Positions 1-64,000 of a stretch of DNA of 64,000 nt are shown here, one piece after another. The translations under genes were made by a program, and so were the position numbers. Positions within the stretch are counted from its first letter, which is position 1. Each line of letters begins with the position of its first letter. Below the pieces are notes generated by a model, which was not told the origin of the DNA, made no database searches, and saw only the letters and a list, made by a program, of their open reading frames with translations. This stretch comes from Branchiostoma floridae (Eukaryota; Chordata; Leptocardii; Amphioxiformes; Branchiostomatidae): positions 5,834,884-5,898,883 of the forward strand of contig NC_049979.1 of NCBI RefSeq assembly GCF_000003815.2, written 5' to 3'.

Positions 1-1798
1 TAAACATCATCATCATCATCGTCATCGGTTAACGTGCTTACACACGACGGGGTTGTACCACTCCTTACGGGGTGACATACCCTTTCGCTGGCTAATTACA
101 AGACGGGGATGCGCCAGGTCTCCCGTCCATCGCCTTTATAAGTACTTTCCTTACAAGTTTTCAAACTCTAACACCCTACATGTCTTCAAGGAGTAAATCG
201 AGAAATGAAGACTGTTCAGTTGACCCCTGCGGACTCACCTGTCGGACCCAATCAATCTGAAGATGCGGCTCTTGTCACAGATTTCCTGCGTCACCTGCAG
301 GGGAAGGGAACGCCTGGTCAGGGCAGCTGTTCTGTCCACAACTGTACATTTTTGTTCATCCCAAACAAGCAGATTCATATTCAGCTATATTTTTGATTGA
401 CTCAGCAATATGAAATAAAAAATCACACATGAATTGCGCCATCAGTCACATGATCGCTTGACAGTGACACAACATCCATAATTATTGACGTTAAACATTG
501 ACAAATTCAGCGACAATCAGATTACAACCTAGACATACTAAGTAATCAAATAAACAATTATTACTGATTAACTAGCATTGTGGTACAGTAATTTTAGAGA
601 ACGGGGCGCAAATGACAGTCTTGGTTTTACTTCTAGATGCCCTGTAATGGGCCTCCCGACAAAGACTTTACGAACTGTCCTGAGGTGAAGTAAAGAACTC
701 AGTGTAGAGCTACTGTATAAACAGCAGTCGTTAGGGGGTATCTATGGTAGGACTTGGAGGGCATCTGCCATAATAAATGGTTGGAGCGCTGCAAAGGACA
801 AGCAATTTGAGTTCACCTGAAACTTGGCATCCAAACTGTTTATTTCGTTGTTTAATTTGGCATTTAAGATTATGTAAAAAGATTTTCATGTTAGAAAGGG
901 CTTCTATACAGGGTGCTGGAGACACCCGCAACTACGTGACATCTAACAACAGGGTTACCAGTGTGACATCAAAGTGACACCAGTGTGACAACATCATAGC
1001 AGTGTAGAAACAGTGTAACAACAGAGTACAAAGTAGCAACAGTGTGACGTGTCCACAGAGAACATCAGATGCTCCCAAGAACTCTATATATATCATCACT
1101 ATTATATACATGTACATTGTATGTATTGTATGATATCCTTGCTCCCACAAAGGCAGGACTCTGCCACCCAGCCGTGACGTGCAGTGTTGAAAAGCCAGTG
1201 TGGCTGCTTTATCTGTGGTAAGGAGGATTCCATGTGAGCGCCTCATTATCGGCTTTCCTCTGCCGTCACAACGGACGGTGAAGGGCGCTCAGTGGGAGGA
1301 GGGGCCCTGTGATCCACACACAGCCTTCTAAAGGACCTAGTTTTACCTTGTGCAGATGGGAGGAACAATGCAAAGCTATGGGTAATCTCAGGTGCAGATG
1401 GAAGGAACCACAAAGAGCTAAAGGTAATCTTAGGATAACAACGAAGCCTGAACAATCCTCAAATTTTGGTCTGTTCAAACCTGTCGTCCATTAAAGATCA
1501 CTAAGAGTAAAGGTATGAACAGACATGGAGGAACGAAGAACTGACTGATTGAAGGCTGGATAAAAGCACTAAGTCCTGGTTGTTACAACTGTCCTAATTG
1601 TGCTTAACATTTCTAAAATCTATCTTTTTGTTTGTGCCCACCTTTTCTGCACCAGATTTGGGTTCTTTGGACGATCTAAGTCTGAAAATCTTACAAATCA
1701 TGGGTGTAAAACACGCATATAGGATGTTGTGCCATTGTAAGGAAGGAAAGTTGAGATGGCTAAGTCTTGATTGACAGATGTCAAACCTCCAGACTTAC
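1..1798. other. Last visible intron of the MAP4K gene
   Basis: No exon was recognised. The stretch opens with a short (CAT)n run at about 5-20 and otherwise holds AT-rich unique-looking sequence; small open frames here have no family resemblance. Confidence 0.5.
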
Positions 1799-1869
1799 CT
1801 CGTTGGCCTTGAAGCTTCTTCCCTGCATCCCGTGTTTGTGGAACGCCAGCACGCTGTCCTGGAGACACA
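1799..1869 (-). CDS. MAP4K3: MAP4K CNH exon ([20 protein letters not shown]), last in window
   Basis: The exon codes [20 protein letters not shown] then KANE. Donor GTAAGTCTG, phase 0. The family continues for about 45 residues that I do not find in 1-1798, so the final exon or exons lie left of the window. Confidence 0.93.
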
Positions 1870-4859
1870 CTGCAGGACAACGTAAACAATAAACAACAAC
1901 AATCAATAACAAGTTGAAGGCATAAACATATGAGGATATGTTAGTGTGTGATAGATTAAGTGAGCACATACCTACGCTCTCTGTATAGTGAGTGAGTGAT
2001 TTTGTGAGTGAATGAAATAATGAGTGAATGAAATAAGTGAATGAATGAAAGAGTGAGTGAATGACTGAGTATGAGTGTGAGTGATTGAATGAGTGAGTGA
2101 ATGACATAGAGTGAGTGAGAACATACGTACCTATGCTCTCTGTATAGAAGTCGAAGTGCAGTTTGTGAGTAAGTGCATGACAGATTGAGTACATACCCAT
2201 GCTTTGTATAGTGAGTACGCTCTGTATAGTGAGTACGCACGTACCTATGCTCTCTGTATAGAATTCGAAGTGCAGTTTGTGAGTGAATGATAGAGTGTGA
2301 GTGAATGAATGAGAGAGTGAGTACGTACCTATGCTCTCTGTATAGAAGTCGAAGTGCAGTTCTGCCGCCAGCTTCTTGCTGGACTTCAGCTTTCCTGACA
2401 GGTTCACGATTTTCACTTCTCCTGCAGGAACACAAATCACATGTCAGCAAAACCCCATCACAGCCTTTCAAAGTTTTAATCACTCACAACCCCTACCAGA
2501 GCCTTCTGGTACACAAATCATTTCTACAAAACTGCCATCACAGCCTGCTGGTAAACAAAACATTTCCCCAGGTTTACAATACATAAATGTATATCCTCCC
2601 CAAAACCCCATCACAGCCTTCTAGTTCACAATACTTTAAACCACCTAAAAACCTCTACAGCCTCCTCCTGCCTGGTACACAAAACATAATTATGGCTACC
2701 AAAACCCCTTGAGAGCCTACTTTTACATACAATGTAATATTTTCAAAAGCCTAATTTTGTGACACCTCTAGTTTGAGATACACATTATTAAGTAACTTAT
2801 AGAAATAACTTTTTCTCATCTCCAAAATAAGGAAAATAAAAATTCATTTACAACTTCTGCTTCAGGACACAATCACATCAACCACAACCACAATGATGGT
2901 CATCCAGGTCATAAGATCTGCCTTCAATTGTCTTCAGCTTGACTTTGTCTTACAATGCCCCTTTTTGGACATCTAACATTGTCTTTATTCATAGTTAGGG
3001 TATAACAATAAAAGACCAGTTTCTTCCAGATCACTTCAGTGTTACTGACGAAAGACACTGGATACAATCTGAAACGTCTAACCGTTTCCAAAATCATATC
3101 CAGTTGCTTGAATAACTGCTTTATAGCAAACCACAATGAAGCATACATGTATATATATACATGTAACCTCCATGGTCAGAGCAATGACCCAACACTCCTG
3201 CAGCTCCTGTCTCCGCCACCCACGGACCCATTATGTGTGATTAAATAATGCAGCGGGTGGCACAGGACATGAAACATGCATGAGGGTCGCCTGGGTCGGC
3301 CTGGTACCGTCACGACTTCCAAAGACTGGGACTGCACACGCTGTACTCCGGCCAAACCAAGGCAGTTCCTGGTTAGCATACAGGGCTCGAAATACCACCT
3401 GCATAAGCAGGTTAGTGCAGGTAAAATTGAAACTGTGCAGGTAATTCTGGTGTCTACCTGCACTGGTCCGTGTACTGCGTTTTATACATAAATGTCCTAT
3501 GACGTAGGTGTATATGGATTGTTGTTAGCTGCATTGACTGCAAATCTAGCAATGGTTCCTGAACAATTTTAGTATAATCCATACTTCCTAAATTCAGAGT
3601 GGTGCAGGTGAAATTTGTCTGGAGCAGGTAATTTTCAATGTTACCTGCACCAGTGCAGGTATGCACAAAAGAGTATTTCATACAATGGGGTGGTACCGTC
3701 ACGACTTTCCAAGACTGGGACTGCACACGTTGTGCTCTGGCCTAGCCAAGGCAGGTCTCTGGTTATCAGGCATTTACATTTTAAACAATGGGATGGAAGC
3801 TAAACTTGAATCTGACTATTTAATATGTTACAATTTTGAAACTTTATATCCGTACACAAAATAAAGCGCTTACTAACAAGCTTTCGATCAGTCCTCTGAT
3901 CCATTTCAAGTTGAAATGACCTAAGAATCTGACTAGATAAGAAAGTTCTTTGTACACTACCAAAGACTCAACATCAGGCCAACATTTTGGTGAACCTGCA
4001 GTACTGCCCACTGAAGCTAGGTGTCTCTGCTGCAGTGTGAAAACTGGGGTCCCAAACGTTTATTCACTCCCTAAAAATGTAGATGGTCTTTCATTTCTGT
4101 TTCTTTGCTGAGCGTGCAATTTAGCAATCTACTTTAAAATCCGAGAACCAGAGGATTTAACTTGATGTGGCCTCTGGGCCAGACAATATGCCTGCTGGCA
4201 TGTGGGATCACACAGGAGACCCTCAGTTGGTAGCTCTGTGCCATAAAACATACATGAGTTTCCTCTCCGCGCTGCCCTAACCCTGTACTTAAGCAGGGCC
4301 AGGCCCTTCTGATGACACGCACCATCACGGCTGGGTTGGGAACTATAAATCTGACACACAGTGATGCGTGGGTGGCATCAACACATAATGTGCATATTTA
4401 CAGATGAAGCTAATGTCTTCTCGAACATCATAAGTACCGTCCTTTATACACACACACAAAGCTCACACACACACACACACACATGCTCACACACACACAT
4501 TCATATACGCTCGCTCGCTTGCACATGCACGCACATACACACACACACACGGTCACACACACACACACAAACATGCTCACACACACACATTCACGCTCGC
4601 TCGCTCACACATGCACGCACATACACACACACACACACACGCTCACACACACACACGCTCACACACACATTCACACATGCTCGTTTGCTCACACGCACAC
4701 GCACACACACACACGCGCTCACACACACACACATTGACACACGCTCACTCGCTCGCTCGCTCACACACGCACAAATCACCATGTACAGAAGAGAGAGCTG
4801 ACTTACTGTTCGAAGGCCACCAGAACCGTGTCCTTCACACACACATGCTCACACACGCT

Positions 4860-4896
<37 letters not shown>

Positions 4897-7800
4897 ATTA
4901 CCATGTACAGAAGACAGGGCTGACTTACTGTCAAAGGCCATCAGAGCCATGTCCCTGACACACACAAACATCCAAACACATCACCATGTAGAGAATAGAG
5001 AGCTGACTTACTGTCGAAGGCCACCAGAACTGTGTCCTTCTCCAGTTGTGTGACGTTCACCACGTCCAGCTGGTTCTCACCTGGGGAGGGAACACAGGGA
5101 AACACCCGAGTTACAAACATCTTCATCATCACCAAATGTCTTACAGTGAGAAACACCTGAAGTACAAACGTCTTCATCACCATCAAACGTCTTACAGCTA
5201 CCAGAAACACTTTGTCTGTGCCCTCCCTGTGAAGCCAGCCAGTCTCCGTGAACAGCTAACCAGTCCTGGCTGGATAACAAATCTCTACACAACCAAATGC
5301 ATAGCCCTGAGTCACCAAAATAGGTAAAACACTTAGTTGTATATCAAGAACTAATCTTTGTTGCCCAACTTGCCAGTCTGACAAGTGACTGAATTGCCAT
5401 TGGAAGGGAAACTGATTCCCTATCAACATAAAAGTTGGGGATGCTTACTACAGGATCAACTTTCCTCAGGCATTTTGTCAAGGAACATTTTTCATGCTTC
5501 TCACATCACAGCTAAAACCTACTGTGACAAAAAAAACTCTCCAAACAGACAACTGCCATGCAAACAGAAAAGAACTGTTCTCCCATGGGGCTTCCAGTTT
5601 TCTTCTTCTGCATGCTGAGAGTTTGGGTGTGGCCTGGGTGCCATCCTACCCAGTACAGGGGCTCCCATACTCTACTTCTAATTAGCGGAGGGGGTATGGG
5701 GGCTGTACTACTACATAGGGTGGCACCCAGGTTAGTCTGGACAGGGCACTATACTTATCCGTGATTACTGTCTCCTCACCGTCAAACAGTGCTGCATGCG
5801 TGGATGGAGGAAGAGAGCGTCAGAATAAGAACTGGTCAAGCCTTCATCTTCTTTACAAATAGAGTTTACATCATGTGGTATTGGGCAGTAGGTTTATGGC
5901 ATAATCATGGAATGTGTACTTTTTGGTGATTGTAATTGGTGAAAAGGTTACCTAATAGTAGCCGTGCTGGAAGTAATCTCACGTACAGCCACACATGCAG
6001 CACATAATCAATACTAGACAAAAATGGTAAAGAATGAAGAAACATGAAATGGTCTGTCCAAACCTTCAGTTTCAATGAAAATATGCACCAGGAGTGTAAA
6101 GTTAAGGACACAATCCGCCGTAAGTGCTTTTTATCTGTATATTTTATGGGAGGTCACATCTGTCACGTTTCTCTGAAAACCTGCGGAAGGAATGGCAAGA
6201 GCAGGGAGGGACTACGTCTCAACGCACATCAGCCCTATGGCACACAAAGTTTTGCCTGCACGTTAAGCTTCTACGGCGTGTCTGCGTACCATCGGATTCC
6301 GTACGAGTTCGTACAGAGGCGGTACCTACCACTTACAGATCCCAAAAGATTGCCCACATTTGGCACCTTGATAGCACGTACGGTGGGTTGTGCCCTTAGC
6401 TTTAAGGAGGTTGTTTCCCCGAGAAGCTGGCAGAGTTCCTGCCTCTTACCTGATCCTTGCTCTGTGAACCAGCTTGAGCTCAAGTTCAGGTTCACCGTGT
6501 CAAAATGTAACAGGTTCTGATTGGTTCTGCAGAGAAACAACAATAACATTAGTTATAACAATAACATTAACATGGACAAACAACTACAGCAACAGGTTCT
6601 GCAGACAAGCAACATAAACAAGTAAAAACAAGAGATGAACATGTCGTAGGTTTATTGTGTATTGGTTTGGCTGATTTCTAGATTTCTAGCGAGGTTAACG
6701 CCCATGAAGTCGGTTCTTTCAGGTTCAGAGAAGCTAATTAACACTAAACTGGTGGTACGTGAGGGGCAGGGAGGAATACTTCACACCTATTGTCCGTCGA
6801 TTACTGGCTGTTAAATAACGGTAATACATTACAAAGGACATCTTTGTATGGCTTCCTTTAGTTTGCAGCATGTATTTTTGTGAGCTGGTCCCTTCAAATG
6901 CTGGTTATATAGAATAGTAGGACGGACTGAAGGGGGGGAGGGGGGATACTCACCCCTTCACTCTGCCAAGTTCAGCACCAAGGTCAAAGCCAGGAAAACA
7001 TGTAAACATCACTGAACATGAGACACACACGACATCGACATGCAGGAGGGGGGTGGGGGTGGGCGGCAAATCTCATGGCTCGAAATACCTGCAAATTTTA
7101 CCTGCATCACTCAGAACTTAGGTAGTATTGATTGTACTAAAATCTGTTCAGAAACTGTTGCCATTATCTGTATTAAACTTCATAGGTGATAAACACTCAT
7201 GCAAAAATCCACAATACACCTACATCACCTACACCTACACAAAACCCAGTACATGGACCAGTGCAGGTTAGGTGCAGGTAGACACCAGAAATACCTGCAC
7301 AACTCCAATTTTAACTGCACTAACCTGCATATGCAGGTGGTATTTCGAGCCCTAAACAGCCCTTGACATGCAAACGTGGGACTATGGTATGCCAACATGC
7401 GTGCAGCGAAATATTCAATAGCAAATGTACCACATGCAACACCGACATGCACTGGTGAAAGGACACGTCTGTACCTGTCTTCCCACAGCCTAACCCAATA
7501 ACCAATACAGACTTGGCCACTTAATTGTGCTGAGGTTTAAAAGCAAGCCACGACATGCGTGCAGCAACATCTGTGATCCCAGAAATGTCATGTACAGCTG
7601 GAGAGGATGTAGCCTTCATGACAGGATGTGAGTTAGGGCTGGGTACCGGAACAGAAAATTCAGGTCCAGTTCAGGGCCAGAGAATCAGGTCCAGGTTTGG
7701 ACCTGAACCTGGAACTGATTCAGTATCTGAGAACTTGTGAATGGACGGTACTCAAAACAATGGTCCATTTCACAACAAAGAAATCTGTTTTGTAAAGTAT

Positions 7801-10800
7801 TAGACTCCCTCTACTGGCATCCTACCAGGCTAACTGCCTCTGTACTTTTGACTGTAAAACTTTGTAGTATGGACTCTACTCTCCTTTGCTCTTGTTATTT
7901 TCTTTGACAGGTAAGGCCCAAATCGTGTGAATGCCAGATCATATAATCTGTTCATTTTCCTATTTGTCCAACATCCGGTCCACTGAATCTGTTTTTTCTG
8001 GACTGGTTCAATAAGAAAAAATTGTATTGTACCGGTACACCTCACCGGTATCTACCCCTAACTTGAGTACATGCTATAGCCAGTGCTGTAGTGGCAACTA
8101 TATACACACGTCACATGTCTGTCACACAATCAAGAAGTCCTCCATCAGGACTTCTTGAGCCTTACCATAACAAGTACCCTTTGCAAGGAGATCTTGCCCA
8201 GCAATAATTCAAATTAAACCAGGGCTGTCCCTGGGACCTTTTCATCCATCTATCCCGGTGCAGAAACTTTCTTCTTCAGACTGATAAAAATGTCACCCCA
8301 CCCGTCCAAAAACTCTGGACGTCACAACATGATTATATTCAAGAAAGTGTATTTTTGTGAGCTTAAAATGATAGATCTAACAATAAAAAAAAAAAGTGCT
8401 TCAATGCAATGATTGGGCTGGAAAACAATTAAAACCTGGAGACAGCCCTGATACTTTATATATCAATCACATTCACTCACTCAAGCTGCCACTTTAACTG
8501 ACTCACCCTTTACTGACTCCTATGCAGACCAGCGGGTATTCTGCGATGGGCGTGACCAGCATCTCGAACACCCTCAGCGGTTGTGGAATCGAGAACTCAC
8601 AGTGCTGTGGAACATAAGGGGGGAGCTGTGCTGTGGCATGAGGTGATCTGTTTCTCACTCCAGAGTACAGATTACTACAGAATACAGGTTACCATGGTAA
8701 CTGTTGCTAGGGAACTCACAGTGCTGTGGAACATAAGGGGGGAGCTGTGCTGTGGCATGAGGTGATCTGTTTCTCACTCCAGAGTACAGCTTAGTACAGA
8801 ATACAGGTTACCATGGTAACTGTTGCTAGGGATCTCACAGTGCTGTGGAGCATAAGGGGGGAGCTGTGCTGTGGCATGAGGTGATCTGTTTCTCACTCCA
8901 GAGTACAGCTTACTACAGAGTACAGGTTACCATGGTAACTGTTCTCTTGGGGAAGTTTGAAAGTACAGAGCACAGGCTGCTAAAGATTTATGGTTACCAT
9001 GGCAACTATCCAGTCTCTAGGGAAAGTTTCAAACTACAGAGCACAAGCTACTACATATGTATGGTTGCTATGGCAACTGTTTGGACTCCAGGGAGTTGCA
9101 AAGTACAGAGTACAGCTTACTATAGAGTTATGGTTACCATGGCAACTGTCTAATCTTCTAGGGATAGTTTAACTTTCAAGAAGAAGTCACTATGGCAACT
9201 GTGCTACCTCTAGGATCTGAATTGGTTGCATTAAAGTAAGGGAAAACACTGTGGAACAAGAGAACTGTTAACATGCAAGAAACTTTGCACAAATCACAGT
9301 CACTGTGTCTTGCTTAAGTAGAGTAAATAATTATATCATTGCAACTGTTGGTATCAGCAAACTCCTAATTTGGACCAGTAGCTTTTCCTGCAGTTTCTAC
9401 AAGAATCTGCAGATTTCTCATAAACTTCAGGTATGCTTTGAGCACCAGGTCCTCCTTCCACCATAAACCCTGCCCATGTATTTCCCACCTTAGAACCAGT
9501 GTACAGTAAATCAAATCTTCAACTCAACATGTTGATCCATATAAGGTTATCATTTGTATCCACTTGTCTGTCTTTATGTATAGTTGCAGAAAACCTGTGT
9601 ACCATGTGCTGGTGTCTGTAATAAACCCAAACATGTGCTGCTGTCTGTAATAAACCCAAACATGTGCTGCTGTCTGTAATAAACCCAAACATGTGCTGGT
9701 GTCTGTAATAAACCTTACCATGTGCTGGTGTCTGTGTCTTACCTTAACTAACATGAACTTCTGCATGGGCTCGTACCACTGGTACAGGACCACCCCGTTT
9801 GGTACCGCTGTGCACAGGTACTTGTGACCGTTATACGGATTCCGAACTGCAACAGGAAGTGATGAAACAGGAAGTGATGAAACAGGAAGTGATGAAACAG
9901 GAAGTGATGTCATCTGATTGTACCCATCCCTCCCCATCTACAAGCTGCTGTTACCATGGAGATGCTCCAGACTACATCAGGCTTAACATCTTACATTCTA
10001 AACTACATACAGGACTGGTCATTAACAAGGCAGGTAAACTCACATACAGGTCATTAACAGGCAGGTGAACGTACAGAAAAGGAGAACCACTCACCAACAC
10101 AACACCTGAGGCAGCCTTTGGTATCTGGCAACTTGGTAGAAATTGCATATTTTCTGCAAAGACAAAAAAGGACCTTGTAGTTGACCAAACATCACTGATT
10201 GTCATATATGATATCATAGATTTGGCAAATTGGGTATGATTCTGTCAGTCAGCTTTTGAGTGTGTGTGAGTGTGTTTACCTGGGTCATACGTGGATGCTT
10301 ACCTGGGTCATACGTGGATGCTTACCTGGGTCATACATGGGTGCTTACCTGGGTACGATTCTGTCCGCCAGCTTGTGTGTAGGGATGTTGAAGCCGAGGG
10401 TGTGGGTTGTGCGTGTGGGTGTTTACCTGGGCCATGCGTGGGTGCTTACCTGGGTACAATATTGTCGGACAGCTTGTGTATGGGGATGTTAAAGCAGATG
10501 GTTGTGCATGTGGGTGTTTACCTGGGTCATACGTGGGTGCTTACCTGGGTACAATTCTGTCGGGCAGCTTGTGTGTGGGGATGTTGAAGACAAGGGTGTG
10601 GGTTGTGCATGGGTGTTTACCTGGGTCGTGCGTGTGTGCTTACCTGGGTACGATTCTGTCGGGCAGCTTGTGTGTGGGGATGTTGAAGCCGAGGATGTGG
10701 GTTGTGCATGGGTATTTAACTGGGTCAAACGTGGGTGCTTTCCTGGGTACGATTCTGTCGGAGGCTTGTGTGTGGGGATGTTGAAGACAAGGGTGTGGGT

Positions 10801-13800
10801 TGTGCATGGGTGTTTACCTGGGCCATGCGTGGGTGCTTACCTGGGTACAATTCTGTCGGGCAGCTTGTGTGTGGGGATGTTGAAGCCGAGGGTGTGGGTT
10901 CGGTCGTGCAGTCCCACCAGGTTGTGTGAGTAGACGTGCGGAGTTTTTCCTGCAGGGAAAAATACAACAACACTTGACATCACCCCTCCTCACATCCACA
11001 GCAATCCACAAACATGCACAAGAACAGAGAATTGCTCAACAGGACACAACAACATCTCAAGGGCTATGATTTAATTACAAAGCCAATCAATTGTTAAGTA
11101 AAAAACCAAGGAAAATCAACTTTCTGGCTTCCTGTGATGGTCGGTGGCATTCTAGATTCAATCTGCATTGCAAATTCTCTATGAAGTTAAAACCTGGTCT
11201 GTTACCACTCTCTGTGTTTGTTTCACCTACATAAAGAGTCATATAGAAATAGCGTTCATCCACTTAGTCTACATGTGACAAACAGTGATACACTGGCTAA
11301 AACAATTACAGGGTATGACATGAACATTATTGCGAACGTTAAGATAATGTTACTAAGGAAGGCAGCAGCCATGTGAAAAGGCAGAAGAATGGTGGAATAC
11401 TGGGATAACTTTGCACTTGATATCTCTGCCATACTCCAGAACATTACACAGTACACATGCATACCTGGTATGATTGGACACTGTATTCCAATGACATATA
11501 CTGTGATGAGTTCAGGCCTTTTCTCTATAACTGAGCACTTTTCAATACACCAGCAATTGGATAATGGCAAAAAGGATACAGCAAGAGAAGAATACTGCCT
11601 TATCTACAGAAAACACAAAATTCCGCAACTAAAAAGCTGACAAACTGTCTTTTCACAGTCATTATATATTGTCGTAGATATGTGTAAATGCAGTACTCTA
11701 GGCCTTGTTTTGGGTCCTGCACTAGCAACTGCAGTAACTAGGGGGCGTAAGTAAGCAGGCAGGAGGGGCCTCCTGTGGAGTGGGGCTTGCCATACCTTCT
11801 GTCCGTCCGAGAAGGGGCCAGACAGAGGAGACACAAACAAACAGAAAGAAGGGAAAGTAGACGTGAGTCACGGTACAAACAATGTGGGGAAAAATACAGA
11901 ACTGCTCAGAAAGGAGGAAGGACAGCTACATGTGGGCTCAGGTTTGGTTTGGTGATTTTGTTTCACTGTGAAAGTACAATGGCAGGTCTGGGAATCTTCA
12001 TGAGTAACAAACTAAATGTCATAAATGATGCAATTTCTGACAAAGAAGGGTCCAAAAAGTTTTAAAACAATCTAAACTACAGTCTTCCAGTCAGCTACAA
12101 AGTTGTTATTTTCACAAGATAGCCACCACGAAGTTTTCAACTTTAAACCTCAGGGGAACAACAATCTTCCAACTTTCATCACCCATGATTTTTGTATCCC
12201 AAACAAGACGTTCCTTTGAATGTAGTTGGGAGGTGAAGGATGAAGGAAAGTCCTGCCTCCTTGGGGCAGTTTGCATGAGACATCTACAAGTGGACAAGAC
12301 TGTTGATGATTGTGCAAGTCCTGATTCATGTACAGTGCTGAAACTCTCACCTGATACTGACAGCAGGATGTTGTTTATTACGTACATCCAGGTGCATCTT
12401 CTGGGGAACAGCTGTGAACAAACAAATAAACAAACATGAGTAAATCTCCTGGAAAATGCCAACACTACCGGGTACCCTCCCATCCCAACCATCTCCCTTC
12501 TGAGGTAGCCTTTTGGAACCTTGTGGTTTGTATTGTTTACAATGTATTTTTGTGGGAGCCAAGAAAAAGATAATGACAAAGTCTTCAGACACAGACATTC
12601 CTACCTGAAAACTATGTGTTTAAGCAGTTTGACTTTTGGCACTCACTCTGTACTGTTCAAAGGTTTGGGCAACATAGCAATTATGTTTTGGGTCAAAATG
12701 CTCGTGGATTATACACGATGTGCCGGCATGCAGCCGCGTGATGTCTCGGGGATAAAATATTTGTAACAAATTATGCCAGCCTCAGCACGCTGCAAAAAGT
12801 CGGACGATTGTCTCCATTTTTCTTTTTCAAGTCATTCTTATAATATCATTCTTATAAATATCATTACAACTATATTATTTTGAATACAAAGAATAACATA
12901 AGCATACGTAATTTTAAGTATATATAACATTGTTATCTTGTAAATAATAAACGAAAGACAAATGTATAAATTATCAATGTTCAGGGCGATACCTCGCGGC
13001 GTAATCGCTGGCTTTCTGGCTTGTTACGTGATTTTTCTTGAGACAACCCCTAAATAAAGCGCGCACCCCGACTTTGGCTTTGACCTGAAGCACCAACTTC
13101 AAAGTTGAAATGTCAAAAAAGTGCACGGTTTATTAGAAGAAATACGGTATTGTCCTTTGTAAACAGTCTATCCAAGATTTAAAGAACAAAGAAACATGAA
13201 CTCACATGATCCATGGTGGCCTCGTGCAGCTGTGTGAGGTTCAGGGTGTAGATCCCCTCGTTACACCCCACGATGATGTGCTGGTCTGGGGGGCAGAGAG
13301 GAACATGGTTAGCCTGGGTACCACCCGGAAAGTAGTTTGGCGTGCATAACATACTATATACAGTCGCTTCTAGCTCTGACATTCATTATAAGCTGTATAT
13401 ATCGCTTCCCTGCTGTTCCGTCTAGGATCCTGGACCACGTTAACGTCTGGAGTTGTCCAAATTTTGGACGCAGGTGCTGATTGGTCCCTACACATGAGCG
13501 AATTATGGAATGGGTTCAAGCGATCATTCGAACAGGAGTTCCAAGACCTCTCCCTGCTTGCGGGAGGGCTGTTGTCATTGAACAAGTGCTCTAGAAACCC
13601 ATTCCTTGATTCGCTCGTTAACTGGCGTCACCACCAGACAGTTTGCATGTGCAGGTCTCCAGACAGATAGCAGAGGCGAACATACGAGCGAACTACTATC
13701 CGGATGGTATCCAGGCGAAAATGGTGTCATCAGCAAACTGATCCTAACACAGGATTTTATAACAAGTTTTACATTTCTGTAAGTAGGGAAGTCAGGTGAT

Positions 13801-16800
13801 CTCTAACAATTGCCTTGAGCAAACCTCAAGACTTCTGTGTAGTAATGTTCATTGATGAGTAAAATACTGTAAATGCAGAAACTTTCACGGTGGTTTAATG
13901 TTCAAGGTTTTTGTGGTGGCCGCTTCACAGCGAACTTAAAGCCACCGCAAACATTTTTCCACGGCAGTAAGAGACTACAGTGCATGGTGCTACCACGAAC
14001 TTAAAACCATCGCAAAAAGTTCCTTTTCCCGCTACCACAAAATTAAATCCCCGTGAACTTAAATGTATTTACAGTACCATAAGCGTCAGAGTATACATGT
14101 AAGTACATCTAGTAACTAGAAATGTGATGCTTCCGATATGCTGCAGTTAAAATTGAAGAGTTCATGCATGTGTTGGTACCTCTGGTCTGTGGGTGGACCC
14201 AGCTGACGGCACAGTTCACCTTGAGAGGACAGCCGTTGAACACTTTGGAAAAACACGCTCCCATCTACAACAAACAAATTCAACACATGAATCCCAAAAT
14301 ATAACACGCTCCCAACAACACACTGGTCGGTCGGCATCTGTATGTCTTGGAAGACAATGGTAGGCAGACAGGGTGGGTTAGGTGACCAGTCTGCCTGGCC
14401 TAGCCTGCACATGACTTTCTAAGGTGAAGGAGGGGTGTGCACTTCCTTCTCCACCCTCTCGTCTACAGGCGCCAGGGCTCTAGCCAGTGTCCGGTTTTCC
14501 GTCAATTGACGGAAATTTGCTGTGTGTGACAGAAAAATTTTCAAACCAGTCCGTCAACCTTGACGGACAAAAATCCTTGGTGGAAGCTACAGGCAGCTTG
14601 GGGATGCCGTCCACGGCCGTAAAAGCCACACACTGTTTTCTTTGCTATTGTTATTGTTGATGAAGCGTGTCTGTGCCCTTTCGCACACGATTATCTCCTT
14701 AAAAACCTGTTTTTCAAAGTCTCAGTTCAGTCTCTCTAAATTCTGGAATAGTGTTTTCGCGACAATGGGAATTGGCTGACGGAAAAAAATTTCGAGCTGG
14801 CTAGAGCCCTGACTGGCGCACTAAGTCCTACAGGGACAGAACTGTATGCCACATGTAAGACAGTCCCAGCAGATGCAGGTTTGTTCTTTGGAGTTTTTGT
14901 CTCCTAAGAGGACTTCCGACCAAGGAATATCCTGTTATGAATATCCTCCTTTACTCATCATTGTCTTGATCAAATTATTGACATCTCAGGCATAGTACAA
15001 AAAAGTCTTACTTAGAGAACTACCATTTACTGCTTCAAGTTTCAAGCTTAAACTAACTCCTGTGTTTCATGGCGGAAATATAATCACTCCAAAGTAACAA
15101 AGGAAACTCACGTGTACTTTAGGTGTAGGCGGGAGCCCATTGCACTGTGGTTCCTGCTGCAAAAAACAGGTGACAACAGGTAAACACACCTGGCAGGTGA
15201 GGCCAGGTAAACTCACCTGGCAGGTGAGACCAGGTAAACTCACCTGGCAGGTGAGAGGCAGGTGAAAATGGTTACACCTGGTAGTTACAAGGCACAGCTA
15301 TGGACATGACCAGAGTTAAACATTGCTCACAACATGCTGCCATTAGAAACATGACTATGTACAATGTAGCTACAAACACAAACATGGTGCGTTAAAAAAT
15401 TACACAGCCTTTACAGCCATTCATCAGGAATATCTAAACAGCAAATCTTTGTCCCACACATGCCCATGTATAAAAAAGTATGAAAAAGCAAGAAAAGCAT
15501 CATTACCAAGATTGCTAGGGTTTCTTGGTGACATATCCTGGACCAAGTGGACCGCTACACCAGACAGAAAAGACCGAATCACAGACAGGAAAAAATAAAA
15601 CAATGGAGAATCTATAGAAAATCAGCTCAGACGTGAAGTGCCAGATTGGTGCAAAAAAATACGAAAGCGGAAGGACGCCATGTGATGTGTAAGGTCAGAT
15701 GTGGGAAGGTCAAGTGTGAAAGGTGTAAGGTCAGATGTAAAAGGTCTAAGGTCAGCTGTGAAAGGTCTCTAAGGTCAGGTGTGAGAGATGTAAGGTCAGG
15801 TGTAAGAGATGTACAGTCAGATGTGAAAGGTGAAAGGTCAATTGTGAAAAGTAAGGTCATGTGTAAGTAAAATAATGCTGAAAGCGATACAGAATGGGTA
15901 GATCTTCTCACTGTGGCAAATGTCTAGTCTCAACTTTGTAACCTTTTCTGTTTGATTGTTGTTCTGTATAAGAACATTTTCAAGATAGCATCAAACAAGT
16001 CATTGTTTTTACCTCTTTGTAACACCATGAACAATTGCTAAATGTAATAATGAGACATAAACATTTGCCACATGTACGGAGTGTTGGTGAGGCATGCGGA
16101 AGGGCAGTATGGGACAAAACTTTGCTGAGCATCCATTGTCTCTGGTTACATTATATCAAACTTGTGTGTGGATCGTTTAAGGTATTCCTGACATGTTAGA
16201 CTTAGAGGGAGAAACTCATGCTTCTCACTGCACAAACAAAACCCTGCTGTTACTGCACATAGGACACTCACAAGGCACAAGTCATTATGTAACATGCTGT
16301 GAATAGGAACGTTAGGTTAGAAGCAACTTAAAATCATCACGTCCGATACTACAGGGGTCCAAGCAACTATGTATGTGATGGAGGTAATGTACAATGTAAG
16401 AGTGGAGACCCAGATGTGTGCAGTAGGTCCAACACACTGTTTTTCCACCTCATACCTGATAGCAGTTGCAAAATCACATCTTACAGGGTTTACTACATGT
16501 TACTACATGTTACTAAGATTGCAGATGACTGTAACAACACTCTACATGTTTAAGAGTGTACACATAATTTACAACATGAAACAAACTTCTGAGTTTAGGT
16601 TCTGCCAAGTTAACTAGCTTAATTCTTTCAAGACTGAAATGTTGCATGATGACCGTACAGCAAAAATGGCTATAAATTTGGAAAGAAACTAGAATCACCA
16701 ATAGATTTGGAAGTCGTCTATCTTTCCGAGCAAAGGTTCAACAATACCACAGGCAGCATAACCAACCTTAGGGCTTAGGTCACATTTCCAAACGGGGGCC

Positions 16801-19800
16801 CGGCCGGGAGGTTCAATGAAACGAAAAATTAGAATGTATACCTAAAAATATACTCAAATTATGCCCATTAATCTTATGTTAACATTTTGCATACTTTGAT
16901 GTATTTTATATCATTCTTTTCCCTCCCAACATCTTCACCGCAGGGCCCCAATTTGGAAATGTGACCTAAGCCTAACTGGAAAAATTTGGGACCAGTGTTT
17001 TCATGCTGTTCCAAGGGATGTCTGGATGAGGTGAGGGATGAAAGGTCAGGTGTGAGAGGTTAAAGTGTAAGGTTAGAGTTCATACCATGGGGGGTCTGGG
17101 TCTGTTCATGTCTCCGACCTTGGGCGGGACCTCGGGCGGCGGGGGCTCGTCGTCGGGCGGCGGCTCGCTGTTCTCCTGCTCGGATACGTCCTGCTCTTCC
17201 TCCATGTCCTCACCGTTCGCCGTGGGGACCACCCCGTTCGCTCTCTCCTTAGGGGGCAGCGCAGGGGGGGTGGTGTGGGCAGGGGGGGTACCGCCGTCTC
17301 TTCTCTCCTGCGTGGAGATGATTTCACTGTCTGATGCGCTCTTCTGCCCAGCCTGGGGTCAGACAGAGAACATCGTAATAGTCGCACAGCAACAAAGACA
17401 TCACATGAAAGGTCGCACAGCAACAAAGACATGCAGTGAGTAACAAGTTTTAACCAGATGCTAGTATTGTGCTTAGGTGATAAAACAGAGCAGGAGGACA
17501 GACAGGGCTACCTTTGGAGCGCCAGGCGGTCTGCCTGTACCGTTCGCTGGTAACGACGACCTGAAAGCAACACAAAAACCTGTCAGCCACTATTTCATTT
17601 TGTGTGCTAAAGCATCACAAGTAAGTCACAAAAACCTGTCAGCGTTTACTTTATTTTGTGTACAAAATAAATTGAAAAAAAAAAAAAATCACTGGTATGT
17701 CAGACAAACTAGACCCACAAAGACATGGCTACTCACGACTGGTCTAACCTCTAACCTCTAACCTGCACTACCTACGCCATAATTCTGTACCTTCAACCTT
17801 TAACTTTGTGACAGAAAGGACAATACTCACGACTGGTCTGTCCTCTAACCTCTAACCTTCACCACCTACGCCATCATTCTGTACCTTCAACCTTTAACCT
17901 TGTGACACAGAAAGGACAATACTCACGACTGGTCTGTCCTCTAACCTATAACCTTCACCATCTCACCATAACGTTGTACCTTTAACCTTTTATCTTGTGA
18001 CACACAGAGGACAATACTCACGACTGGTCTGTCCCAGCTGCATCGGAGTACTCTAACGTTGTCGTGTGTCCTCTGGTGGAACAAACAAACAGGGGTTACA
18101 ACAACATGAGCAACAGGAATGGACAAGTTTCTTGGCCCAATGCCAGGTGAAAGAGTCGATCAGTGTGTGATTTTTCCGTGAATAGATCATCACTTTCACT
18201 TGCTCAGAGCCAGTGGACTTGCCCAACACTGATGTAACATACTATTGAGCACTTTAGAGCCTGTTAGAGTACAATCCTTCCTCCAGAAAGTACAGTTATG
18301 CTGGTATGTTACTAGAAGGTACCAAGCCTGTCCCCACAAGACTTACACATAAAACCCTATATAATCACACAAAACCAGCCTGCTTTAGTGCTTGTTAAGT
18401 ACATCCAACACAAATTTCATCTTAAGAAAGAACTGTAACAGGTTGTTTTCTTAGTTTTACCTTTCCCTTCATTCTCCGAAAAACAGCGGTGCTGTGGCAT
18501 GGGTAGGTTCTTAGCATGGTTGGGTTCTGAGGGGGTCTTGGTATGGATGGTTCTGAGGGCGTCTGGGTGTAGATGGGCTCTGAGGGGGTCTTGGTATTAA
18601 TGATTCTGGGGTTTTTTTGGTATATATGGTTCTGAGGGGGTCTTGGTATTAATGATTCTGAGGGGGGTCTTGGTATATATGGTTCTGAGGGGGTCTTGGT
18701 GTGAATGGGTTCTGGAGGGGGGGTCTTGGTATTAATGATTCTGAGGGGGGTCTTGGTATATATGGTTCTGAGGGGGTCTTGGTGTGGATGGGTTCTGGAG
18801 GGAGGGTCTGGGCATGGGTGGGTTCTGGGGGGCTTGATATAGGTGGGTTCTGGGGGGGCTTGATATGGGTGGGTTCTGGGGGGCTTGATATGGGTGGGTT
18901 CTGAGGGTGGCTTGGCATGGGTGGGTTCTGAGGGGTGGTCTTGGTATGGTTGGGTTTTTAGGGGGGTCTTGGTCTGGGTTGGCTCTGGGGTGGTAATGAG
19001 TGGGAAGCTGTAATGGTGGTTTTGCGTGGCTCAGTGGAAACTTTAGAGCAGTCACATGGAATGGAGTAAACAAGGATAGCCCTCCACCATAGAATCTACA
19101 CACCACAAAGAAACAAGGAGGCAGGAGTTACCGTCTATGGAGTTCTTCTTCAACGGATTTGATAAGACTCCTTCAGATGGACATAAGGAACAGAGAAAAG
19201 AGGTTGAGTTAGACAGAGTCGGGTGCTGTGATGATGTGAAGTGCAGCACTACAACAGCAGCTCAAGTCTGATGGTTCTACTGCAGCAGCATTGGTGACAT
19301 GCACATTATATACAACTTCCACCATGTCTATGTTTTACACAAGCATGATTGGACATCTCAATATCCTTCCACTGACACAAAAGGCTTGGCACAACATGAT
19401 TTTGCTTTTAAGACCCACAAAAATGCAAGCAGACAATAGAGGACTCCCAATGTAACCCAAGAGTAACCCTGTGGCCACATCAACTTAATTGATGATTCTC
19501 AGACTTGAATGAGAGAGTGAATACAGTAGAAGCCAGTTAATTGCACAACGGATAACTGCACACTTCTGTTAATTGCATGGAATCCCAAAGTCCTATAGTG
19601 ATGTGGTCCAGCTGAATAATTTCGCTTTGTTACACTACTCGGATAATTGCAGAAAATGTGCTGGCAAGTGGGGAGTGCAATTAAACGGCTTCTACTGAAT
19701 CTGCATTTAAGGTTTCCTTCCAACCCTTTTTTTTTCAGCCCGCTTCTTGCTTGACTTTAGCTCTAAAATGCCAGACAAGCGACAAAATAAATCAGTGTGG

Positions 19801-22800
19801 CCAGACGACACCCCAGGAGCTGCCCAGCACCTGCCCCGAGCCCTGCGTCTGTAAACACTACTCACTTGCTACCGTCGATCTCCAGGACCGGTCTCCACGC
19901 GCCGGCAAACTCGTCGTCCTGAGGGGAGGGGAGTAACGGTTAGACATGTTCTCACTACAGCAGCTGCTGTACAAACTGTTGTACTACTGCTGTATATGCC
20001 ATCAACACGTCATGTCTGTGTTCTAATGTCTACTGTTCAGTCAGAAATGGTCAGTGATGGATACAACCGCAGGGCTCCAAATACTTCCCGCAATGCGTGA
20101 CTCTAAATTCAAGAAGCCGGCACACCGTTCCTGGGCAGAAATGTTCAGCTACATGTGTGCCAAATATGGCGCTTTTAGACAAATCTGCACAATTTATCAT
20201 TCTGGGTGAGTGAGAGTGTGGTCTGATTTTTCTGTCCATGGCACTTGGCCATTCATGATACCAAGTTTGCTGTCTTTAAATCTTAAACTTCTTTCATATT
20301 TCTTTCTGCAAGCCGAGAAACCTGGCTGCCATTGGAGGAACTTATTTGGAGCCCTGCTGGAACAGAAGTCTTCATGCTTTAACTACAGCAGGCTCCAGTC
20401 TCCCAGGATGCACCTGGAGACCCTACGGTACAGTGGGGAGCTCAGTCGGAGATGAGAAAGTTAGAAAAACCACAGGTTAGTCAGACACAGGTGTACACAC
20501 ACCTGACACATTTGGTACCAGGTGTACCTTACACAACACACCTGTCGAACCTTAAACTCCCTCAGGACGAATAAGTTACTTACATTCCTACGAACCCTGT
20601 TTGGGACCTCCCCAGCGCGGACCTAGGAGGGTTATGAGGAAAAAAAGAAACGTTGGATATTATCCTGCATCCCCCCACCCCCATACAGAGCCTTGTCATG
20701 CACCCCCCATATAGACTTCATCCTAGCATTCCTCCACCTATATTCCAACAGTTCCACAGAAGTTATCCCAGCATTCCTTCACCCTTATCCCAGAGTTCCA
20801 CAGTGACCACAATGATGATGATGATGATGATGGCGGACCCTCCTTCACATCAGATGAGTCCCCCGGCAAATCACATCTTCTGACCAATCACAACTGGCCT
20901 TGCATACCGACAAATCACAACTAGTCTTACATACCAACCAACCAAAGCTAGTCTTACATACCAACCAATCTAAACTAGTCATGTACCGTCCAATCACAAA
21001 TGGCCTTACATACCAACGAACAACAGCTAGTTTTACATAGTTTATCAACCAACCACAACTGGTCTTACATATTGACCAACCACAAATGACCTTCCAGAAC
21101 AAATTCTTATGTAAGGCCAATAAATCTTGCTACTACCAAAGTGGATTTATGTTTTCAAACAGGTTTGTTACAATCCTTGTTCTACATGTAGACCCTCCTG
21201 ACCCGTAGCAGCAGTAGTGGTCCGTGTTGTACTGCTGCAGTAGCCTGGGTACCATCCGGAAAGTAAAAGAGTTTGAACCTTCATCTATTCATCCGGAAAG
21301 TAGTTCGCTCCGTCTGGGATCCCAGACCACATTAACATCTGGAATCATCCAAGTTTTGGATGCAGGAGCTGATTGGTCCCTAGCAAATTATGGAATGGGT
21401 TTAAGCGCTGTTCGAACCGGTGTTCCAACACCGGACAAGCCCTCTGTCTGCTTGCAAGAGGGCCTATTGTCATCGAACGAGTGCTCTAGAACCCATTCCT
21501 TAATTCACTCATTAACTGGCATCACCACCAAATGGTTTGAATGCGCAAGTCTCCAGATGGATAGCAGAAGTGTACATAGGAGCGAACTACTGGATGGTAC
21601 CCAGGCTACTGCTGCAGTGATCTGGGCACCTGAACCATTGTATAAAGGCAGTTTGTGACCCCTGCTGAACCCTGACCCGGAGTGACCCTACCCCAGAATC
21701 CCACTCACCTCGTCCTGCTGAGGTTCTGTTTCTCTTCTCAGAGGAGGTTCAAAGTTCACATTTTCCACTGGAACAACAAAGAAAACATCAGTACTGGGAC
21801 TCAGAAAAACATCAGTACTGGGACTCATCACTGCATTGACTCATCAGAAAAACATTACTGCAACGACTCATATCAGACAATACTGATATTATCCAGCTTG
21901 TCTGGCACATGGTAACTACACAGGAAACCTACAGAAGAGCTCAGTAGGGGAGACGATGACATTAGAATTTCACCCACTAATACATGCGTTCCAATGGGAG
22001 AGTTGAGGAAACAAATATGCAATTATCTCAAGAATAAAAAGTTCAAGCCATACAAACTTACCTTCAAATGATAGCCTACTACATCCAGTCTCGGCAAATT
22101 CCTTGGCAAGAATTTCTATACGGCTAATCTTTTGATACACCCCCCTGATTAGAGCCCTTGGATTGGCCCATTTGGCTGAAAACACCATTCTGGCGACGAT
22201 ACCACTATTTCAGGGGGGTGCGGAAACCCCCTCGATGGAGAAAGGTCATTTTTTACAACTAATTCTACCAGTGTAGGGTCTTTCCTACTGCAGCCACCCC
22301 CAAAATGCCCAGATTTCACATAAAATCCCACCAAGAAAGGCTTTTCAATGGTTTAAAGCCTTGTTTTTATTTGAGATCTCTCACCGTGGGCTCTAGGCGC
22401 CTGCGCTAATGCTTACGTCACCCCTTCTAGTAAATTCAAGTTCACAATTGACAGATGTCAATCATATCACCCACTGCGGGGTAGGGGTGTGAAGTAAAAA
22501 CCATCAATATCAAAGACCTCTGATAAGAAACACTCCCCTGGGGATTGATGACCTACCTGTGCCAGGCCTGCACTGTGGACCTGGGCTAGGGATGCTGGCT
22601 ACAGGTGGAATTTGACAGAAACAAGTGAATAAAGCCAAAAGTTGGTCACCTAAGCTAATGGAGACATTGTTCCCTTCACTTAGACTCCTACATCCCCTTT
22701 CTAGACACTTTCAAGGCAAGCCTAAAGTCTATTCAAGGGCCCTGAAAGGTATATAATGACTACTCGTGTGGATAGGGACAATCATAGAAAAGGCAAAAAG

Positions 22801-25800
22801 AATGAAAAAGAGTGTTGCAAGGCTAAATCACAACATTCACCTGGTCTAGGACCCCTCCCATAGGACAATCACCCCCCCCCCCCAACAATTTACCCCCAGA
22901 ATACCAAAATCAAGTCCTCTGTACACTGTCCCTGGTCTGCAGTCTGGCACTGATTGGAGGGATGGCTAAAAAACAAGGAAGAGAGCCAAAAATAACAAAA
23001 AAATGGGGAAATCTCAAGTAAATGACAGTCACCTGAACCCTATACCTTGCTCAGGTAACAGATCCATGACAAAAAAGCCCTTAAAATGAACAGGAATGGC
23101 CTAATCCATGCCTACCTGAATCACTACAGGGGAGACGATGACATTAGAATTTCACCCACTAATACATGCGTTCCAATGGGAGAGTTGAGGAAACAAATAT
23201 GCAATTATCTCAAGAATAAAAAGTTCAAGCCATACAAACTTACCTTCAAATGATAGCCTACTACATCCAGTCTCGGCAAATTCCTTGGCAAGAATTTCTA
23301 TACGGCTAATCTTTTGATACACCCCCCTGATTAGAGCCCTTGGATTGGCCCATTTGGCTGAAAACACCATTCTGGCGACGATACCACTATTTCAGGGGGG
23401 TGCGGAAACCCCCTCGATGGAGAAAGGTCATTTTTTACAACTAATTCTACCAGTGTAGGGTCTTTCCTACTGCAGCCACCCCCAAAATGCCCAGATTTCA
23501 CATAAAATCCCACCAAGAAAGGCTTTTCAATGGTTTAAAGCCTTGTTTTTATTTGAGATCTCTCACCGTGGGCTCTAGGCGCCTGCGCTAATGCTTACGT
23601 CACCCCAGTACTTACTGTCTATCTCTGATTTCGTCCGTTCTTTTCTGTCTTCCTTCTTCCGTGAAGAAATCCTCTGCGGAACTTCTAATGTTGGCTGCAA
23701 TTCAACAAACAAAAACTGACATTAGTACTCCGTTGCCATGGTTACCTCAAAGCAGGAGCTGGGGTTAGCTAAGGTTTTTTCTATGGTATCAGTTGCTATG
23801 GCAATAGTAATGGTTGCTACGGTTCTGGTACGAGCTGGAGTTAGGTAAGGCTGGATTTCTATGGTAACGGTTGTTATAGCAAAAGTAATGGTTCCTATGG
23901 CAATACTAATGGTTGCTATGGCAATAGTAATGGTTGCTATGGTTACCTCTCCTCTATCCTCCTCGTCATCATGGTTCTGGTAGGAGCTGGGGTTGGGTAA
24001 GGCTGTGTTTCTATGGTAATGGTTGCTATGGCAATAGTAATGGTTGCTATGGCAATAGTAATGGTTGCTATGGCAATAGTAATGGTTGCTATGGTTACCT
24101 CTCCTCTATCCTCCTCATCCTCGTCGTCATGGTTCTGGTAGGAGCTGGGGTTAGAGGCCATCTCCAGCAAGTCCTTGCCGAGTCTGTGGGACAGCGGCTG
24201 CTGGAAGAACGGGTGCTGAAAACAGCACAAGAACAGCATGGTTACAGCTAGGGTGCTAAAAACAGCACAAGAACAGCATGGTTACAGCCATGAAGTTTGA
24301 CACATTATATATGTGACCCCATCGCATAAAAAGTCAAAAGCCAGTCAAACAACCTCCCCACCCCACCCCAATACACACACTTGGTAAGGACATTGTCATT
24401 CCTCACCTGGATCATCTTCTCTGCTGTCGGCCTCTTCTTGGGGTTTTTCGTCAGGGCCAGTTTGACAAAGTTGTGGAAGTTGGGAGTCCTGAAATGAAGA
24501 CAACACGAACATGTCAGTTTGAACATCTAGACACTGACCAAAGTCTAACTTCTCACCACCACACATGTATAAACATTCCTCTCTGATGGCAGCAGGTACT
24601 GGTGAGAATCTAGACACGGACCAAAGTCTAACTTCTCACCACCACACAAATATCTGAGCAGCTTGATTCTGACCCAACCAAGATATATCCAAAAAAGACT
24701 GTCCAATTTCTGATGATGATTCTTACCTTTGCAGGAATCACTTACAGGTGGAAATGCACCACAGCAAAACATCTACAAAAATGGCTTAAGTTTCTGTTCA
24801 GCCAAGTGTAATGATTCGGCCCAGGTTTCGATGTCGCTTCATTTCTCAGGGATTGTGTGTGGGTCAGGTGACAATCTGATGGAATTCCTGGCGGGGCAAC
24901 GATGCGAGTCGCCCGTCAGCTGTGGCGTCGGCCTGGCCGGAATGAACACCAGCCTTCCCGCGCTGGCTGCCAAGAGCTAACACCTCACAACAACAGCTAC
25001 AACAACTTCAGGCTAGGGTTGCAGCAGCCGCATCCCAGACATTCCACACAAACCTCTCCACTTCAAACAAATCACACAGTTTCCCCCGGATATCACCCTC
25101 CTTCATGTCATGATGAACGCATCATGTAGATGGGTACTCTGCTACTCACCATTTGGTTCTTGTCTTTAAGTTTGGGGGGGACGAAGCCACTTTTCGACAT
25201 GAGGAACAGCACCCTGTGGACAGAAAGCAGGCAGTGAGAGAGTGCAGGAGATGTGTTTCTGTAACGTATCTGTGGGTGTGGCTTACAGCGGCCCAGTAAG
25301 TGGTCCGCATAACACACACCCCTCACATGCCAGGGGAGGGGGCAGTCTGGGCCACACACATCCTGCCACCAAGGAAACAAATAACGGGAATAACAAGGGA
25401 AGTAATGAGCAAAACAACAACAAACACAACATCAACGTCAACACAGACCTGCACCCACAGAGAACACAAGGACATAATATCATGTAGGAACTATGCGATA
25501 AGCCATTTACTACTTGGAGGTATCATTACAGGGTTGCAAGGGTGCAATAACTTTAGGGTTGTAGCTGAATGCTTACAATGCCCCTCACAGTAACAGTATG
25601 TTTGCATTGACATAATGCAAAACTGTCATATAACCTCTCAATATCCATCATGTCAAAATACTGCATTGCATGGAAGCCCAATACTATACACATACAGAAC
25701 AGTAAGCCAAAAAGGCCTGTCTCCTGTCATCTTACAATTTGTGTCCATATAAAATATAACAAACATATGTCTATTTTATATAAACTATACTAAACTTAAT

Positions 25801-28800
25801 TAACTACAACACATCATATTGTACAGAAAACTGGCCCATGCCGACAGGTCACATTACATAAGTGTTATCTGATATGGATATGTGATGTGCCAAGTTGCGT
25901 TTCACGGCGTTCCGTTTGTGATATCATCATACCAACGGGCAGGGAGACGTCCCCTTCGGAGTCGTTCCAAGTCCGTGACCTTCATTCTCGTGTCAAGGTC
26001 ACCTGAGTTAGCGCCAAACGGTTCCTCACCACATAAACAATCTCTCACAACCAAACCCATGTACTTCTTCCATTGTAAATACCCGGGAGTTTTCATGTCT
26101 CAGGTAACTCAAACAACAACTAATCTTATGTATAATTATAATGTATATCAAATGATGTGAATTTGTTTATTTTTAAGTTAGTAATTACTGATTGTGTGGT
26201 AATTTTGTATTTCTGCCAAGGTTTGTCATACTGTGCTTTGATATTGAAAGTTCCAATCTCCTTATTCAGGATACAGCAAAGATGTTGAAATGGCTGGTAG
26301 AGAAAACTTAGCTGTCCGTGCACTACTGTCAGCTGTGCTAACAGATTAATAGATAAATTCAACCCCCACAGAATATAGTTCAGTAGTGTTCCATTATCCA
26401 TACACACAAAACACACAATACCATACAGTGTTGCATTTTTGCATCTGCCTTGTGACAGAAACCTGCCTGTCGGGGGCGGAGGTCGCACATGGGGGTTACC
26501 TACCTCATGGGGTGGAGGTCGAACATGGGGGGCTGCAGCTCCGCGAACTCGATTGCCGTGATCCCCACAGCCCATACGTCGCACTAAACACAACAAACAA
26601 ACAAACAAACATCAGAATAATCCATACTCACTGTAACAGCGGTTATCCAGAATGTTGGTAGGTTTGGGAAGTTTCTTCACGCTGGGTCTGCAGTTTCTTT
26701 AACCTCAGTACACAGTTGGGCTTCTCTCAAGCCAGGAACACAGATAAGTACAAACTGCTCTGCTGCATCCCATCCTAACCCTAGTCTGTGTAACACAAAC
26801 ACTGCTGTCTGGGGCTGTAACTGGCGCCTCTAGGAGGCCGGTAGATGTTGGTCGGGCTGCTATAAGCGAGATTTAATCATGCTACCCGAACCCTAGCCCT
26901 AACCTGCTCCAGTCTTTCACACTGAATCACTGTCTCACACCATACCTGAACTGTAACACTGCTTCAATCTATCACACAATACTCAAAGCCTGCTACTGGA
27001 CCCACCCTTCTATAATCTGCGCATGTATCCCACTGTCTCACACTATACCCAAACCCTAACCCTGCTTCAATCTATCACACCGTATCACACGGCCTCACAC
27101 GTACCCAAACCCTAACCTCCAACAGTCTATCACACCATATCACACTGTCTCACACCGTACCCAAAACCTATCCCTGCTCCAGTCTATCACACCGTATCCC
27201 ACTGTCTCACACCGTACCCAAACCCTAACCCTGCTATAATCTATCACACCGTATCACACGGCCTCACACCGTACCCAAACCCTATCCTTGCTCCAGTCTA
27301 TCACACTGTGTTACACTGTCTCACACCGTACCCAAACCCTAACCATGTTACAATCTATCACACCGCTTCACACAGTCTAACACCATACCCTAACCCTAAC
27401 CCTGCTACAGGACCCCTCCCTCTATAGTCTGTGCACGTATCCCACCGTGCCCTAACCCTAGTTCTGCTCCAGTTTTTCACTCCCTATCACAGTCTCACAC
27501 CCAAACCCTAACTCCGCTACAGGGCCATCCCACTGTGCCCTAACCCTGCTGTCACCAGCCCTCTACAGTCTGTGCACGTATCCCTCCATCCTGTCTCAGC
27601 ACAAATTGGATTACAGCGCCGCATCAGCTAATCAGTCTGAGCCAGCCCGGCTTTACACGCGAGCCGCCAAGGCTGTAATGACATTGCTATTGATCCACAA
27701 TATTGGGCAGGGACCTACAATATTCTTAAGGGAAGACTTCTGAACCCAAACAGCCTTTACCCAAAAGGACAGTGGCTCGTGGATATTGATTCACATGTTG
27801 GGCACAGACCCACAACAATTCTTGCACCAATCCTCGACAACATAAGAGGGGACTTAAATTAAACCCGAAACTGGCGAAAGACAGTGGCACTTTACTTATG
27901 AGTTATATGTTGTTCATGGGCAATGGGGAGGGGCACAAAGCTGTGTGTTCTTTATTCCACCACCAGCAGAATATCTGCTGCACTTCCCCCTTCAGCGTAA
28001 CGTGGATATCCTGGTGCATCCATCCATTTTCAGCATCTGACATCCACTGGGCCCATGTGCAATTCATCAATACCTGCCCATGTCTCATTTCTCTGCGCCT
28101 GACAAATCCATAGAGACCAGCAACAATCCATACTACAGCAGGGATGCACCAACTAGACACAATACAGACTCTACACAACAGTGCTATCACACACCATCAG
28201 ACATGTTAAAAATGGTTCGGTGCCAGGCACAACTTTCATACAAAAGCATCAATGTCAAGCAGAAGGAAAAATTGTCATGGGAACGGGTGAACTCTACACT
28301 ACCTGCTGTAACTATGGCAACAGATGAACTCTGACCTACCTGCTGATTGTAGCCACCTTTTCTCTCCACAGCAGCGACTTCTGGGGCCATCCTGACATCA
28401 GGAACAAAATGGGAGGTTAAACACCATGTCAGGTCAAAGGTTAAACACCATATGTCAGGTCAAAAGTTAAATACCATGTCAGGTCAAAGGTTAAACACCA
28501 TGTCAGGTCAAAGGTTAAACACCATGTAATTCACTTTGTCTTCTCAGTACCAAACTTTCCAGTCTGAGAACATTTAACTTCTTCTCAGAACTAAACGTTC
28601 ACGGTGAATGAATTATTTGTTACTGTCACCAAGTTGAATTATTTGTTATCGGTAATGATAAGTTCACATTACAGTGAAAACCGTGAAAATAAACGTACAT
28701 TGAAAAAATCAGGAATTACAGCAATTGAATGTAGGGAAGAATGATGAAGTGAAGGAAGAAGCACGTACCAGTACGGAGTGCCGATGAAGGACTTGCGTTT

Positions 28801-31800
28801 GGCCATGGTGGCTGTGATCTGGGCCGACACACCGAAGTCAGCTGCAAAAAGGAAAGTGCTTAAGTGAAAAAATTCTGGAGCAAAAAATCTTGATATGTTT
28901 TATTCGATCTGGCAGGTACTTACAGTAATTTTGAGTTGATGAACAAGAACACAAAACAGCAGTTTCTGTGTGTTGATACAAAAATTCGGGACATGAAACA
29001 AGCACATAAACATACGTAATTATAAATATTACAACTAATTGTCTAATTGTGCCAATTTGTATTCTAAGACAAGTCTGAGCTTCTAACAGAACTGACGGCA
29101 TATCTACAACAGCCAGTTCTGAGTTGACATTCAAAAGCACACACAACATGTTTTCAGGAGGTGTCGAGTGTCCAAGGTCATACAGCATATGCTTTACGCT
29201 TTGATAAGGAATTATGGGTGCCGACGTGTCAGCAACATTCCGCTTACCTAATTTGACGTTCCCCTCATCAGTTAACAGGATATTTGCGCCCTGTTGGAGA
29301 GAGGAACATGTTATCAATATAACAGCAAATATGTTATTGAAGGCACCACGAATATGGGCTGGTATGGGGTTTTAAAATCCCCAACATTTGAGGTATTTGG
29401 AATAGAGCAATGTCATTCTTTATTTATCTAATACGTATTCATTTATTGGTTTGGCTGTTCAGCACGCACATCCAGGGCTGCCCAACTACAAAGTACAAAG
29501 AGCTAGCCCTGCTGACAGAGACAATAGAATTTATGGACCTGATGTTTGGACATGAGCTTGTCATTTCTAACATTTCCATTTGCAACAATTTTGCATTTGA
29601 ACATGTGCGGCAGCAATGAGGATTCACAGGGCAAAAAAACTTCTTGACCTTGGTAAAAAAAAATGGCAGCAGTTTTCATGGTTCTCTGCTTGTGCCCGAT
29701 TACTGTAAATTCAGAAACTTTCATGGTGGTTTAATGTTCGCGGTTTTCGCGGCGGCCGCTTCACCGCGAATTCAAAACCACCGCGAATATTTTTCCATAA
29801 CAGTAAAAGACAACAGTGCATGTTGCTACCGCGAAATTAAAACCACCGCGAAAAGTCCATTTTCCCGCTACCGCGAAATTAAATCTCCGCTAACTTAAAT
29901 GTATTACAGTACNNNNNNNNNNNNNNNNNNNNNNNNNNNNNNNNNNNNNNNNNNNNNNNNNNNNNNNNNNNNNNNNNNNNNNNNNNNNNNNNNNNNNNNN
30001 NNNNNNNNNNNNTATTTCCACATCCAGACAACTGATCGGAAGCTTGTTACCAAGCACTTAATTGGTGTATAGAAATAGCATTAAAAATTTTAAATTTTGT
30101 GTTGTATTTTTGTTGGGCATTGTACTTACTGTGGTAGATGTCCTGCATGGACCCTCCTCCACAAAACTCCATACAGATCCACAGCTTGTCTCTCCTGTAA
30201 CATAGCAAACAACTAACTTATCATCTTATGATCACTAACTAGACATAACCAGTCCACAAAACTTCATACAGATCCACAGCTTGTCTCTCCCGTAAAATAG
30301 CAAACAGCTTACTTATTAACTTATTGATCAATCAATCAATCAATTAACCTACAAACTAACATTAACCCTTCCACAAAACTCCATACAAATCCACAGCTTG
30401 TCTCTCCGGCAACATAGCAAACAGCTAACTTATCAACTTATCATCATTAACCTACAAACTAACACTAACTAGCCATAACCAGTCCACAAAACTTCATACA
30501 GATCCATGGCTTGTCTCTCCCACAAAATAAAAAAAACAGGAAACTTATCATCAATACCCTCAACCTAAAAAAAACACTAACTATCCAGACCTCCTGGTCA
30601 CTACTACTAAACTGCTGCCTTTAGATAAAGTATAAACCTCCTGTCACCTATACACCTTTCTCACGCGGCGGCCATGATAGATCGAAGAAGAGGTCAATGA
30701 GGCAAACAGACAAAACTTATTTCTAAAATCAGGTCCCATTTATTTTTTCCCCAAACCACACAAATTTTCATGATTTAAGATAGAATAATAAATATTACAA
30801 GAAATGTTATGCACCAAAAGATGTAGCAATTTAGAGTAGTGTAGACTAACCCCATAGTCCCTTAAGAGATGCAAAATAACAACATAATAATGCAAATTTT
30901 TAACGAATTTGCAGCCATTCACTTATTGGTCGATTTCCTAATTGGCAGGCTACCATTGGTCGAACTGCTAATTATGATGGACAGCCTTTTGTTTGCCACA
31001 TTGAACTCGTTTTAGATCTATCATGGCCGCCGCGTGAGAAAGGTGTATACTGATAATAAAGCCCAACTGTCCTGTCTGATTGTTGCAGTTCCTACAGAAA
31101 CAGCAAGGTGGAGCTGAGTATGAGAAGGCAGACAGCCTGGGTGCTGACATGACCATATATGGTACATGGTGCAGTTTTGGTATGGGTGCTGACATGACCA
31201 TATTTGGTACATGGTGCAGTTTTGGTATGGGTGCTGACATGACGATATTTGGTACAGGGTGCAGAGGTGCTGACAGCTGTAGCTCCTCACACCTAACAGA
31301 CCTGACCTTGATACACAAGTTTCCCTCCAGTGGAACACATGACTGACAGACCATTGTTAGGGACTGGGGACAGACTGCCTGTTTATGTAACCTACATCCC
31401 CCAAGTTCAAGTGCACTGAGAACTGACACAAGACTGGTCTCAGCTGTAGGGACCTGTCAGCTGTAAGGTCTTGCCTGTAGGGACAGGTCTCGCCTGTCAC
31501 CTATCACCTGTAAGGTCTCACCTGTAGGGACAGGTCTCACCTGTAGGGACAGGTCTCGCCTGTCACCTGTAAGGTCTCACCTGTAGGGACAGGTCTCGCC
31601 TATCACCTGTAAGGTCTCACCTGTAGGGACAGGTCTCGCCTGTCACCTATAAGGTCTCACCTGTAGGGAACTGTTACCTGTAAGGTCTCACCTGTAGGGA
31701 ACTGTTACCTGTAAGGTCTCACCTGTAAGGAACTGTTACCTGTAAGTCTCACCTGTAGGGAACTGTCACCTGTAAGGTCTCACCTGTAAGGTCTCGTCTG

Positions 31801-34800
31801 TAGGGTCTAACCTGTAAGACTCACTGAGATAGCTGCCGAAGTAGGCTACGATGTTCAGGTGTTTACCTGTAAGTCTCACCTGAGATAACTGCACCTTTAA
31901 GACTCACCTGAGATAGCTGCCGAAGTAGGCCACGATGTTTATGTGTTTACATTCCTTCATCATGATGATCTCCTGCTGGATGATGGCAAAGTCGTCCCCT
32001 GGGCAACACAAACAAACAAACAAACATCAGCCTCACAGTAAACATCAACAACCCAAATCAAGTAATAATAAACTGTATTTACACCACATGCTTTTCTTGT
32101 ACCATTCTGATGAGGCATCATTTTGATATTGCATTGTAGTGTACCAGCTGCCATAGTTTGAGCGTAGGGACACTGTCAGTCTGTGATTTAGTCTCCCTAT
32201 GCTGTGATTTAGTCCCCCTATGCTGTGATTTAGTCCCCCTATGCTATGAATTAGATCCTATGCTGAGATTTAGTCCCCCTTTCCTGTGATTCGGACTGCC
32301 TCTGCTGTGATTAAAGCCCCCTATGCTGTGATTTTGTCACCTATGCTGTGATTTAGTCCCCCTAAGTACTGTGATTTACAGTTGCCATGTTTACTTGGTG
32401 TGACAACCACCTGACAGGTGTCAATCAAAGTCAGAACATGAGGGTACCTTTTTAAGCTGAAGAGTACAAACAGCTGAGTGACAACCACCTGACAGTAAGC
32501 TGAGGACTGAAATATATCAAAGCCAGAAGTGGGGCACCTTTCTCCCAGCAAAATGAACATTGACCACCTGTCAAAAACAGCTGTCAATCAAAGCCAGAGG
32601 GGGAAGGCGCACCTTTTTCCCAGCCCCCAGTTCTACAGGTCATAAACACAAACAGGTGAGTTACGATACATTGCAGTTTGCGGCTGCCCTGTTTGAACCT
32701 GGACCCGTTTCCTTTGCTGTGTCTGTGTGCTTCCTGGGCCACAGCTGCGACAGAAAATCACCATGGGTAGATTTTGCGTTTCATCATCAGAAAACTTTAT
32801 AACCAGGTACACTTAGCATTATCATATTGTAAAACATTAGAAATGATTTCCATACAAAGAACTCTTGAAATCATTTTGACAAGCAAAAGGACCAAAATGC
32901 CCCTACAGTTCCACTAATAGTCATACCATCCCTGTTCTGCTATTTTCTCAGTCCAACTTGTATCACACAACATCTTACAATAACCTGTATCAGAGTGCAC
33001 ACCTTCATTATCGCAATGCTACATTCTGGAACTGCTGGGTTTGTCACATTTCTTCTGTGTCAAGAGTTGACGGCCCAGAGCAGGAATCTACTGCCAGTTT
33101 TTGACAGATAAACATAAACCCAGAAGTGTGCCTGACACAAGAGCACTTCTAAAGTTTCACAGAGCAGAGTTATGCTGTCAACAGCAGGTCCAAAGTCCAG
33201 CCTACATCAGTATAACAGGAAGGCCACACCATTTTTGGGATTAGGTGCACTGGTGCACCCAGCTGAAAAAATTGGGTGCACCAAAAAATTGTTGGGTGCA
33301 CCACATAAAATAAAGTAGAATGTCAAAAAAAAACTTTACAAAACTAAATTACTAGCTATTAAATTCTTAAACAAGTACCATGACAGACTTTTTTTATTAT
33401 CTTTCTAACACTTGGATGTCAAGGATATGGTGTATACTAGTATACTTTGATATATGTACGTACGTAAATCTAAGAAAAAAATTGGGTGCACAATTGCATA
33501 TGAAACCCAGTATTTCGAGCCCTGCCACAAGTTTGTGTGGTTTCAGGCAGTTAACAAAGCACTCTTGCCCCGAATAAGTAAATCATTCCATGTTGATACT
33601 AAACATTACTTCAAGACTCATCACAAATTCAACCTCAATGACTGGACAAGACTGGGAGATTACTACCTGACCTTGTTTTGAGTGACATCCGTCATTCTTC
33701 TTCTGCGTGAAGAAGAAAAGTGACACTGATTGAAGAATGATGGATGTCACTCAAAAACATCTGGAGGTAGACTAATCTCCCAATCTTTCATTTGTAGAGA
33801 TTGAATCATCTTTAACTAAGTTACAACATTAACCTTCATCTCACCAAAGCTGCTGTTTGGCACCCTATTCTCAACTGGTTACAGAGTTTGGCAGCAGTAA
33901 AATGGTTAAATGGAATGGTGGAATGAAGTCACTAAACAGAGCTCCAAATACCCACCTGCAAACTGGAAATGTGCAGAAATATTCTTATTTGGAGATTGCA
34001 GGGGAAAAGGGACTTAAGAAACTTGTAGTTTGGCAATGCAAAAAAAAAACACATGCTCCTTTTGTCCAGAAAACAGGAATATTGACACTATTTCCATCCC
34101 TGTAATTAACAGTGTAAACAGTAACATGTAGGGGTACATAAAATAAAGGTACAGGTACGGTCCAGGTCCAAAGGATCAGGTCCAGATCCCGACTTGAACC
34201 TTGACCTAATTGTTTGTAAAAACTTGTGAATGGGAGATACTCAAAACAATGGTCCGTTTCGCTACAAAGGAATCTGCTTGAAGGAGTATCCAACTTCCAC
34301 TGGCGTTTTAAAATCCTATCTTCGTGTAAACAACACTTTGGCGCTGTGAATGTAGACCAAGTTTGACTGTAGAAACTTAGCATTTAATGACTACTAAGTC
34401 TAGACTAGCCCCAAAACACATGAATGCCTGTTGATATGTGTTCATTTTCTAATCTGTCCAATATCCGGTCCACTGATATTTTTCAGGTTCAGGATTTCCG
34501 GACCGGTCCAACAAGAAAGAAAAAAAACGGTTTTGTACGGTGTAACGTGTCATATAAACACACCACACCACCTCCCAGCCATCAGCTGTAATACGTCACA
34601 TAACAGAGTCCTCCCCAGAGGATGGAATAAGGAAGGCCCTCCACTATACTCCTAGCCAGCTCCACTATAATACTTTTGAAATTTAGTGTGTTTCTTCCCC
34701 ATTTTCTTGGTTTTGCTAAAATAAATAAAAATTCACAGATTTTTTTTTCTGTTGGCATTGTCTGCAAAAACTTGTGAATGGGCAATGATCAAAACAATAG

Positions 34801-37800
34801 TCGTTTTGCCACTTCACAACAAAGGAATCACTGTAGTATATCATACTTGTAGTATTTGACACCCTCTGTCATTGCAAAATGAACCCATTTTCATGATAGT
34901 GCAGCGCATTGGTTTGAGTTAATTTTGCCAGCCCTTCCACTGTACTAAAAAATTCTGAGGAGAACCCTGCATAACCAGGCCTGGCGTAACCTTGGACATG
35001 GACAGGGGATATCCAAAGTGAACCCCGACACTAAAAATAGCCTCTCTGGCACAGGAATAGACAACAAAGTCAGAATGTTGATGGTTTCACCGTACTTGTG
35101 ACAGCCTAACCAGGGTTTATCATACCAGTTTTCATCCTTAATATCCCTGAAATAATGAGCCAATGTTAGAGGGTTAGAGGGACTGTAACACCAAAGAAAC
35201 CCTTAAATCAAGTAACATGCAACATCACATTCAGACTGTCACATTAACCACCTCCTTACTAACTAACTCCATATCCAACATCAATTGGGAACCATGAGGT
35301 GACCACTATCATTTTATTTACTTATTTATTCATCTCCAGACATGTGGGAAGCCCCTTCAATTTTTTTTAAGTTGATTTCCAAGGGGGCCCACTACATAAA
35401 TAACAAAAACGAAACGTGTACATTCAGTAAGACAACCAGAGGACAACAAACAAATCTATGACTGTGGGTTAGACACCAGGTAAACAACATTTTAAGACTC
35501 TCCATCTCTACAACTGGACAAGATTCAGAGATGACTACCAGTGCCTACCAGCAGTGCTGAAGCAGTGCAGGGCTCAAGCTGCTGCATTTTACTATATTAT
35601 GAAATTATGATTCATTATTGGCGACTACCACACTAAATTATTTCAACTAGTGTAATGGTACTTCATAGTTTTATTGTTTTATAGCGTTTACTTGTGTATA
35701 TTAATAATGCCAAACCAAATGTGAAATAATGTTGAAAGGACAATCCAAACTGACAAAAAAGTCTTTATAATTTTTGCTCTGAAAAGGACAAAAAAGTCCC
35801 CTCCCCCCCAATGCATGGATACCTTAAGAATGCCAACATATCATATCATATCATTACTTTACATTTAAAAATCTCCTCACCATGGACAGGCCAAGACCCC
35901 CCTGCCCAAAATTGGTTACTCAACTTCAGTACTAAATAAAACCCTAGCTGAGCCCTGCAGAACTCTCAGCTGAATCTGGTGTACTTGACAGTGAAGTGCA
36001 CCTCTCTCCTGTTATCATGGCATTCACACAACCATGAACTTCAACTTGGCTCTCTCCAGCAGAGAGGCTGCTCACATGTTCCAAGGACATAGTTGGTAAA
36101 CAAGATGCTAAACCCTGCTTCCTGCTTAAGGTAAAAGATGTTCATCTGCATTGTAACCCTTAATGGTCTTCAGACATGTCCTCATGTAAAACACCCGCAT
36201 GTCCTGAACCTCACCTCAAGGTGACCTCTGACCTCCTGTCTCCAGCTTATTCCAGCCTGTTCTGAACCCTCACCTCTCACTGACCTCTGACCTGAGGAGA
36301 TCATTGTGAAACACCCCCTGCCTATCCCCAGGTTATTCCAGCCTGTCCTGAACCCTCACCTCAAGGTGACCTCTGACCTCATGTCCCCAGGTCATTCCAG
36401 CTTATCCTGAACCCTCACCTGCAAACCCGGTAAAACACCTTATGGCGTAACACTCCAGGTTTCTACTGAAGAGTGCAAGCTGCATTTATGCAATCCACAC
36501 TTTTTGATAAGTGTGGTGGGTTCTTTTACTGTGCTTGAGGTGTGGCTCTCCTCAAACACGGGACCTCCCAGTACAACCTGCTCGGCTGTCAGAGTCTCAA
36601 CACAAAACCTTCCTGTACAACCTGCACGGCTGTCAGACTCTACAAAACCTTCCTGTACAACCTGCTCGGCTTTCAGAGTCTTAACACAAAACCTTCCTGT
36701 ACAACCTGCTCGGCTGTCAGAGTCTCAGCACAAAACCTTCCTGTACAACCTGCACGGCTGTCAGACTCTACAAAACCTTCCTGTACAACCTGCTCGGCTG
36801 TCAGAGTCTCAACACAAAACCTTCCTGTACAACCTGCTCGGCTGTCAGAGTCTCAACACAAAACCTTCCTGTACAACCTGCTCGGCTGTCAGAGTCCCAA
36901 CACAAAACCTTCCTGTACAACCTGCTCGGCTGTCAGAGTCCCAACACAAAACCTTCCTGTACAACCTGCTCGGCTGTCAGACTCTCAACACAAAACCTTC
37001 CTGTACAACCTGCTCGGCTGTCAGAGTCCCAACACAAAACCTTCCTGTACAACCTGCAGTCTGTCAGCCTCAGACTCACCTGGTTCCAACTTGATGACTT
37101 TGATGGCTGCCAGCTCGTCTGTCTGCATGTTCCGAGCCTGGAGGCAAAAAAGCAAGACAGGTCAGTCTTGTCAGCATCTTAACATGGCATCTTAGATGTG
37201 TCTGTGTCTTAACATGGCATCTTAGACATGTCTGTGTCTTAACATGGCATCTCAGACATGTCTGTGTCTTAACATGGCATCTAAGATGTATCTGTGTCTT
37301 AACATAGCATCTCAGACATGTCTGTATCTTAACATGGCATCTCAGAAGTTAGAAGTATCTGTGTCTTGACGTGGCATCTTAGATATGGCATCACAGACGT
37401 TCTTTTATTACCTGGAATATGTAACTGATAACACAGAGACTACCGTAATTAAAAGGTATACAAAGTTACAAGGTGTTAATATTTTCCATTCATGACAATA
37501 TTTCTACAGTTTGTAGTTTGTAGGTCGGTACTCGAGCCCAATTCTACAGCACTAGTAATATCTATCTGTAATATCATCAGACATTTATAAGGACAATTGA
37601 ACATATCCAACACATCTAACATAAAACAACATGGAAAGAAAATCAATAAAATGAACTGAGTCAGGGCTTTATTCATTGGACAAGCCTGCAGAGATGATAT
37701 ATGCTACACAATATTACACATCTACTTCTTCAAGTTTAAGTTCCACAGTCAACACAGTTTCATTGCTGCCATCCTCTCTCCAAAAGAAAAGGAAATTTTA

Positions 37801-39750
37801 AGGGCTATCAAAGCAGACTTGACGTAAAGGTTTCTTTTCGTCTTTCATGTTAAATTTTACTTTGTTATATGTGTATAAGTCACATAAGCGTTCCTGGTAC
37901 AGACAGCGGCAAGTTATCCTTTGAAAGGTAATAGAAAACTAATACCTCTATCTCCAAGTAATGCCTACAGCTACGTACCGATAGGTAGTAATCAGTAAAT
38001 ACCATTCATGTCATATGTGATGGCTACACAATGTTTCCTATAACTTATAAGTGATGCACACAACACAATAAATATTCAAGGATAGAACAGAATAACCCAG
38101 TAGAGCAAAAAGTCTGAAATGAGCATACATGAAATTTTTGTACAGTTTATAGAAAATAAAAGCTTTGTAATATTTTACTGCCATTGTGTTTTAGTGGTTT
38201 TCTTTTTCCATCAAGCATGTGCAAATTAGACAAAGCAAACAAACATGGTTCTCGCTAATAAAATAAATAAACATAGTTCTCAGTTGAAGAGGTGTTAAGA
38301 GAAGGAGTCAATGTCAACAGCACTTGCCACAAAGTGAATGCACCGAGGTTATAACACCTGCTACATATGTTCATCTTAGTGTCATTCTTTTACCTCCAAT
38401 AACATTTTCTGGCCATTATTGTGTGCCTGGGGTTCTACCCAGTAATAGTGTGAAGAAAGAAGTAGAATTTGCCACTTTTTTTGGTTGACAGCTGTTTAGT
38501 TGAAGCATTTAGGTCACAAGAATAGCGGTACAATACTATAGTAATGGAGATCCTAATAAAACAACAGTGTCTTAGTCAAGCATACAGGTTCAGCGTCTTC
38601 TCCCTTCTTCATAATGCTGAAAATCATGGTTATTATAGCATAACCTCTAAAATTTATGGCTTCAGCTATAGACCAAGCCATGGGTTCTAAACCCACTACA
38701 GTACCAGCCATGTGGCTGTTATTACATGGGTTCTATTTCTAAACCCACTACAGTCCAGACCCAACCATGTGGCTGGCAGGAAATGATGTCATCCAGGTGA
38801 CTGTGAAACCTGAGTGATGTCATCACACCTTCCTGCCCTCACTGGTGCAACAGGCGGGATGGAGATGCATCAAACAAAGCCAGAACATTCCGTTTACAAA
38901 AAAAAACTGACGGCACACAAACACCAAATGTTGAGGATTTAACCTGTCAGAGTGTCTTCAGCATGGGGACTGACCATAAATGGCAACCGTAAACAAATAG
39001 TGCTGATCATGAACACCCCTTCTCCTCATCCCCCCAAATCACCCCCCCCCCCCCCCGCAAACATCACCGCCCGAACCCCCCCTCAGACCTCGTTATGCAT
39101 CGGAAGGAAGTCAGACGCTTGTCGTTCGGACAAGTTCGGCGCTTTTTTCTGCGACTTTTTGACACTTCCGTACGAGTTTGGCGGACAAGATCGGATCATG
39201 TGATAGCGCAGAGGCACGGCTAACCCACAGTCGGGGACACTTTCGTTTTCCCGACATGAATACGATCATGGGCCGTCTGAGCGGGTCTGAGAACGGTACA
39301 GAGGGGTCCGGTGGATTTCTGGCCGACATGCGGCGTGTCTGTGTAGGAACCAGCGGGGAGGGAGGGCCTGGGGCCGCCTGTGCGTCAGGGAAACCCGCTG
39401 GGGGGATCGGAGGGAGATCTCGCTCATGCATGCGAAGAATTCGGCAAATATTTGAACCCTCCCCACTCCGCACGGATCCCCCCTATGCCAGCCCAAAACA
39501 TCGGACCATACGTAACAGCCCGGAGGCCCGCGGGGCCCGGGCCTGGCCCTCGTGCCCGTCCGAGGAGAAAAGTTTCCAGGTTCTATTTGTGGAAAATCGT
39601 CTGCAGAAAAACACAGAATCCGCCATGACAGGCGACAGGCTCACCCACCTTGTACACATCGCCGTATGTTCCGCTGCCGATCCGCTGGATCAACTCGAAA
39701 TCCTCCTGGGGATTCCTCCGCATGATCGTCGCGGTCCTGGGCGTCCCCAT
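1799..39750 (-). CDS. MAP4K3: MAP4K3/5-like Ste20-family protein kinase (GCK), partial at 3' end
   Basis: A serine/threonine kinase of the germinal centre kinase family; vertebrate MAP4K3 and MAP4K5 act in the cytoplasm in JNK and nutrient (mTORC1) signalling. I assembled 31 coding exons (2414 nt, about 804 codons) by GT-AG sites, matching phases and family similarity. Domains in order are a kinase domain (glycine loop GSGTYG, AAIK lysine, DFG, GTPYWMAPE), an acidic and proline-rich linker, and a CNH domain starting at MGACFSKVF. Human MAP4K3 has about 894 residues; the missing parts match one catalytic-loop exon (about 35 codons, probably in the N gap 29913-30012) and about 45 C-terminal residues left of the window. 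Oddities are a one-base frame mismatch between the exons at 25150-25213 and 24407-24488, and junction-derived tandem repeats in many introns. It may be the single pre-duplication orthologue of vertebrate MAP4K3 and MAP4K5. Confidence 0.93.
1960..2328. repeat. Junction-derived repeat plus GTGA-rich DNA after the KIVNL exon
   Basis: Two good copies (from 2131 and 2244) of the last about 37 nt of the adjacent exon with its donor, plus truncated copies, are embedded in GAGTGAGTGAATGA-type simple repeat. Spacing of copies is about 85-113 bp. Confidence 0.85.
2329..2421 (-). CDS. MAP4K3: MAP4K CNH exon ([15 protein letters not shown])
   Basis: The exon codes [20 protein letters not shown] then [11 protein letters not shown], matching IKIVNLQGRLKSSRKLSSELTFDF. 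Donor GTACGTACT, phase 1. Copies of its 3' end with donor are at 2131 and 2244; truncated ones are at about 1969 and 2196. Confidence 0.93.
3303..3771. repeat. Direct repeat of about 78 bp flanking a CAGGGCTCGAAATAC element
   Basis: 3303-3380 and about 3692-3768 are near-identical direct repeats (GGTACCGTCACGACTT...). Between them an element starts CAGGGCTCGAAATACC at 3381 and contains several GTGCAGGTA motifs. The same terminus is seen in the copies at 7074-7353 and ending at 33524. Confidence 0.6.
4449..4893. repeat. (CA)n microsatellite cluster
   Basis: Long interrupted (CA)n with GCTC and GCTCGCTC interruptions, split by a decayed exon copy at 4797-4837. The long open frames in it are repeat artefacts. 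Confidence 0.95.
5012..5080 (-). CDS. MAP4K3: MAP4K CNH exon ([14 protein letters not shown])
   Basis: The exon codes [20 protein letters not shown] then AFD, matching VTHVTQLERDTILVCLD. Donor GTAAGTCAG, phase 1. Two decayed copies of the exon's 3' half with donor lie at 4797-4837 and 4919-4957. Confidence 0.92.
5634..5735. mobile_element. Small foldback (MITE-like) element
   Basis: Inverted arms of about 38 bp: CCTGGGTGCCATCCTACCCA on the left and its imperfect complement TAGGGTGGCACCCAGG on the right. No coding capacity; lies in a MAP4K intron. Confidence 0.6.
6097..6404. mobile_element. MITE family A, copy 1
   Basis: About 308 bp with inverted ends: TAAAGTTAAGGACACAATCC on the left and GGTGGGTTGTGCCCTTAGCT on the right. 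It shares long internal similarity (TGGCACACAAAGTTTTGCCT) with the copy at 43006-43326. Confidence 0.8.
6450..6526 (-). CDS. MAP4K3: MAP4K CNH exon ([15 protein letters not shown])
   Basis: The exon codes [20 protein letters not shown] then TEQGS, matching VRFETVNPNSTSSWFTE. Acceptor CTGCAG, donor GTAAGAGGC, phase 1. Confidence 0.92.
7074..7353. mobile_element. hAT-like MITE with GGGCTCGAAATACC ends
   Basis: The left end reads GGCTCGAAATACCTGCA and the right end TGCAGGTGGTATTTCGAGCC, an inverted repeat. About 280 bp, non-coding. Related ends occur at 3381 and 33511-33524. Confidence 0.7.
7630..8052. repeat. Dispersed repeat with GGTACCGGAA and ACAATGGTCCATTTC motifs
   Basis: Shares CTCAAAACAATGGTCC and the surrounding 'ggtccaggt...gaacctg' text with 34140-34560 and, in reverse orientation, with 41060-41215. 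Non-coding; probably a dispersed non-autonomous element of unknown class. Confidence 0.6.
8507..8604 (-). CDS. MAP4K3: MAP4K CNH exon ([16 protein letters not shown])
   Basis: The exon codes [20 protein letters not shown] then [13 protein letters not shown]. Acceptor TTCCACAG, donor GTGAGTCAG, phase 2. The acceptor with the first exon bases is repeated three times at about 119-bp spacing upstream of the exon. Confidence 0.93.
8605..8945. repeat. Acceptor-derived tandem repeat, about 119 bp unit
   Basis: Three units counting the real junction; each carries the acceptor and first exon bases of the exon at 8507-8604 (starts of GAACTCACAGTGCTGTGGA at 8594, 8712 and 8831). Related CATGG-TAAC text continues to about 9150. 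Confidence 0.88.
9599..9735. repeat. Donor-proximal minisatellite, about 30 bp unit
   Basis: Four to five units of CATGTGCTGGTGTCTGTAAT. They match the intron sequence immediately after the donor of the exon at 9743-9846. Confidence 0.9.
9743..9846 (-). CDS. MAP4K3: MAP4K CNH exon ([12 protein letters not shown])
   Basis: The exon begins [20 protein letters not shown] and ends [11 protein letters not shown], a strong CNH match. Both borders are flanked by tandem repeats: a 15-bp unit beyond the acceptor (9850-9908) and a roughly 30-bp unit beyond the donor (9600-9735). Confidence 0.94.
10095..10153 (-). CDS. MAP4K3: MAP4K CNH exon ([11 protein letters not shown])
   Basis: The exon codes [20 protein letters not shown], matching KFSVSAKIPETKWCQKCCV of the family. 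Acceptor TTTGCAG, donor GTGAGTGGT, phase 1. Confidence 0.92.
10232..10840. repeat. Donor-derived exon-edge array, about 99 bp unit
   Basis: Exon-edge copies start at 10349, 10450, 10545, 10644 and 10743 before the real one at 10841 (spacing 95-101 bp), with a degenerate one near 10232. Each has about 68 nt of the exon, an intact GTAA-type donor and about 30 nt of intron. Confidence 0.93.
10841..10949 (-). CDS. MAP4K3: MAP4K CNH exon ([23 protein letters not shown])
   Basis: The exon begins [20 protein letters not shown] and ends [13 protein letters not shown], matching the AIPAHKLPDRILPRK of MAP4K3. Its last part with the GTAAGCACC donor has been amplified into five clear copies downstream at 10349-10840. 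Confidence 0.94.
12351..12411 (-). CDS. MAP4K3: MAP4K CNH exon ([14 protein letters not shown])
   Basis: The exon codes [20 protein letters not shown], near-identical to the vertebrate proteins. Acceptor TTCACAG, donor GTGAGAGTT, phase 1. Confidence 0.94.
13206..13285 (-). CDS. MAP4K3: MAP4K CNH exon ([17 protein letters not shown])
   Basis: The exon codes [20 protein letters not shown] then HEATMDH, a first blade of the CNH beta-propeller. Donor GTGAGTTCA, phase 0. Confidence 0.93.
13310..13716. mobile_element. MITE family B, copy 1 (TAGCCTGGGTACC ends)
   Basis: Ends TAGCCTGGGTACCACCCGGA and CCGGATGGTATCCAGGC are inverted. Internal sequence (GTTTTGGA-type and CAGGTGCTGATTGGTCCCTA) is shared with 21241-21608. 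Confidence 0.8.
13865..14076. mobile_element. MITE family C, copy 1 (TACTGTAAAT ends)
   Basis: About 212 bp with ends TACTGTAAATGCAG and GTATTTACAGTA. Internally repeats CCGC/CCAC-GAACTTAAA motifs; clearly the same family as 29701-29912. Confidence 0.85.
14180..14264 (-). CDS. MAP4K3: MAP4K exon: start of the CNH domain
   Basis: The exon codes [20 protein letters not shown] then SWVHPQTR, the strongly conserved beginning of the citron homology domain. Donor GTACCAACA, phase 1. Confidence 0.93.
14473..14811. mobile_element. hAT-like MITE with CAGGGCTCTAGCCAG ends
   Basis: A perfect 15-bp inverted repeat CAGGGCTCTAGCCAG / CTGGCTAGAGCCCTG bounds 339 bp. Flanks acaggcgc and actggcgc look like an 8-bp target duplication with one mismatch, as expected for hAT transposons. 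Non-coding inside. Confidence 0.82.
15112..15156 (-). CDS. MAP4K3: MAP4K exon ([10 protein letters not shown])
   Basis: Fifteen codons ([15 protein letters not shown]) matching the conserved [10 protein letters not shown] just before the CNH domain. Acceptor TTTGCAG, donor GTGAGTTTC, phase 0. Confidence 0.9.
15160..15272. repeat. Minisatellite of CACCTGGCAGGTGAG type
   Basis: About three copies of a roughly 28-bp unit (CAGGTAAACTCACCTGGCAG), starting just beyond the acceptor of the exon at 15112-15156. Confidence 0.85.
15683..15866. repeat. AAGGTCAGATGTG minisatellite
   Basis: Roughly ten degenerate units of about 18-20 bp built on AAGGTCAGATGTGAAAGGT. The open frame across it is a repeat artefact. 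Confidence 0.85.
16773..16972. mobile_element. MITE with GCTTAGGTCACATTTCCAAA ends
   Basis: About 200 bp bounded by a 20-bp inverted repeat GCTTAGGTCACATTTCCAAA, extended by GGGCCC-rich sequence on both sides. AT-rich core, non-coding. Confidence 0.85.
17086..17352 (-). CDS. MAP4K3: MAP4K proline-rich and acidic linker exon 2
   Basis: Eighty-nine codons from [10 protein letters not shown] to NRPRPPM, phase 0 on both sides. It holds Pro-rich clusters ([30 protein letters not shown]) mixed with acidic stretches. Known GCK linkers bind SH3 adaptors; that role is inferred here. Donor GTATGAAC is weaker than the others. High GC matches proline coding. Confidence 0.85.
17512..17560 (-). CDS. MAP4K3: MAP4K proline-rich linker exon 1
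   Basis: The exon codes [17 protein letters not shown] between CTTTCAG and GTAGCCCTG; phases fit both neighbours. It begins the proline-rich linker, a likely site for SH3-domain partners. Confidence 0.75.
17731..18021. repeat. Donor-derived repeat, about 95 bp unit
   Basis: ACTCACGACTGGTCTGTCC recurs at 17731, 17825 and 17921 before the true exon edge at 18017-18022, with CTCTAACCT / CTTCAACCTTTAAC filler. Confidence 0.9.
18022..18072 (-). CDS. MAP4K3: MAP4K linker exon ([11 protein letters not shown])
   Basis: The exon codes [18 protein letters not shown] in the frame set by its neighbours, following HRR as in the family's HQRGH. Acceptor TTCCACCAG, donor GTGAGTATT. Its donor edge is copied three times in the intron at 17731, 17825 and 17921. 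Confidence 0.8.
18500..18990. repeat. GGTTCTGAGGGGGTCTTGGT minisatellite
   Basis: About 15 degenerate units of 26-32 bp based on GGTTCTGAGGGGGTCTTGGT. Strongly G-rich on the plus strand with runs of four to seven Gs. Confidence 0.93.
19132..19170 (-). CDS. MAP4K3: MAP4K linker exon ([14 protein letters not shown])
   Basis: The exon codes [14 protein letters not shown], a close match to the [14 protein letters not shown] of vertebrate MAP4K3. Only 39 nt, phase 2 on both sides; acceptor CTGAAG, donor GTAACTCC. Confidence 0.88.
19524..19697. mobile_element. Pogo/Tigger-like MITE
   Basis: Inverted ends CAGTAGAAGCCAGTTAATTG and GCAATTAAACGGCTTCTACTG's mirror bound about 174 bp. The CAGTNGAAGCC-type terminus resembles Tigger elements; the class is inferred. 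Confidence 0.75.
19866..19918 (-). CDS. MAP4K3: MAP4K linker exon
   Basis: Seventeen codons ([17 protein letters not shown]) plus two bases, between CCCCTCAG and GTGAGTAG. The phase fits both neighbours; the sequence is not strongly conserved. Confidence 0.75.
20584..20622 (-). CDS. MAP4K3: Candidate 39-nt MAP4K cassette microexon
   Basis: Thirteen codons ([13 protein letters not shown]) between a strong polypyrimidine tract with CTAG and a near-consensus GTAAGTAAC donor. It is phase 0 on both sides, so it can be included or skipped without changing frame. There is no clear family match. Confidence 0.55.
20875..21105. repeat. Minisatellite of ACCAATCACAACTGGTCTTACATA type
   Basis: About six degenerate units of 35-40 bp built on CCAATCACAACTAGTCTTAC. 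Confidence 0.88.
21241..21608. mobile_element. MITE family B, copy 2
   Basis: Ends TAGCCTGGGTACCATCCGGA and GGATGGTACCCAGGCTA are inverted. Shares internal sequence with 13310-13716 and terminal sequence with 44199-44360. Confidence 0.85.
21709..21767 (-). CDS. MAP4K3: MAP4K linker exon ([11 protein letters not shown])
   Basis: The exon codes [20 protein letters not shown], matching the VKFDPPLRKETEP motif of the family. Acceptor GTTCCAG, donor GTGAGTGGG, phase 0. Confidence 0.88.
21947..23606. mobile_element. Element with 478-bp identical terminal direct repeats
   Basis: 21947-22424 and 23129-23606 appear identical by eye (offset 1182) and bracket about 704 bp without a coding frame. The repeats begin GGGGAGACG and end CGTCACCCC; the outer flanks carry AGTA on both sides, a possible target duplication. 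They lack the TG...CA of ordinary LTRs. It may be a TRIM-like element, a composite of two MITEs, or a segmental duplication. It sits nine bases after the donor of the exon at 23616-23694. Confidence 0.8.
23616..23694 (-). CDS. MAP4K3: MAP4K linker exon (VPQRI)
   Basis: The exon codes [20 protein letters not shown] then TKSEID, matching the VPHRI...EKTRSEI stretch of vertebrate MAP4K3. Acceptor TTGCAG, donor GTAAGTACT, phase 1. A repetitive element begins nine bases after the donor. Confidence 0.85.
23760..24098. repeat. ATGGTTGCTATGGCAATAGTA repeats with an exon-tail copy
   Basis: Several units of TGGTTGCTATGGCAATAGTA surround a copy (23937-24000) of the 3' half of the exon at 24099-24215 including its donor; a more decayed copy is near 23827. 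Confidence 0.88.
24099..24215 (-). CDS. MAP4K3: MAP4K exon: start of the acidic linker
   Basis: Thirty-nine codons beginning [20 protein letters not shown] and ending in an acidic run [10 protein letters not shown]. The final half of this exon plus its GTAACC donor is copied at 23937-24000, separated by 21-bp repeats. Confidence 0.88.
24407..24488 (-). CDS. MAP4K3: MAP4K exon: end of the kinase domain
   Basis: The exon codes [20 protein letters not shown] then TAEKMIQ, the last helices of the kinase domain. Acceptor ATTTCAG, donor GTGAGGAATG, phase 0. Its first base must complete a Trp codon begun in the previous exon, which the assembly does not supply in frame. Confidence 0.9.
25150..25213 (-). 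CDS. MAP4K3: MAP4K exon: PPKLKDK segment, frame mismatch at 3' end
   Basis: The exon codes [20 protein letters not shown] and ends AACCAAATG before GTGAGT. The family reads K-W at this border, which would need the exon one base shorter (one C fewer). As written it ends in phase 0, but the next exon needs phase 2, so the joined frame shifts here. Confidence 0.85.
26504..26583 (-). CDS. MAP4K3: MAP4K exon: kinase C-lobe (subdomain IX)
   Basis: The exon codes [20 protein letters not shown] then FDLHPMR, nearly identical to vertebrate MAP4K3/5. The aspartate of DVWAVG is the conserved subdomain IX residue. Acceptor TTTAG, donor GTAGGTAAC, phase 2. Confidence 0.94.
26880..27560. repeat. Degenerate 60-65 bp minisatellite with CCCTAACCCT motifs
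   Basis: About ten units built on 'cctaaccctgctccagtctatcacaccgtatc...' style text, within the intron between the exons at 26504-26583 and 28340-28391. It contains scattered CCCTAA, but not as a pure array, so it is not telomeric. Confidence 0.88.
28340..28391 (-). CDS. MAP4K3: MAP4K exon: APE motif
   Basis: The exon codes [18 protein letters not shown], completing the activation segment with the APE motif. Donor GTAGGTCAG, phase 0. A 24-bp minisatellite follows the acceptor on the 5' side at about 28415-28525. Confidence 0.93.
28415..28525. repeat. 24-bp minisatellite ACCATGTCAGGTCAAAGGTT
   Basis: Four to five tandem units immediately upstream of the APE-motif exon's acceptor. Confidence 0.92.
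28769..28841 (-). CDS. MAP4K3: MAP4K exon: DFG and activation loop
   Basis: The exon codes [20 protein letters not shown] followed by GTPYW: the DFG metal-binding motif and the activation segment typical of GCK kinases. Acceptor TTGCAG, donor GTACGTGC, phase 2. Confidence 0.94.
29248..29290 (-). CDS. MAP4K3: MAP4K exon: GANILL magnesium-loop segment
   Basis: The exon codes [14 protein letters not shown], directly following the HRDIK of the family, which is missing from the assembly. Acceptor CCAACAG, donor GTAAGCGG, end phase 1. Confidence 0.92.
29701..29912. mobile_element. MITE family C, copy 2, abutting the gap
   Basis: Begins TACTGTAAATTCAGAAACTT and ends ATGTATTACAGTAC at the first N. 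Better preserved than copy 1, with repeated ACCACCGCGAA motifs. Confidence 0.87.
29913..30012. other. Assembly gap of 100 N
   Basis: One hundred unknown bases, the usual size for a gap of unknown length. The MAP4K exon that should carry the catalytic loop (HRDIK, about 104 nt) is not found in the flanking sequence between 29291 and 30129, so it probably lies here. The left edge of the gap abuts the end of a MITE copy, a typical place for an assembly to break. Confidence 0.98.
30130..30194 (-). CDS. MAP4K3: MAP4K exon 4: hinge region
   Basis: The exon codes [20 protein letters not shown] and then YH, the kinase hinge. The acceptor is TTACAG and the donor GTAAGTACA, phase 1. Three partial copies of its 5' part lie upstream in the intron at about 30254-30520. 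Confidence 0.93.
30240..30545. repeat. Tandem copies of the hinge exon's 5' part
   Basis: Partial copies of the exon at 30130-30194 lie at about 30254-30290, 30371-30407 and 30484-30520 (CCACAAAACTTCATACAGAT and onward). Spacing is about 115 bp; each includes roughly 37 nt of exon and the region of the acceptor. Confidence 0.9.
30649..31049. mobile_element. MITE with TATACACCTTTCTCACGCGG ends
   Basis: About 400 bp with inverted ends of at least 35 bp (TATACACCTTTCTCACGCGG on the left, its complement at 31030-31049), extending with mismatches to about 70 bp. AT-rich core. Confidence 0.87.
31137..31268. repeat. 45-bp minisatellite GGGTGCTGACATGACCATAT
   Basis: Three to four tandem units of about 45 bp; no coding meaning. 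Confidence 0.93.
31440..31907. repeat. CACCTGTAAGGTCTCACCTG minisatellite and exon-edge copies
   Basis: Many units of 20-40 bp built on CTGTAAGGTCTCACCTGTAG lead to two copies of the 3' edge of the exon at 31908-31998 (31816-31866 good, 31868-31890 short). The unit itself contains the donor complement CTCACCTG. Confidence 0.9.
31908..31998 (-). CDS. MAP4K3: MAP4K exon 3: alpha-C helix
   Basis: The exon codes [18 protein letters not shown] and continues to NIVAYFGSY; the QQEI glutamate is the alpha-C partner of the catalytic lysine. It ends in phase 2 at GTGAGT. Partial copies of its 3' edge with splice site lie downstream at 31816-31890. Confidence 0.93.
32180..32375. repeat. 21-bp minisatellite TGCTGTGATTTAGTCCCCC
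   Basis: About nine units, some degraded, in the large MAP4K intron between exons 2 and 3. Confidence 0.92.
33225..33524. mobile_element. Element ending GTATTTCGAGCCCTG with TTGGGTGCACC repeats
   Basis: The right end matches the terminus of the elements at 3381 and 7074-7353. Internally it repeats TTGGGTGCACC. The left border is uncertain. Confidence 0.5.
33649..33787. mobile_element. Foldback MITE of about 140 bp
   Basis: Near-complete hairpin: ACTGGGAGATTACTACCT and TTTTGAGTGACATCC on the left pair with GGATGTCACTCAAAA and AGACTAATCTCCCAATC on the right. Confidence 0.85.
34130..34560. repeat. Dispersed repeat related to 7630-8052
   Basis: Shares GTCCAGGTCCAAAGGATCAG, the ACAATGGTCCGTTTCGC segment and the GGTCCACTGATATTTTTCAG end with the copy at 7630. 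Fragments of it recur at 34760-34835. Confidence 0.65.
36220..36425. repeat. 60-bp minisatellite with TGACCTCTGACCTC
   Basis: Three to four units of ACCCTCACCTCAAGGTGACC followed by CTGACCTCATGTCCCCAGGT. Confidence 0.85.
36545..37060. repeat. 45-bp minisatellite CCTTCCTGTACAACCTGCTC
   Basis: About twelve units, some 36 bp, all in frame by chance in two frames (unit a multiple of three), which makes long false open frames of 196 and 217 codons. The array starts just after the donor of exon 2. Confidence 0.95.
37080..37137 (-). CDS. MAP4K3: MAP4K exon 2: ATP-binding lysine
   Basis: The exon codes [19 protein letters not shown], with the beta-3 lysine of the kinase domain in AAIK. It has clear AG and GTGAGT borders and ends in phase 1. 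A 45-bp minisatellite starts directly after its donor. Confidence 0.92.
37165..37390. repeat. 33-bp minisatellite TCTTAACATGGCATCTTAGA
   Basis: About six units in intron 1 close to the exon 2 acceptor. Confidence 0.93.
37391..39060. other. MAP4K intron 1, unique-looking part
   Basis: AT-rich intron sequence without recognisable exon or element. Confidence 0.4.
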
Positions 39751-39920
39751 GGTGTACCTCGGCTACCGTACGCGCTCCGGAAAAGGCATGAAATCCGCGA
39801 CAATTTTGACAACTTTTCACCAAGTCCGAAGTATTTGGGCTGAGTAAAAATCACGGTTTCCGGTCCTGCGCACTGCGCCGCCCCGCGGCATGACGGGTAA
39901 TCTGGGGGGCGGGGCACTTG
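39060..39920 (-). promoter_or_regulatory. CpG-rich region around MAP4K exon 1 with GC box
   Basis: GC-rich, CpG-dense sequence spans exon 1, the start of intron 1 and the presumed 5' UTR and promoter. A GC box (GGGGGGCGGGGC, 39904-39915) lies about 155 bp before the ATG. No TATA box is seen. This fits a housekeeping-type promoter; the start site is not determined. Confidence 0.5.
39649..39750 (-). CDS. MAP4K3: MAP4K exon 1: start and glycine-rich loop
   Basis: The ATG at 39750-39748 opens 34 codons ending in [20 protein letters not shown] and DVYK, the family N-terminus and ATP-binding glycine loop. The donor GTGGGTGAG follows and the exon ends in phase 0. A second in-frame ATG at 39723 would also keep the domain; the first is preferred because it is upstream and open. 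Confidence 0.92.
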
Positions 39921-41059
39921 AAATTCATAACAAATGTGTCAAAATAAATCAAAATTAAGTCATAAATGTGGCCCACGGTGTGTCAATCGGGCAATGTCAA
40001 TGTAAAACAACGCCTGCAATATGTTTAAACCTAAGAAAGACGGTCCAAACGGCGAATAAAGATATCTGATGACATCATAACGTCTCGGTCAGGGCTGTCA
40101 TTGTGACGCAAATAAATCAGGTCCCTTGAAGTTGAACCACACAGAAAATTCGTCTTTTCATCGATTCTGTCCATTTTTTTTCTTTTAACGATTTACTACT
40201 TTCCGTCGATATTTCCTAAATCACATTTCCCAATTCAAAGGCTAGTCTCGCCTGTTTCTTCTCGCTACCCTACAACCCACCGGGTAAATTTGATAGATGA
40301 CATCCTATGGACTAGCCCAAAACTAATGCGGTAGGGCGAAAAAGCGGTATCTAGATCTATAGAGTGACTATCGGACAAAGTTGGTCACTTTTTATGGACC
40401 ATCAAGGCTACTTTCATAACGTTACATGGACAAATTACTGCATAATCGCGTTGGCTGGCAGTCAGTCTGATGACGTTTGTGCACACAGTCTACTAAAAAA
40501 TGATCCTAAAACATCATAGTATCGAAATTTATTTTAGTACCAACCAGTACCCGTTCCCATAGTCAAACAAGGGAGCTGTGTCCCCATTCCCTGACCATGT
40601 GACAAAGTCAGTGTGGCCTCACTGAAAATACTGTGTGGGGTTGCATGTTTGCATTTATTGTGTGCGAGTTTTCTAACCAGTCATTAACATAACTTTTGCA
40701 ACTGAATTACTGCGATAATGAACATGGTTTGTGAAAAAAAAAAAAAAAAATTTTGGCATACAATGAAATATGCGCATTTGTTCTTGACAAAACCAGTTTC
40801 TTTTGTGCATTTTTGTGAAATAGATGTAATATGGCCGATTTTAAGGAAAGTTTTACCCACATTATTAAGTATGAGGAGATCCTGCACATTAATAGAGCTG
40901 CCGATAGGCGTTTACGCGTTTTGAGGCTTACAGGTCTAAAAAAATAACAAGAGCGAAGTAGAGGACTCTGAGTTGGTAGTCATTTCTACCAATTCTCTAT
41001 ATTCAAAGTTGGTCTAAAACAGAAGCAGATAGTGTTGTTAACATGAATATAGGATTTTA

Positions 41060-41215
41060 ATACGCTAGAATCCTCACTTTGTAGCGAAATGGACCACTGT
41101 TTTGAGTGTTGCCCATTCACAAGTTTTCACAGATAATTAGGTCCACGTTCAGAACCTGGACCTGACGTGGACCGTACCTGTACCTGAATTTCCTTTACCG
41201 GTAACGTTACCCACC
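41060..41215. repeat. Dispersed repeat, inverted fragment of the 7630 family
   Basis: Contains GAAATGGACCACTGTTTTGA and 'aggtccacgttcagaacctgg', the reverse of the motifs at 7690-7780. Confidence 0.6.
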
Positions 41216-41399
41216 CTAGAAGTGATACATTTGAGTCATTACTTTAGCTTTCAGTAGCATGGGAGTGTGTGGAAGGGGCGTTTCCGGCAATATATCTCCA
41301 GAGCAAACCGATGATTTTTGGTACATGGATTGGTTGTGGTGGCCTGATGCTCAGGTCTGATTTTGGGCTCCCTGGTGTTTGAACTTGATGACCTCCGTG

Positions 41400-41820
41400 A
41401 GATTTACCTATTATACGTCCATGTGGCCCCGGTATGCCATCCAGGTTTTACATGCCATCAATCACATTAGAACGCATACAAAAGCGTGCGCTAAGAATTA
41501 TTCTTCCCAGCGCTTATACTTGTAATGCTCTATATAGGCTAAATATTTGCACTTTAAAAGCAAGAAGAGAATTTTTATATTTTGCGAAATCCATGTTTAA
41601 TTCACCCACTTTTCGAAGCTGGTTGCCAGCTACACGTAATGAAGTTCACATCAGAGGTTTTAAACGAGGGTTCGAGCTTAGCATGCCTTTTGCCAGATAT
41701 GATAGGTACAAAAACTGTGCTATCCCATACTATTCCACACGCTTAGATACTGATTTATAGTCTGTTTTAATGTCACATTATTACTACATGGTAATGTTGA
41801 TTACTGCTAATGTTAGCCTG
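41400..41820 (+). mobile_element. LINE-type reverse transcriptase C-terminal remnant
   Basis: An open frame at 41434-41760 codes IQKRALRIILPSAYT and a segment ending RYKNCAIPYYSTRL. This is typical of the extreme C-terminus of non-LTR retrotransposon ORF2 proteins, after the polymerase domain. No polymerase motifs precede it, so it is a 5'-truncated copy in intergenic DNA. Confidence 0.75.
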
Positions 41821-41949
41821 GTGTGTATCGATTTTTGAGAAGTATGTTAGGTTATATATATTTAGGTTGTTATTTTAAGACTAAAACTAACTTAATTCTG
41901 CCAGTTTTACAGCAAGGTATGTAACAGGCTGCAATGTTGCTTTGGTAGT

Positions 41950-41967
41950 CCATATATGTATATGTAC

Positions 41968-42064
<97 letters not shown>

Positions 42065-42066
42065 GA
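41950..42066. repeat. (ATGTAT)n microsatellite
   Basis: About 19 hexamer units of TATATG, giving false Tyr/Thr and Tyr/Ile frames on the other strand. Confidence 0.97.
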
Positions 42067-42575
42067 ATAAACCATGAATAAGAAATGGCCAGCAAAAGTA
42101 TATTATGAGCACAAAAATGACGAAAAAAAGTCACAGAAAGCCTGCTATGGAGGCTAGCATTTGTAACGTCCATCATAGTGGAATAATTACTTACATTAAA
42201 TGGTTGCACATGCCTTTCCTATTACTCTATATAATATGACCTGGAAGCACATACCTCTAGCACACTAGGTGGTAAACAAAAATTACTAGATATATTCTAT
42301 ACAAGAAAATGCAACTCTTTGCTTTAAAAAATCATGCAACTACATACAACAGACCCAATCAACTTCCACCACCGTTAAAAAAAATCAAATTACACAATAA
42401 GTCTACAAACACCCAATACATTTCAAGCTGGTCTGAGGTCTACGAACTCTTGTTTTAAAGCATGTGCCCAGAGGTATGTTACCGTTGCGTGAGATGACTA
42501 TTTTGAGCAAACAGAAGAACAGTGAATTTGCAAGGTTCCCCTTCCCCCTTTGCTTGACAGAAACGAGGGGCAATC

Positions 42576-42742
42576 TCCAAGCAGATCTTACGGTGGCATA
42601 AGATAGCATCAAAAGCTGGGGCCGAAGGGTTTAAGCCGGCCACCGATTGGCTGATAATAGCCTTTGAGCGATGATGTTCTGCCGCAGATCTTCGGTGCAT
42701 GGCTGGCTAAACTATCTTATGCCACCGTAAGATCTGCTTGGA
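42576..42742. mobile_element. Foldback MITE TCCAAGCAGATCTTACGGTG
   Basis: Inverted 31-bp ends (TCCAAGCAGATCTTACGGTG continuing GCATAAGATAG) bound 167 bp, 28 bp from the laccase stop codon and so probably within its 3' UTR. A related fragment is near 49021. Confidence 0.88.
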
Positions 42743-42769
42743 TATTAAACGACGGGCACTATCATCCTC

Positions 42770-42972
42770 TTATGCATCGCCGACATTTGACTTCAAAGGA
42801 ACAGCATCCGCAGCAACGGTAACCGCCGGTGGAGATGCGGCCTTCTTCCTGTTGATGGCGCAGTAGATCGCCGCTGCCAGGGTGGCGGCCATGACGACAG
42901 CTCCCCCCACAGCGGATAGGGCAATGACCTGCAGGTCAGGTGCTGTACAGGTGGTCTGCACGTCTGGTGGGC
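42770..42972 (-). CDS. Laccase exon 9: C-terminal transmembrane anchor and stop
   Basis: Sixty-seven codons plus TAA at 42772-42770. The hydrophobic run VIALSAVGGAVVMAATLAAA then IYCAINRKK predicts a single membrane helix with a short cytoplasmic tail. Confidence 0.9.
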
Positions 42973-45900
42973 CTGTGGGCACAGATCATTGGTCTGAATG
43001 ATGTCTAAAGCTAAGGGCACAACCCACCGCACGTGCAATTTATCTGTACGTTTTTTGGGGGGGACGCCATGTATTTCTCAAAACGTTCAGGCTGTACAGG
43101 GCAGGCGCGTCGCCCGTACTGACAAGTACGGGGGCGAATCCGCAGCCCGATGGCACACAAAGTTTTGCCTGCACGTAAAGTTCTACGGCGTGTCTGCGTG
43201 CTGCAAAGTCCGTCGATCGGAGGCGGTACTTATGACTTACGGATCCCAAAAGATTGCCCACCTTCTGTCTGACAGTCACGTAGACAGCACTTATTTACAC
43301 GTACGGTGGGTTGTGCCCTTAGCTTAATCTATTCAATGAAAACCGTAGAAGCATACATCTTACATTGGCAAAACCTCACAGCCGGCGCATAGCGATGTTT
43401 AGAAAATGTACGTAGGCATCTTGCTTTTTTGCGCGTACAGTTCTCTTGCATCTCTGCAGAGGATGTCATTGATATATTTCTGCAGATTTGTAAAAGGCAG
43501 CGTCAAAGTGGAAATATTCTGAATAAGGCGATCTGCATGATATAGACATCTACTGCACTGTATTCTCACATTTACATCATAATTTGATACTTTGAGCGGT
43601 TAAAAACAGCCCAGAGACAAGCAACTTGCACGAGGATATTCCTTATTATGGTACCCCCCCCCCCCAAAAAAAATAAGGACTTGATCTGGAATCCTTGTGC
43701 AACTCATTACTGTGCTGTTTTTAACGGCTCAATTTATGAAATAATGATGTCAATGTGCTAAGATAGTGCAGTAGATGTCAATATTATACAGACTGTCTTA
43801 TTCAGAATATTTCCACTTTTAACAATGTGATATTGCTTGGGTTGCCTGTGATGGCCTCAAAGGAATGGACCCAATAAATGTGAATGAAACGTCAAGATAA
43901 CTCGTCTGACTCACTACTGCGTCAACATCTGCATGGAGCTTACCTGGAGGAACCGCAGGACCGCCTCCATCCAGAGCGCTCTGGTACTGCTCGGAGCTCC
44001 ACGTGAAGTCGCCGCACGTCGGGAAGCCTGCGGGCGGGGGAGGGTGTCTGTCCGCCGCCTCCCGCAGCACCAGCGCCATCCCCTCGTTCATGTGCTGGTC
44101 GTTGTGGCAGTGCAGCATCCAGTGGCCGGGGTTGTCTGATCTGACAGGTGCATACACATCAAACGGGATGAAAGTTTACCTGCGATGTTGGTAGGATCTA
44201 GCCTGGGTACAATCTGGATAGTAGTTCGCTCCTATGTTTGCTTCTGCAGAGAAGCGACTGCAGTGTATATAGTGTATAATGAACGTCAGAGCTGGAAGCG
44301 ACTGTACATAGTATATAATGAACGCCGGAGCGAACTACTTTCCGGATGGTACCCAGGCTAGGTAGGATCCATTTAGATTGAATCCGAAGTATAGGGTCTA
44401 CCTGAAGTAGTATTAAAATGACTGAAATGTCTGGTCGTTGTGGCAGTGCAGCAACCAGTGGCCAGGGTTGTCTGATCTGACAGGTGCATACACATCAAAT
44501 GGAGTGAAAGTTTGAATATAGTGACGTCGTAGAAGAGGTGGATTGCAAACTTTTTAAACCAATATCTTTCATCCCTTAACCCTTAACGCACTTCTCTCCA
44601 GCATGGATAGTATTGTTGCAATTGCCCCTCACTCTTACGTATGAAAAGCGAAGTACTTTTATTACCTGAACCTGACCACAGTATACCCATTAGCTGGTAC
44701 AAGGACGGTGTCCTTTAGTGGCGGGTTGATCAGGTTTAGCAGCGGCGGTCCATCCCGCCAGGTGGCGTCCGTGCACAGCCACAGGTCGTTCTTACATTTC
44801 ACATCAGTGTTAGGCTGCATGTAGCGACCTGTTGAATGCAGTGAATTGTTGTAAAACGTGAATTCTTCATGTTTAAACTTTTACTACTAGTAGTTTTTGT
44901 CCCCTCTGAACGTAAAGCTGTAAATCTTATGAACGTTTTTAAGGCTGTAGGTAAAATGTGCGTTATGTACCTGTGTCTTGTTGTAACTGATGAAACCCAT
45001 GGCGACGACCTGGAAGGCGTGTGCGTGGATGTGCACGGATATAGGTAACCCCGTGGATAAAGGTAAATTAGCCTGTACCTGTAGCTGGGGAAACCCATGG
45101 CAACGACCTGGAAGGCGTGTCCGTGAATGTGGACGGATAAAGGTAACCCCGCGGATAAAGGTAAGCTAGCGTGTACCTGTGGTCTTGTTGTAGCTGGGGT
45201 AACCCATAGCGACGACCTGGAAGGCGTGTCCGTGGATGTGGACGGATATAGGTAACCTCGCGGATAAAGATAAACTAGCATGTACCTGTGGTCTTGTTGT
45301 AGCTGGGGTAACCCATAGCGACGACCTGGAAGGCGTGTCCGTGGATGTGGACGGATATAGGTAACCTCGCGGATAAAGATAAACTAGCATGTACCTGTGG
45401 TCTTGTTGTAGCTGGGGTAACCCATAGCGACGACCTGGAAGGCGTGTCCGTGGATGTGCACGGAGTGGTGCGTCTGGCTGGTGGGAGCGAAGGTGTTGTA
45501 CATCACCAGCTGGATCGTCTGGTTGTAAGGAATGTCTGAATACAAGGGGAGAACATGACATTAAAAGGTCGATAGAGACTTTCTACTTATATTTTCATCA
45601 GGTTGGTCGATCTGTACTCTCCAAGCAGAGGTTAGGCTCCGGCTGTTTTTTAACGTTATTTTCAGTCGTCTTAAAACCGGACACAGCAAGATAAAATACA
45701 AAATAGAAACCCCGATAAAAACGAATAAAAATAACATTAAAAAACAGCCGGAGCCTACCCTCTGCTTGGAGAGTAGTCGATCTGGGTTATATAGGAGTTT
45801 TCTTTTACACAACCAGTAATGCTGATGTTGCGATGCCTATCAGACATCTTTCTCAGAGCTTCTGACTGTCCAGAGTTTTCCCTCTCGCCGCTACATGCAT

Positions 45901-48900
45901 GAACCGGGAGACTAGTGGGGATACAAGCTTATCCACATTGGGAATGTGTTCTCGCAGCAAAAGCGCCACCTACATCGACCACATTTAGCGGCGAGAAGCA
46001 GAACTCCAGTTAGAAGCTCTGAGGAAGATGTCTGACAGACATCGAAACGTCAGCAGTGAGATAAACTGGTTAGAACTTTGTTAAGAACTTATGATTACCA
46101 TGCATTGTTGTCCTGTTATTTTGTAACTATGCATATGCTATGTATTTCGGAGTGAATAGTGGTGAAGTGTGATGTACCAGGGTCTCCCGAAAATCAGGGA
46201 TCTCGCCCTGAGTGAGCACACCTGGCTAAATAAATAAATGAAATGGTTGTGCAAAACAAAACTCCAAAGTGCAATATCCAGACCTATCATGTGTGTACAC
46301 CGACAACCGCTCCGAAGACACAGTTCCTCGTCGCACGGCACCGTCGCCGCTGTGGTGTTCTGGTGAAGCGGCGCTGTGGGACCGATGAACCGCCGGCCGT
46401 TGACCGAAGACCCGATGGCGAAGTTGAAGTTCAAGAATATCTCGATGACGTCTGCGGCTTCCGTGGTGCGGGAATGTCCAGCGTATCTGTCAGTGGCCTT
46501 GGATTGTCCAGCCCCCTCTGACGGCAACGCCAGCGCTTCCACATCATTCATGTTGATGCAAGACGTGTGCAGGTGTTCGGGATAGCCAGCAAACGGGCAG
46601 TTGAACACATGACACGGATTATCGTTGGTGCAGCCCCGTTTAGTTGTGGTAGGATCCCGGTCTGCTGTCACGCCTTGGTATCGCAGGATCGCCCGCACCT
46701 CTTCTGTGACGTCGTCCGGAACCACAACGACCTCATCGTACGGGTAGCATTTGGTGCAGTGGCCGACGCGCAGGGTCTCGGCCCGTACCCAGTACAGGTC
46801 CGGCCGGGCCGTTCCGTTTATCCGGACATCGTAGCTCTCCCCTGGGTAGATGATGACGGACTGGACTCTCCGCGGTGTCATGTCGAACCCATCGCTGGCT
46901 GTCACCGTCAGCTCATGCTGGTCCACGGAGAACCGGAACGGGTAGTCCGGACCGACATGGATGATCCGGAAGTTGCCGTGCCCTCCGGAGGGGACCATGA
47001 ACGTGCTGAGCGGCGCTCTGTTGTCTCCGAACCGACCGCGCCCGTTGATAAGGGCTGAGTTGAACACTCGACTGGAGACTTTGACGCCATCGTGAGAGAA
47101 CGGGCGCTCGTAGGCACCTGAAAAAAGCACAATATATATATCTTAAACAATGTTCACCGTATCATACCTTGAAGATGCCATAAGAATTCAGGTCATTTAC
47201 CAGTATGAAATTCTAGCATTTTCTCATTCATTATGCAAATGACGTAATTGCATAATTTTCATTATCTTTCTCGCTTGCATGTGTCAAGCTTACAGGTTCG
47301 CAAAATCCTAGTGAAGCGGGTTTGTTAAATTTCCTCATTTATTATGCAGATTAGGTTTTTAATTACATAATTATGATGTAATTATATCAAACATCATCTT
47401 GGCCTCACTTCTTTCAAAGTCTGAAACTGAACCGGCTCCGCTTACAAAAATCCGCTAGGTGGCTACACTCTACCACTCATAAAGCACGACAGTAGCATGT
47501 CCAGATCTCAAACCCCGGAAGTTCCTCTGCAGTACCATAGCAAGCCGCTAGGGGCCAAAACTCTAATCGTTTTGAGATCTCTTAAACTTGATGAAGACCT
47601 ACCCACATACCACATACTGAATATCAAGGCACGCCTTCGAGTTTTATGTTGTCCATTTACACACACACACACACACACACACTACCGAAATTACTAGTAT
47701 AACTTGATGAAGACCTACCCACATACTGAATATCAAGACAATCCATCCACGTCTTCGAGAGTTATGTTGTCCATTTACACACACACACACAAACACACAC
47801 ACACACTATCGAAATATTAGTATAACTTTCTAGCGAAGGTAACTAGCGAAGGCAATCACCCAGCATATACTCTCCATCGCCGGCGTGTTCCAAGCCGAAC
47901 ATGTTTGAAATCCAATATGGCGTAGCCTCGATGTGGTACCAGTCGTGGAGGATCACGGGAATCGATGGCACGATGGGACTCCTGGTTAAAACAAGGACCG
48001 AATCGAACATAAGTATACATGGAATTGTCAGTAACACCACTTAAGGTATGCAAACCCGATGACGACGGGGACAAAAGCTTTCCGTCCCTTGTTGTGCCAA
48101 TTGCAACAAGATTGGTAATAAAAACATTATTGCAATGGCAACGATTGTCATTTACAGGAGGTGAACATAAGACAAACGAAACCTGAAAAATTAATTCACA
48201 GGATGTTCCTGATAATGAAATTCTTTTGTTTTTACTGTCAACAGGATATTCCTGTCATGTAGATATTTTTTCTGCGGGTTCCGAGACAACATCTAGCTTG
48301 TCTTGGTAATTGAAGAGGGGTATGAAGGGTATAGAGCAGTCTATATACAAGTACAAACTTGATGTAGTTATGACCCCTTCCTAAAAATAAGGACATTAAA
48401 TGTTATACTTGTGACGGAACAGTATCTAACAACATTGTAACAGACACACACTGTTCTAGAAAACAGGTACACATAAAGAATTCCCTGAGGATTGTAACCA
48501 CAGAGATAGCAATCTTCTTTGGTTACAAACCGTTAGCTAGTCTGGACTAACTAGCTCTTGAGTGATGTCTACCTCTTTCTCTTGTTACCAACTTTCTGCA
48601 GTGGTCTTTCTGTAATGTGACTGCCCCTACTTTTTTGACTGGCACAACACTATGTTTGTCTTTCTGAGTTAGAAGAAAATGTGTATTTTTCTATAAAACT
48701 CAACGGAATGTGATGAATTGTGCAACTTCTACCTATACACAACTTATCAAGTGCTCCATCTGGACAACACCTGTGGTTGACTGTCCAGTTATCTAGGACA
48801 AATGCCTGGGGGAGCTTGCATGACCCGAGTTCCTGCCATTGAAATTCCTCCGGACTAACTTCTCACATTGCAAACATGCCTGTGGTCTGGCATTCCTGTG

Positions 48901-51226
48901 GAAAAATGCCTGTGTAATTCCTAGAATTTTTGCAGACTGAACACAATGATATACCATTTGACATGCCCCTGAGGCGTCGCCAAAAAAGCGCGTAAACTGC
49001 CAGACAGGGCACCGTTTAATGTCCTACGGTGGCATATGATCATAAGCTGGCAAAAGTGTGCAGCCGGAAAGAATTCCAGAAAATCACATGTAACGTTACC
49101 AGTAATCATGATAGAGTCGCTAGTAACTTTCAAGCTTGTAAGTTAAGGCCATATGCATGTTGATTTGATTTTATGGATAACATCCACTGGGAACCCCAAA
49201 CCTGATGCAAGTGTGCGAATTAAAAAAAAAAAGGTGCTTTCATTATGACGTCGACGTGGTCTGGAAGGTTCAACAACGGACTGAACACACAGTATGGTAT
49301 ACCGAACAGTAGATTCTTAATTTTTCTTCTTTCACATCGTCTTCTTTGACATGACATTACTCTACGTTTTCCTAAATTGTCCTTGCGATATACGGCATAT
49401 ATCTGCCCATTTTCCAGCTGCTTTGTACCATTACTATATGTTTGAAAACTTTTTCCGTCTTACCTGGCCCTGTGCACGATGAACGCGCCGAACAGTCCGT
49501 CCTCTCGCTGCGTGCGGAGGTGCGAGTGGTAAAAATGCGTCCCGGCAGGCTCTGCGTTGAAACGATAGACGAAGCTCTCGCGGGGCATGATGGGACATTG
49601 TGTGACGTAGGGCACGCCATCCATGTAGGGCGTGCTGCGCATGTGCAGACCGTGCCAGTGGATGCCTGTGGCCTCGGTTAGCAGTTTATTCGTTACTTTA
49701 ACGACGACCTGGGTAGATATTAATTAACATAACAGCGCAAGTCAGTAAGTGTAGTGTAGTCGAATTTATAACGTAGTAAAGCTTTAATGTCATTCTCTGA
49801 TCCACATTACTGCATCTAGCCTCAAAGGAGCATGGATATGCAATAAACTTATCATTGTCCATGGCTATGATAATGACCGTCTTAAAGCTAGAAGCCAATC
49901 CACGATCCTAACGTTTGAAAATAGTTTGAACTAAATAAAATACCAACAATAAATAAAATACCAACAATCTCCCTAACCTGTGCCCCCTCCACGACTTCAA
50001 TGGTAGGTCCCGGGAACATGTCGTTGACCGTGATGACGTTCCTCTGAACCCCGTCAGTGGTAATGACCTCCTCCATGGGCACGAGAGTTCCGTTCACATT
50101 CTCCTTCCCAGGGTGGGCGGGGTTTCCCAACGGACTGAAGAGCTCAAGGCGTCCGTCATCACGGAGTTTCACCTGTAACGTATAACATGACGTCATTGAG
50201 ATTTACCTGTAACGGTACGTCACGGAGTTTCACCTGTGACATTACGTCATGGAGTTAACCAGTAAAATGACGTCATTGATATTTACCTGTAACTTGTCGT
50301 CATTGACATTCACCTGTAACATGTCGTCATTGAGATTTACCCGTAACATGACGTCATAGAGATTTACCTGTAACATGCCGTTATTGAGATGTCGATTCAC
50401 CTTTAACGTTCCGTCACTGAGATTTACCTGTCCATGCTGATGAAAGATGTGGGGTTGTGGTGTGATTACATATTTCAAAAGAATCCTTCTTTTTTCCATG
50501 TCGATCTCCCTCTTTTTTCTCCCCACTGTCTTCCCCCTCTATTTCTCTCTCTACAGCCTCCCCCTGAATAATCTCTATCCAGTCCCTCCCTCCTCTCTCT
50601 TATCGCTATCTCAAAGTCATTCTGTCTCTTGCTCCTTTCTCCTGTCTCCCTCCTTTCTCCATCCTCTACTCTGTCTCCTCTCGTTTTCTCTCTCCCTTTC
50701 CCCTAACTTCATGCTTACCTCTCTCTCTGTTCTCTCTCTCCACTTTCTCCCCACCCTCTCCTCTCTCTCTGCACTCTCTCTCACTTTGCACTCTAATCTC
50801 TCTGTTCTCTCTCTCTCCACTCTCCCTCCACTCTCCTCTCTCTCTCCACTCTTTTGCTCCTCTCTCTTCCCTCTCTCTCTTTCTCCCTCTCCTCTTTTAT
50901 AAAGATGACGACAAAGCGATTGGGTTGCAATGCTTAGATGAGGAGCTAAATGTTCTGGAGACGTTTGTATGGTGTCGGCATTTTCCGCTAAATTACTTCA
51001 CCATAACTCACTTGACAGCAAAGGTTTGAAACAAAAATTCACTTACAGAGTTGGTATCCCTGCGCCCGTTGAGGTTCCGTGTGTGAGTCATGGTCTTGGT
51101 CCGCCTGATGACGAGGGAAAAGTGGCAGACGCTGTCGGTGCAGAGCTGGGAGAGAACGCTCTGGGCCGCGACAAGCGCCGACATGATGAGAATGATGATG
51201 GTTCTCGGGGCCAGGTGCCTCGTCAT
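42770..51226 (-). CDS. Laccase-type multicopper oxidase with C-terminal membrane anchor
   Basis: Laccases oxidise phenols, amines or metal ions by one electron and reduce O2 to water using four copper ions. Nine exons join in frame to 752 codons with stop (751 residues). In order: a signal peptide (hydrophobic IIILIMSALVAA), a Cys segment, a first cupredoxin domain with HWHGLH and HSH (exon 3), a second domain mostly in one 810-nt exon, and a third domain with HSVHIHGH (exon 6) and HCHNDQHMNEGM (exon 8). These are all four copper motifs, including the T1 Cys and a Met at the axial position. The last exon adds a hydrophobic helix (about 20 residues from VIALSAVGGAVVMAATLAAA) and a basic NRKK stop-transfer: a type I membrane anchor. 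The physiological substrate cannot be told. Two introns carry arrays copied from exon edges. Confidence 0.93.
43006..43326. mobile_element. MITE family A, copy 2
   Basis: Ends TAAAGCTAAGGGCACAACCC and GGGTTGTGCCCTTAGCTTA are a near-perfect inverted repeat. About 320 bp in the last laccase intron. Confidence 0.88.
43490..43825. mobile_element. Large foldback MITE family D, copy 1
   Basis: Arms of about 120 bp: AAAGTGGAAATATTCTGAAT on the left and ATTCAGAATATTTCCACTTT on the right, with TCTACTGCACT / AGTGCAGTAGA in between. A single-arm relative is at 53095-53225. Confidence 0.88.
43944..44140 (-). CDS. Laccase exon 8: copper motif L4
   Basis: Codes SDNPGHWMLHCHNDQHMNEG and M: His-Cys-His ligands for T1 and T3 copper with a Met at the axial position. 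Ends in phase 1 at GTAAGCTCC. A copy of its 5' edge lies at 44432-44510. Confidence 0.95.
44199..44360. mobile_element. MITE family B, copy 3 (short)
   Basis: Ends TAGCCTGGGTACAATCTGGA and TCCGGATGGTACCCAGGCTA are inverted, including AGTAGTTCGCTCC / GGAGCGAACTACT. 162 bp in a laccase intron. Confidence 0.87.
44432..44510. repeat. Copy of the laccase exon 8 5' edge with acceptor
   Basis: Near-identical to 44099-44175: the GTGGCAGTGCAGC exon part, the CTGACAGGTGCATACACATC intron side and flanking sequence. One diverged copy about 332 bp upstream in transcription sense. Confidence 0.9.
44666..44828 (-). CDS. Laccase exon 7
   Basis: Codes YMQPNTDVKCKNDLWLCTDA and on to PANGYTVVRFR, matching the Asn-Pro-Pro...D..VP..GY.V.RF pattern of laccase domain 3. 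Acceptor CAACAG, donor GTAATAAAA, phase 2. Confidence 0.93.
44971..45394. repeat. Donor-derived array carrying the copper-motif exon edge
   Basis: Exon-edge copies start at 44971, 45079, 45177 and 45286, with the true edge at 45395 (spacing 98-109 bp). Each includes about 65 nt coding HIHGHAFQVVAMG-like sequence, a donor and about 40 nt of intron. Confidence 0.93.
45395..45535 (-). CDS. Laccase exon 6: copper motif L3
   Basis: Codes DIPYNQTIQLVMYNTFAPTS and HHSVHIHGHAFQVVAMGYPS: the H-x2-H-x-H motif binding T1 and trinuclear copper. Donor GTACATGCT, phase 1. Its 3' part with donor is repeated four more times at 44971-45394. Confidence 0.94.
45605..45784. mobile_element. Foldback MITE GTCGATCTGTACTCTCCAAG
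   Basis: Inverted arms of about 58 bp (GTCGATCTGTACTCTCCAAG... versus ...GCTTGGAGAGTAGTCGATCT) around a short AT-rich loop. Confidence 0.9.
45833..46055. mobile_element. Foldback repeat with AGACATCTTTCTCAGAGCTT
   Basis: CAGACATCTTTCTCAGAGCT at the left pairs with AAGCTCTGAGGAAGATGTCT at the right. A related, shorter foldback lies at 55180-55225. Confidence 0.7.
46308..47117 (-). CDS. Laccase exon 5: domain 2
   Basis: An 810-nt exon with NGRGRFGDNRAPLSTFMVPS, VTASDGFDMTPRRVQSVIIY and PGESYDVRINGTARPDLYWV, all typical of cupredoxin domain 2, plus several Cys residues. The donor (CG|GTTGTCGG) is weak, but it is the one that gives the phase needed by exon 6. Confidence 0.9.
47586..47810. repeat. 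Tandem duplication of about 115 bp with (CA)n
   Basis: AACTTGATGAAGACCTACCC...GTTGTCCATTTACACACAC occurs twice in tandem, each ending in (CA)n, in a laccase intron. Confidence 0.88.
47860..47981 (-). CDS. Laccase exon 4
   Basis: Codes RSPIVPSIPVILHDWYHIEA and onward to GDGEYML, the link between domains 1 and 2 (LxDWYH motif of metazoan laccases). Donor GTGATTGCC, phase 1. Confidence 0.9.
48000..49463. other. Laccase intron 3
   Basis: No exon or clear element apart from a fragment near 49021 related to the MITE at 42576. AT-rich. Confidence 0.4.
49464..49708 (-). CDS. Laccase exon 3: copper motifs L1 and L2
   Basis: Contains IHWHGLHMRSTPYMDGVPYV and AGTHFYHSHLRTQREDGLFG, the first two copper-ligand motifs. 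Acceptor CTACCCAG, donor GTAAGACGG, phase 2. Confidence 0.95.
49978..50172 (-). CDS. Laccase exon 2: N-terminal cupredoxin strands
   Basis: Sixty-five codons with TTDGVQRNVITVNDMFPGPT, the conserved laccase start of domain 1 (NGxxPGPxI). Donor GTTAGGGAG, phase 0. The acceptor edge is amplified upstream at 50173-50440. Confidence 0.92.
50173..50440. repeat. Acceptor-derived array, about 30 bp unit
   Basis: About nine units of GTCATTGAGATTTACCTGTA, each containing the complement of the acceptor and exon start (TTACAG|GTGAAA) of laccase exon 2. Confidence 0.92.
50500..50900. repeat. Polypyrimidine (CTCT)n-rich tract
   Basis: Long CT-rich low-complexity stretch in laccase intron 1; open frames on both strands (Ser/Leu, Arg/Glu) are artefacts. 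Confidence 0.95.
51047..51226 (-). CDS. Laccase exon 1: signal peptide
   Basis: Sixty codons from the ATG at 51226-51224. MTRHLAPRTIIILIMSALVA is a good secretion signal, followed by a Cys-containing segment (LCTDSVCHFSLVIRR). Donor GTAAGTGAA, phase 0. Confidence 0.88.
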
Positions 51227-51375
51227 CTTTCTTAATACCTAGTGATAGTATAATAGATATTTTGATGACCCGAAAATATTCAGTATTCGGCATAATCAAA
51301 ATACTTCTAAATTTTAAAGTTTTCTTAATGATGATTATGATAATGACGATGGTTCCCGAATGAAAGCTTATTTGT

Positions 51376-51645
51376 GTTGGTAAATTCCATTGTGAAAAAG
51401 TTGAAACTTTGTTCCAACCCTCTTTGAACCGTGACGGTGGCAGGTTTCGCCTTCCCATCATTTATGATTCGCTGCTACCTGACGTCATCCGACGACTTCC
51501 GGTGTGACTAAAACTATATAAAATTTTGTCTCACTCGACATGTGCAGCGAGTCATTCATTTGACGAAGGTCGGAGCCTTCGGCCGAATATTTATGGTGAG
51601 TTTCCTTTTGTGTTGGAACAAAGTTTAAACTTTTTCATAATGATG
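51376..51645. mobile_element. Foldback element near the laccase 5' end
   Basis: Arms around GTGAAAAAGTTGAAACTTTG TTCC and GGAACAAAGTTTAAACTTTTTC bound about 270 bp, 150 bp upstream of the laccase ATG; it contains CTATATAAAAT on the plus strand. Confidence 0.7.
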
Positions 51646-51949
51646 ATCGTTCTCGTGGTCAGGTGCCTCGTCATCTTTCTCTATACCTTGTGATAGTATA
51701 ACGTTAATAGATGCTTTGATCACCCGAAAATATTTAGTATTTGGCACAATCAAGATACTAAGTTTTCTAAATAATTACGCAAAAACAAGGTTAACTAGAG
51801 CTTGGCGACGTCATACCTCCATGAAATATTTAGCGCTATTATAGATGTTATGCAAATGACATATACATTTACATAATTATATGCATGGTGATGTGAATCA
51901 TTGATGAGCTTACACATGTCACGGGTGAAAAAAAAGGCGATCATTTATC

Positions 51950-52560
51950 ATTTATTATTTCCAGACCTTTCTATCTGAAATCCACAACGACAAAAGAGTT
52001 GCGACTGCGAAAAACAAACTACGAACATACAGACTATTAAAACAATCTTATAAAGAAGAAGAATATCTTAAGATTGCCAATGTACGACACAGATCTACCA
52101 TCACAAAACTTAGAATCAGTTGCCACAAATTACGAATCGAATCAGGCAGACATAACCACACTCCTCTAGAGCAAAGAATATGCCAATTTTGTAGTTTAGG
52201 GAAAGTAGAAGATGAAGTACATTTTACTATGGATTGTCCTTTGTATGATAGCGATAGGAGCATTTTATTTGACTATGTGTTAAGTAAATATCCCCACTTT
52301 AGATACTTGAATAGTAAAGAGAAATTTATATTCCTGACAGCTTTTGATAAACCAACTCTAACCAACCATACAGCTAGCTACATTTATACAATTACCAAGA
52401 AGCGAGAGGAAGTCGAATGTCCTAGAATAGATTAGACGCACATCTACATATATAGATGTGTATGATTGTTTCCATTGTTACATATATGTGATTCTTACAG
52501 TGTGACCTGTACTTAGCCCAGTGGGGCAAAAATTTGCAATAAAGGTTTTCATTCATTCAT
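51950..52560 (+). mobile_element. LINE ORF2 C-terminal remnant with 3' tail
   Basis: One open frame from about 51963 to 52435 codes LRTYRLLKQSYKEEEYLKIA, RISCHKLRIESGRHN and ICQFCSLGKVEDEVHFTMDC: the Cys-rich C-terminus of non-LTR reverse-transcriptase proteins. It ends with a stop, a short UTR, AATAAAGG and a (TTCA)n tail at 52540-52560. It is 5'-truncated, but this frame is intact, suggesting a fairly young insertion. Confidence 0.88.
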
Positions 52561-55500
52561 TAACACTAATGCTGTCGAGGACGTCTCGTTAGAGCACAGG
52601 GACTGGTTGGCCAGCTGTTGTTCTGTTGTGTGACTGCTTCCAGGCATACGGTAAATTGCTTTTGTCGCTATCTGCGAAGCCATAACCCGCTCTCACTAAA
52701 GGTCCCTTCACATGCCAGAAATCGCAATTGTCTTTCAAGTTGTAGAGGCTTCGTACAATTCAATGTCGATTTTTTTAAACAAACCTCAAAAGTGAGGTTT
52801 GCAACTGATCTCCAACCAGATATTAGGACATATGGTCCCAAAGAGGAGGCATTCCGTTAAAACAAATGCCATGCTATCGGAGTATAAATGTTGTAAAAAC
52901 AAGTTGAAAAACAGAAGGTGAGGGCAGGCGGATCCTTAGATTCGCTTGGAAATTACCTTCCAATCCGCAATCAGCCACAAAAAGATTTGCCAACAATATT
53001 TGATCCATCCGTAAAGAGAAGGAAAATATTACTCATTGAAGGGACTACAGGATTGATAAATAAATAGATAAATTGTTTGTTAATTAAAGGCGACCTCAGC
53101 AATATTACTGTGTTAAAGGTGGAAATATTCTGGATGAGGCAATCCTTATTGAATTAATATCTACTGCACTATATTCCCATATTTACATCATTTTTTCATA
53201 CTTGGAGCGGTTGAAAACGGCGTGCTAGAATGTCCTAAATAGTGTAAGCCACACACAAAAATTAGACTTCATGGCATCCTCGCGTAATACATTTATGATA
53301 ATGAGCCTCTCATGACATGGCGCCACCTCTTGCACGCGGACGAGTTAAGACTGAATATTCCTCACAAAACAGAGATCACCGGTGACAGGTTTCGGTGCGC
53401 AGCGAGCATCGGCCGTCTTCTAAAAATCACCGACGATCACTAAAAATCACGCGCTGATCGAGAAACACCGGACGTATTACTGCCAAAAATGTCATTTAGA
53501 GCTCGCAGAGTTGTCGTCCGATCGATTTTCGCGCAATGTGACAGGGGTAGAAAGGACAAGAATTACGCTTGATCTTAAAACCAGGCACCTAAAGTGTAAA
53601 ACATTTGGGATGGCCTAATCGAACACAAAGTAGTCTAGACTTACCGTAAACCGCTTGGGCTGTATGACCTAAGTCCCTCCTCTGACAGCTAACCGGCCGG
53701 TGTCACACAAAGTAAGTGCGCCCAGCAAATAATTGCCCGAACACTGTTTGGGAGTTTCCAGTATACCTGAGTGTATTCTGGAAATTCTCATTGCATTCCA
53801 GATATTTGTGTCTGTTCTTTTGGCTGGCGCGAAAGTTTTTGACATGTTCAAAACTTTCGAGGTGCATTTCAAGTGGAGAAATGATCAACAACAAGCAATG
53901 CTTACATTTCTTTTTAAAATCGTACTTTCTGGGCAACTTAGCAACCCAGGTTCAGTACAACAGAATAAACTCTATAACGTGCAACATAAATGTAACGTTA
54001 TTCCCACCTGCGTGAAAGACGAACGATGAATCTTCCGATGCTGATCCGTCTAAGCCCTTCCTGAAATTACCTCTAAAAAGTTGTGCAACACGAACAAGTT
54101 GTACAACACGAACAGGTTAGACAACTTTTTAGGGTTTCTTGTAAATGGGCGTGTCAATAGACAACAACTAACGTAGACAACACATTTAGGGGTAAGAAAT
54201 TACACGTATTGTTCCTGCACTTGGCAAAAAATATGAGAAACTAGAGTTCCACGACCCCATACCTTCGCCATACCATAAAACTTTATTTTTATTAGCTATG
54301 AATACGAGGGCATTAATCAAGAAATTGCATAATTAAATTGTTTAATAGTAATGACCAAAATTTCCAATATTCATATCCAGAGGTTTCTAACTTGTAAAAC
54401 TGTTAACGGTCGAGAGAAGTACTAAGAGCTTGTTAAAATCGAGCTTCGCTCTACAATAAGCAAAGTTAGAATTAGTGCTAGCGCTCATCCCCTGGAAGCA
54501 GAGAGAGGACAATATCAGAGATTATCAGTGTGTGACCTACAGCGGCAGAGGACAGAGAGAGATGGGCACGGATCACTGCTACCGGACGTCGTGGAGCCCC
54601 TGCGACCACTGAGGTTACGGGCCGTGAGTGAGTGAGTGAGTGAGTGACCTACCCCATGGTCAATATTTCACGTCTATAACGATTGAAGACGAAACATAAT
54701 TTTTTTCTGATTATTCATTTAACCACAACGAAATAACCGAATTGGTAACGTTAAAAGAAGTCACCTCTACTAGTTACCACTGACAATCAACGAACCAATA
54801 AACGCCTAAGGCAAAGGAAACCCATCTGTTAGAAAAATGAAGAGGGTGTACATCTATGTTACATGGTGTGGCTCCTCTTCTGAACAGCGATGCGAGAGGT
54901 TGGCAAAGATTCCATGGGCTCATTTTACTGTTTCACACGATGGATCTTTGCTGTAGCTCAATTCTTCCGTACAGGCATGGTTGATCATGGTTAAACCCCA
55001 GTTAGCATGTCCTGTGAAGCCACTATAATTAGCCTATATTGGTGTACCGTATAAGCCCAAGGAAAGGATATGGGAATGATTAGAGCGATTGTCCATTGTA
55101 CTTGTGGCACATTATCTTGGATATTGAAGAATTCTTCTTCACAACCAGTGATTTGTTACCCGCGAACGTTTCCACACCTGTCAGACATCTTTCTCAGACA
55201 GCTTCTGAAGCTGACAGGCATCGAAATGTAAGAAGGTAAGAATCATTACTTGTGAAGAAGAATTCCCCAAAGTACTATACTATACCAACCTGATGACATT
55301 ATTTTCCGAAGAACATCATCTTGTTTTGTACGGTTACAAGACCGCCTCACAGTCATAAACTATGTGTGCGCTATCACCACACATAAGCATAAAAAGTAAA
55401 CTTAGTTTCATTGTCTAGTTTTTATTCATTTCTCCATGTTGTAACAAAATTATTCAATCAAGAATAAAAGAATAGAAATTGCTGAAATGGGATTCAAAAT

Positions 55501-56051
55501 GTCCAAAGCAATATTTTCTACACATGACAGGCACATATGCATATTCTGCAGTATTTCAAGTTAGAGGGACAAAACTACCACTGAAGATGTCCTATACTAT
55601 AGCATAATACAATGGGGACAGACTAGCGTCGTTTTGGTGCAATGACCCCGGATGACCCCGGGAAATCCAAAATGGTCGCCATAACTGGAATGGGGCATAT
55701 TATCATCTAACTAAAAACCGTAAGGTATATGTTGCATGAGATTGGATATCATTTCCTTGAACCGCCTCACATCGGATACAATCTTAAATTCACTCGGTAA
55801 TGCATCCTACAGCTTTACAGATCTGTAGGTAGAAATCTTCTTTCCACTGTTCTTAGGATTCGATTGAATTGTCATGCATTGACTGCCTGGTGGAGTATCT
55901 ATGAGACGTATGAGACAATTATGAGCCACTTAATTATGAGACAAAACCTTCCATTTCTAATAAAAAAATTCCTTCACTTAACCAGTTTTCAGTATTTCCA
56001 TATTCCGAATCAGACGAGTGAAGAGCTAATAAGTACACAGGCTACCTGGAA
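52561..56051. other. Intergenic DNA
   Basis: No gene recognised. It holds a single arm of MITE family D (53095-53225: GTGGAAATATTCTGGATGAG, TCTACTGCACTATATTCCCA), a GTGAGTGAGTGAG run at 54627-54648 and a foldback at 55180-55225. Confidence 0.5.
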
Positions 56052-56234
56052 TCAAACCCCTGTCTCTTTCCCGATGGAATAACAAACTTCGGGTTTAGGA
56101 TATTTCACGGGTTCCTCGTGGGCACTCTGAGGGGGCTGCCGCCCATCTCTGTCCGCCCCGCCCCTGCAGTAGTGCGCGATGTAGGCGGGGTGCACAAACG
56201 TCATAACGGTCAGCACCAGAACACAGATGTAAGC
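56052..56234 (-). CDS. Candidate terminal exon with a membrane helix
   Basis: A strong acceptor (TTTTGTTTTCCTAG) is followed by 61 codons with stop TGA at 56054-56052. The product begins AYICVLVLTVMTFVHPAYIA, a hydrophobic helix, then HYCRGG and a polar tail. If read in phase 0 it could be spliced to the phase-0 donor at 58264 of the acidic-protein gene, giving a membrane-anchored isoform; otherwise it belongs to a gene not seen here. No homologue recognised. Confidence 0.45.
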   Translation of the reverse strand, partial: AYICVLVLTVMTFVHPAYIAHYCRGGADRDGRQPPQSAHEEPVKYPKPEVCYSIGKETGV

Positions 56235-57844
56235 CTAGGAAAACAAAAGTTTCAAAAGTTTGTCCTTTTTCTAACGCAACATTACCCAAAGATTTGCAGA
56301 ATGCCAATCATTTATGATCATTGTCTGGTGCAGATTGTGGCCCCTTTCATCTTGAGCGAACCGCTATCTGTATTTTGGTTATGTAACGTCATGTTCTATA
56401 TTCTAGTTCAGTCTATGACGAAAGACAGTGGATACTGTCTGAAACGTCTTACCATTTCCAAGTCTACCCAATGGCTATCTGGCGTATCTTACCAGCTGGG
56501 CAACTAACCTTAATCGACGAATGATAAATCGTGAGACAAAAAAGACAACATGTAGCAAGTCGTTTCAGAGGATTTTAATTTACTAATCACTTGGACGACC
56601 GAAAATAGAATAGTGCTGAGCATATAGATCTATCGCTAAATTAGAAGAGATGTTAGTCAACTCTGACCTCCAAGCAGAAGTACGGTTGGCCTGTTTTAAG
56701 CTTTTGTGTAATTTCATTTGTCCTTCTGCCGGTGTAAGTTTTTCTGTAAACCCTGCCAAAAGGTTTTGCAGCACCACCCTACATCTGCTTGGAGATGACA
56801 TGAAGTCAGGAAATTCACTACTGGGGTACAAGTCATCATACCCCCTCCACAGGTTATCAACCATGTTAATAAATACTATACATAAATAACAGCACTCTAC
56901 AGCTGACCGCCTTCCTGTGGCGTCGCGAAATTGTCCTCGCTATTGCACGTGTGCTTTGCTTAACCACTAACATTGCCACATCGGGAATCGTACATACTAC
57001 TGAAACATCATAATAGCATAATGTACCGTATATACATCTTTTGTTTATACAATGTTGGTAGGAACTATTCTACAGGGCAATAGTGGCCATTGCAAGGAGA
57101 GAGGAGAGTAGGTATGGTTTCTGGGGTGAATAGCTCAGTATTATGCTAGAGAGATGGTTCTTAGAGGATTTGAAACCTCGACTGAATAATTACGACAAGG
57201 AACATATATACTGGTGATTAACACAACGCAACACTAGACCAGCCATTTCCACCCACACTTCAGTCCAAAACATCACTACGAGACAGTCTGATTCCCCACC
57301 CGCGGTGGTAGCACGTCCTGTTACAAAAGTAGAAATTCTCACAGTTTACTTTACAAACCATTTATTAAGCTCCATCACCAACTGCGAACACAGCCAATAC
57401 TTAGCGTGACAAACACAGACTTGGGGGAATGTAGGGATGAATAAACTACCAAGCTGACAGACTAAACAATGACAAAGGTCCTTGAAACTGATGAACTTTT
57501 TACAGATGGTTATGTTTTTACTTGTTCCTTCTCGATTGTGTTCATTTACTTGGTAATGTAGATGAGGCTATCACAAGCTGAGGAAATGGAGAATATTGAA
57601 TTGAATTTTTTTATAATACAAGAGGTGTAATTTGAGAGGGTGTAGGCGGGAGATGCTGCGGGTTTGGGTAGAACGTTATTCCAAGTACATCCTGTACGGC
57701 CACTGCAGATGTCTGTTCACCAGTACCGGCACCTTCCAACATTCCCAACCGTTACTGCTGAGTGTTAACATGTCTGCTGCGCCAACAGAGTTGCCGGCAT
57801 GCCCTCCCCACCAGCGGCCGTGGATGTCACGTGACGTGAGTGGA

Positions 57845-57943
57845 CTACTTCCGCCGCTCCTGGCCGCGGCGCTGGGGCCCATGCGCGACGTGGTTCAGTT
57901 CGTCCTGCAGCTCCTGCTGAGCCACCAGCGCGTTCAGCTGGGC
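57845..57943 (-). CDS. Acidic-protein gene exon: C-terminus and stop
   Basis: Codes AQLNALVAQQELQDELNHVA, then HGPQRRGQERRK and TAG. Acceptor CCCTCCCCAG, phase 0. The end is strongly basic after an amphipathic helix. Confidence 0.8.
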   Translation of the reverse strand, partial: AQLNALVAQQELQDELNHVAHGPQRRGQERRK

Positions 57944-60900
57944 CTGGGGAGGGGGGCGGCAAAATCAGGGACGTGTTCAGTGAGGTCTGTACGTTGGCAA
58001 CATTTGATATAGGGTACATCGATGGAGGTAAGACGTACAGGTAATGACATGCTCAATACAAAAGCTATTCAAGCATTCGGATTAGTGTTGAACATGGTTA
58101 AACGTCCGGCGGAGAGAAGGAGGAGAAGGATTGGGCAAATGATAAAAGAAGAAAGGGCCGTTTCCAACACTTATCTAGTTGCTTGAGTAATTACTGATCA
58201 TAATACTGTAGCCAGAGATGCAAAGTATGAATATGTAAGTCAGGAGGAGATTTGCAAACTTACCACAGTGTCGTCCTTGTTGCCACCGCTGCCGTCAGCT
58301 GGTACCTCGCCGCTTTCCTTGCTCTCGACGCTGTCACTTTTCTTTTCTTCCTCTTCTTCGTCCTCCTCTCCCCCTCTCCGCTGGACGGTGTTGGTGTCTC
58401 CGCCGCTCACTTTCTGGTCGCCGCTGGCCTCGTCGCTCTGACTGGTTCCCTCCGCTGACTCGTAGTCAGGCGCGCCGTTGCCGCGCTCCTCCTCCTCCTC
58501 CTCTGCAGACTCCTCCGCCCGCCGTTCCTCCACATCCTCCATGTCTCCTCTCCGCTCTTCATCTCCCGCTTCTTCGTCATCATCATCATCTGCCTCATCA
58601 CTATCTTCTTCCTCGTCTCTCTTCTCCCCCTCATCTTCTTCTCCATCATCATCTCTCTTGTCATCATCGTCGTCGTCGTCCTCCTCCTCTTCCCTCTTCT
58701 CATCTTCATCCTCATCTTCTCCATCATCATCTCTCTTGTCATCATCATCATCATCGTCCTCCTCCTCTTCCCTCTTCTCATCTTCATCCTCATCTTCTAC
58801 ATCGTCTCTTTTCTCTCCCTCATCTTCTTCTCCATCATCATCCCTCTTATCATCATCCTCATTGTCTTCATCCCCCTCATCTTCGTCTCCATCTTCAGCT
58901 CTCTTATCATCATCATCATCATCATCTTCTTCAACCTCCTCCCTCTTCTCCCCCTCATCTTCTTCTCCATCATCATCTCTTAGTTTCATCTCTTCTGATT
59001 CCTTCTCTTCATCTTCTTCCTGTGATTCCTCCTCGCTTCTCGTCTCCTCCTCTTCTCCATCCTCCTCGTCACCTCGTTCATCCTCTTCGTCATCATCTTC
59101 ATCATCTTCATCCTCTTCGTCATCATCGTCATCATCATCATCATCGTCGTCGTCTGCTCCATCGTCTCGACGGTCGTCTTCTTCATCACTTGCTTCCTCG
59201 TCATCCTTCTTCTCTTCTTCCTCCGAGTCATCTTCATCTTCATCTGACCTCGTCTCCTCATCTCCATTGCCACCTGTTTGAAATAACATATTGCATCAAC
59301 AAGCAGAAATACGTGCAGAAAATTAGAGGTGAGCTACATTTGCTTGTGTTGGAGTATCAAACTTCATGACGCAATGACAGAATGACCTTCTTCTGCCTCG
59401 TCGTCTTTGTCTGACTTGGCGTAGATTTGGAACCCCTGTCTGGTTTGCTCGGGGGCCTCGTCTAGATCGTCGTTCCCTGCGACAAACTCATCCTCTGCGC
59501 TGTCTGTAAAACACGTGGTTTGGAGAGGTCATGGTAAATAATTAGGGCGCCGTCCGGTTCAGGGCGGGTTAAGGCCCTGTCCGGGTTAGGGCCCTTTCCG
59601 GGTTAGGGCCCTGTCCGGTTTAGGACGGATTATTGCCCTGTCCGGGTTAGGGTCCTGTCCAGATTAGGACACTATCCGGCTAATGGCCCTGTCCGGGTTA
59701 GGGTCCTGTCCGGTTAGGGTCCTGCCCGGGTTAGAGCCCTATCCGGCTTAGGACCCTGTCCGGGTTAGGGCCCTGCCATCAAAACATCAAACTATCAATG
59801 AATCGCAATGCAGAATTCATAAGAAAATGTTTGTAGTTCTGTCATGCAATTTGAGCATGAACTAAGATTGTGCAAACTAAAGCCCGACACAACAAGACAG
59901 TTTAGACTGGAGCCTCCCACCTCTGTCCTCCACATCTTCCTCCTCCTCCGACCTGAGGTCCACCTGTCCATCATCCCTGGCACTGGCAGACAGCTCTGCA
60001 GAACGGCACCAAAACAACAACAGTAACAACAGCAGGAGGATGTAGAGCTAGTAAAGGAAAGTGATCTCAATCCAGTTTCTAGCTCACTGAAGAGCTAGTC
60101 TTCCACTGGTTGTGACTGAGAGGACAGACGCTATGTACAGTATTAACAGGTTAATTGTACGGGGAAATTCCACTAGCTCTTTTTGACAAACCTAATGAAC
60201 AGTGGACCACGGCTTAACATCCCGTCCTAAGGACTGCGACGGTAGCATACATGTCGGGTGAGCGACACAGTCGGAATCGAACTCACGGCTTCTAGTTCCA
60301 GAGTCAGGGCCGCTAACCACTGGACTACGCACGCTACCGTGAGCTAGTAAAACCTGCCACGTCACAGCTGTTTCACTAGAGAAAATCTTTGTGATTGGTT
60401 CACATTGCACTGCAGCATAGGTGTCGCTGCTTACTTTGCGTTGATGCTACAGTCCGATGTGCCCAGTCAGAATTTCCCCGAGGAATGTGACAGACGGTCA
60501 CAGAATAGTCGACTGAATAAAACACTTGAATCACGTTACGCAATGTGCACGTGGTCATGTTTGTGTTCAGGGTCCATGTGTGGGGCCTTGATGGGGACAT
60601 ACATGACATGACCTAGTTCCAAATGAATGTCTGATCGTAAGACCTCGGAGGCAGCGAAAACAGAAAGAGATGCCCATTTAAGGCATGGAAAAGATGTAGT
60701 GTAAGTAGTACGTTTTCATCGAAAGTTTTCACTATGCTTTTTTTTGGCCAGAGATTTGACGTTGTAATGTTGTGAGGAAGTTTTAATGAGAGGACACAAC
60801 ACACCCAGCCAGGCAGAGAACATGTGTAGGGCTCGGTGAGTAGAGAAGGGCGGGAGTTAGCGGAGACATGCGGTTTATTGGTATTGTCGTAACTCGTTAG

Positions 60901-62670
60901 TGATTTTGTAAAGCGAGGTTGTATCAACGATATAAAATGATCGTACCTTTGCAAGTACATACATCTTGACAAGTTATGGTCCTTGCATATCCACAAAAGT
61001 CTTGCAGAACAAATCAAACAAGAAAATATCATACAACACATGGTCTAGGGATGGACGAGTTTTCGTGAGCAAAACAGTAATGCCAGCCACTAAACAAAAC
61101 TTCGTGCAGTACAGGGTCGACGGGAGGAGGGTGTCTCATGAGCCAAAGAGTCATGCAAGTAAGACGTCTAACCAAAATAGGATAACACTATACGTGGTTG
61201 GGGGAGGGGCCTAGGGGTGTGCTCGATAAAGGGTGTGCTTGGTAAGAGGTGTGCTTGGTTAGGGGTGTGCTTGGTTAGGAGTGTACTGCTTAAAGGGTGT
61301 GGTTAAGGTTTGCCCCAGAATGCTGGCTGCCTGTCGCGTGCGTGCCCTCACCTGGCCGGCCCATGTTCTGCAGGAGGGTCTGCAGCACCTGATGGTCCCG
61401 CTCCACCTGCCGCAGCATCGTCTGGATGGTCCCCATCACTTCCAGCTGACTCTTACCTACCAACGAACCAGCATGCACGTTACACGTAGGCAACATGCGC
61501 GTTACACGTGCGGTTAGAACTAAAGTCATGCACGTTACACATGCGGTCACAAGTAAAGCCATGCACGTTACACGTGCGGTTAGAACTTAATTAAGTCATG
61601 CACGTTACACGTGCGGTTAGAACTAAAGTCATGCATGTTACACGCGTGGTCACAACTTAAGTACCCTTGCATAAAGGCCAATGCCGTGTTCAAAGTTAGT
61701 GGAGGTCGTTAATGAGAGGTTCCCATGTTCTAAAACGCCATTGATATTCACGACTTCTCTATTTCAGATCTGATGTTAGCAGAGTCCACTCCTGCATGTG
61801 TCTCAGCAGCTCCCTGACCTCACCTTTCTTGGCCTGTTCCACGGCCTTGAGCACCTCGTTGGCATCTGGGATCAGGTCCTCCTCCACGGCACCTAGCGAC
61901 TTCAGCTGGCTCAGCAGCTTCTCCTTCTTCATTAGGTCAAAGATGCGGCCATCTGAAACGCAAACAGAAAGAAAAACAGGAATATTAGAAAAAGATGGTG
62001 ATATACGGATCACAGTTTCTCAAACAACTTGGTATTATTTTGGAAACGGTCAGGCGCTTAAGGTAGACTATCTTTCGCCAGGGACACCGAGCAAGACCTG
62101 TTGATCAGCAGGCTTTAAGCGCAAGCTTTGAATGCAAGTGAAGCGATGACAAGTTTTAGATGGTCCAATAAGAAATTAAAAAAAAGATAGATGGACCGAT
62201 GGTACAAAAGAAGGCGTTCCTTAAAGCACTGGACGAAAACGGCCTGCGATGGACCCGGCAATCTCTCCGTCCTCATCAGGAATAAGGTGCTGCCGTCTGG
62301 ATCGTGTGTCATTTATAAAGCAAATTTCGTTATTGTCAGGAACGTTTTCTAAATCAACATTGCCTGAAGCTTTCTGGGTCACAAATAGCAGACCTGCACA
62401 GGAAGGGTGTGTAAATGAAAGTGTAGACAAGGGACTATTCATGATGATCAACTCATTTCCATTCCATTCTTTCCGGAAACTGAAGTCTGCTGTCAATGAA
62501 GGACAGGAAATCGCATCCAACAGTGCAGCAGTGAGCTGATTCTTCTTTTTCTAATCTTAAGTACGGAGGAAGCTCTTACCTTTAGAGATGATCTTCTCAC
62601 ACTCCGGGTCGGCAGGTGTGGTGACCTTCCTCAGGTGAGAGGTCACCAGCTCCACGATACAGGCGGTCAC
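57845..62670 (-). CDS. Unidentified helical, Asp/Glu-rich protein, 5' end outside the window
   Basis: Seven exons join in frame (1626 nt, 541 residues plus stop at 57847-57845). The N-terminal visible part is helical (CIVELVTSHLRKVTTPADPE, FDLMKKEKLLSQLKSLGAVE, TIQTMLRQVERDHQVLQTLL) and looks like a coiled-coil or armadillo-type region. Then follow an acidic linker, a 336-codon exon made almost only of Asp, Glu, Lys, Arg and Ser with internal repeats, and a short C-terminal amphipathic helix (AQLNALVAQQELQDELNHVA) with a basic end. I do not recognise the family. A scaffold or chaperone-like acidic protein is possible, but no function is claimed. Confidence 0.8.
58264..59273 (-). CDS. Acidic-protein gene exon: long Asp/Glu-rich tract
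   Basis: A 1010-nt exon (336 codons) of almost pure acidic and basic residues with several repeats of a unit like KRDDDGEEDEGEKR. Acceptor AAACAG and donor GTAAGTTTG are good and flanking phases agree, so it is a real exon despite its low complexity. The Ser-rich plus-strand frame is its shadow. Confidence 0.85.
59387..59503 (-). CDS. Acidic-protein gene exon: acidic linker 2
   Basis: Codes DSAEDEFVAGNDDLDEAPEQ, TRQGFQIYAKSDKDDEAEE. Acceptor TTTTACAG; donor GTCATTCTG is weak but the phase is right. Confidence 0.75.
59537..59775. repeat. Minisatellite GGGTTAGGGCCCTGTCCGG
   Basis: About twelve units of 18-20 bp (GGGTTAGGGCCCTGTCC). It carries GGGTTAGGG but with a constant CCCTGTCC spacer, so it is an intronic minisatellite, not telomere. 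Confidence 0.92.
59921..59995 (-). CDS. Acidic-protein gene exon: acidic linker 1
   Basis: Codes LSASARDDGQVDLRSEEEED and VEDR. Acceptor TCTGCAG, donor GTGGGAGGC, phase 1; phases fit both neighbours. Confidence 0.78.
60192..60345 (-). mobile_element. tRNA-derived SINE-like element, copy 1
   Basis: On the minus strand TAGTCCAGTGGTTAGCGG resembles an A box and GAGTTCGATTCCGAC a B box of an RNA polymerase III promoter, 40-50 bp apart, followed by a tail with GTCGCTCACCCGACATG. No cloverleaf can be completed, so this is a SINE-like relic, not a tRNA gene. Confidence 0.7.
61205..61310. repeat. 18-bp minisatellite GGGTGTGCTTGGTTAGG
   Basis: Five to six units of 17-18 bp next to the coiled-coil exon of the acidic-protein gene. 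Confidence 0.9.
61352..61456 (-). CDS. Acidic-protein gene exon: coiled coil
   Basis: Codes GKSQLEVMGTIQTMLRQVER and DHQVLQTLLQNMGRP, with heptad-like hydrophobic spacing. Donor GTGAGGGCA, phase 1. Confidence 0.85.
61480..61655. repeat. 33-bp minisatellite CATGCACGTTACACGTGCGG
   Basis: Five units of ACGTTACACGTGCGGTTAGA type; each has a CACGTG E-box palindrome or variant. Confidence 0.92.
61824..61952 (-). CDS. Acidic-protein gene exon: helical segment
   Basis: Codes GRIFDLMKKEKLLSQLKSLG and on to ANEVLKAVEQAKK, an all-helical stretch. Acceptor GTTTCAG, donor GTGAGGTCA, phase 1. Confidence 0.85.
62580..62670 (-). CDS. Acidic-protein gene, first visible exon
   Basis: Codes VTACIVELVTSHLRKVTTPA and DPECEKIISK. 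Acceptor TCCTCCAG implies further exons upstream, which I do not find up to 64000. Donor GTAAGAGCT, phase 1. Confidence 0.82.
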
Positions 62671-64000
62671 CTGGAGGAACAGAACACAGCTTCGTCGGTA
62701 ACTTTACTGGAGAGCCATTCTTCCGATTGTCGTGGCAGAGCAGACATACGGTATTTATATATTCATTGTGCCCAGTGGACTACGACTTAACGTCCCGTCC
62801 TAATACCCCATGTCACATTTGGCGAAAATCGATCGGACGGCGATTCTGCGGCAGTCGCCCGAGGCTCGCTTATGATAACTTTATTGCACAACAATTGTAC
62901 AATGTACAAAGTATGGCTTACATGTGGCAGGGACGGTTTTCAGGTGACAAATACGCGCAACCTTACATATGGCCGATCTTCCATCGATACGCCCGAAGAT
63001 CGTGGATAATGTGACAGGGGTATTAGGACTTCAACTCTTAACAGCAGTGTGCATGTCGGGTGAGCGACAGCCTGGATCTGAACAACCCGGTATGTTCCAG
63101 AGGCAGAGTCAGTAACCACTGGACTACTTGTGCTATAGCTAGCAGCCAACACACACCTCTTGGCTCTCTTGGTCTGAAAATGCAGTAACCAGCGCACAGC
63201 ACAGGGTACAACACACAGTACCTTTCAGTGTCCCGAGAAACATTCATCAAGTGACACTGAAACAGGCGACACATAACAGCAACAAAATCAGCACCAAAGA
63301 CGGCACCACACTGGGCAGTCTAGATGTGGGCAGGCACTGGGAAATAGAAAAGCCCGTCTACATGGATGAAACCAGCCCCCCTTATGAAATTGTTGGTTAG
63401 CTAACTTCACGTTATACATGCAATTAGACAGAAGCGCCGTCAGGGGGCGCTGCTCTACTACGACGGAGTACTGCCGGTACGTTAAGTAACGCAGGTGAGG
63501 ACAGAAGGCTGAACCCCTTCTTCTGCACTGAGATGCAGAATGTGGCATGAGAGACCTTCTTATTTCCCAGCCGTTGATGTGTCCATTTTGCCTAGAATCG
63601 TTCCCGGCGACATGCCTGACATGACTAGATCATGAGCTACAGAGCAGTCTGTGTGTTCCTTTGCAATTAGGCTTCGAGCATGTGTTTGCAAAAAAAAATA
63701 AAGATTCACGTTGACACACACACGGGCATTTATCACTGATATGATCAGTATTAACCAAGTTGCATATCTCAGCTGATACGTACGGAACGCAAGGGTATTA
63801 GACCGGAGACATATCTGAGATAATACGCATTGGCGGCTTGCCGCTTTTATATAAAAACTGATGAGTATCAGCCGGGCCATCTGAGCTGATACGTACGTAC
63901 CCCAAGGTCCTTTAGTATCAAATATTGAATATCAGCCTGGTCCCATGTCTGAGCTGATACGTTAGGACTGCCAGGTGCTTGGATATCATATATAATGAGT
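62671..64000. other. Intron or upstream DNA of the acidic-protein gene
   Basis: No exon found. It contains SINE-like fragments (62775-62825 and the copy at 63010) and, at 63740-64000, several spaced copies of GAGCTGATACGTACG / TATCAG motifs, a degenerate repeat of about 80 bp. Confidence 0.5.
63010..63150 (-). mobile_element. tRNA-derived SINE-like element, copy 2
   Basis: Minus strand TAGTCCAGTGGTTACTGACT and the GTCGCTCACCCGACATG tail match copy 1 at 60192-60345; the B box is decayed (GGTTGTTCAGATCC). Confidence 0.65.

Follow-up and report, generated by a model that had tools for sequence, protein, structure and literature searches.

Tandem repeats whose unit includes an exon-intron border, known as mirages, have already been described in amphioxus, in Adh (Adh3), in the globin genes BflGb6 and BflGb9 and in troponin C (PMC3087553, PMC3902484); PMC3902484, which cites the troponin C case, adds PGBD5, and the phenomenon received its name in 2010, when it was also considered potentially more general (PMC3087553). 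Like the arrays described here, the published mirages consist of minisatellite-like units (10-160 bp as reported in PMC3087553 and PMC3902484) that include the border, come in donor and acceptor types and keep AG or GT in many copies. The mirages of these reports are cases in single genes, whereas 17 more, found in 25 loci, are added here to those of the window, together with a placement null and a count of splice-site strengths. The repeat type is known; what is new is the border test on 25 loci (547 borders). No genome-wide count of mirages was found in the literature searched, mainly open-access papers, although one may exist.

Two further systems bear some resemblance to these arrays. In the models of intron gain by tandem duplication of AGGT segments (the Rogers model and the globin model of PMC3087553), exon-edge sequence is likewise duplicated together with splice signals, but here an existing intron is enlarged beside one of its borders and no new intron is shown. 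In the new introns of Daphnia, as reported in PMC4202315, exon-edge bases are repeated at the intron and are explained by repair of staggered breaks; those repeats are 4-12 bp long and mark new introns, whereas the units described here are mostly 28-152 bp and are organized in arrays.

Junction copies in two neighbouring genes

The window, a stretch of 64,000 nucleotides of the Branchiostoma floridae genome, is part of a 35-Mb contig in a genome of 513 Mb and contains two neighbouring genes on the reverse strand, to which the arrays and exon edges given below also belong. One gene, at 1799..39750, is MAP4K3-like, with kinase and CNH domains, and was predicted with 36 exons between 235 and 39750, some of them false; the other, at 42770..50172, encodes a laccase-like multicopper oxidase with three Cu-oxidase domains, and its model was probably fused by the gene finder to the gene upstream. 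Both assignments combine Pfam and PDB matches with a purpose-written gene finder that employs codon usage and splice-site weights and was trained on Pfam-anchored exons in 20 other loci of the same genome. On these training loci, the gene finder overlapped 141 of the 143 Pfam-matched exons and reproduced 81 of the 86 paired introns. One window exon, 30130-30194, was retained by hand.

An earlier note on this DNA reported that at least ten exon borders in the two genes are accompanied by junction copies, and each of the 11 junctions that it named is indeed accompanied by copies of its own edge: clear tandem arrays at nine, a weaker array at one and a displaced copy at one. The borders predicted by the gene finder coincide exactly with all 11 positions, and the exons across the 31908/30194 splice, with decoys omitted, give a continuous protein match to human MAP4K3. 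TRF called arrays that extend at least 8 bp to either side of nine of the borders (2329, 5012, 8604, 10841, 18022, 24099, 30194, 31908 and 45395) and none in three order-1 shuffles of the window. The spacing, which the note put at mostly 85-120 bp, was fairly described: the units measure 83-119 bp at seven junctions, and the other four differ, with 152 bp at 24099, 28 bp at 31908, 27 bp at 50172 and an offset of 337 bp at 44140.

In the MAP4K3-like gene, donors are covered by a 114-bp x 2.0 array at 2114..2337 (exon 2329-2421), with four intact decoy GTs that are all in frame and open; an 83-bp x 1.9 array at 4875..5028 (exon 5012-5080); a 99-bp x 5.9 array at 10315..10900 (exon 10841-10949), with five decoy donors of 9.4-10.8 bits against 9.4 for the real one; a 94-bp x 3.2 array at 17730..18034 (exon 18022-18070); a 152-bp x 2.2 array with inner 21-bp repeats at 23821..24154 (exon 24099-24215); and a 28-bp x 2.0 array at 31865..31920 (exon 31908-31998), which lies within a broader degenerate array at 31436-31950. 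Acceptors are covered by a 119-bp x 2.9 array (97% matches) at 8593..8943 (exon 8507-8604), with degenerate copies up to 9170, and by arrays of 95- and 113-bp units at 30158..30587 (exon 30130-30194). In the laccase-like gene, a 109-bp x 3.5 array (96% matches) at 45080..45464 covers the donor of exon 45395-45535.

The two junctions that TRF missed are also in the laccase-like gene. A 27-bp x 7.7 array (75% matches) at 50183..50390 adjoins the acceptor of exon 49978-50172; the TRF call starts 11 bp into the intron, and direct alignment places the first 14 bp of the exon in an upstream copy (score 40, compared with at most 22 in 200 shuffles), so that the border is part of the tandem unit by alignment here and by TRF at the nine junctions above. 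At 44140, the copy is not tandem: the acceptor edge of exon 43915-44140 (44090..44177) recurs once, non-contiguously, at 44427..44513, as exon edge, acceptor and intron with 93% identity (alignment score 129, compared with at most 23 in 200 shuffles).

Repeats cover 13.8% of the window, compared with 0-23% of the first 20 loci fetched. Because the region is repeat-rich and was picked for that richness, statistics from the window alone are biased: nine of its 15 arrays with a unit of at least 40 bp span a border, with 1.48 expected, and one of the nine, a marginal 40-bp x 2.0 array at 24211..24288 that the note did not name, reaches only 5 bp into the acceptor side of exon 24099-24215. The predicted exon 18461-18579, on 26-bp repeats, is doubtful and is not claimed here, but is still included in the 2/14 short-unit arrays of the window and among the copies of the divergence count below. 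Elsewhere in the window, a long exon encoding an acidic low-complexity protein with runs of D and E is predicted on 3-78 bp repeats at 58264-59273, and TATATG is repeated 18.5 times (96% matches) at 41953-42064.

Placement of arrays relative to exon borders in 25 loci

The test sample consisted of 25 loci of 10 kb, ranked by the number of exons with Pfam hits (seven kinesin, seven chaperonin, five SNF2 and six myosin), with 547 usable borders. These 25 of 117 regions were the top 20 by exon-hit count and the next five listed. Some choices in this design could bias the outcome. Of the 653 family-match rows listed, 427 were entered: Pkinase 6/130, mostly long single-frame matches; myosin 76/148, with tandem copies thinned; SNF2 95/108, with repeated rows omitted; kinesin 137/140; chaperonin 84/86; and AMP-binding and E1-E2 29/41. 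PDB matches identify L016 as CCT zeta, L021, which holds seven arrays, as CHD4 and L031 as INO80-like; the other loci were assigned to family only. Arrays were collected with TRF (period of at least 15) and by self-BLAST (offset 40-600, contiguous). Under null 1, one unit was placed randomly in the gene, neither wholly within an exon nor swallowing one; under null 2, the entire array was placed, with exon overlap limited to one unit. Predicted exons were dropped when more than 66% of their length lay inside arrays, unless they were strong and had a Pfam hit, or when they were weak and without a Pfam hit. In two exons, L031 3461-3694 and L034 6391-6542, the gene finder had read through an array in frame, and these were trimmed manually. 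The training loci of the gene finder (L010-L029) are also part of the test set, and five arrays (unit of at least 40 bp) that lie beyond the gene territory were left unscored; with this number in 54 kb of flanking DNA, the background is not negligible.

Among arrays with a unit of at least 40 bp, 17 of 23 straddle an exon border, compared with 4.60 expected under null 1 (P = 6.6e-9) and 6.59 under null 2 (P = 2.2e-6). Thus, in the 25 loci, tandem duplications of this size fall on exon borders about 3.7 times as often as random one-unit placement predicts; a bootstrap over loci puts the ratio of the observed count to 4.60 at 2.6-7.1. At least one spanning array is present in nine of the 25 loci (SNF2, 4/5, namely, L021, L022, L031 and L034; kinesin, 2/7; chaperonin, 2/7; myosin, 1/6), and the spanned borders comprise 11 donors and six acceptors, in agreement with the suggestions of the earlier note that the process is general and that both border types are affected. 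The count is 13/19, with 3.74 expected, when only exons with Pfam hits are considered, and 15/23 when an overlap of either 10 or 20 bp is required. The last batch (L031-L035), which was outside the training set, gives 6/6 against 0.60 or 1.00, with two of the six dependent on the hand-trimmed exons. Because the rank of L017 was raised by its own copies, the results without it are also given (16/21); without L017, L021 and L034, the count is 6/10 against 1.47 (P = 8e-4) or 1.93 (P = 4e-3), and, besides these three, spanning arrays exceed expectation in six loci and fall below it in two (L014 and L019).

Several results weaken the bias. The training loci L010-L029 alone give 11/17 against 4.00 (P = 2e-4) or 5.60 (P = 5e-3); an earlier version of the analysis, with a 60% cut and without two long-intron arrays of L018, gave 11/15 for the same loci. 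Seven of the 17 spanning arrays belong to a single gene, L021, without which units of at least 70 bp give 4/7 against 1.36 (P = 0.03) or 1.97 (P = 0.10), and arrays of less than 90% identity give 2/5 against 0.88 (P = 0.21). In two of the 17, the overlap with the exon is just 5-6 bp. For units of 15-39 bp, 0 of 21 arrays span a border, but merely 0.60 (null 1) or 1.17 (null 2) are expected, too few to tell. No border bias was seen among displaced direct copies, of which 4/32 in the loci and 2/10 in the window touch a border (a rough hand estimate for the loci is 6). A first automatic pass, in which exons with Pfam hits were paired, yielded 86 introns and 172 borders, one of them spanned; it was dropped as the main test because genes with copied exons, and hence mirage borders, are lost from it.

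The count by bases gives a different picture. Arrays with a unit of at least 40 bp lie over 17 of 547 positions (3.1%) at the border; further into the intron, the counts are 19/487 at a distance of 200 bp and 16/408 (3.9%) at 400 bp. No excess of per-base repeat coverage at borders over deep intron was thus seen in the 25 loci. The enrichment appears only when each array is counted as one founding unit; we argue that event counts are the better test because added copies insert new DNA, although a preference for bases would show no excess. The median intron is 435 bp long (86 paired introns), and a border-anchored array of several hundred base pairs fills much of a short intron.

Possible origins of the arrays

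In our view, the arrays are best explained as mirages with a unit mostly of 40-150 bp across an exon border, whose placement is biased to borders, which are tolerated and which may be born from repair. The earlier note described the repeats as seeded at splice junctions, which is an interpretation rather than an observation: its picture of a general, border-biased process that affects both border types and creates strong decoys holds up, whereas the seed at the splice site itself does not, given that the exon share of the unit ranges from 0.05 to 1.0 (KS test against uniform, P = 0.11) and that coverage at the border does not exceed that deep in the intron. Slippage, recombination and repair are not separated as causes by the same data.

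The reading that the border bias results from amphioxus haplotypes aligning in exons but poorly in introns is possible, although we put it forward tentatively. A break near an exon edge would be repaired by copying from the homologue; synthesis would then pass the border into the unlike intron of the other haplotype and fail to anneal the second end; end joining would leave the exon edge duplicated in tandem together with its splice site and adjoining intron, and this duplication would subsequently be amplified by unequal exchange. For B. belcheri, the reported differences between the two haplotypes amount to 4.39% for SNPs, with small indels affecting 9.29% of the genome length (PMC4284660), and a heterozygosity of about 3% is reported for B. 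floridae parents (PMC12862219); with haplotypes so divergent, exons may be the stretches in which copying from the homologue can be begun as well as completed. Repair at such homology cliffs is favoured here because the border can lie anywhere in the unit, both border types are affected and arrays of at least 90% identity are equally biased, whereas a motif seed would give a fixed anchor and slippage alone would give no bias. As the repair model predicts, the exon parts of the units are more alike than the intron parts in 17 of 25 arrays when compared with the real copy, but less clearly so, in 11 of 18, when copies are compared with each other; constraint on the real exon explains this pattern, which does not separate repair from slippage. 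Slightly more doubtful is the wider proposition that exon edges act as homology cliffs and mirages are scars of failed copying repair, general to extremely heterozygous animals; if true, the intron part of a new copy would have the sequence of the other haplotype. Should the border bias hold genome-wide, it would point to a mutational process that respects exon ends, possibly without involvement of the splice machinery.

Among the alternatives, plain random tandem duplication in a repeat-rich genome with short introns, where hits at borders are harmless and no special bias operates, accords with the flat per-base coverage, the repeat content of the window and the unbiased displaced copies, and yet appears unlikely in the face of the per-array excess (17/23, and 10/12 among the most similar arrays), which extends to six loci besides L017, L021 and L034, with two below expectation. 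A marginally lower probability is assigned to a splice-site-specific seed, that is, a motif, pausing or R-loops that prime slippage or recombination, which competes with the mechanistic part of our explanation only: it would account for the border bias, for the preponderance of donors over acceptors and for the repetition of intact splice motifs, but not readily for splice sites located anywhere in the unit or for affected acceptors, which lack the donor motif. It is improbable that the bias is one of survival, whereby arrays containing exon sequence decay at half the rate, the real exon being frozen, and stay detectable longer. Exon parts diverge from the real copy by 0.052 on average and intron parts by 0.089, which is near the expected factor; nevertheless, arrays of at least 90% identity, which have hardly decayed, are at least as biased (10 of 12 span a border, with 2.07 or 2.96 expected), so slower decay of exon-anchored arrays is not the explanation.

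Two other scenarios carry still less weight. Nascent intron gain, under which the arrays are themselves introns derived from duplicated exon segments with a proto-splice site, has been suggested for amphioxus globins (PMC3087553), but it is very improbable here: no whole intron in the 25 loci was found with copies on both sides, all 17 spanning arrays being scored at a single border, and in many units a splice site already exists beside a long stretch of intron. An assembly artefact, with haplotypes collapsed or stitched together, would not be surprising in a very heterozygous genome, and PGBD5 copy number is reported to have differed between earlier drafts (PMC3902484), while the draft version of one globin mirage was 'aberrantly assembled' according to the authors of PMC3087553. 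We nevertheless consider it the least probable of all, given the approximately 30 copies of the L022 array, the graded divergence among copies, the confirmation of such arrays by re-sequencing according to the authors of PMC3902484 and the globin haplotypes with 6 and 3 units reported in PMC3087553.

Decoy splice sites

Arrays that span a border, in the window as well as in the 25 loci, contain 142 intact decoys (117 donors and 25 acceptors), whose splice scores differ from those of the real sites by a median of 0.00 bits; 79 are equal or stronger, and 100 score no more than 1 bit below the real site, which upholds the proposal of the note that the copies offer decoys. Use of the decoy would keep the frame without a stop in 24 of the 142. 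Splice dinucleotides, which are present in many copies of the published mirages, are kept in 143 of 152 copies from 28 arrays (one of these, 18502-18993, doubtful), but not in the array at 30194, where none of three decoy AGs is kept; because 135 would be expected from the divergence of the intron parts, the decoys are neither purged nor clearly protected.

The gene models place the real border in the copy that adjoins the exon body, and, if the proteins are normal, we infer that the choice of splice site must be positional, as in exon definition. Where protein continuity could be assessed, the site used appears to be the exon-proximal one. With the decoys omitted, L021 gives a single unbroken match to CHD4 (residues 2-490 of 490), and the L031 exon is aligned to INO80 over residues 2-78 of 78, reaching the hand-trimmed border; in L016, the CCT zeta query begins inside the mirage exon, which confirms the gene and not the border. 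Use of the exon-proximal site fits exon definition, under which the splice-site pair with the shortest distance across the exon is chosen, and does not fit a plain downstream scan for the first AG. Tolerance of the arrays could follow from the same rule, under which the intron-side copies would be ignored, including upstream acceptors, which would be the first reached by scanning from the branch point.

The arrays thus represent natural tests of exon definition, with up to 31 decoys, mostly of near-equal strength, beside one required site. The maximum of 31, all donors, is reached in L022. In the SNF2-family gene of L034, three mirages add copies beside the real edges: 20 of 48 bp at 5423-6433, 19 of 91 bp at 7802-9532 and nine of 81 bp at 3323-4131; its 18 decoy donors are mostly 48 bp apart and its nine decoy acceptors about 81 bp apart, so that the last of ten acceptors must win. 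In L031 (3131-3505), the end of the INO80-like exon, with the LLTGTPIQN motif, is followed by seven further in-frame copies with the frame open throughout, and eight donors including the real one follow each other at 45-48 bp steps with 10.8-11.9 bits (real, 11.4); these copies could, in principle, be a source of length variants. More generally, new splice variants and introns might arise from such arrays. They are also traps for gene finders, and ours was trapped in L016, L017, L021, L031 and L034, where decoys were made into exons or arrays were read through.

Several other duplications were observed in these gene families. In L034, an inverted repeat of about 540 bp (1-548 and 1527-2066; 97% identical) overlaps a predicted exon. 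L030 (G000:C2:33874200-33879199), an SNF2-type gene fetched for its repeated exon hits and excluded from the counts, shows a series of adjacent hits to approximately the same 33 model positions, and its arrays of 68- and 283-bp units overlap predicted exons. Near-equal chaperonin matches to the same model positions are found 5.6 Mb apart, at G000:C19:6925341 and C19:12481796; recent duplication, a pseudogene and a haplotype remnant are candidate readings of this pair.
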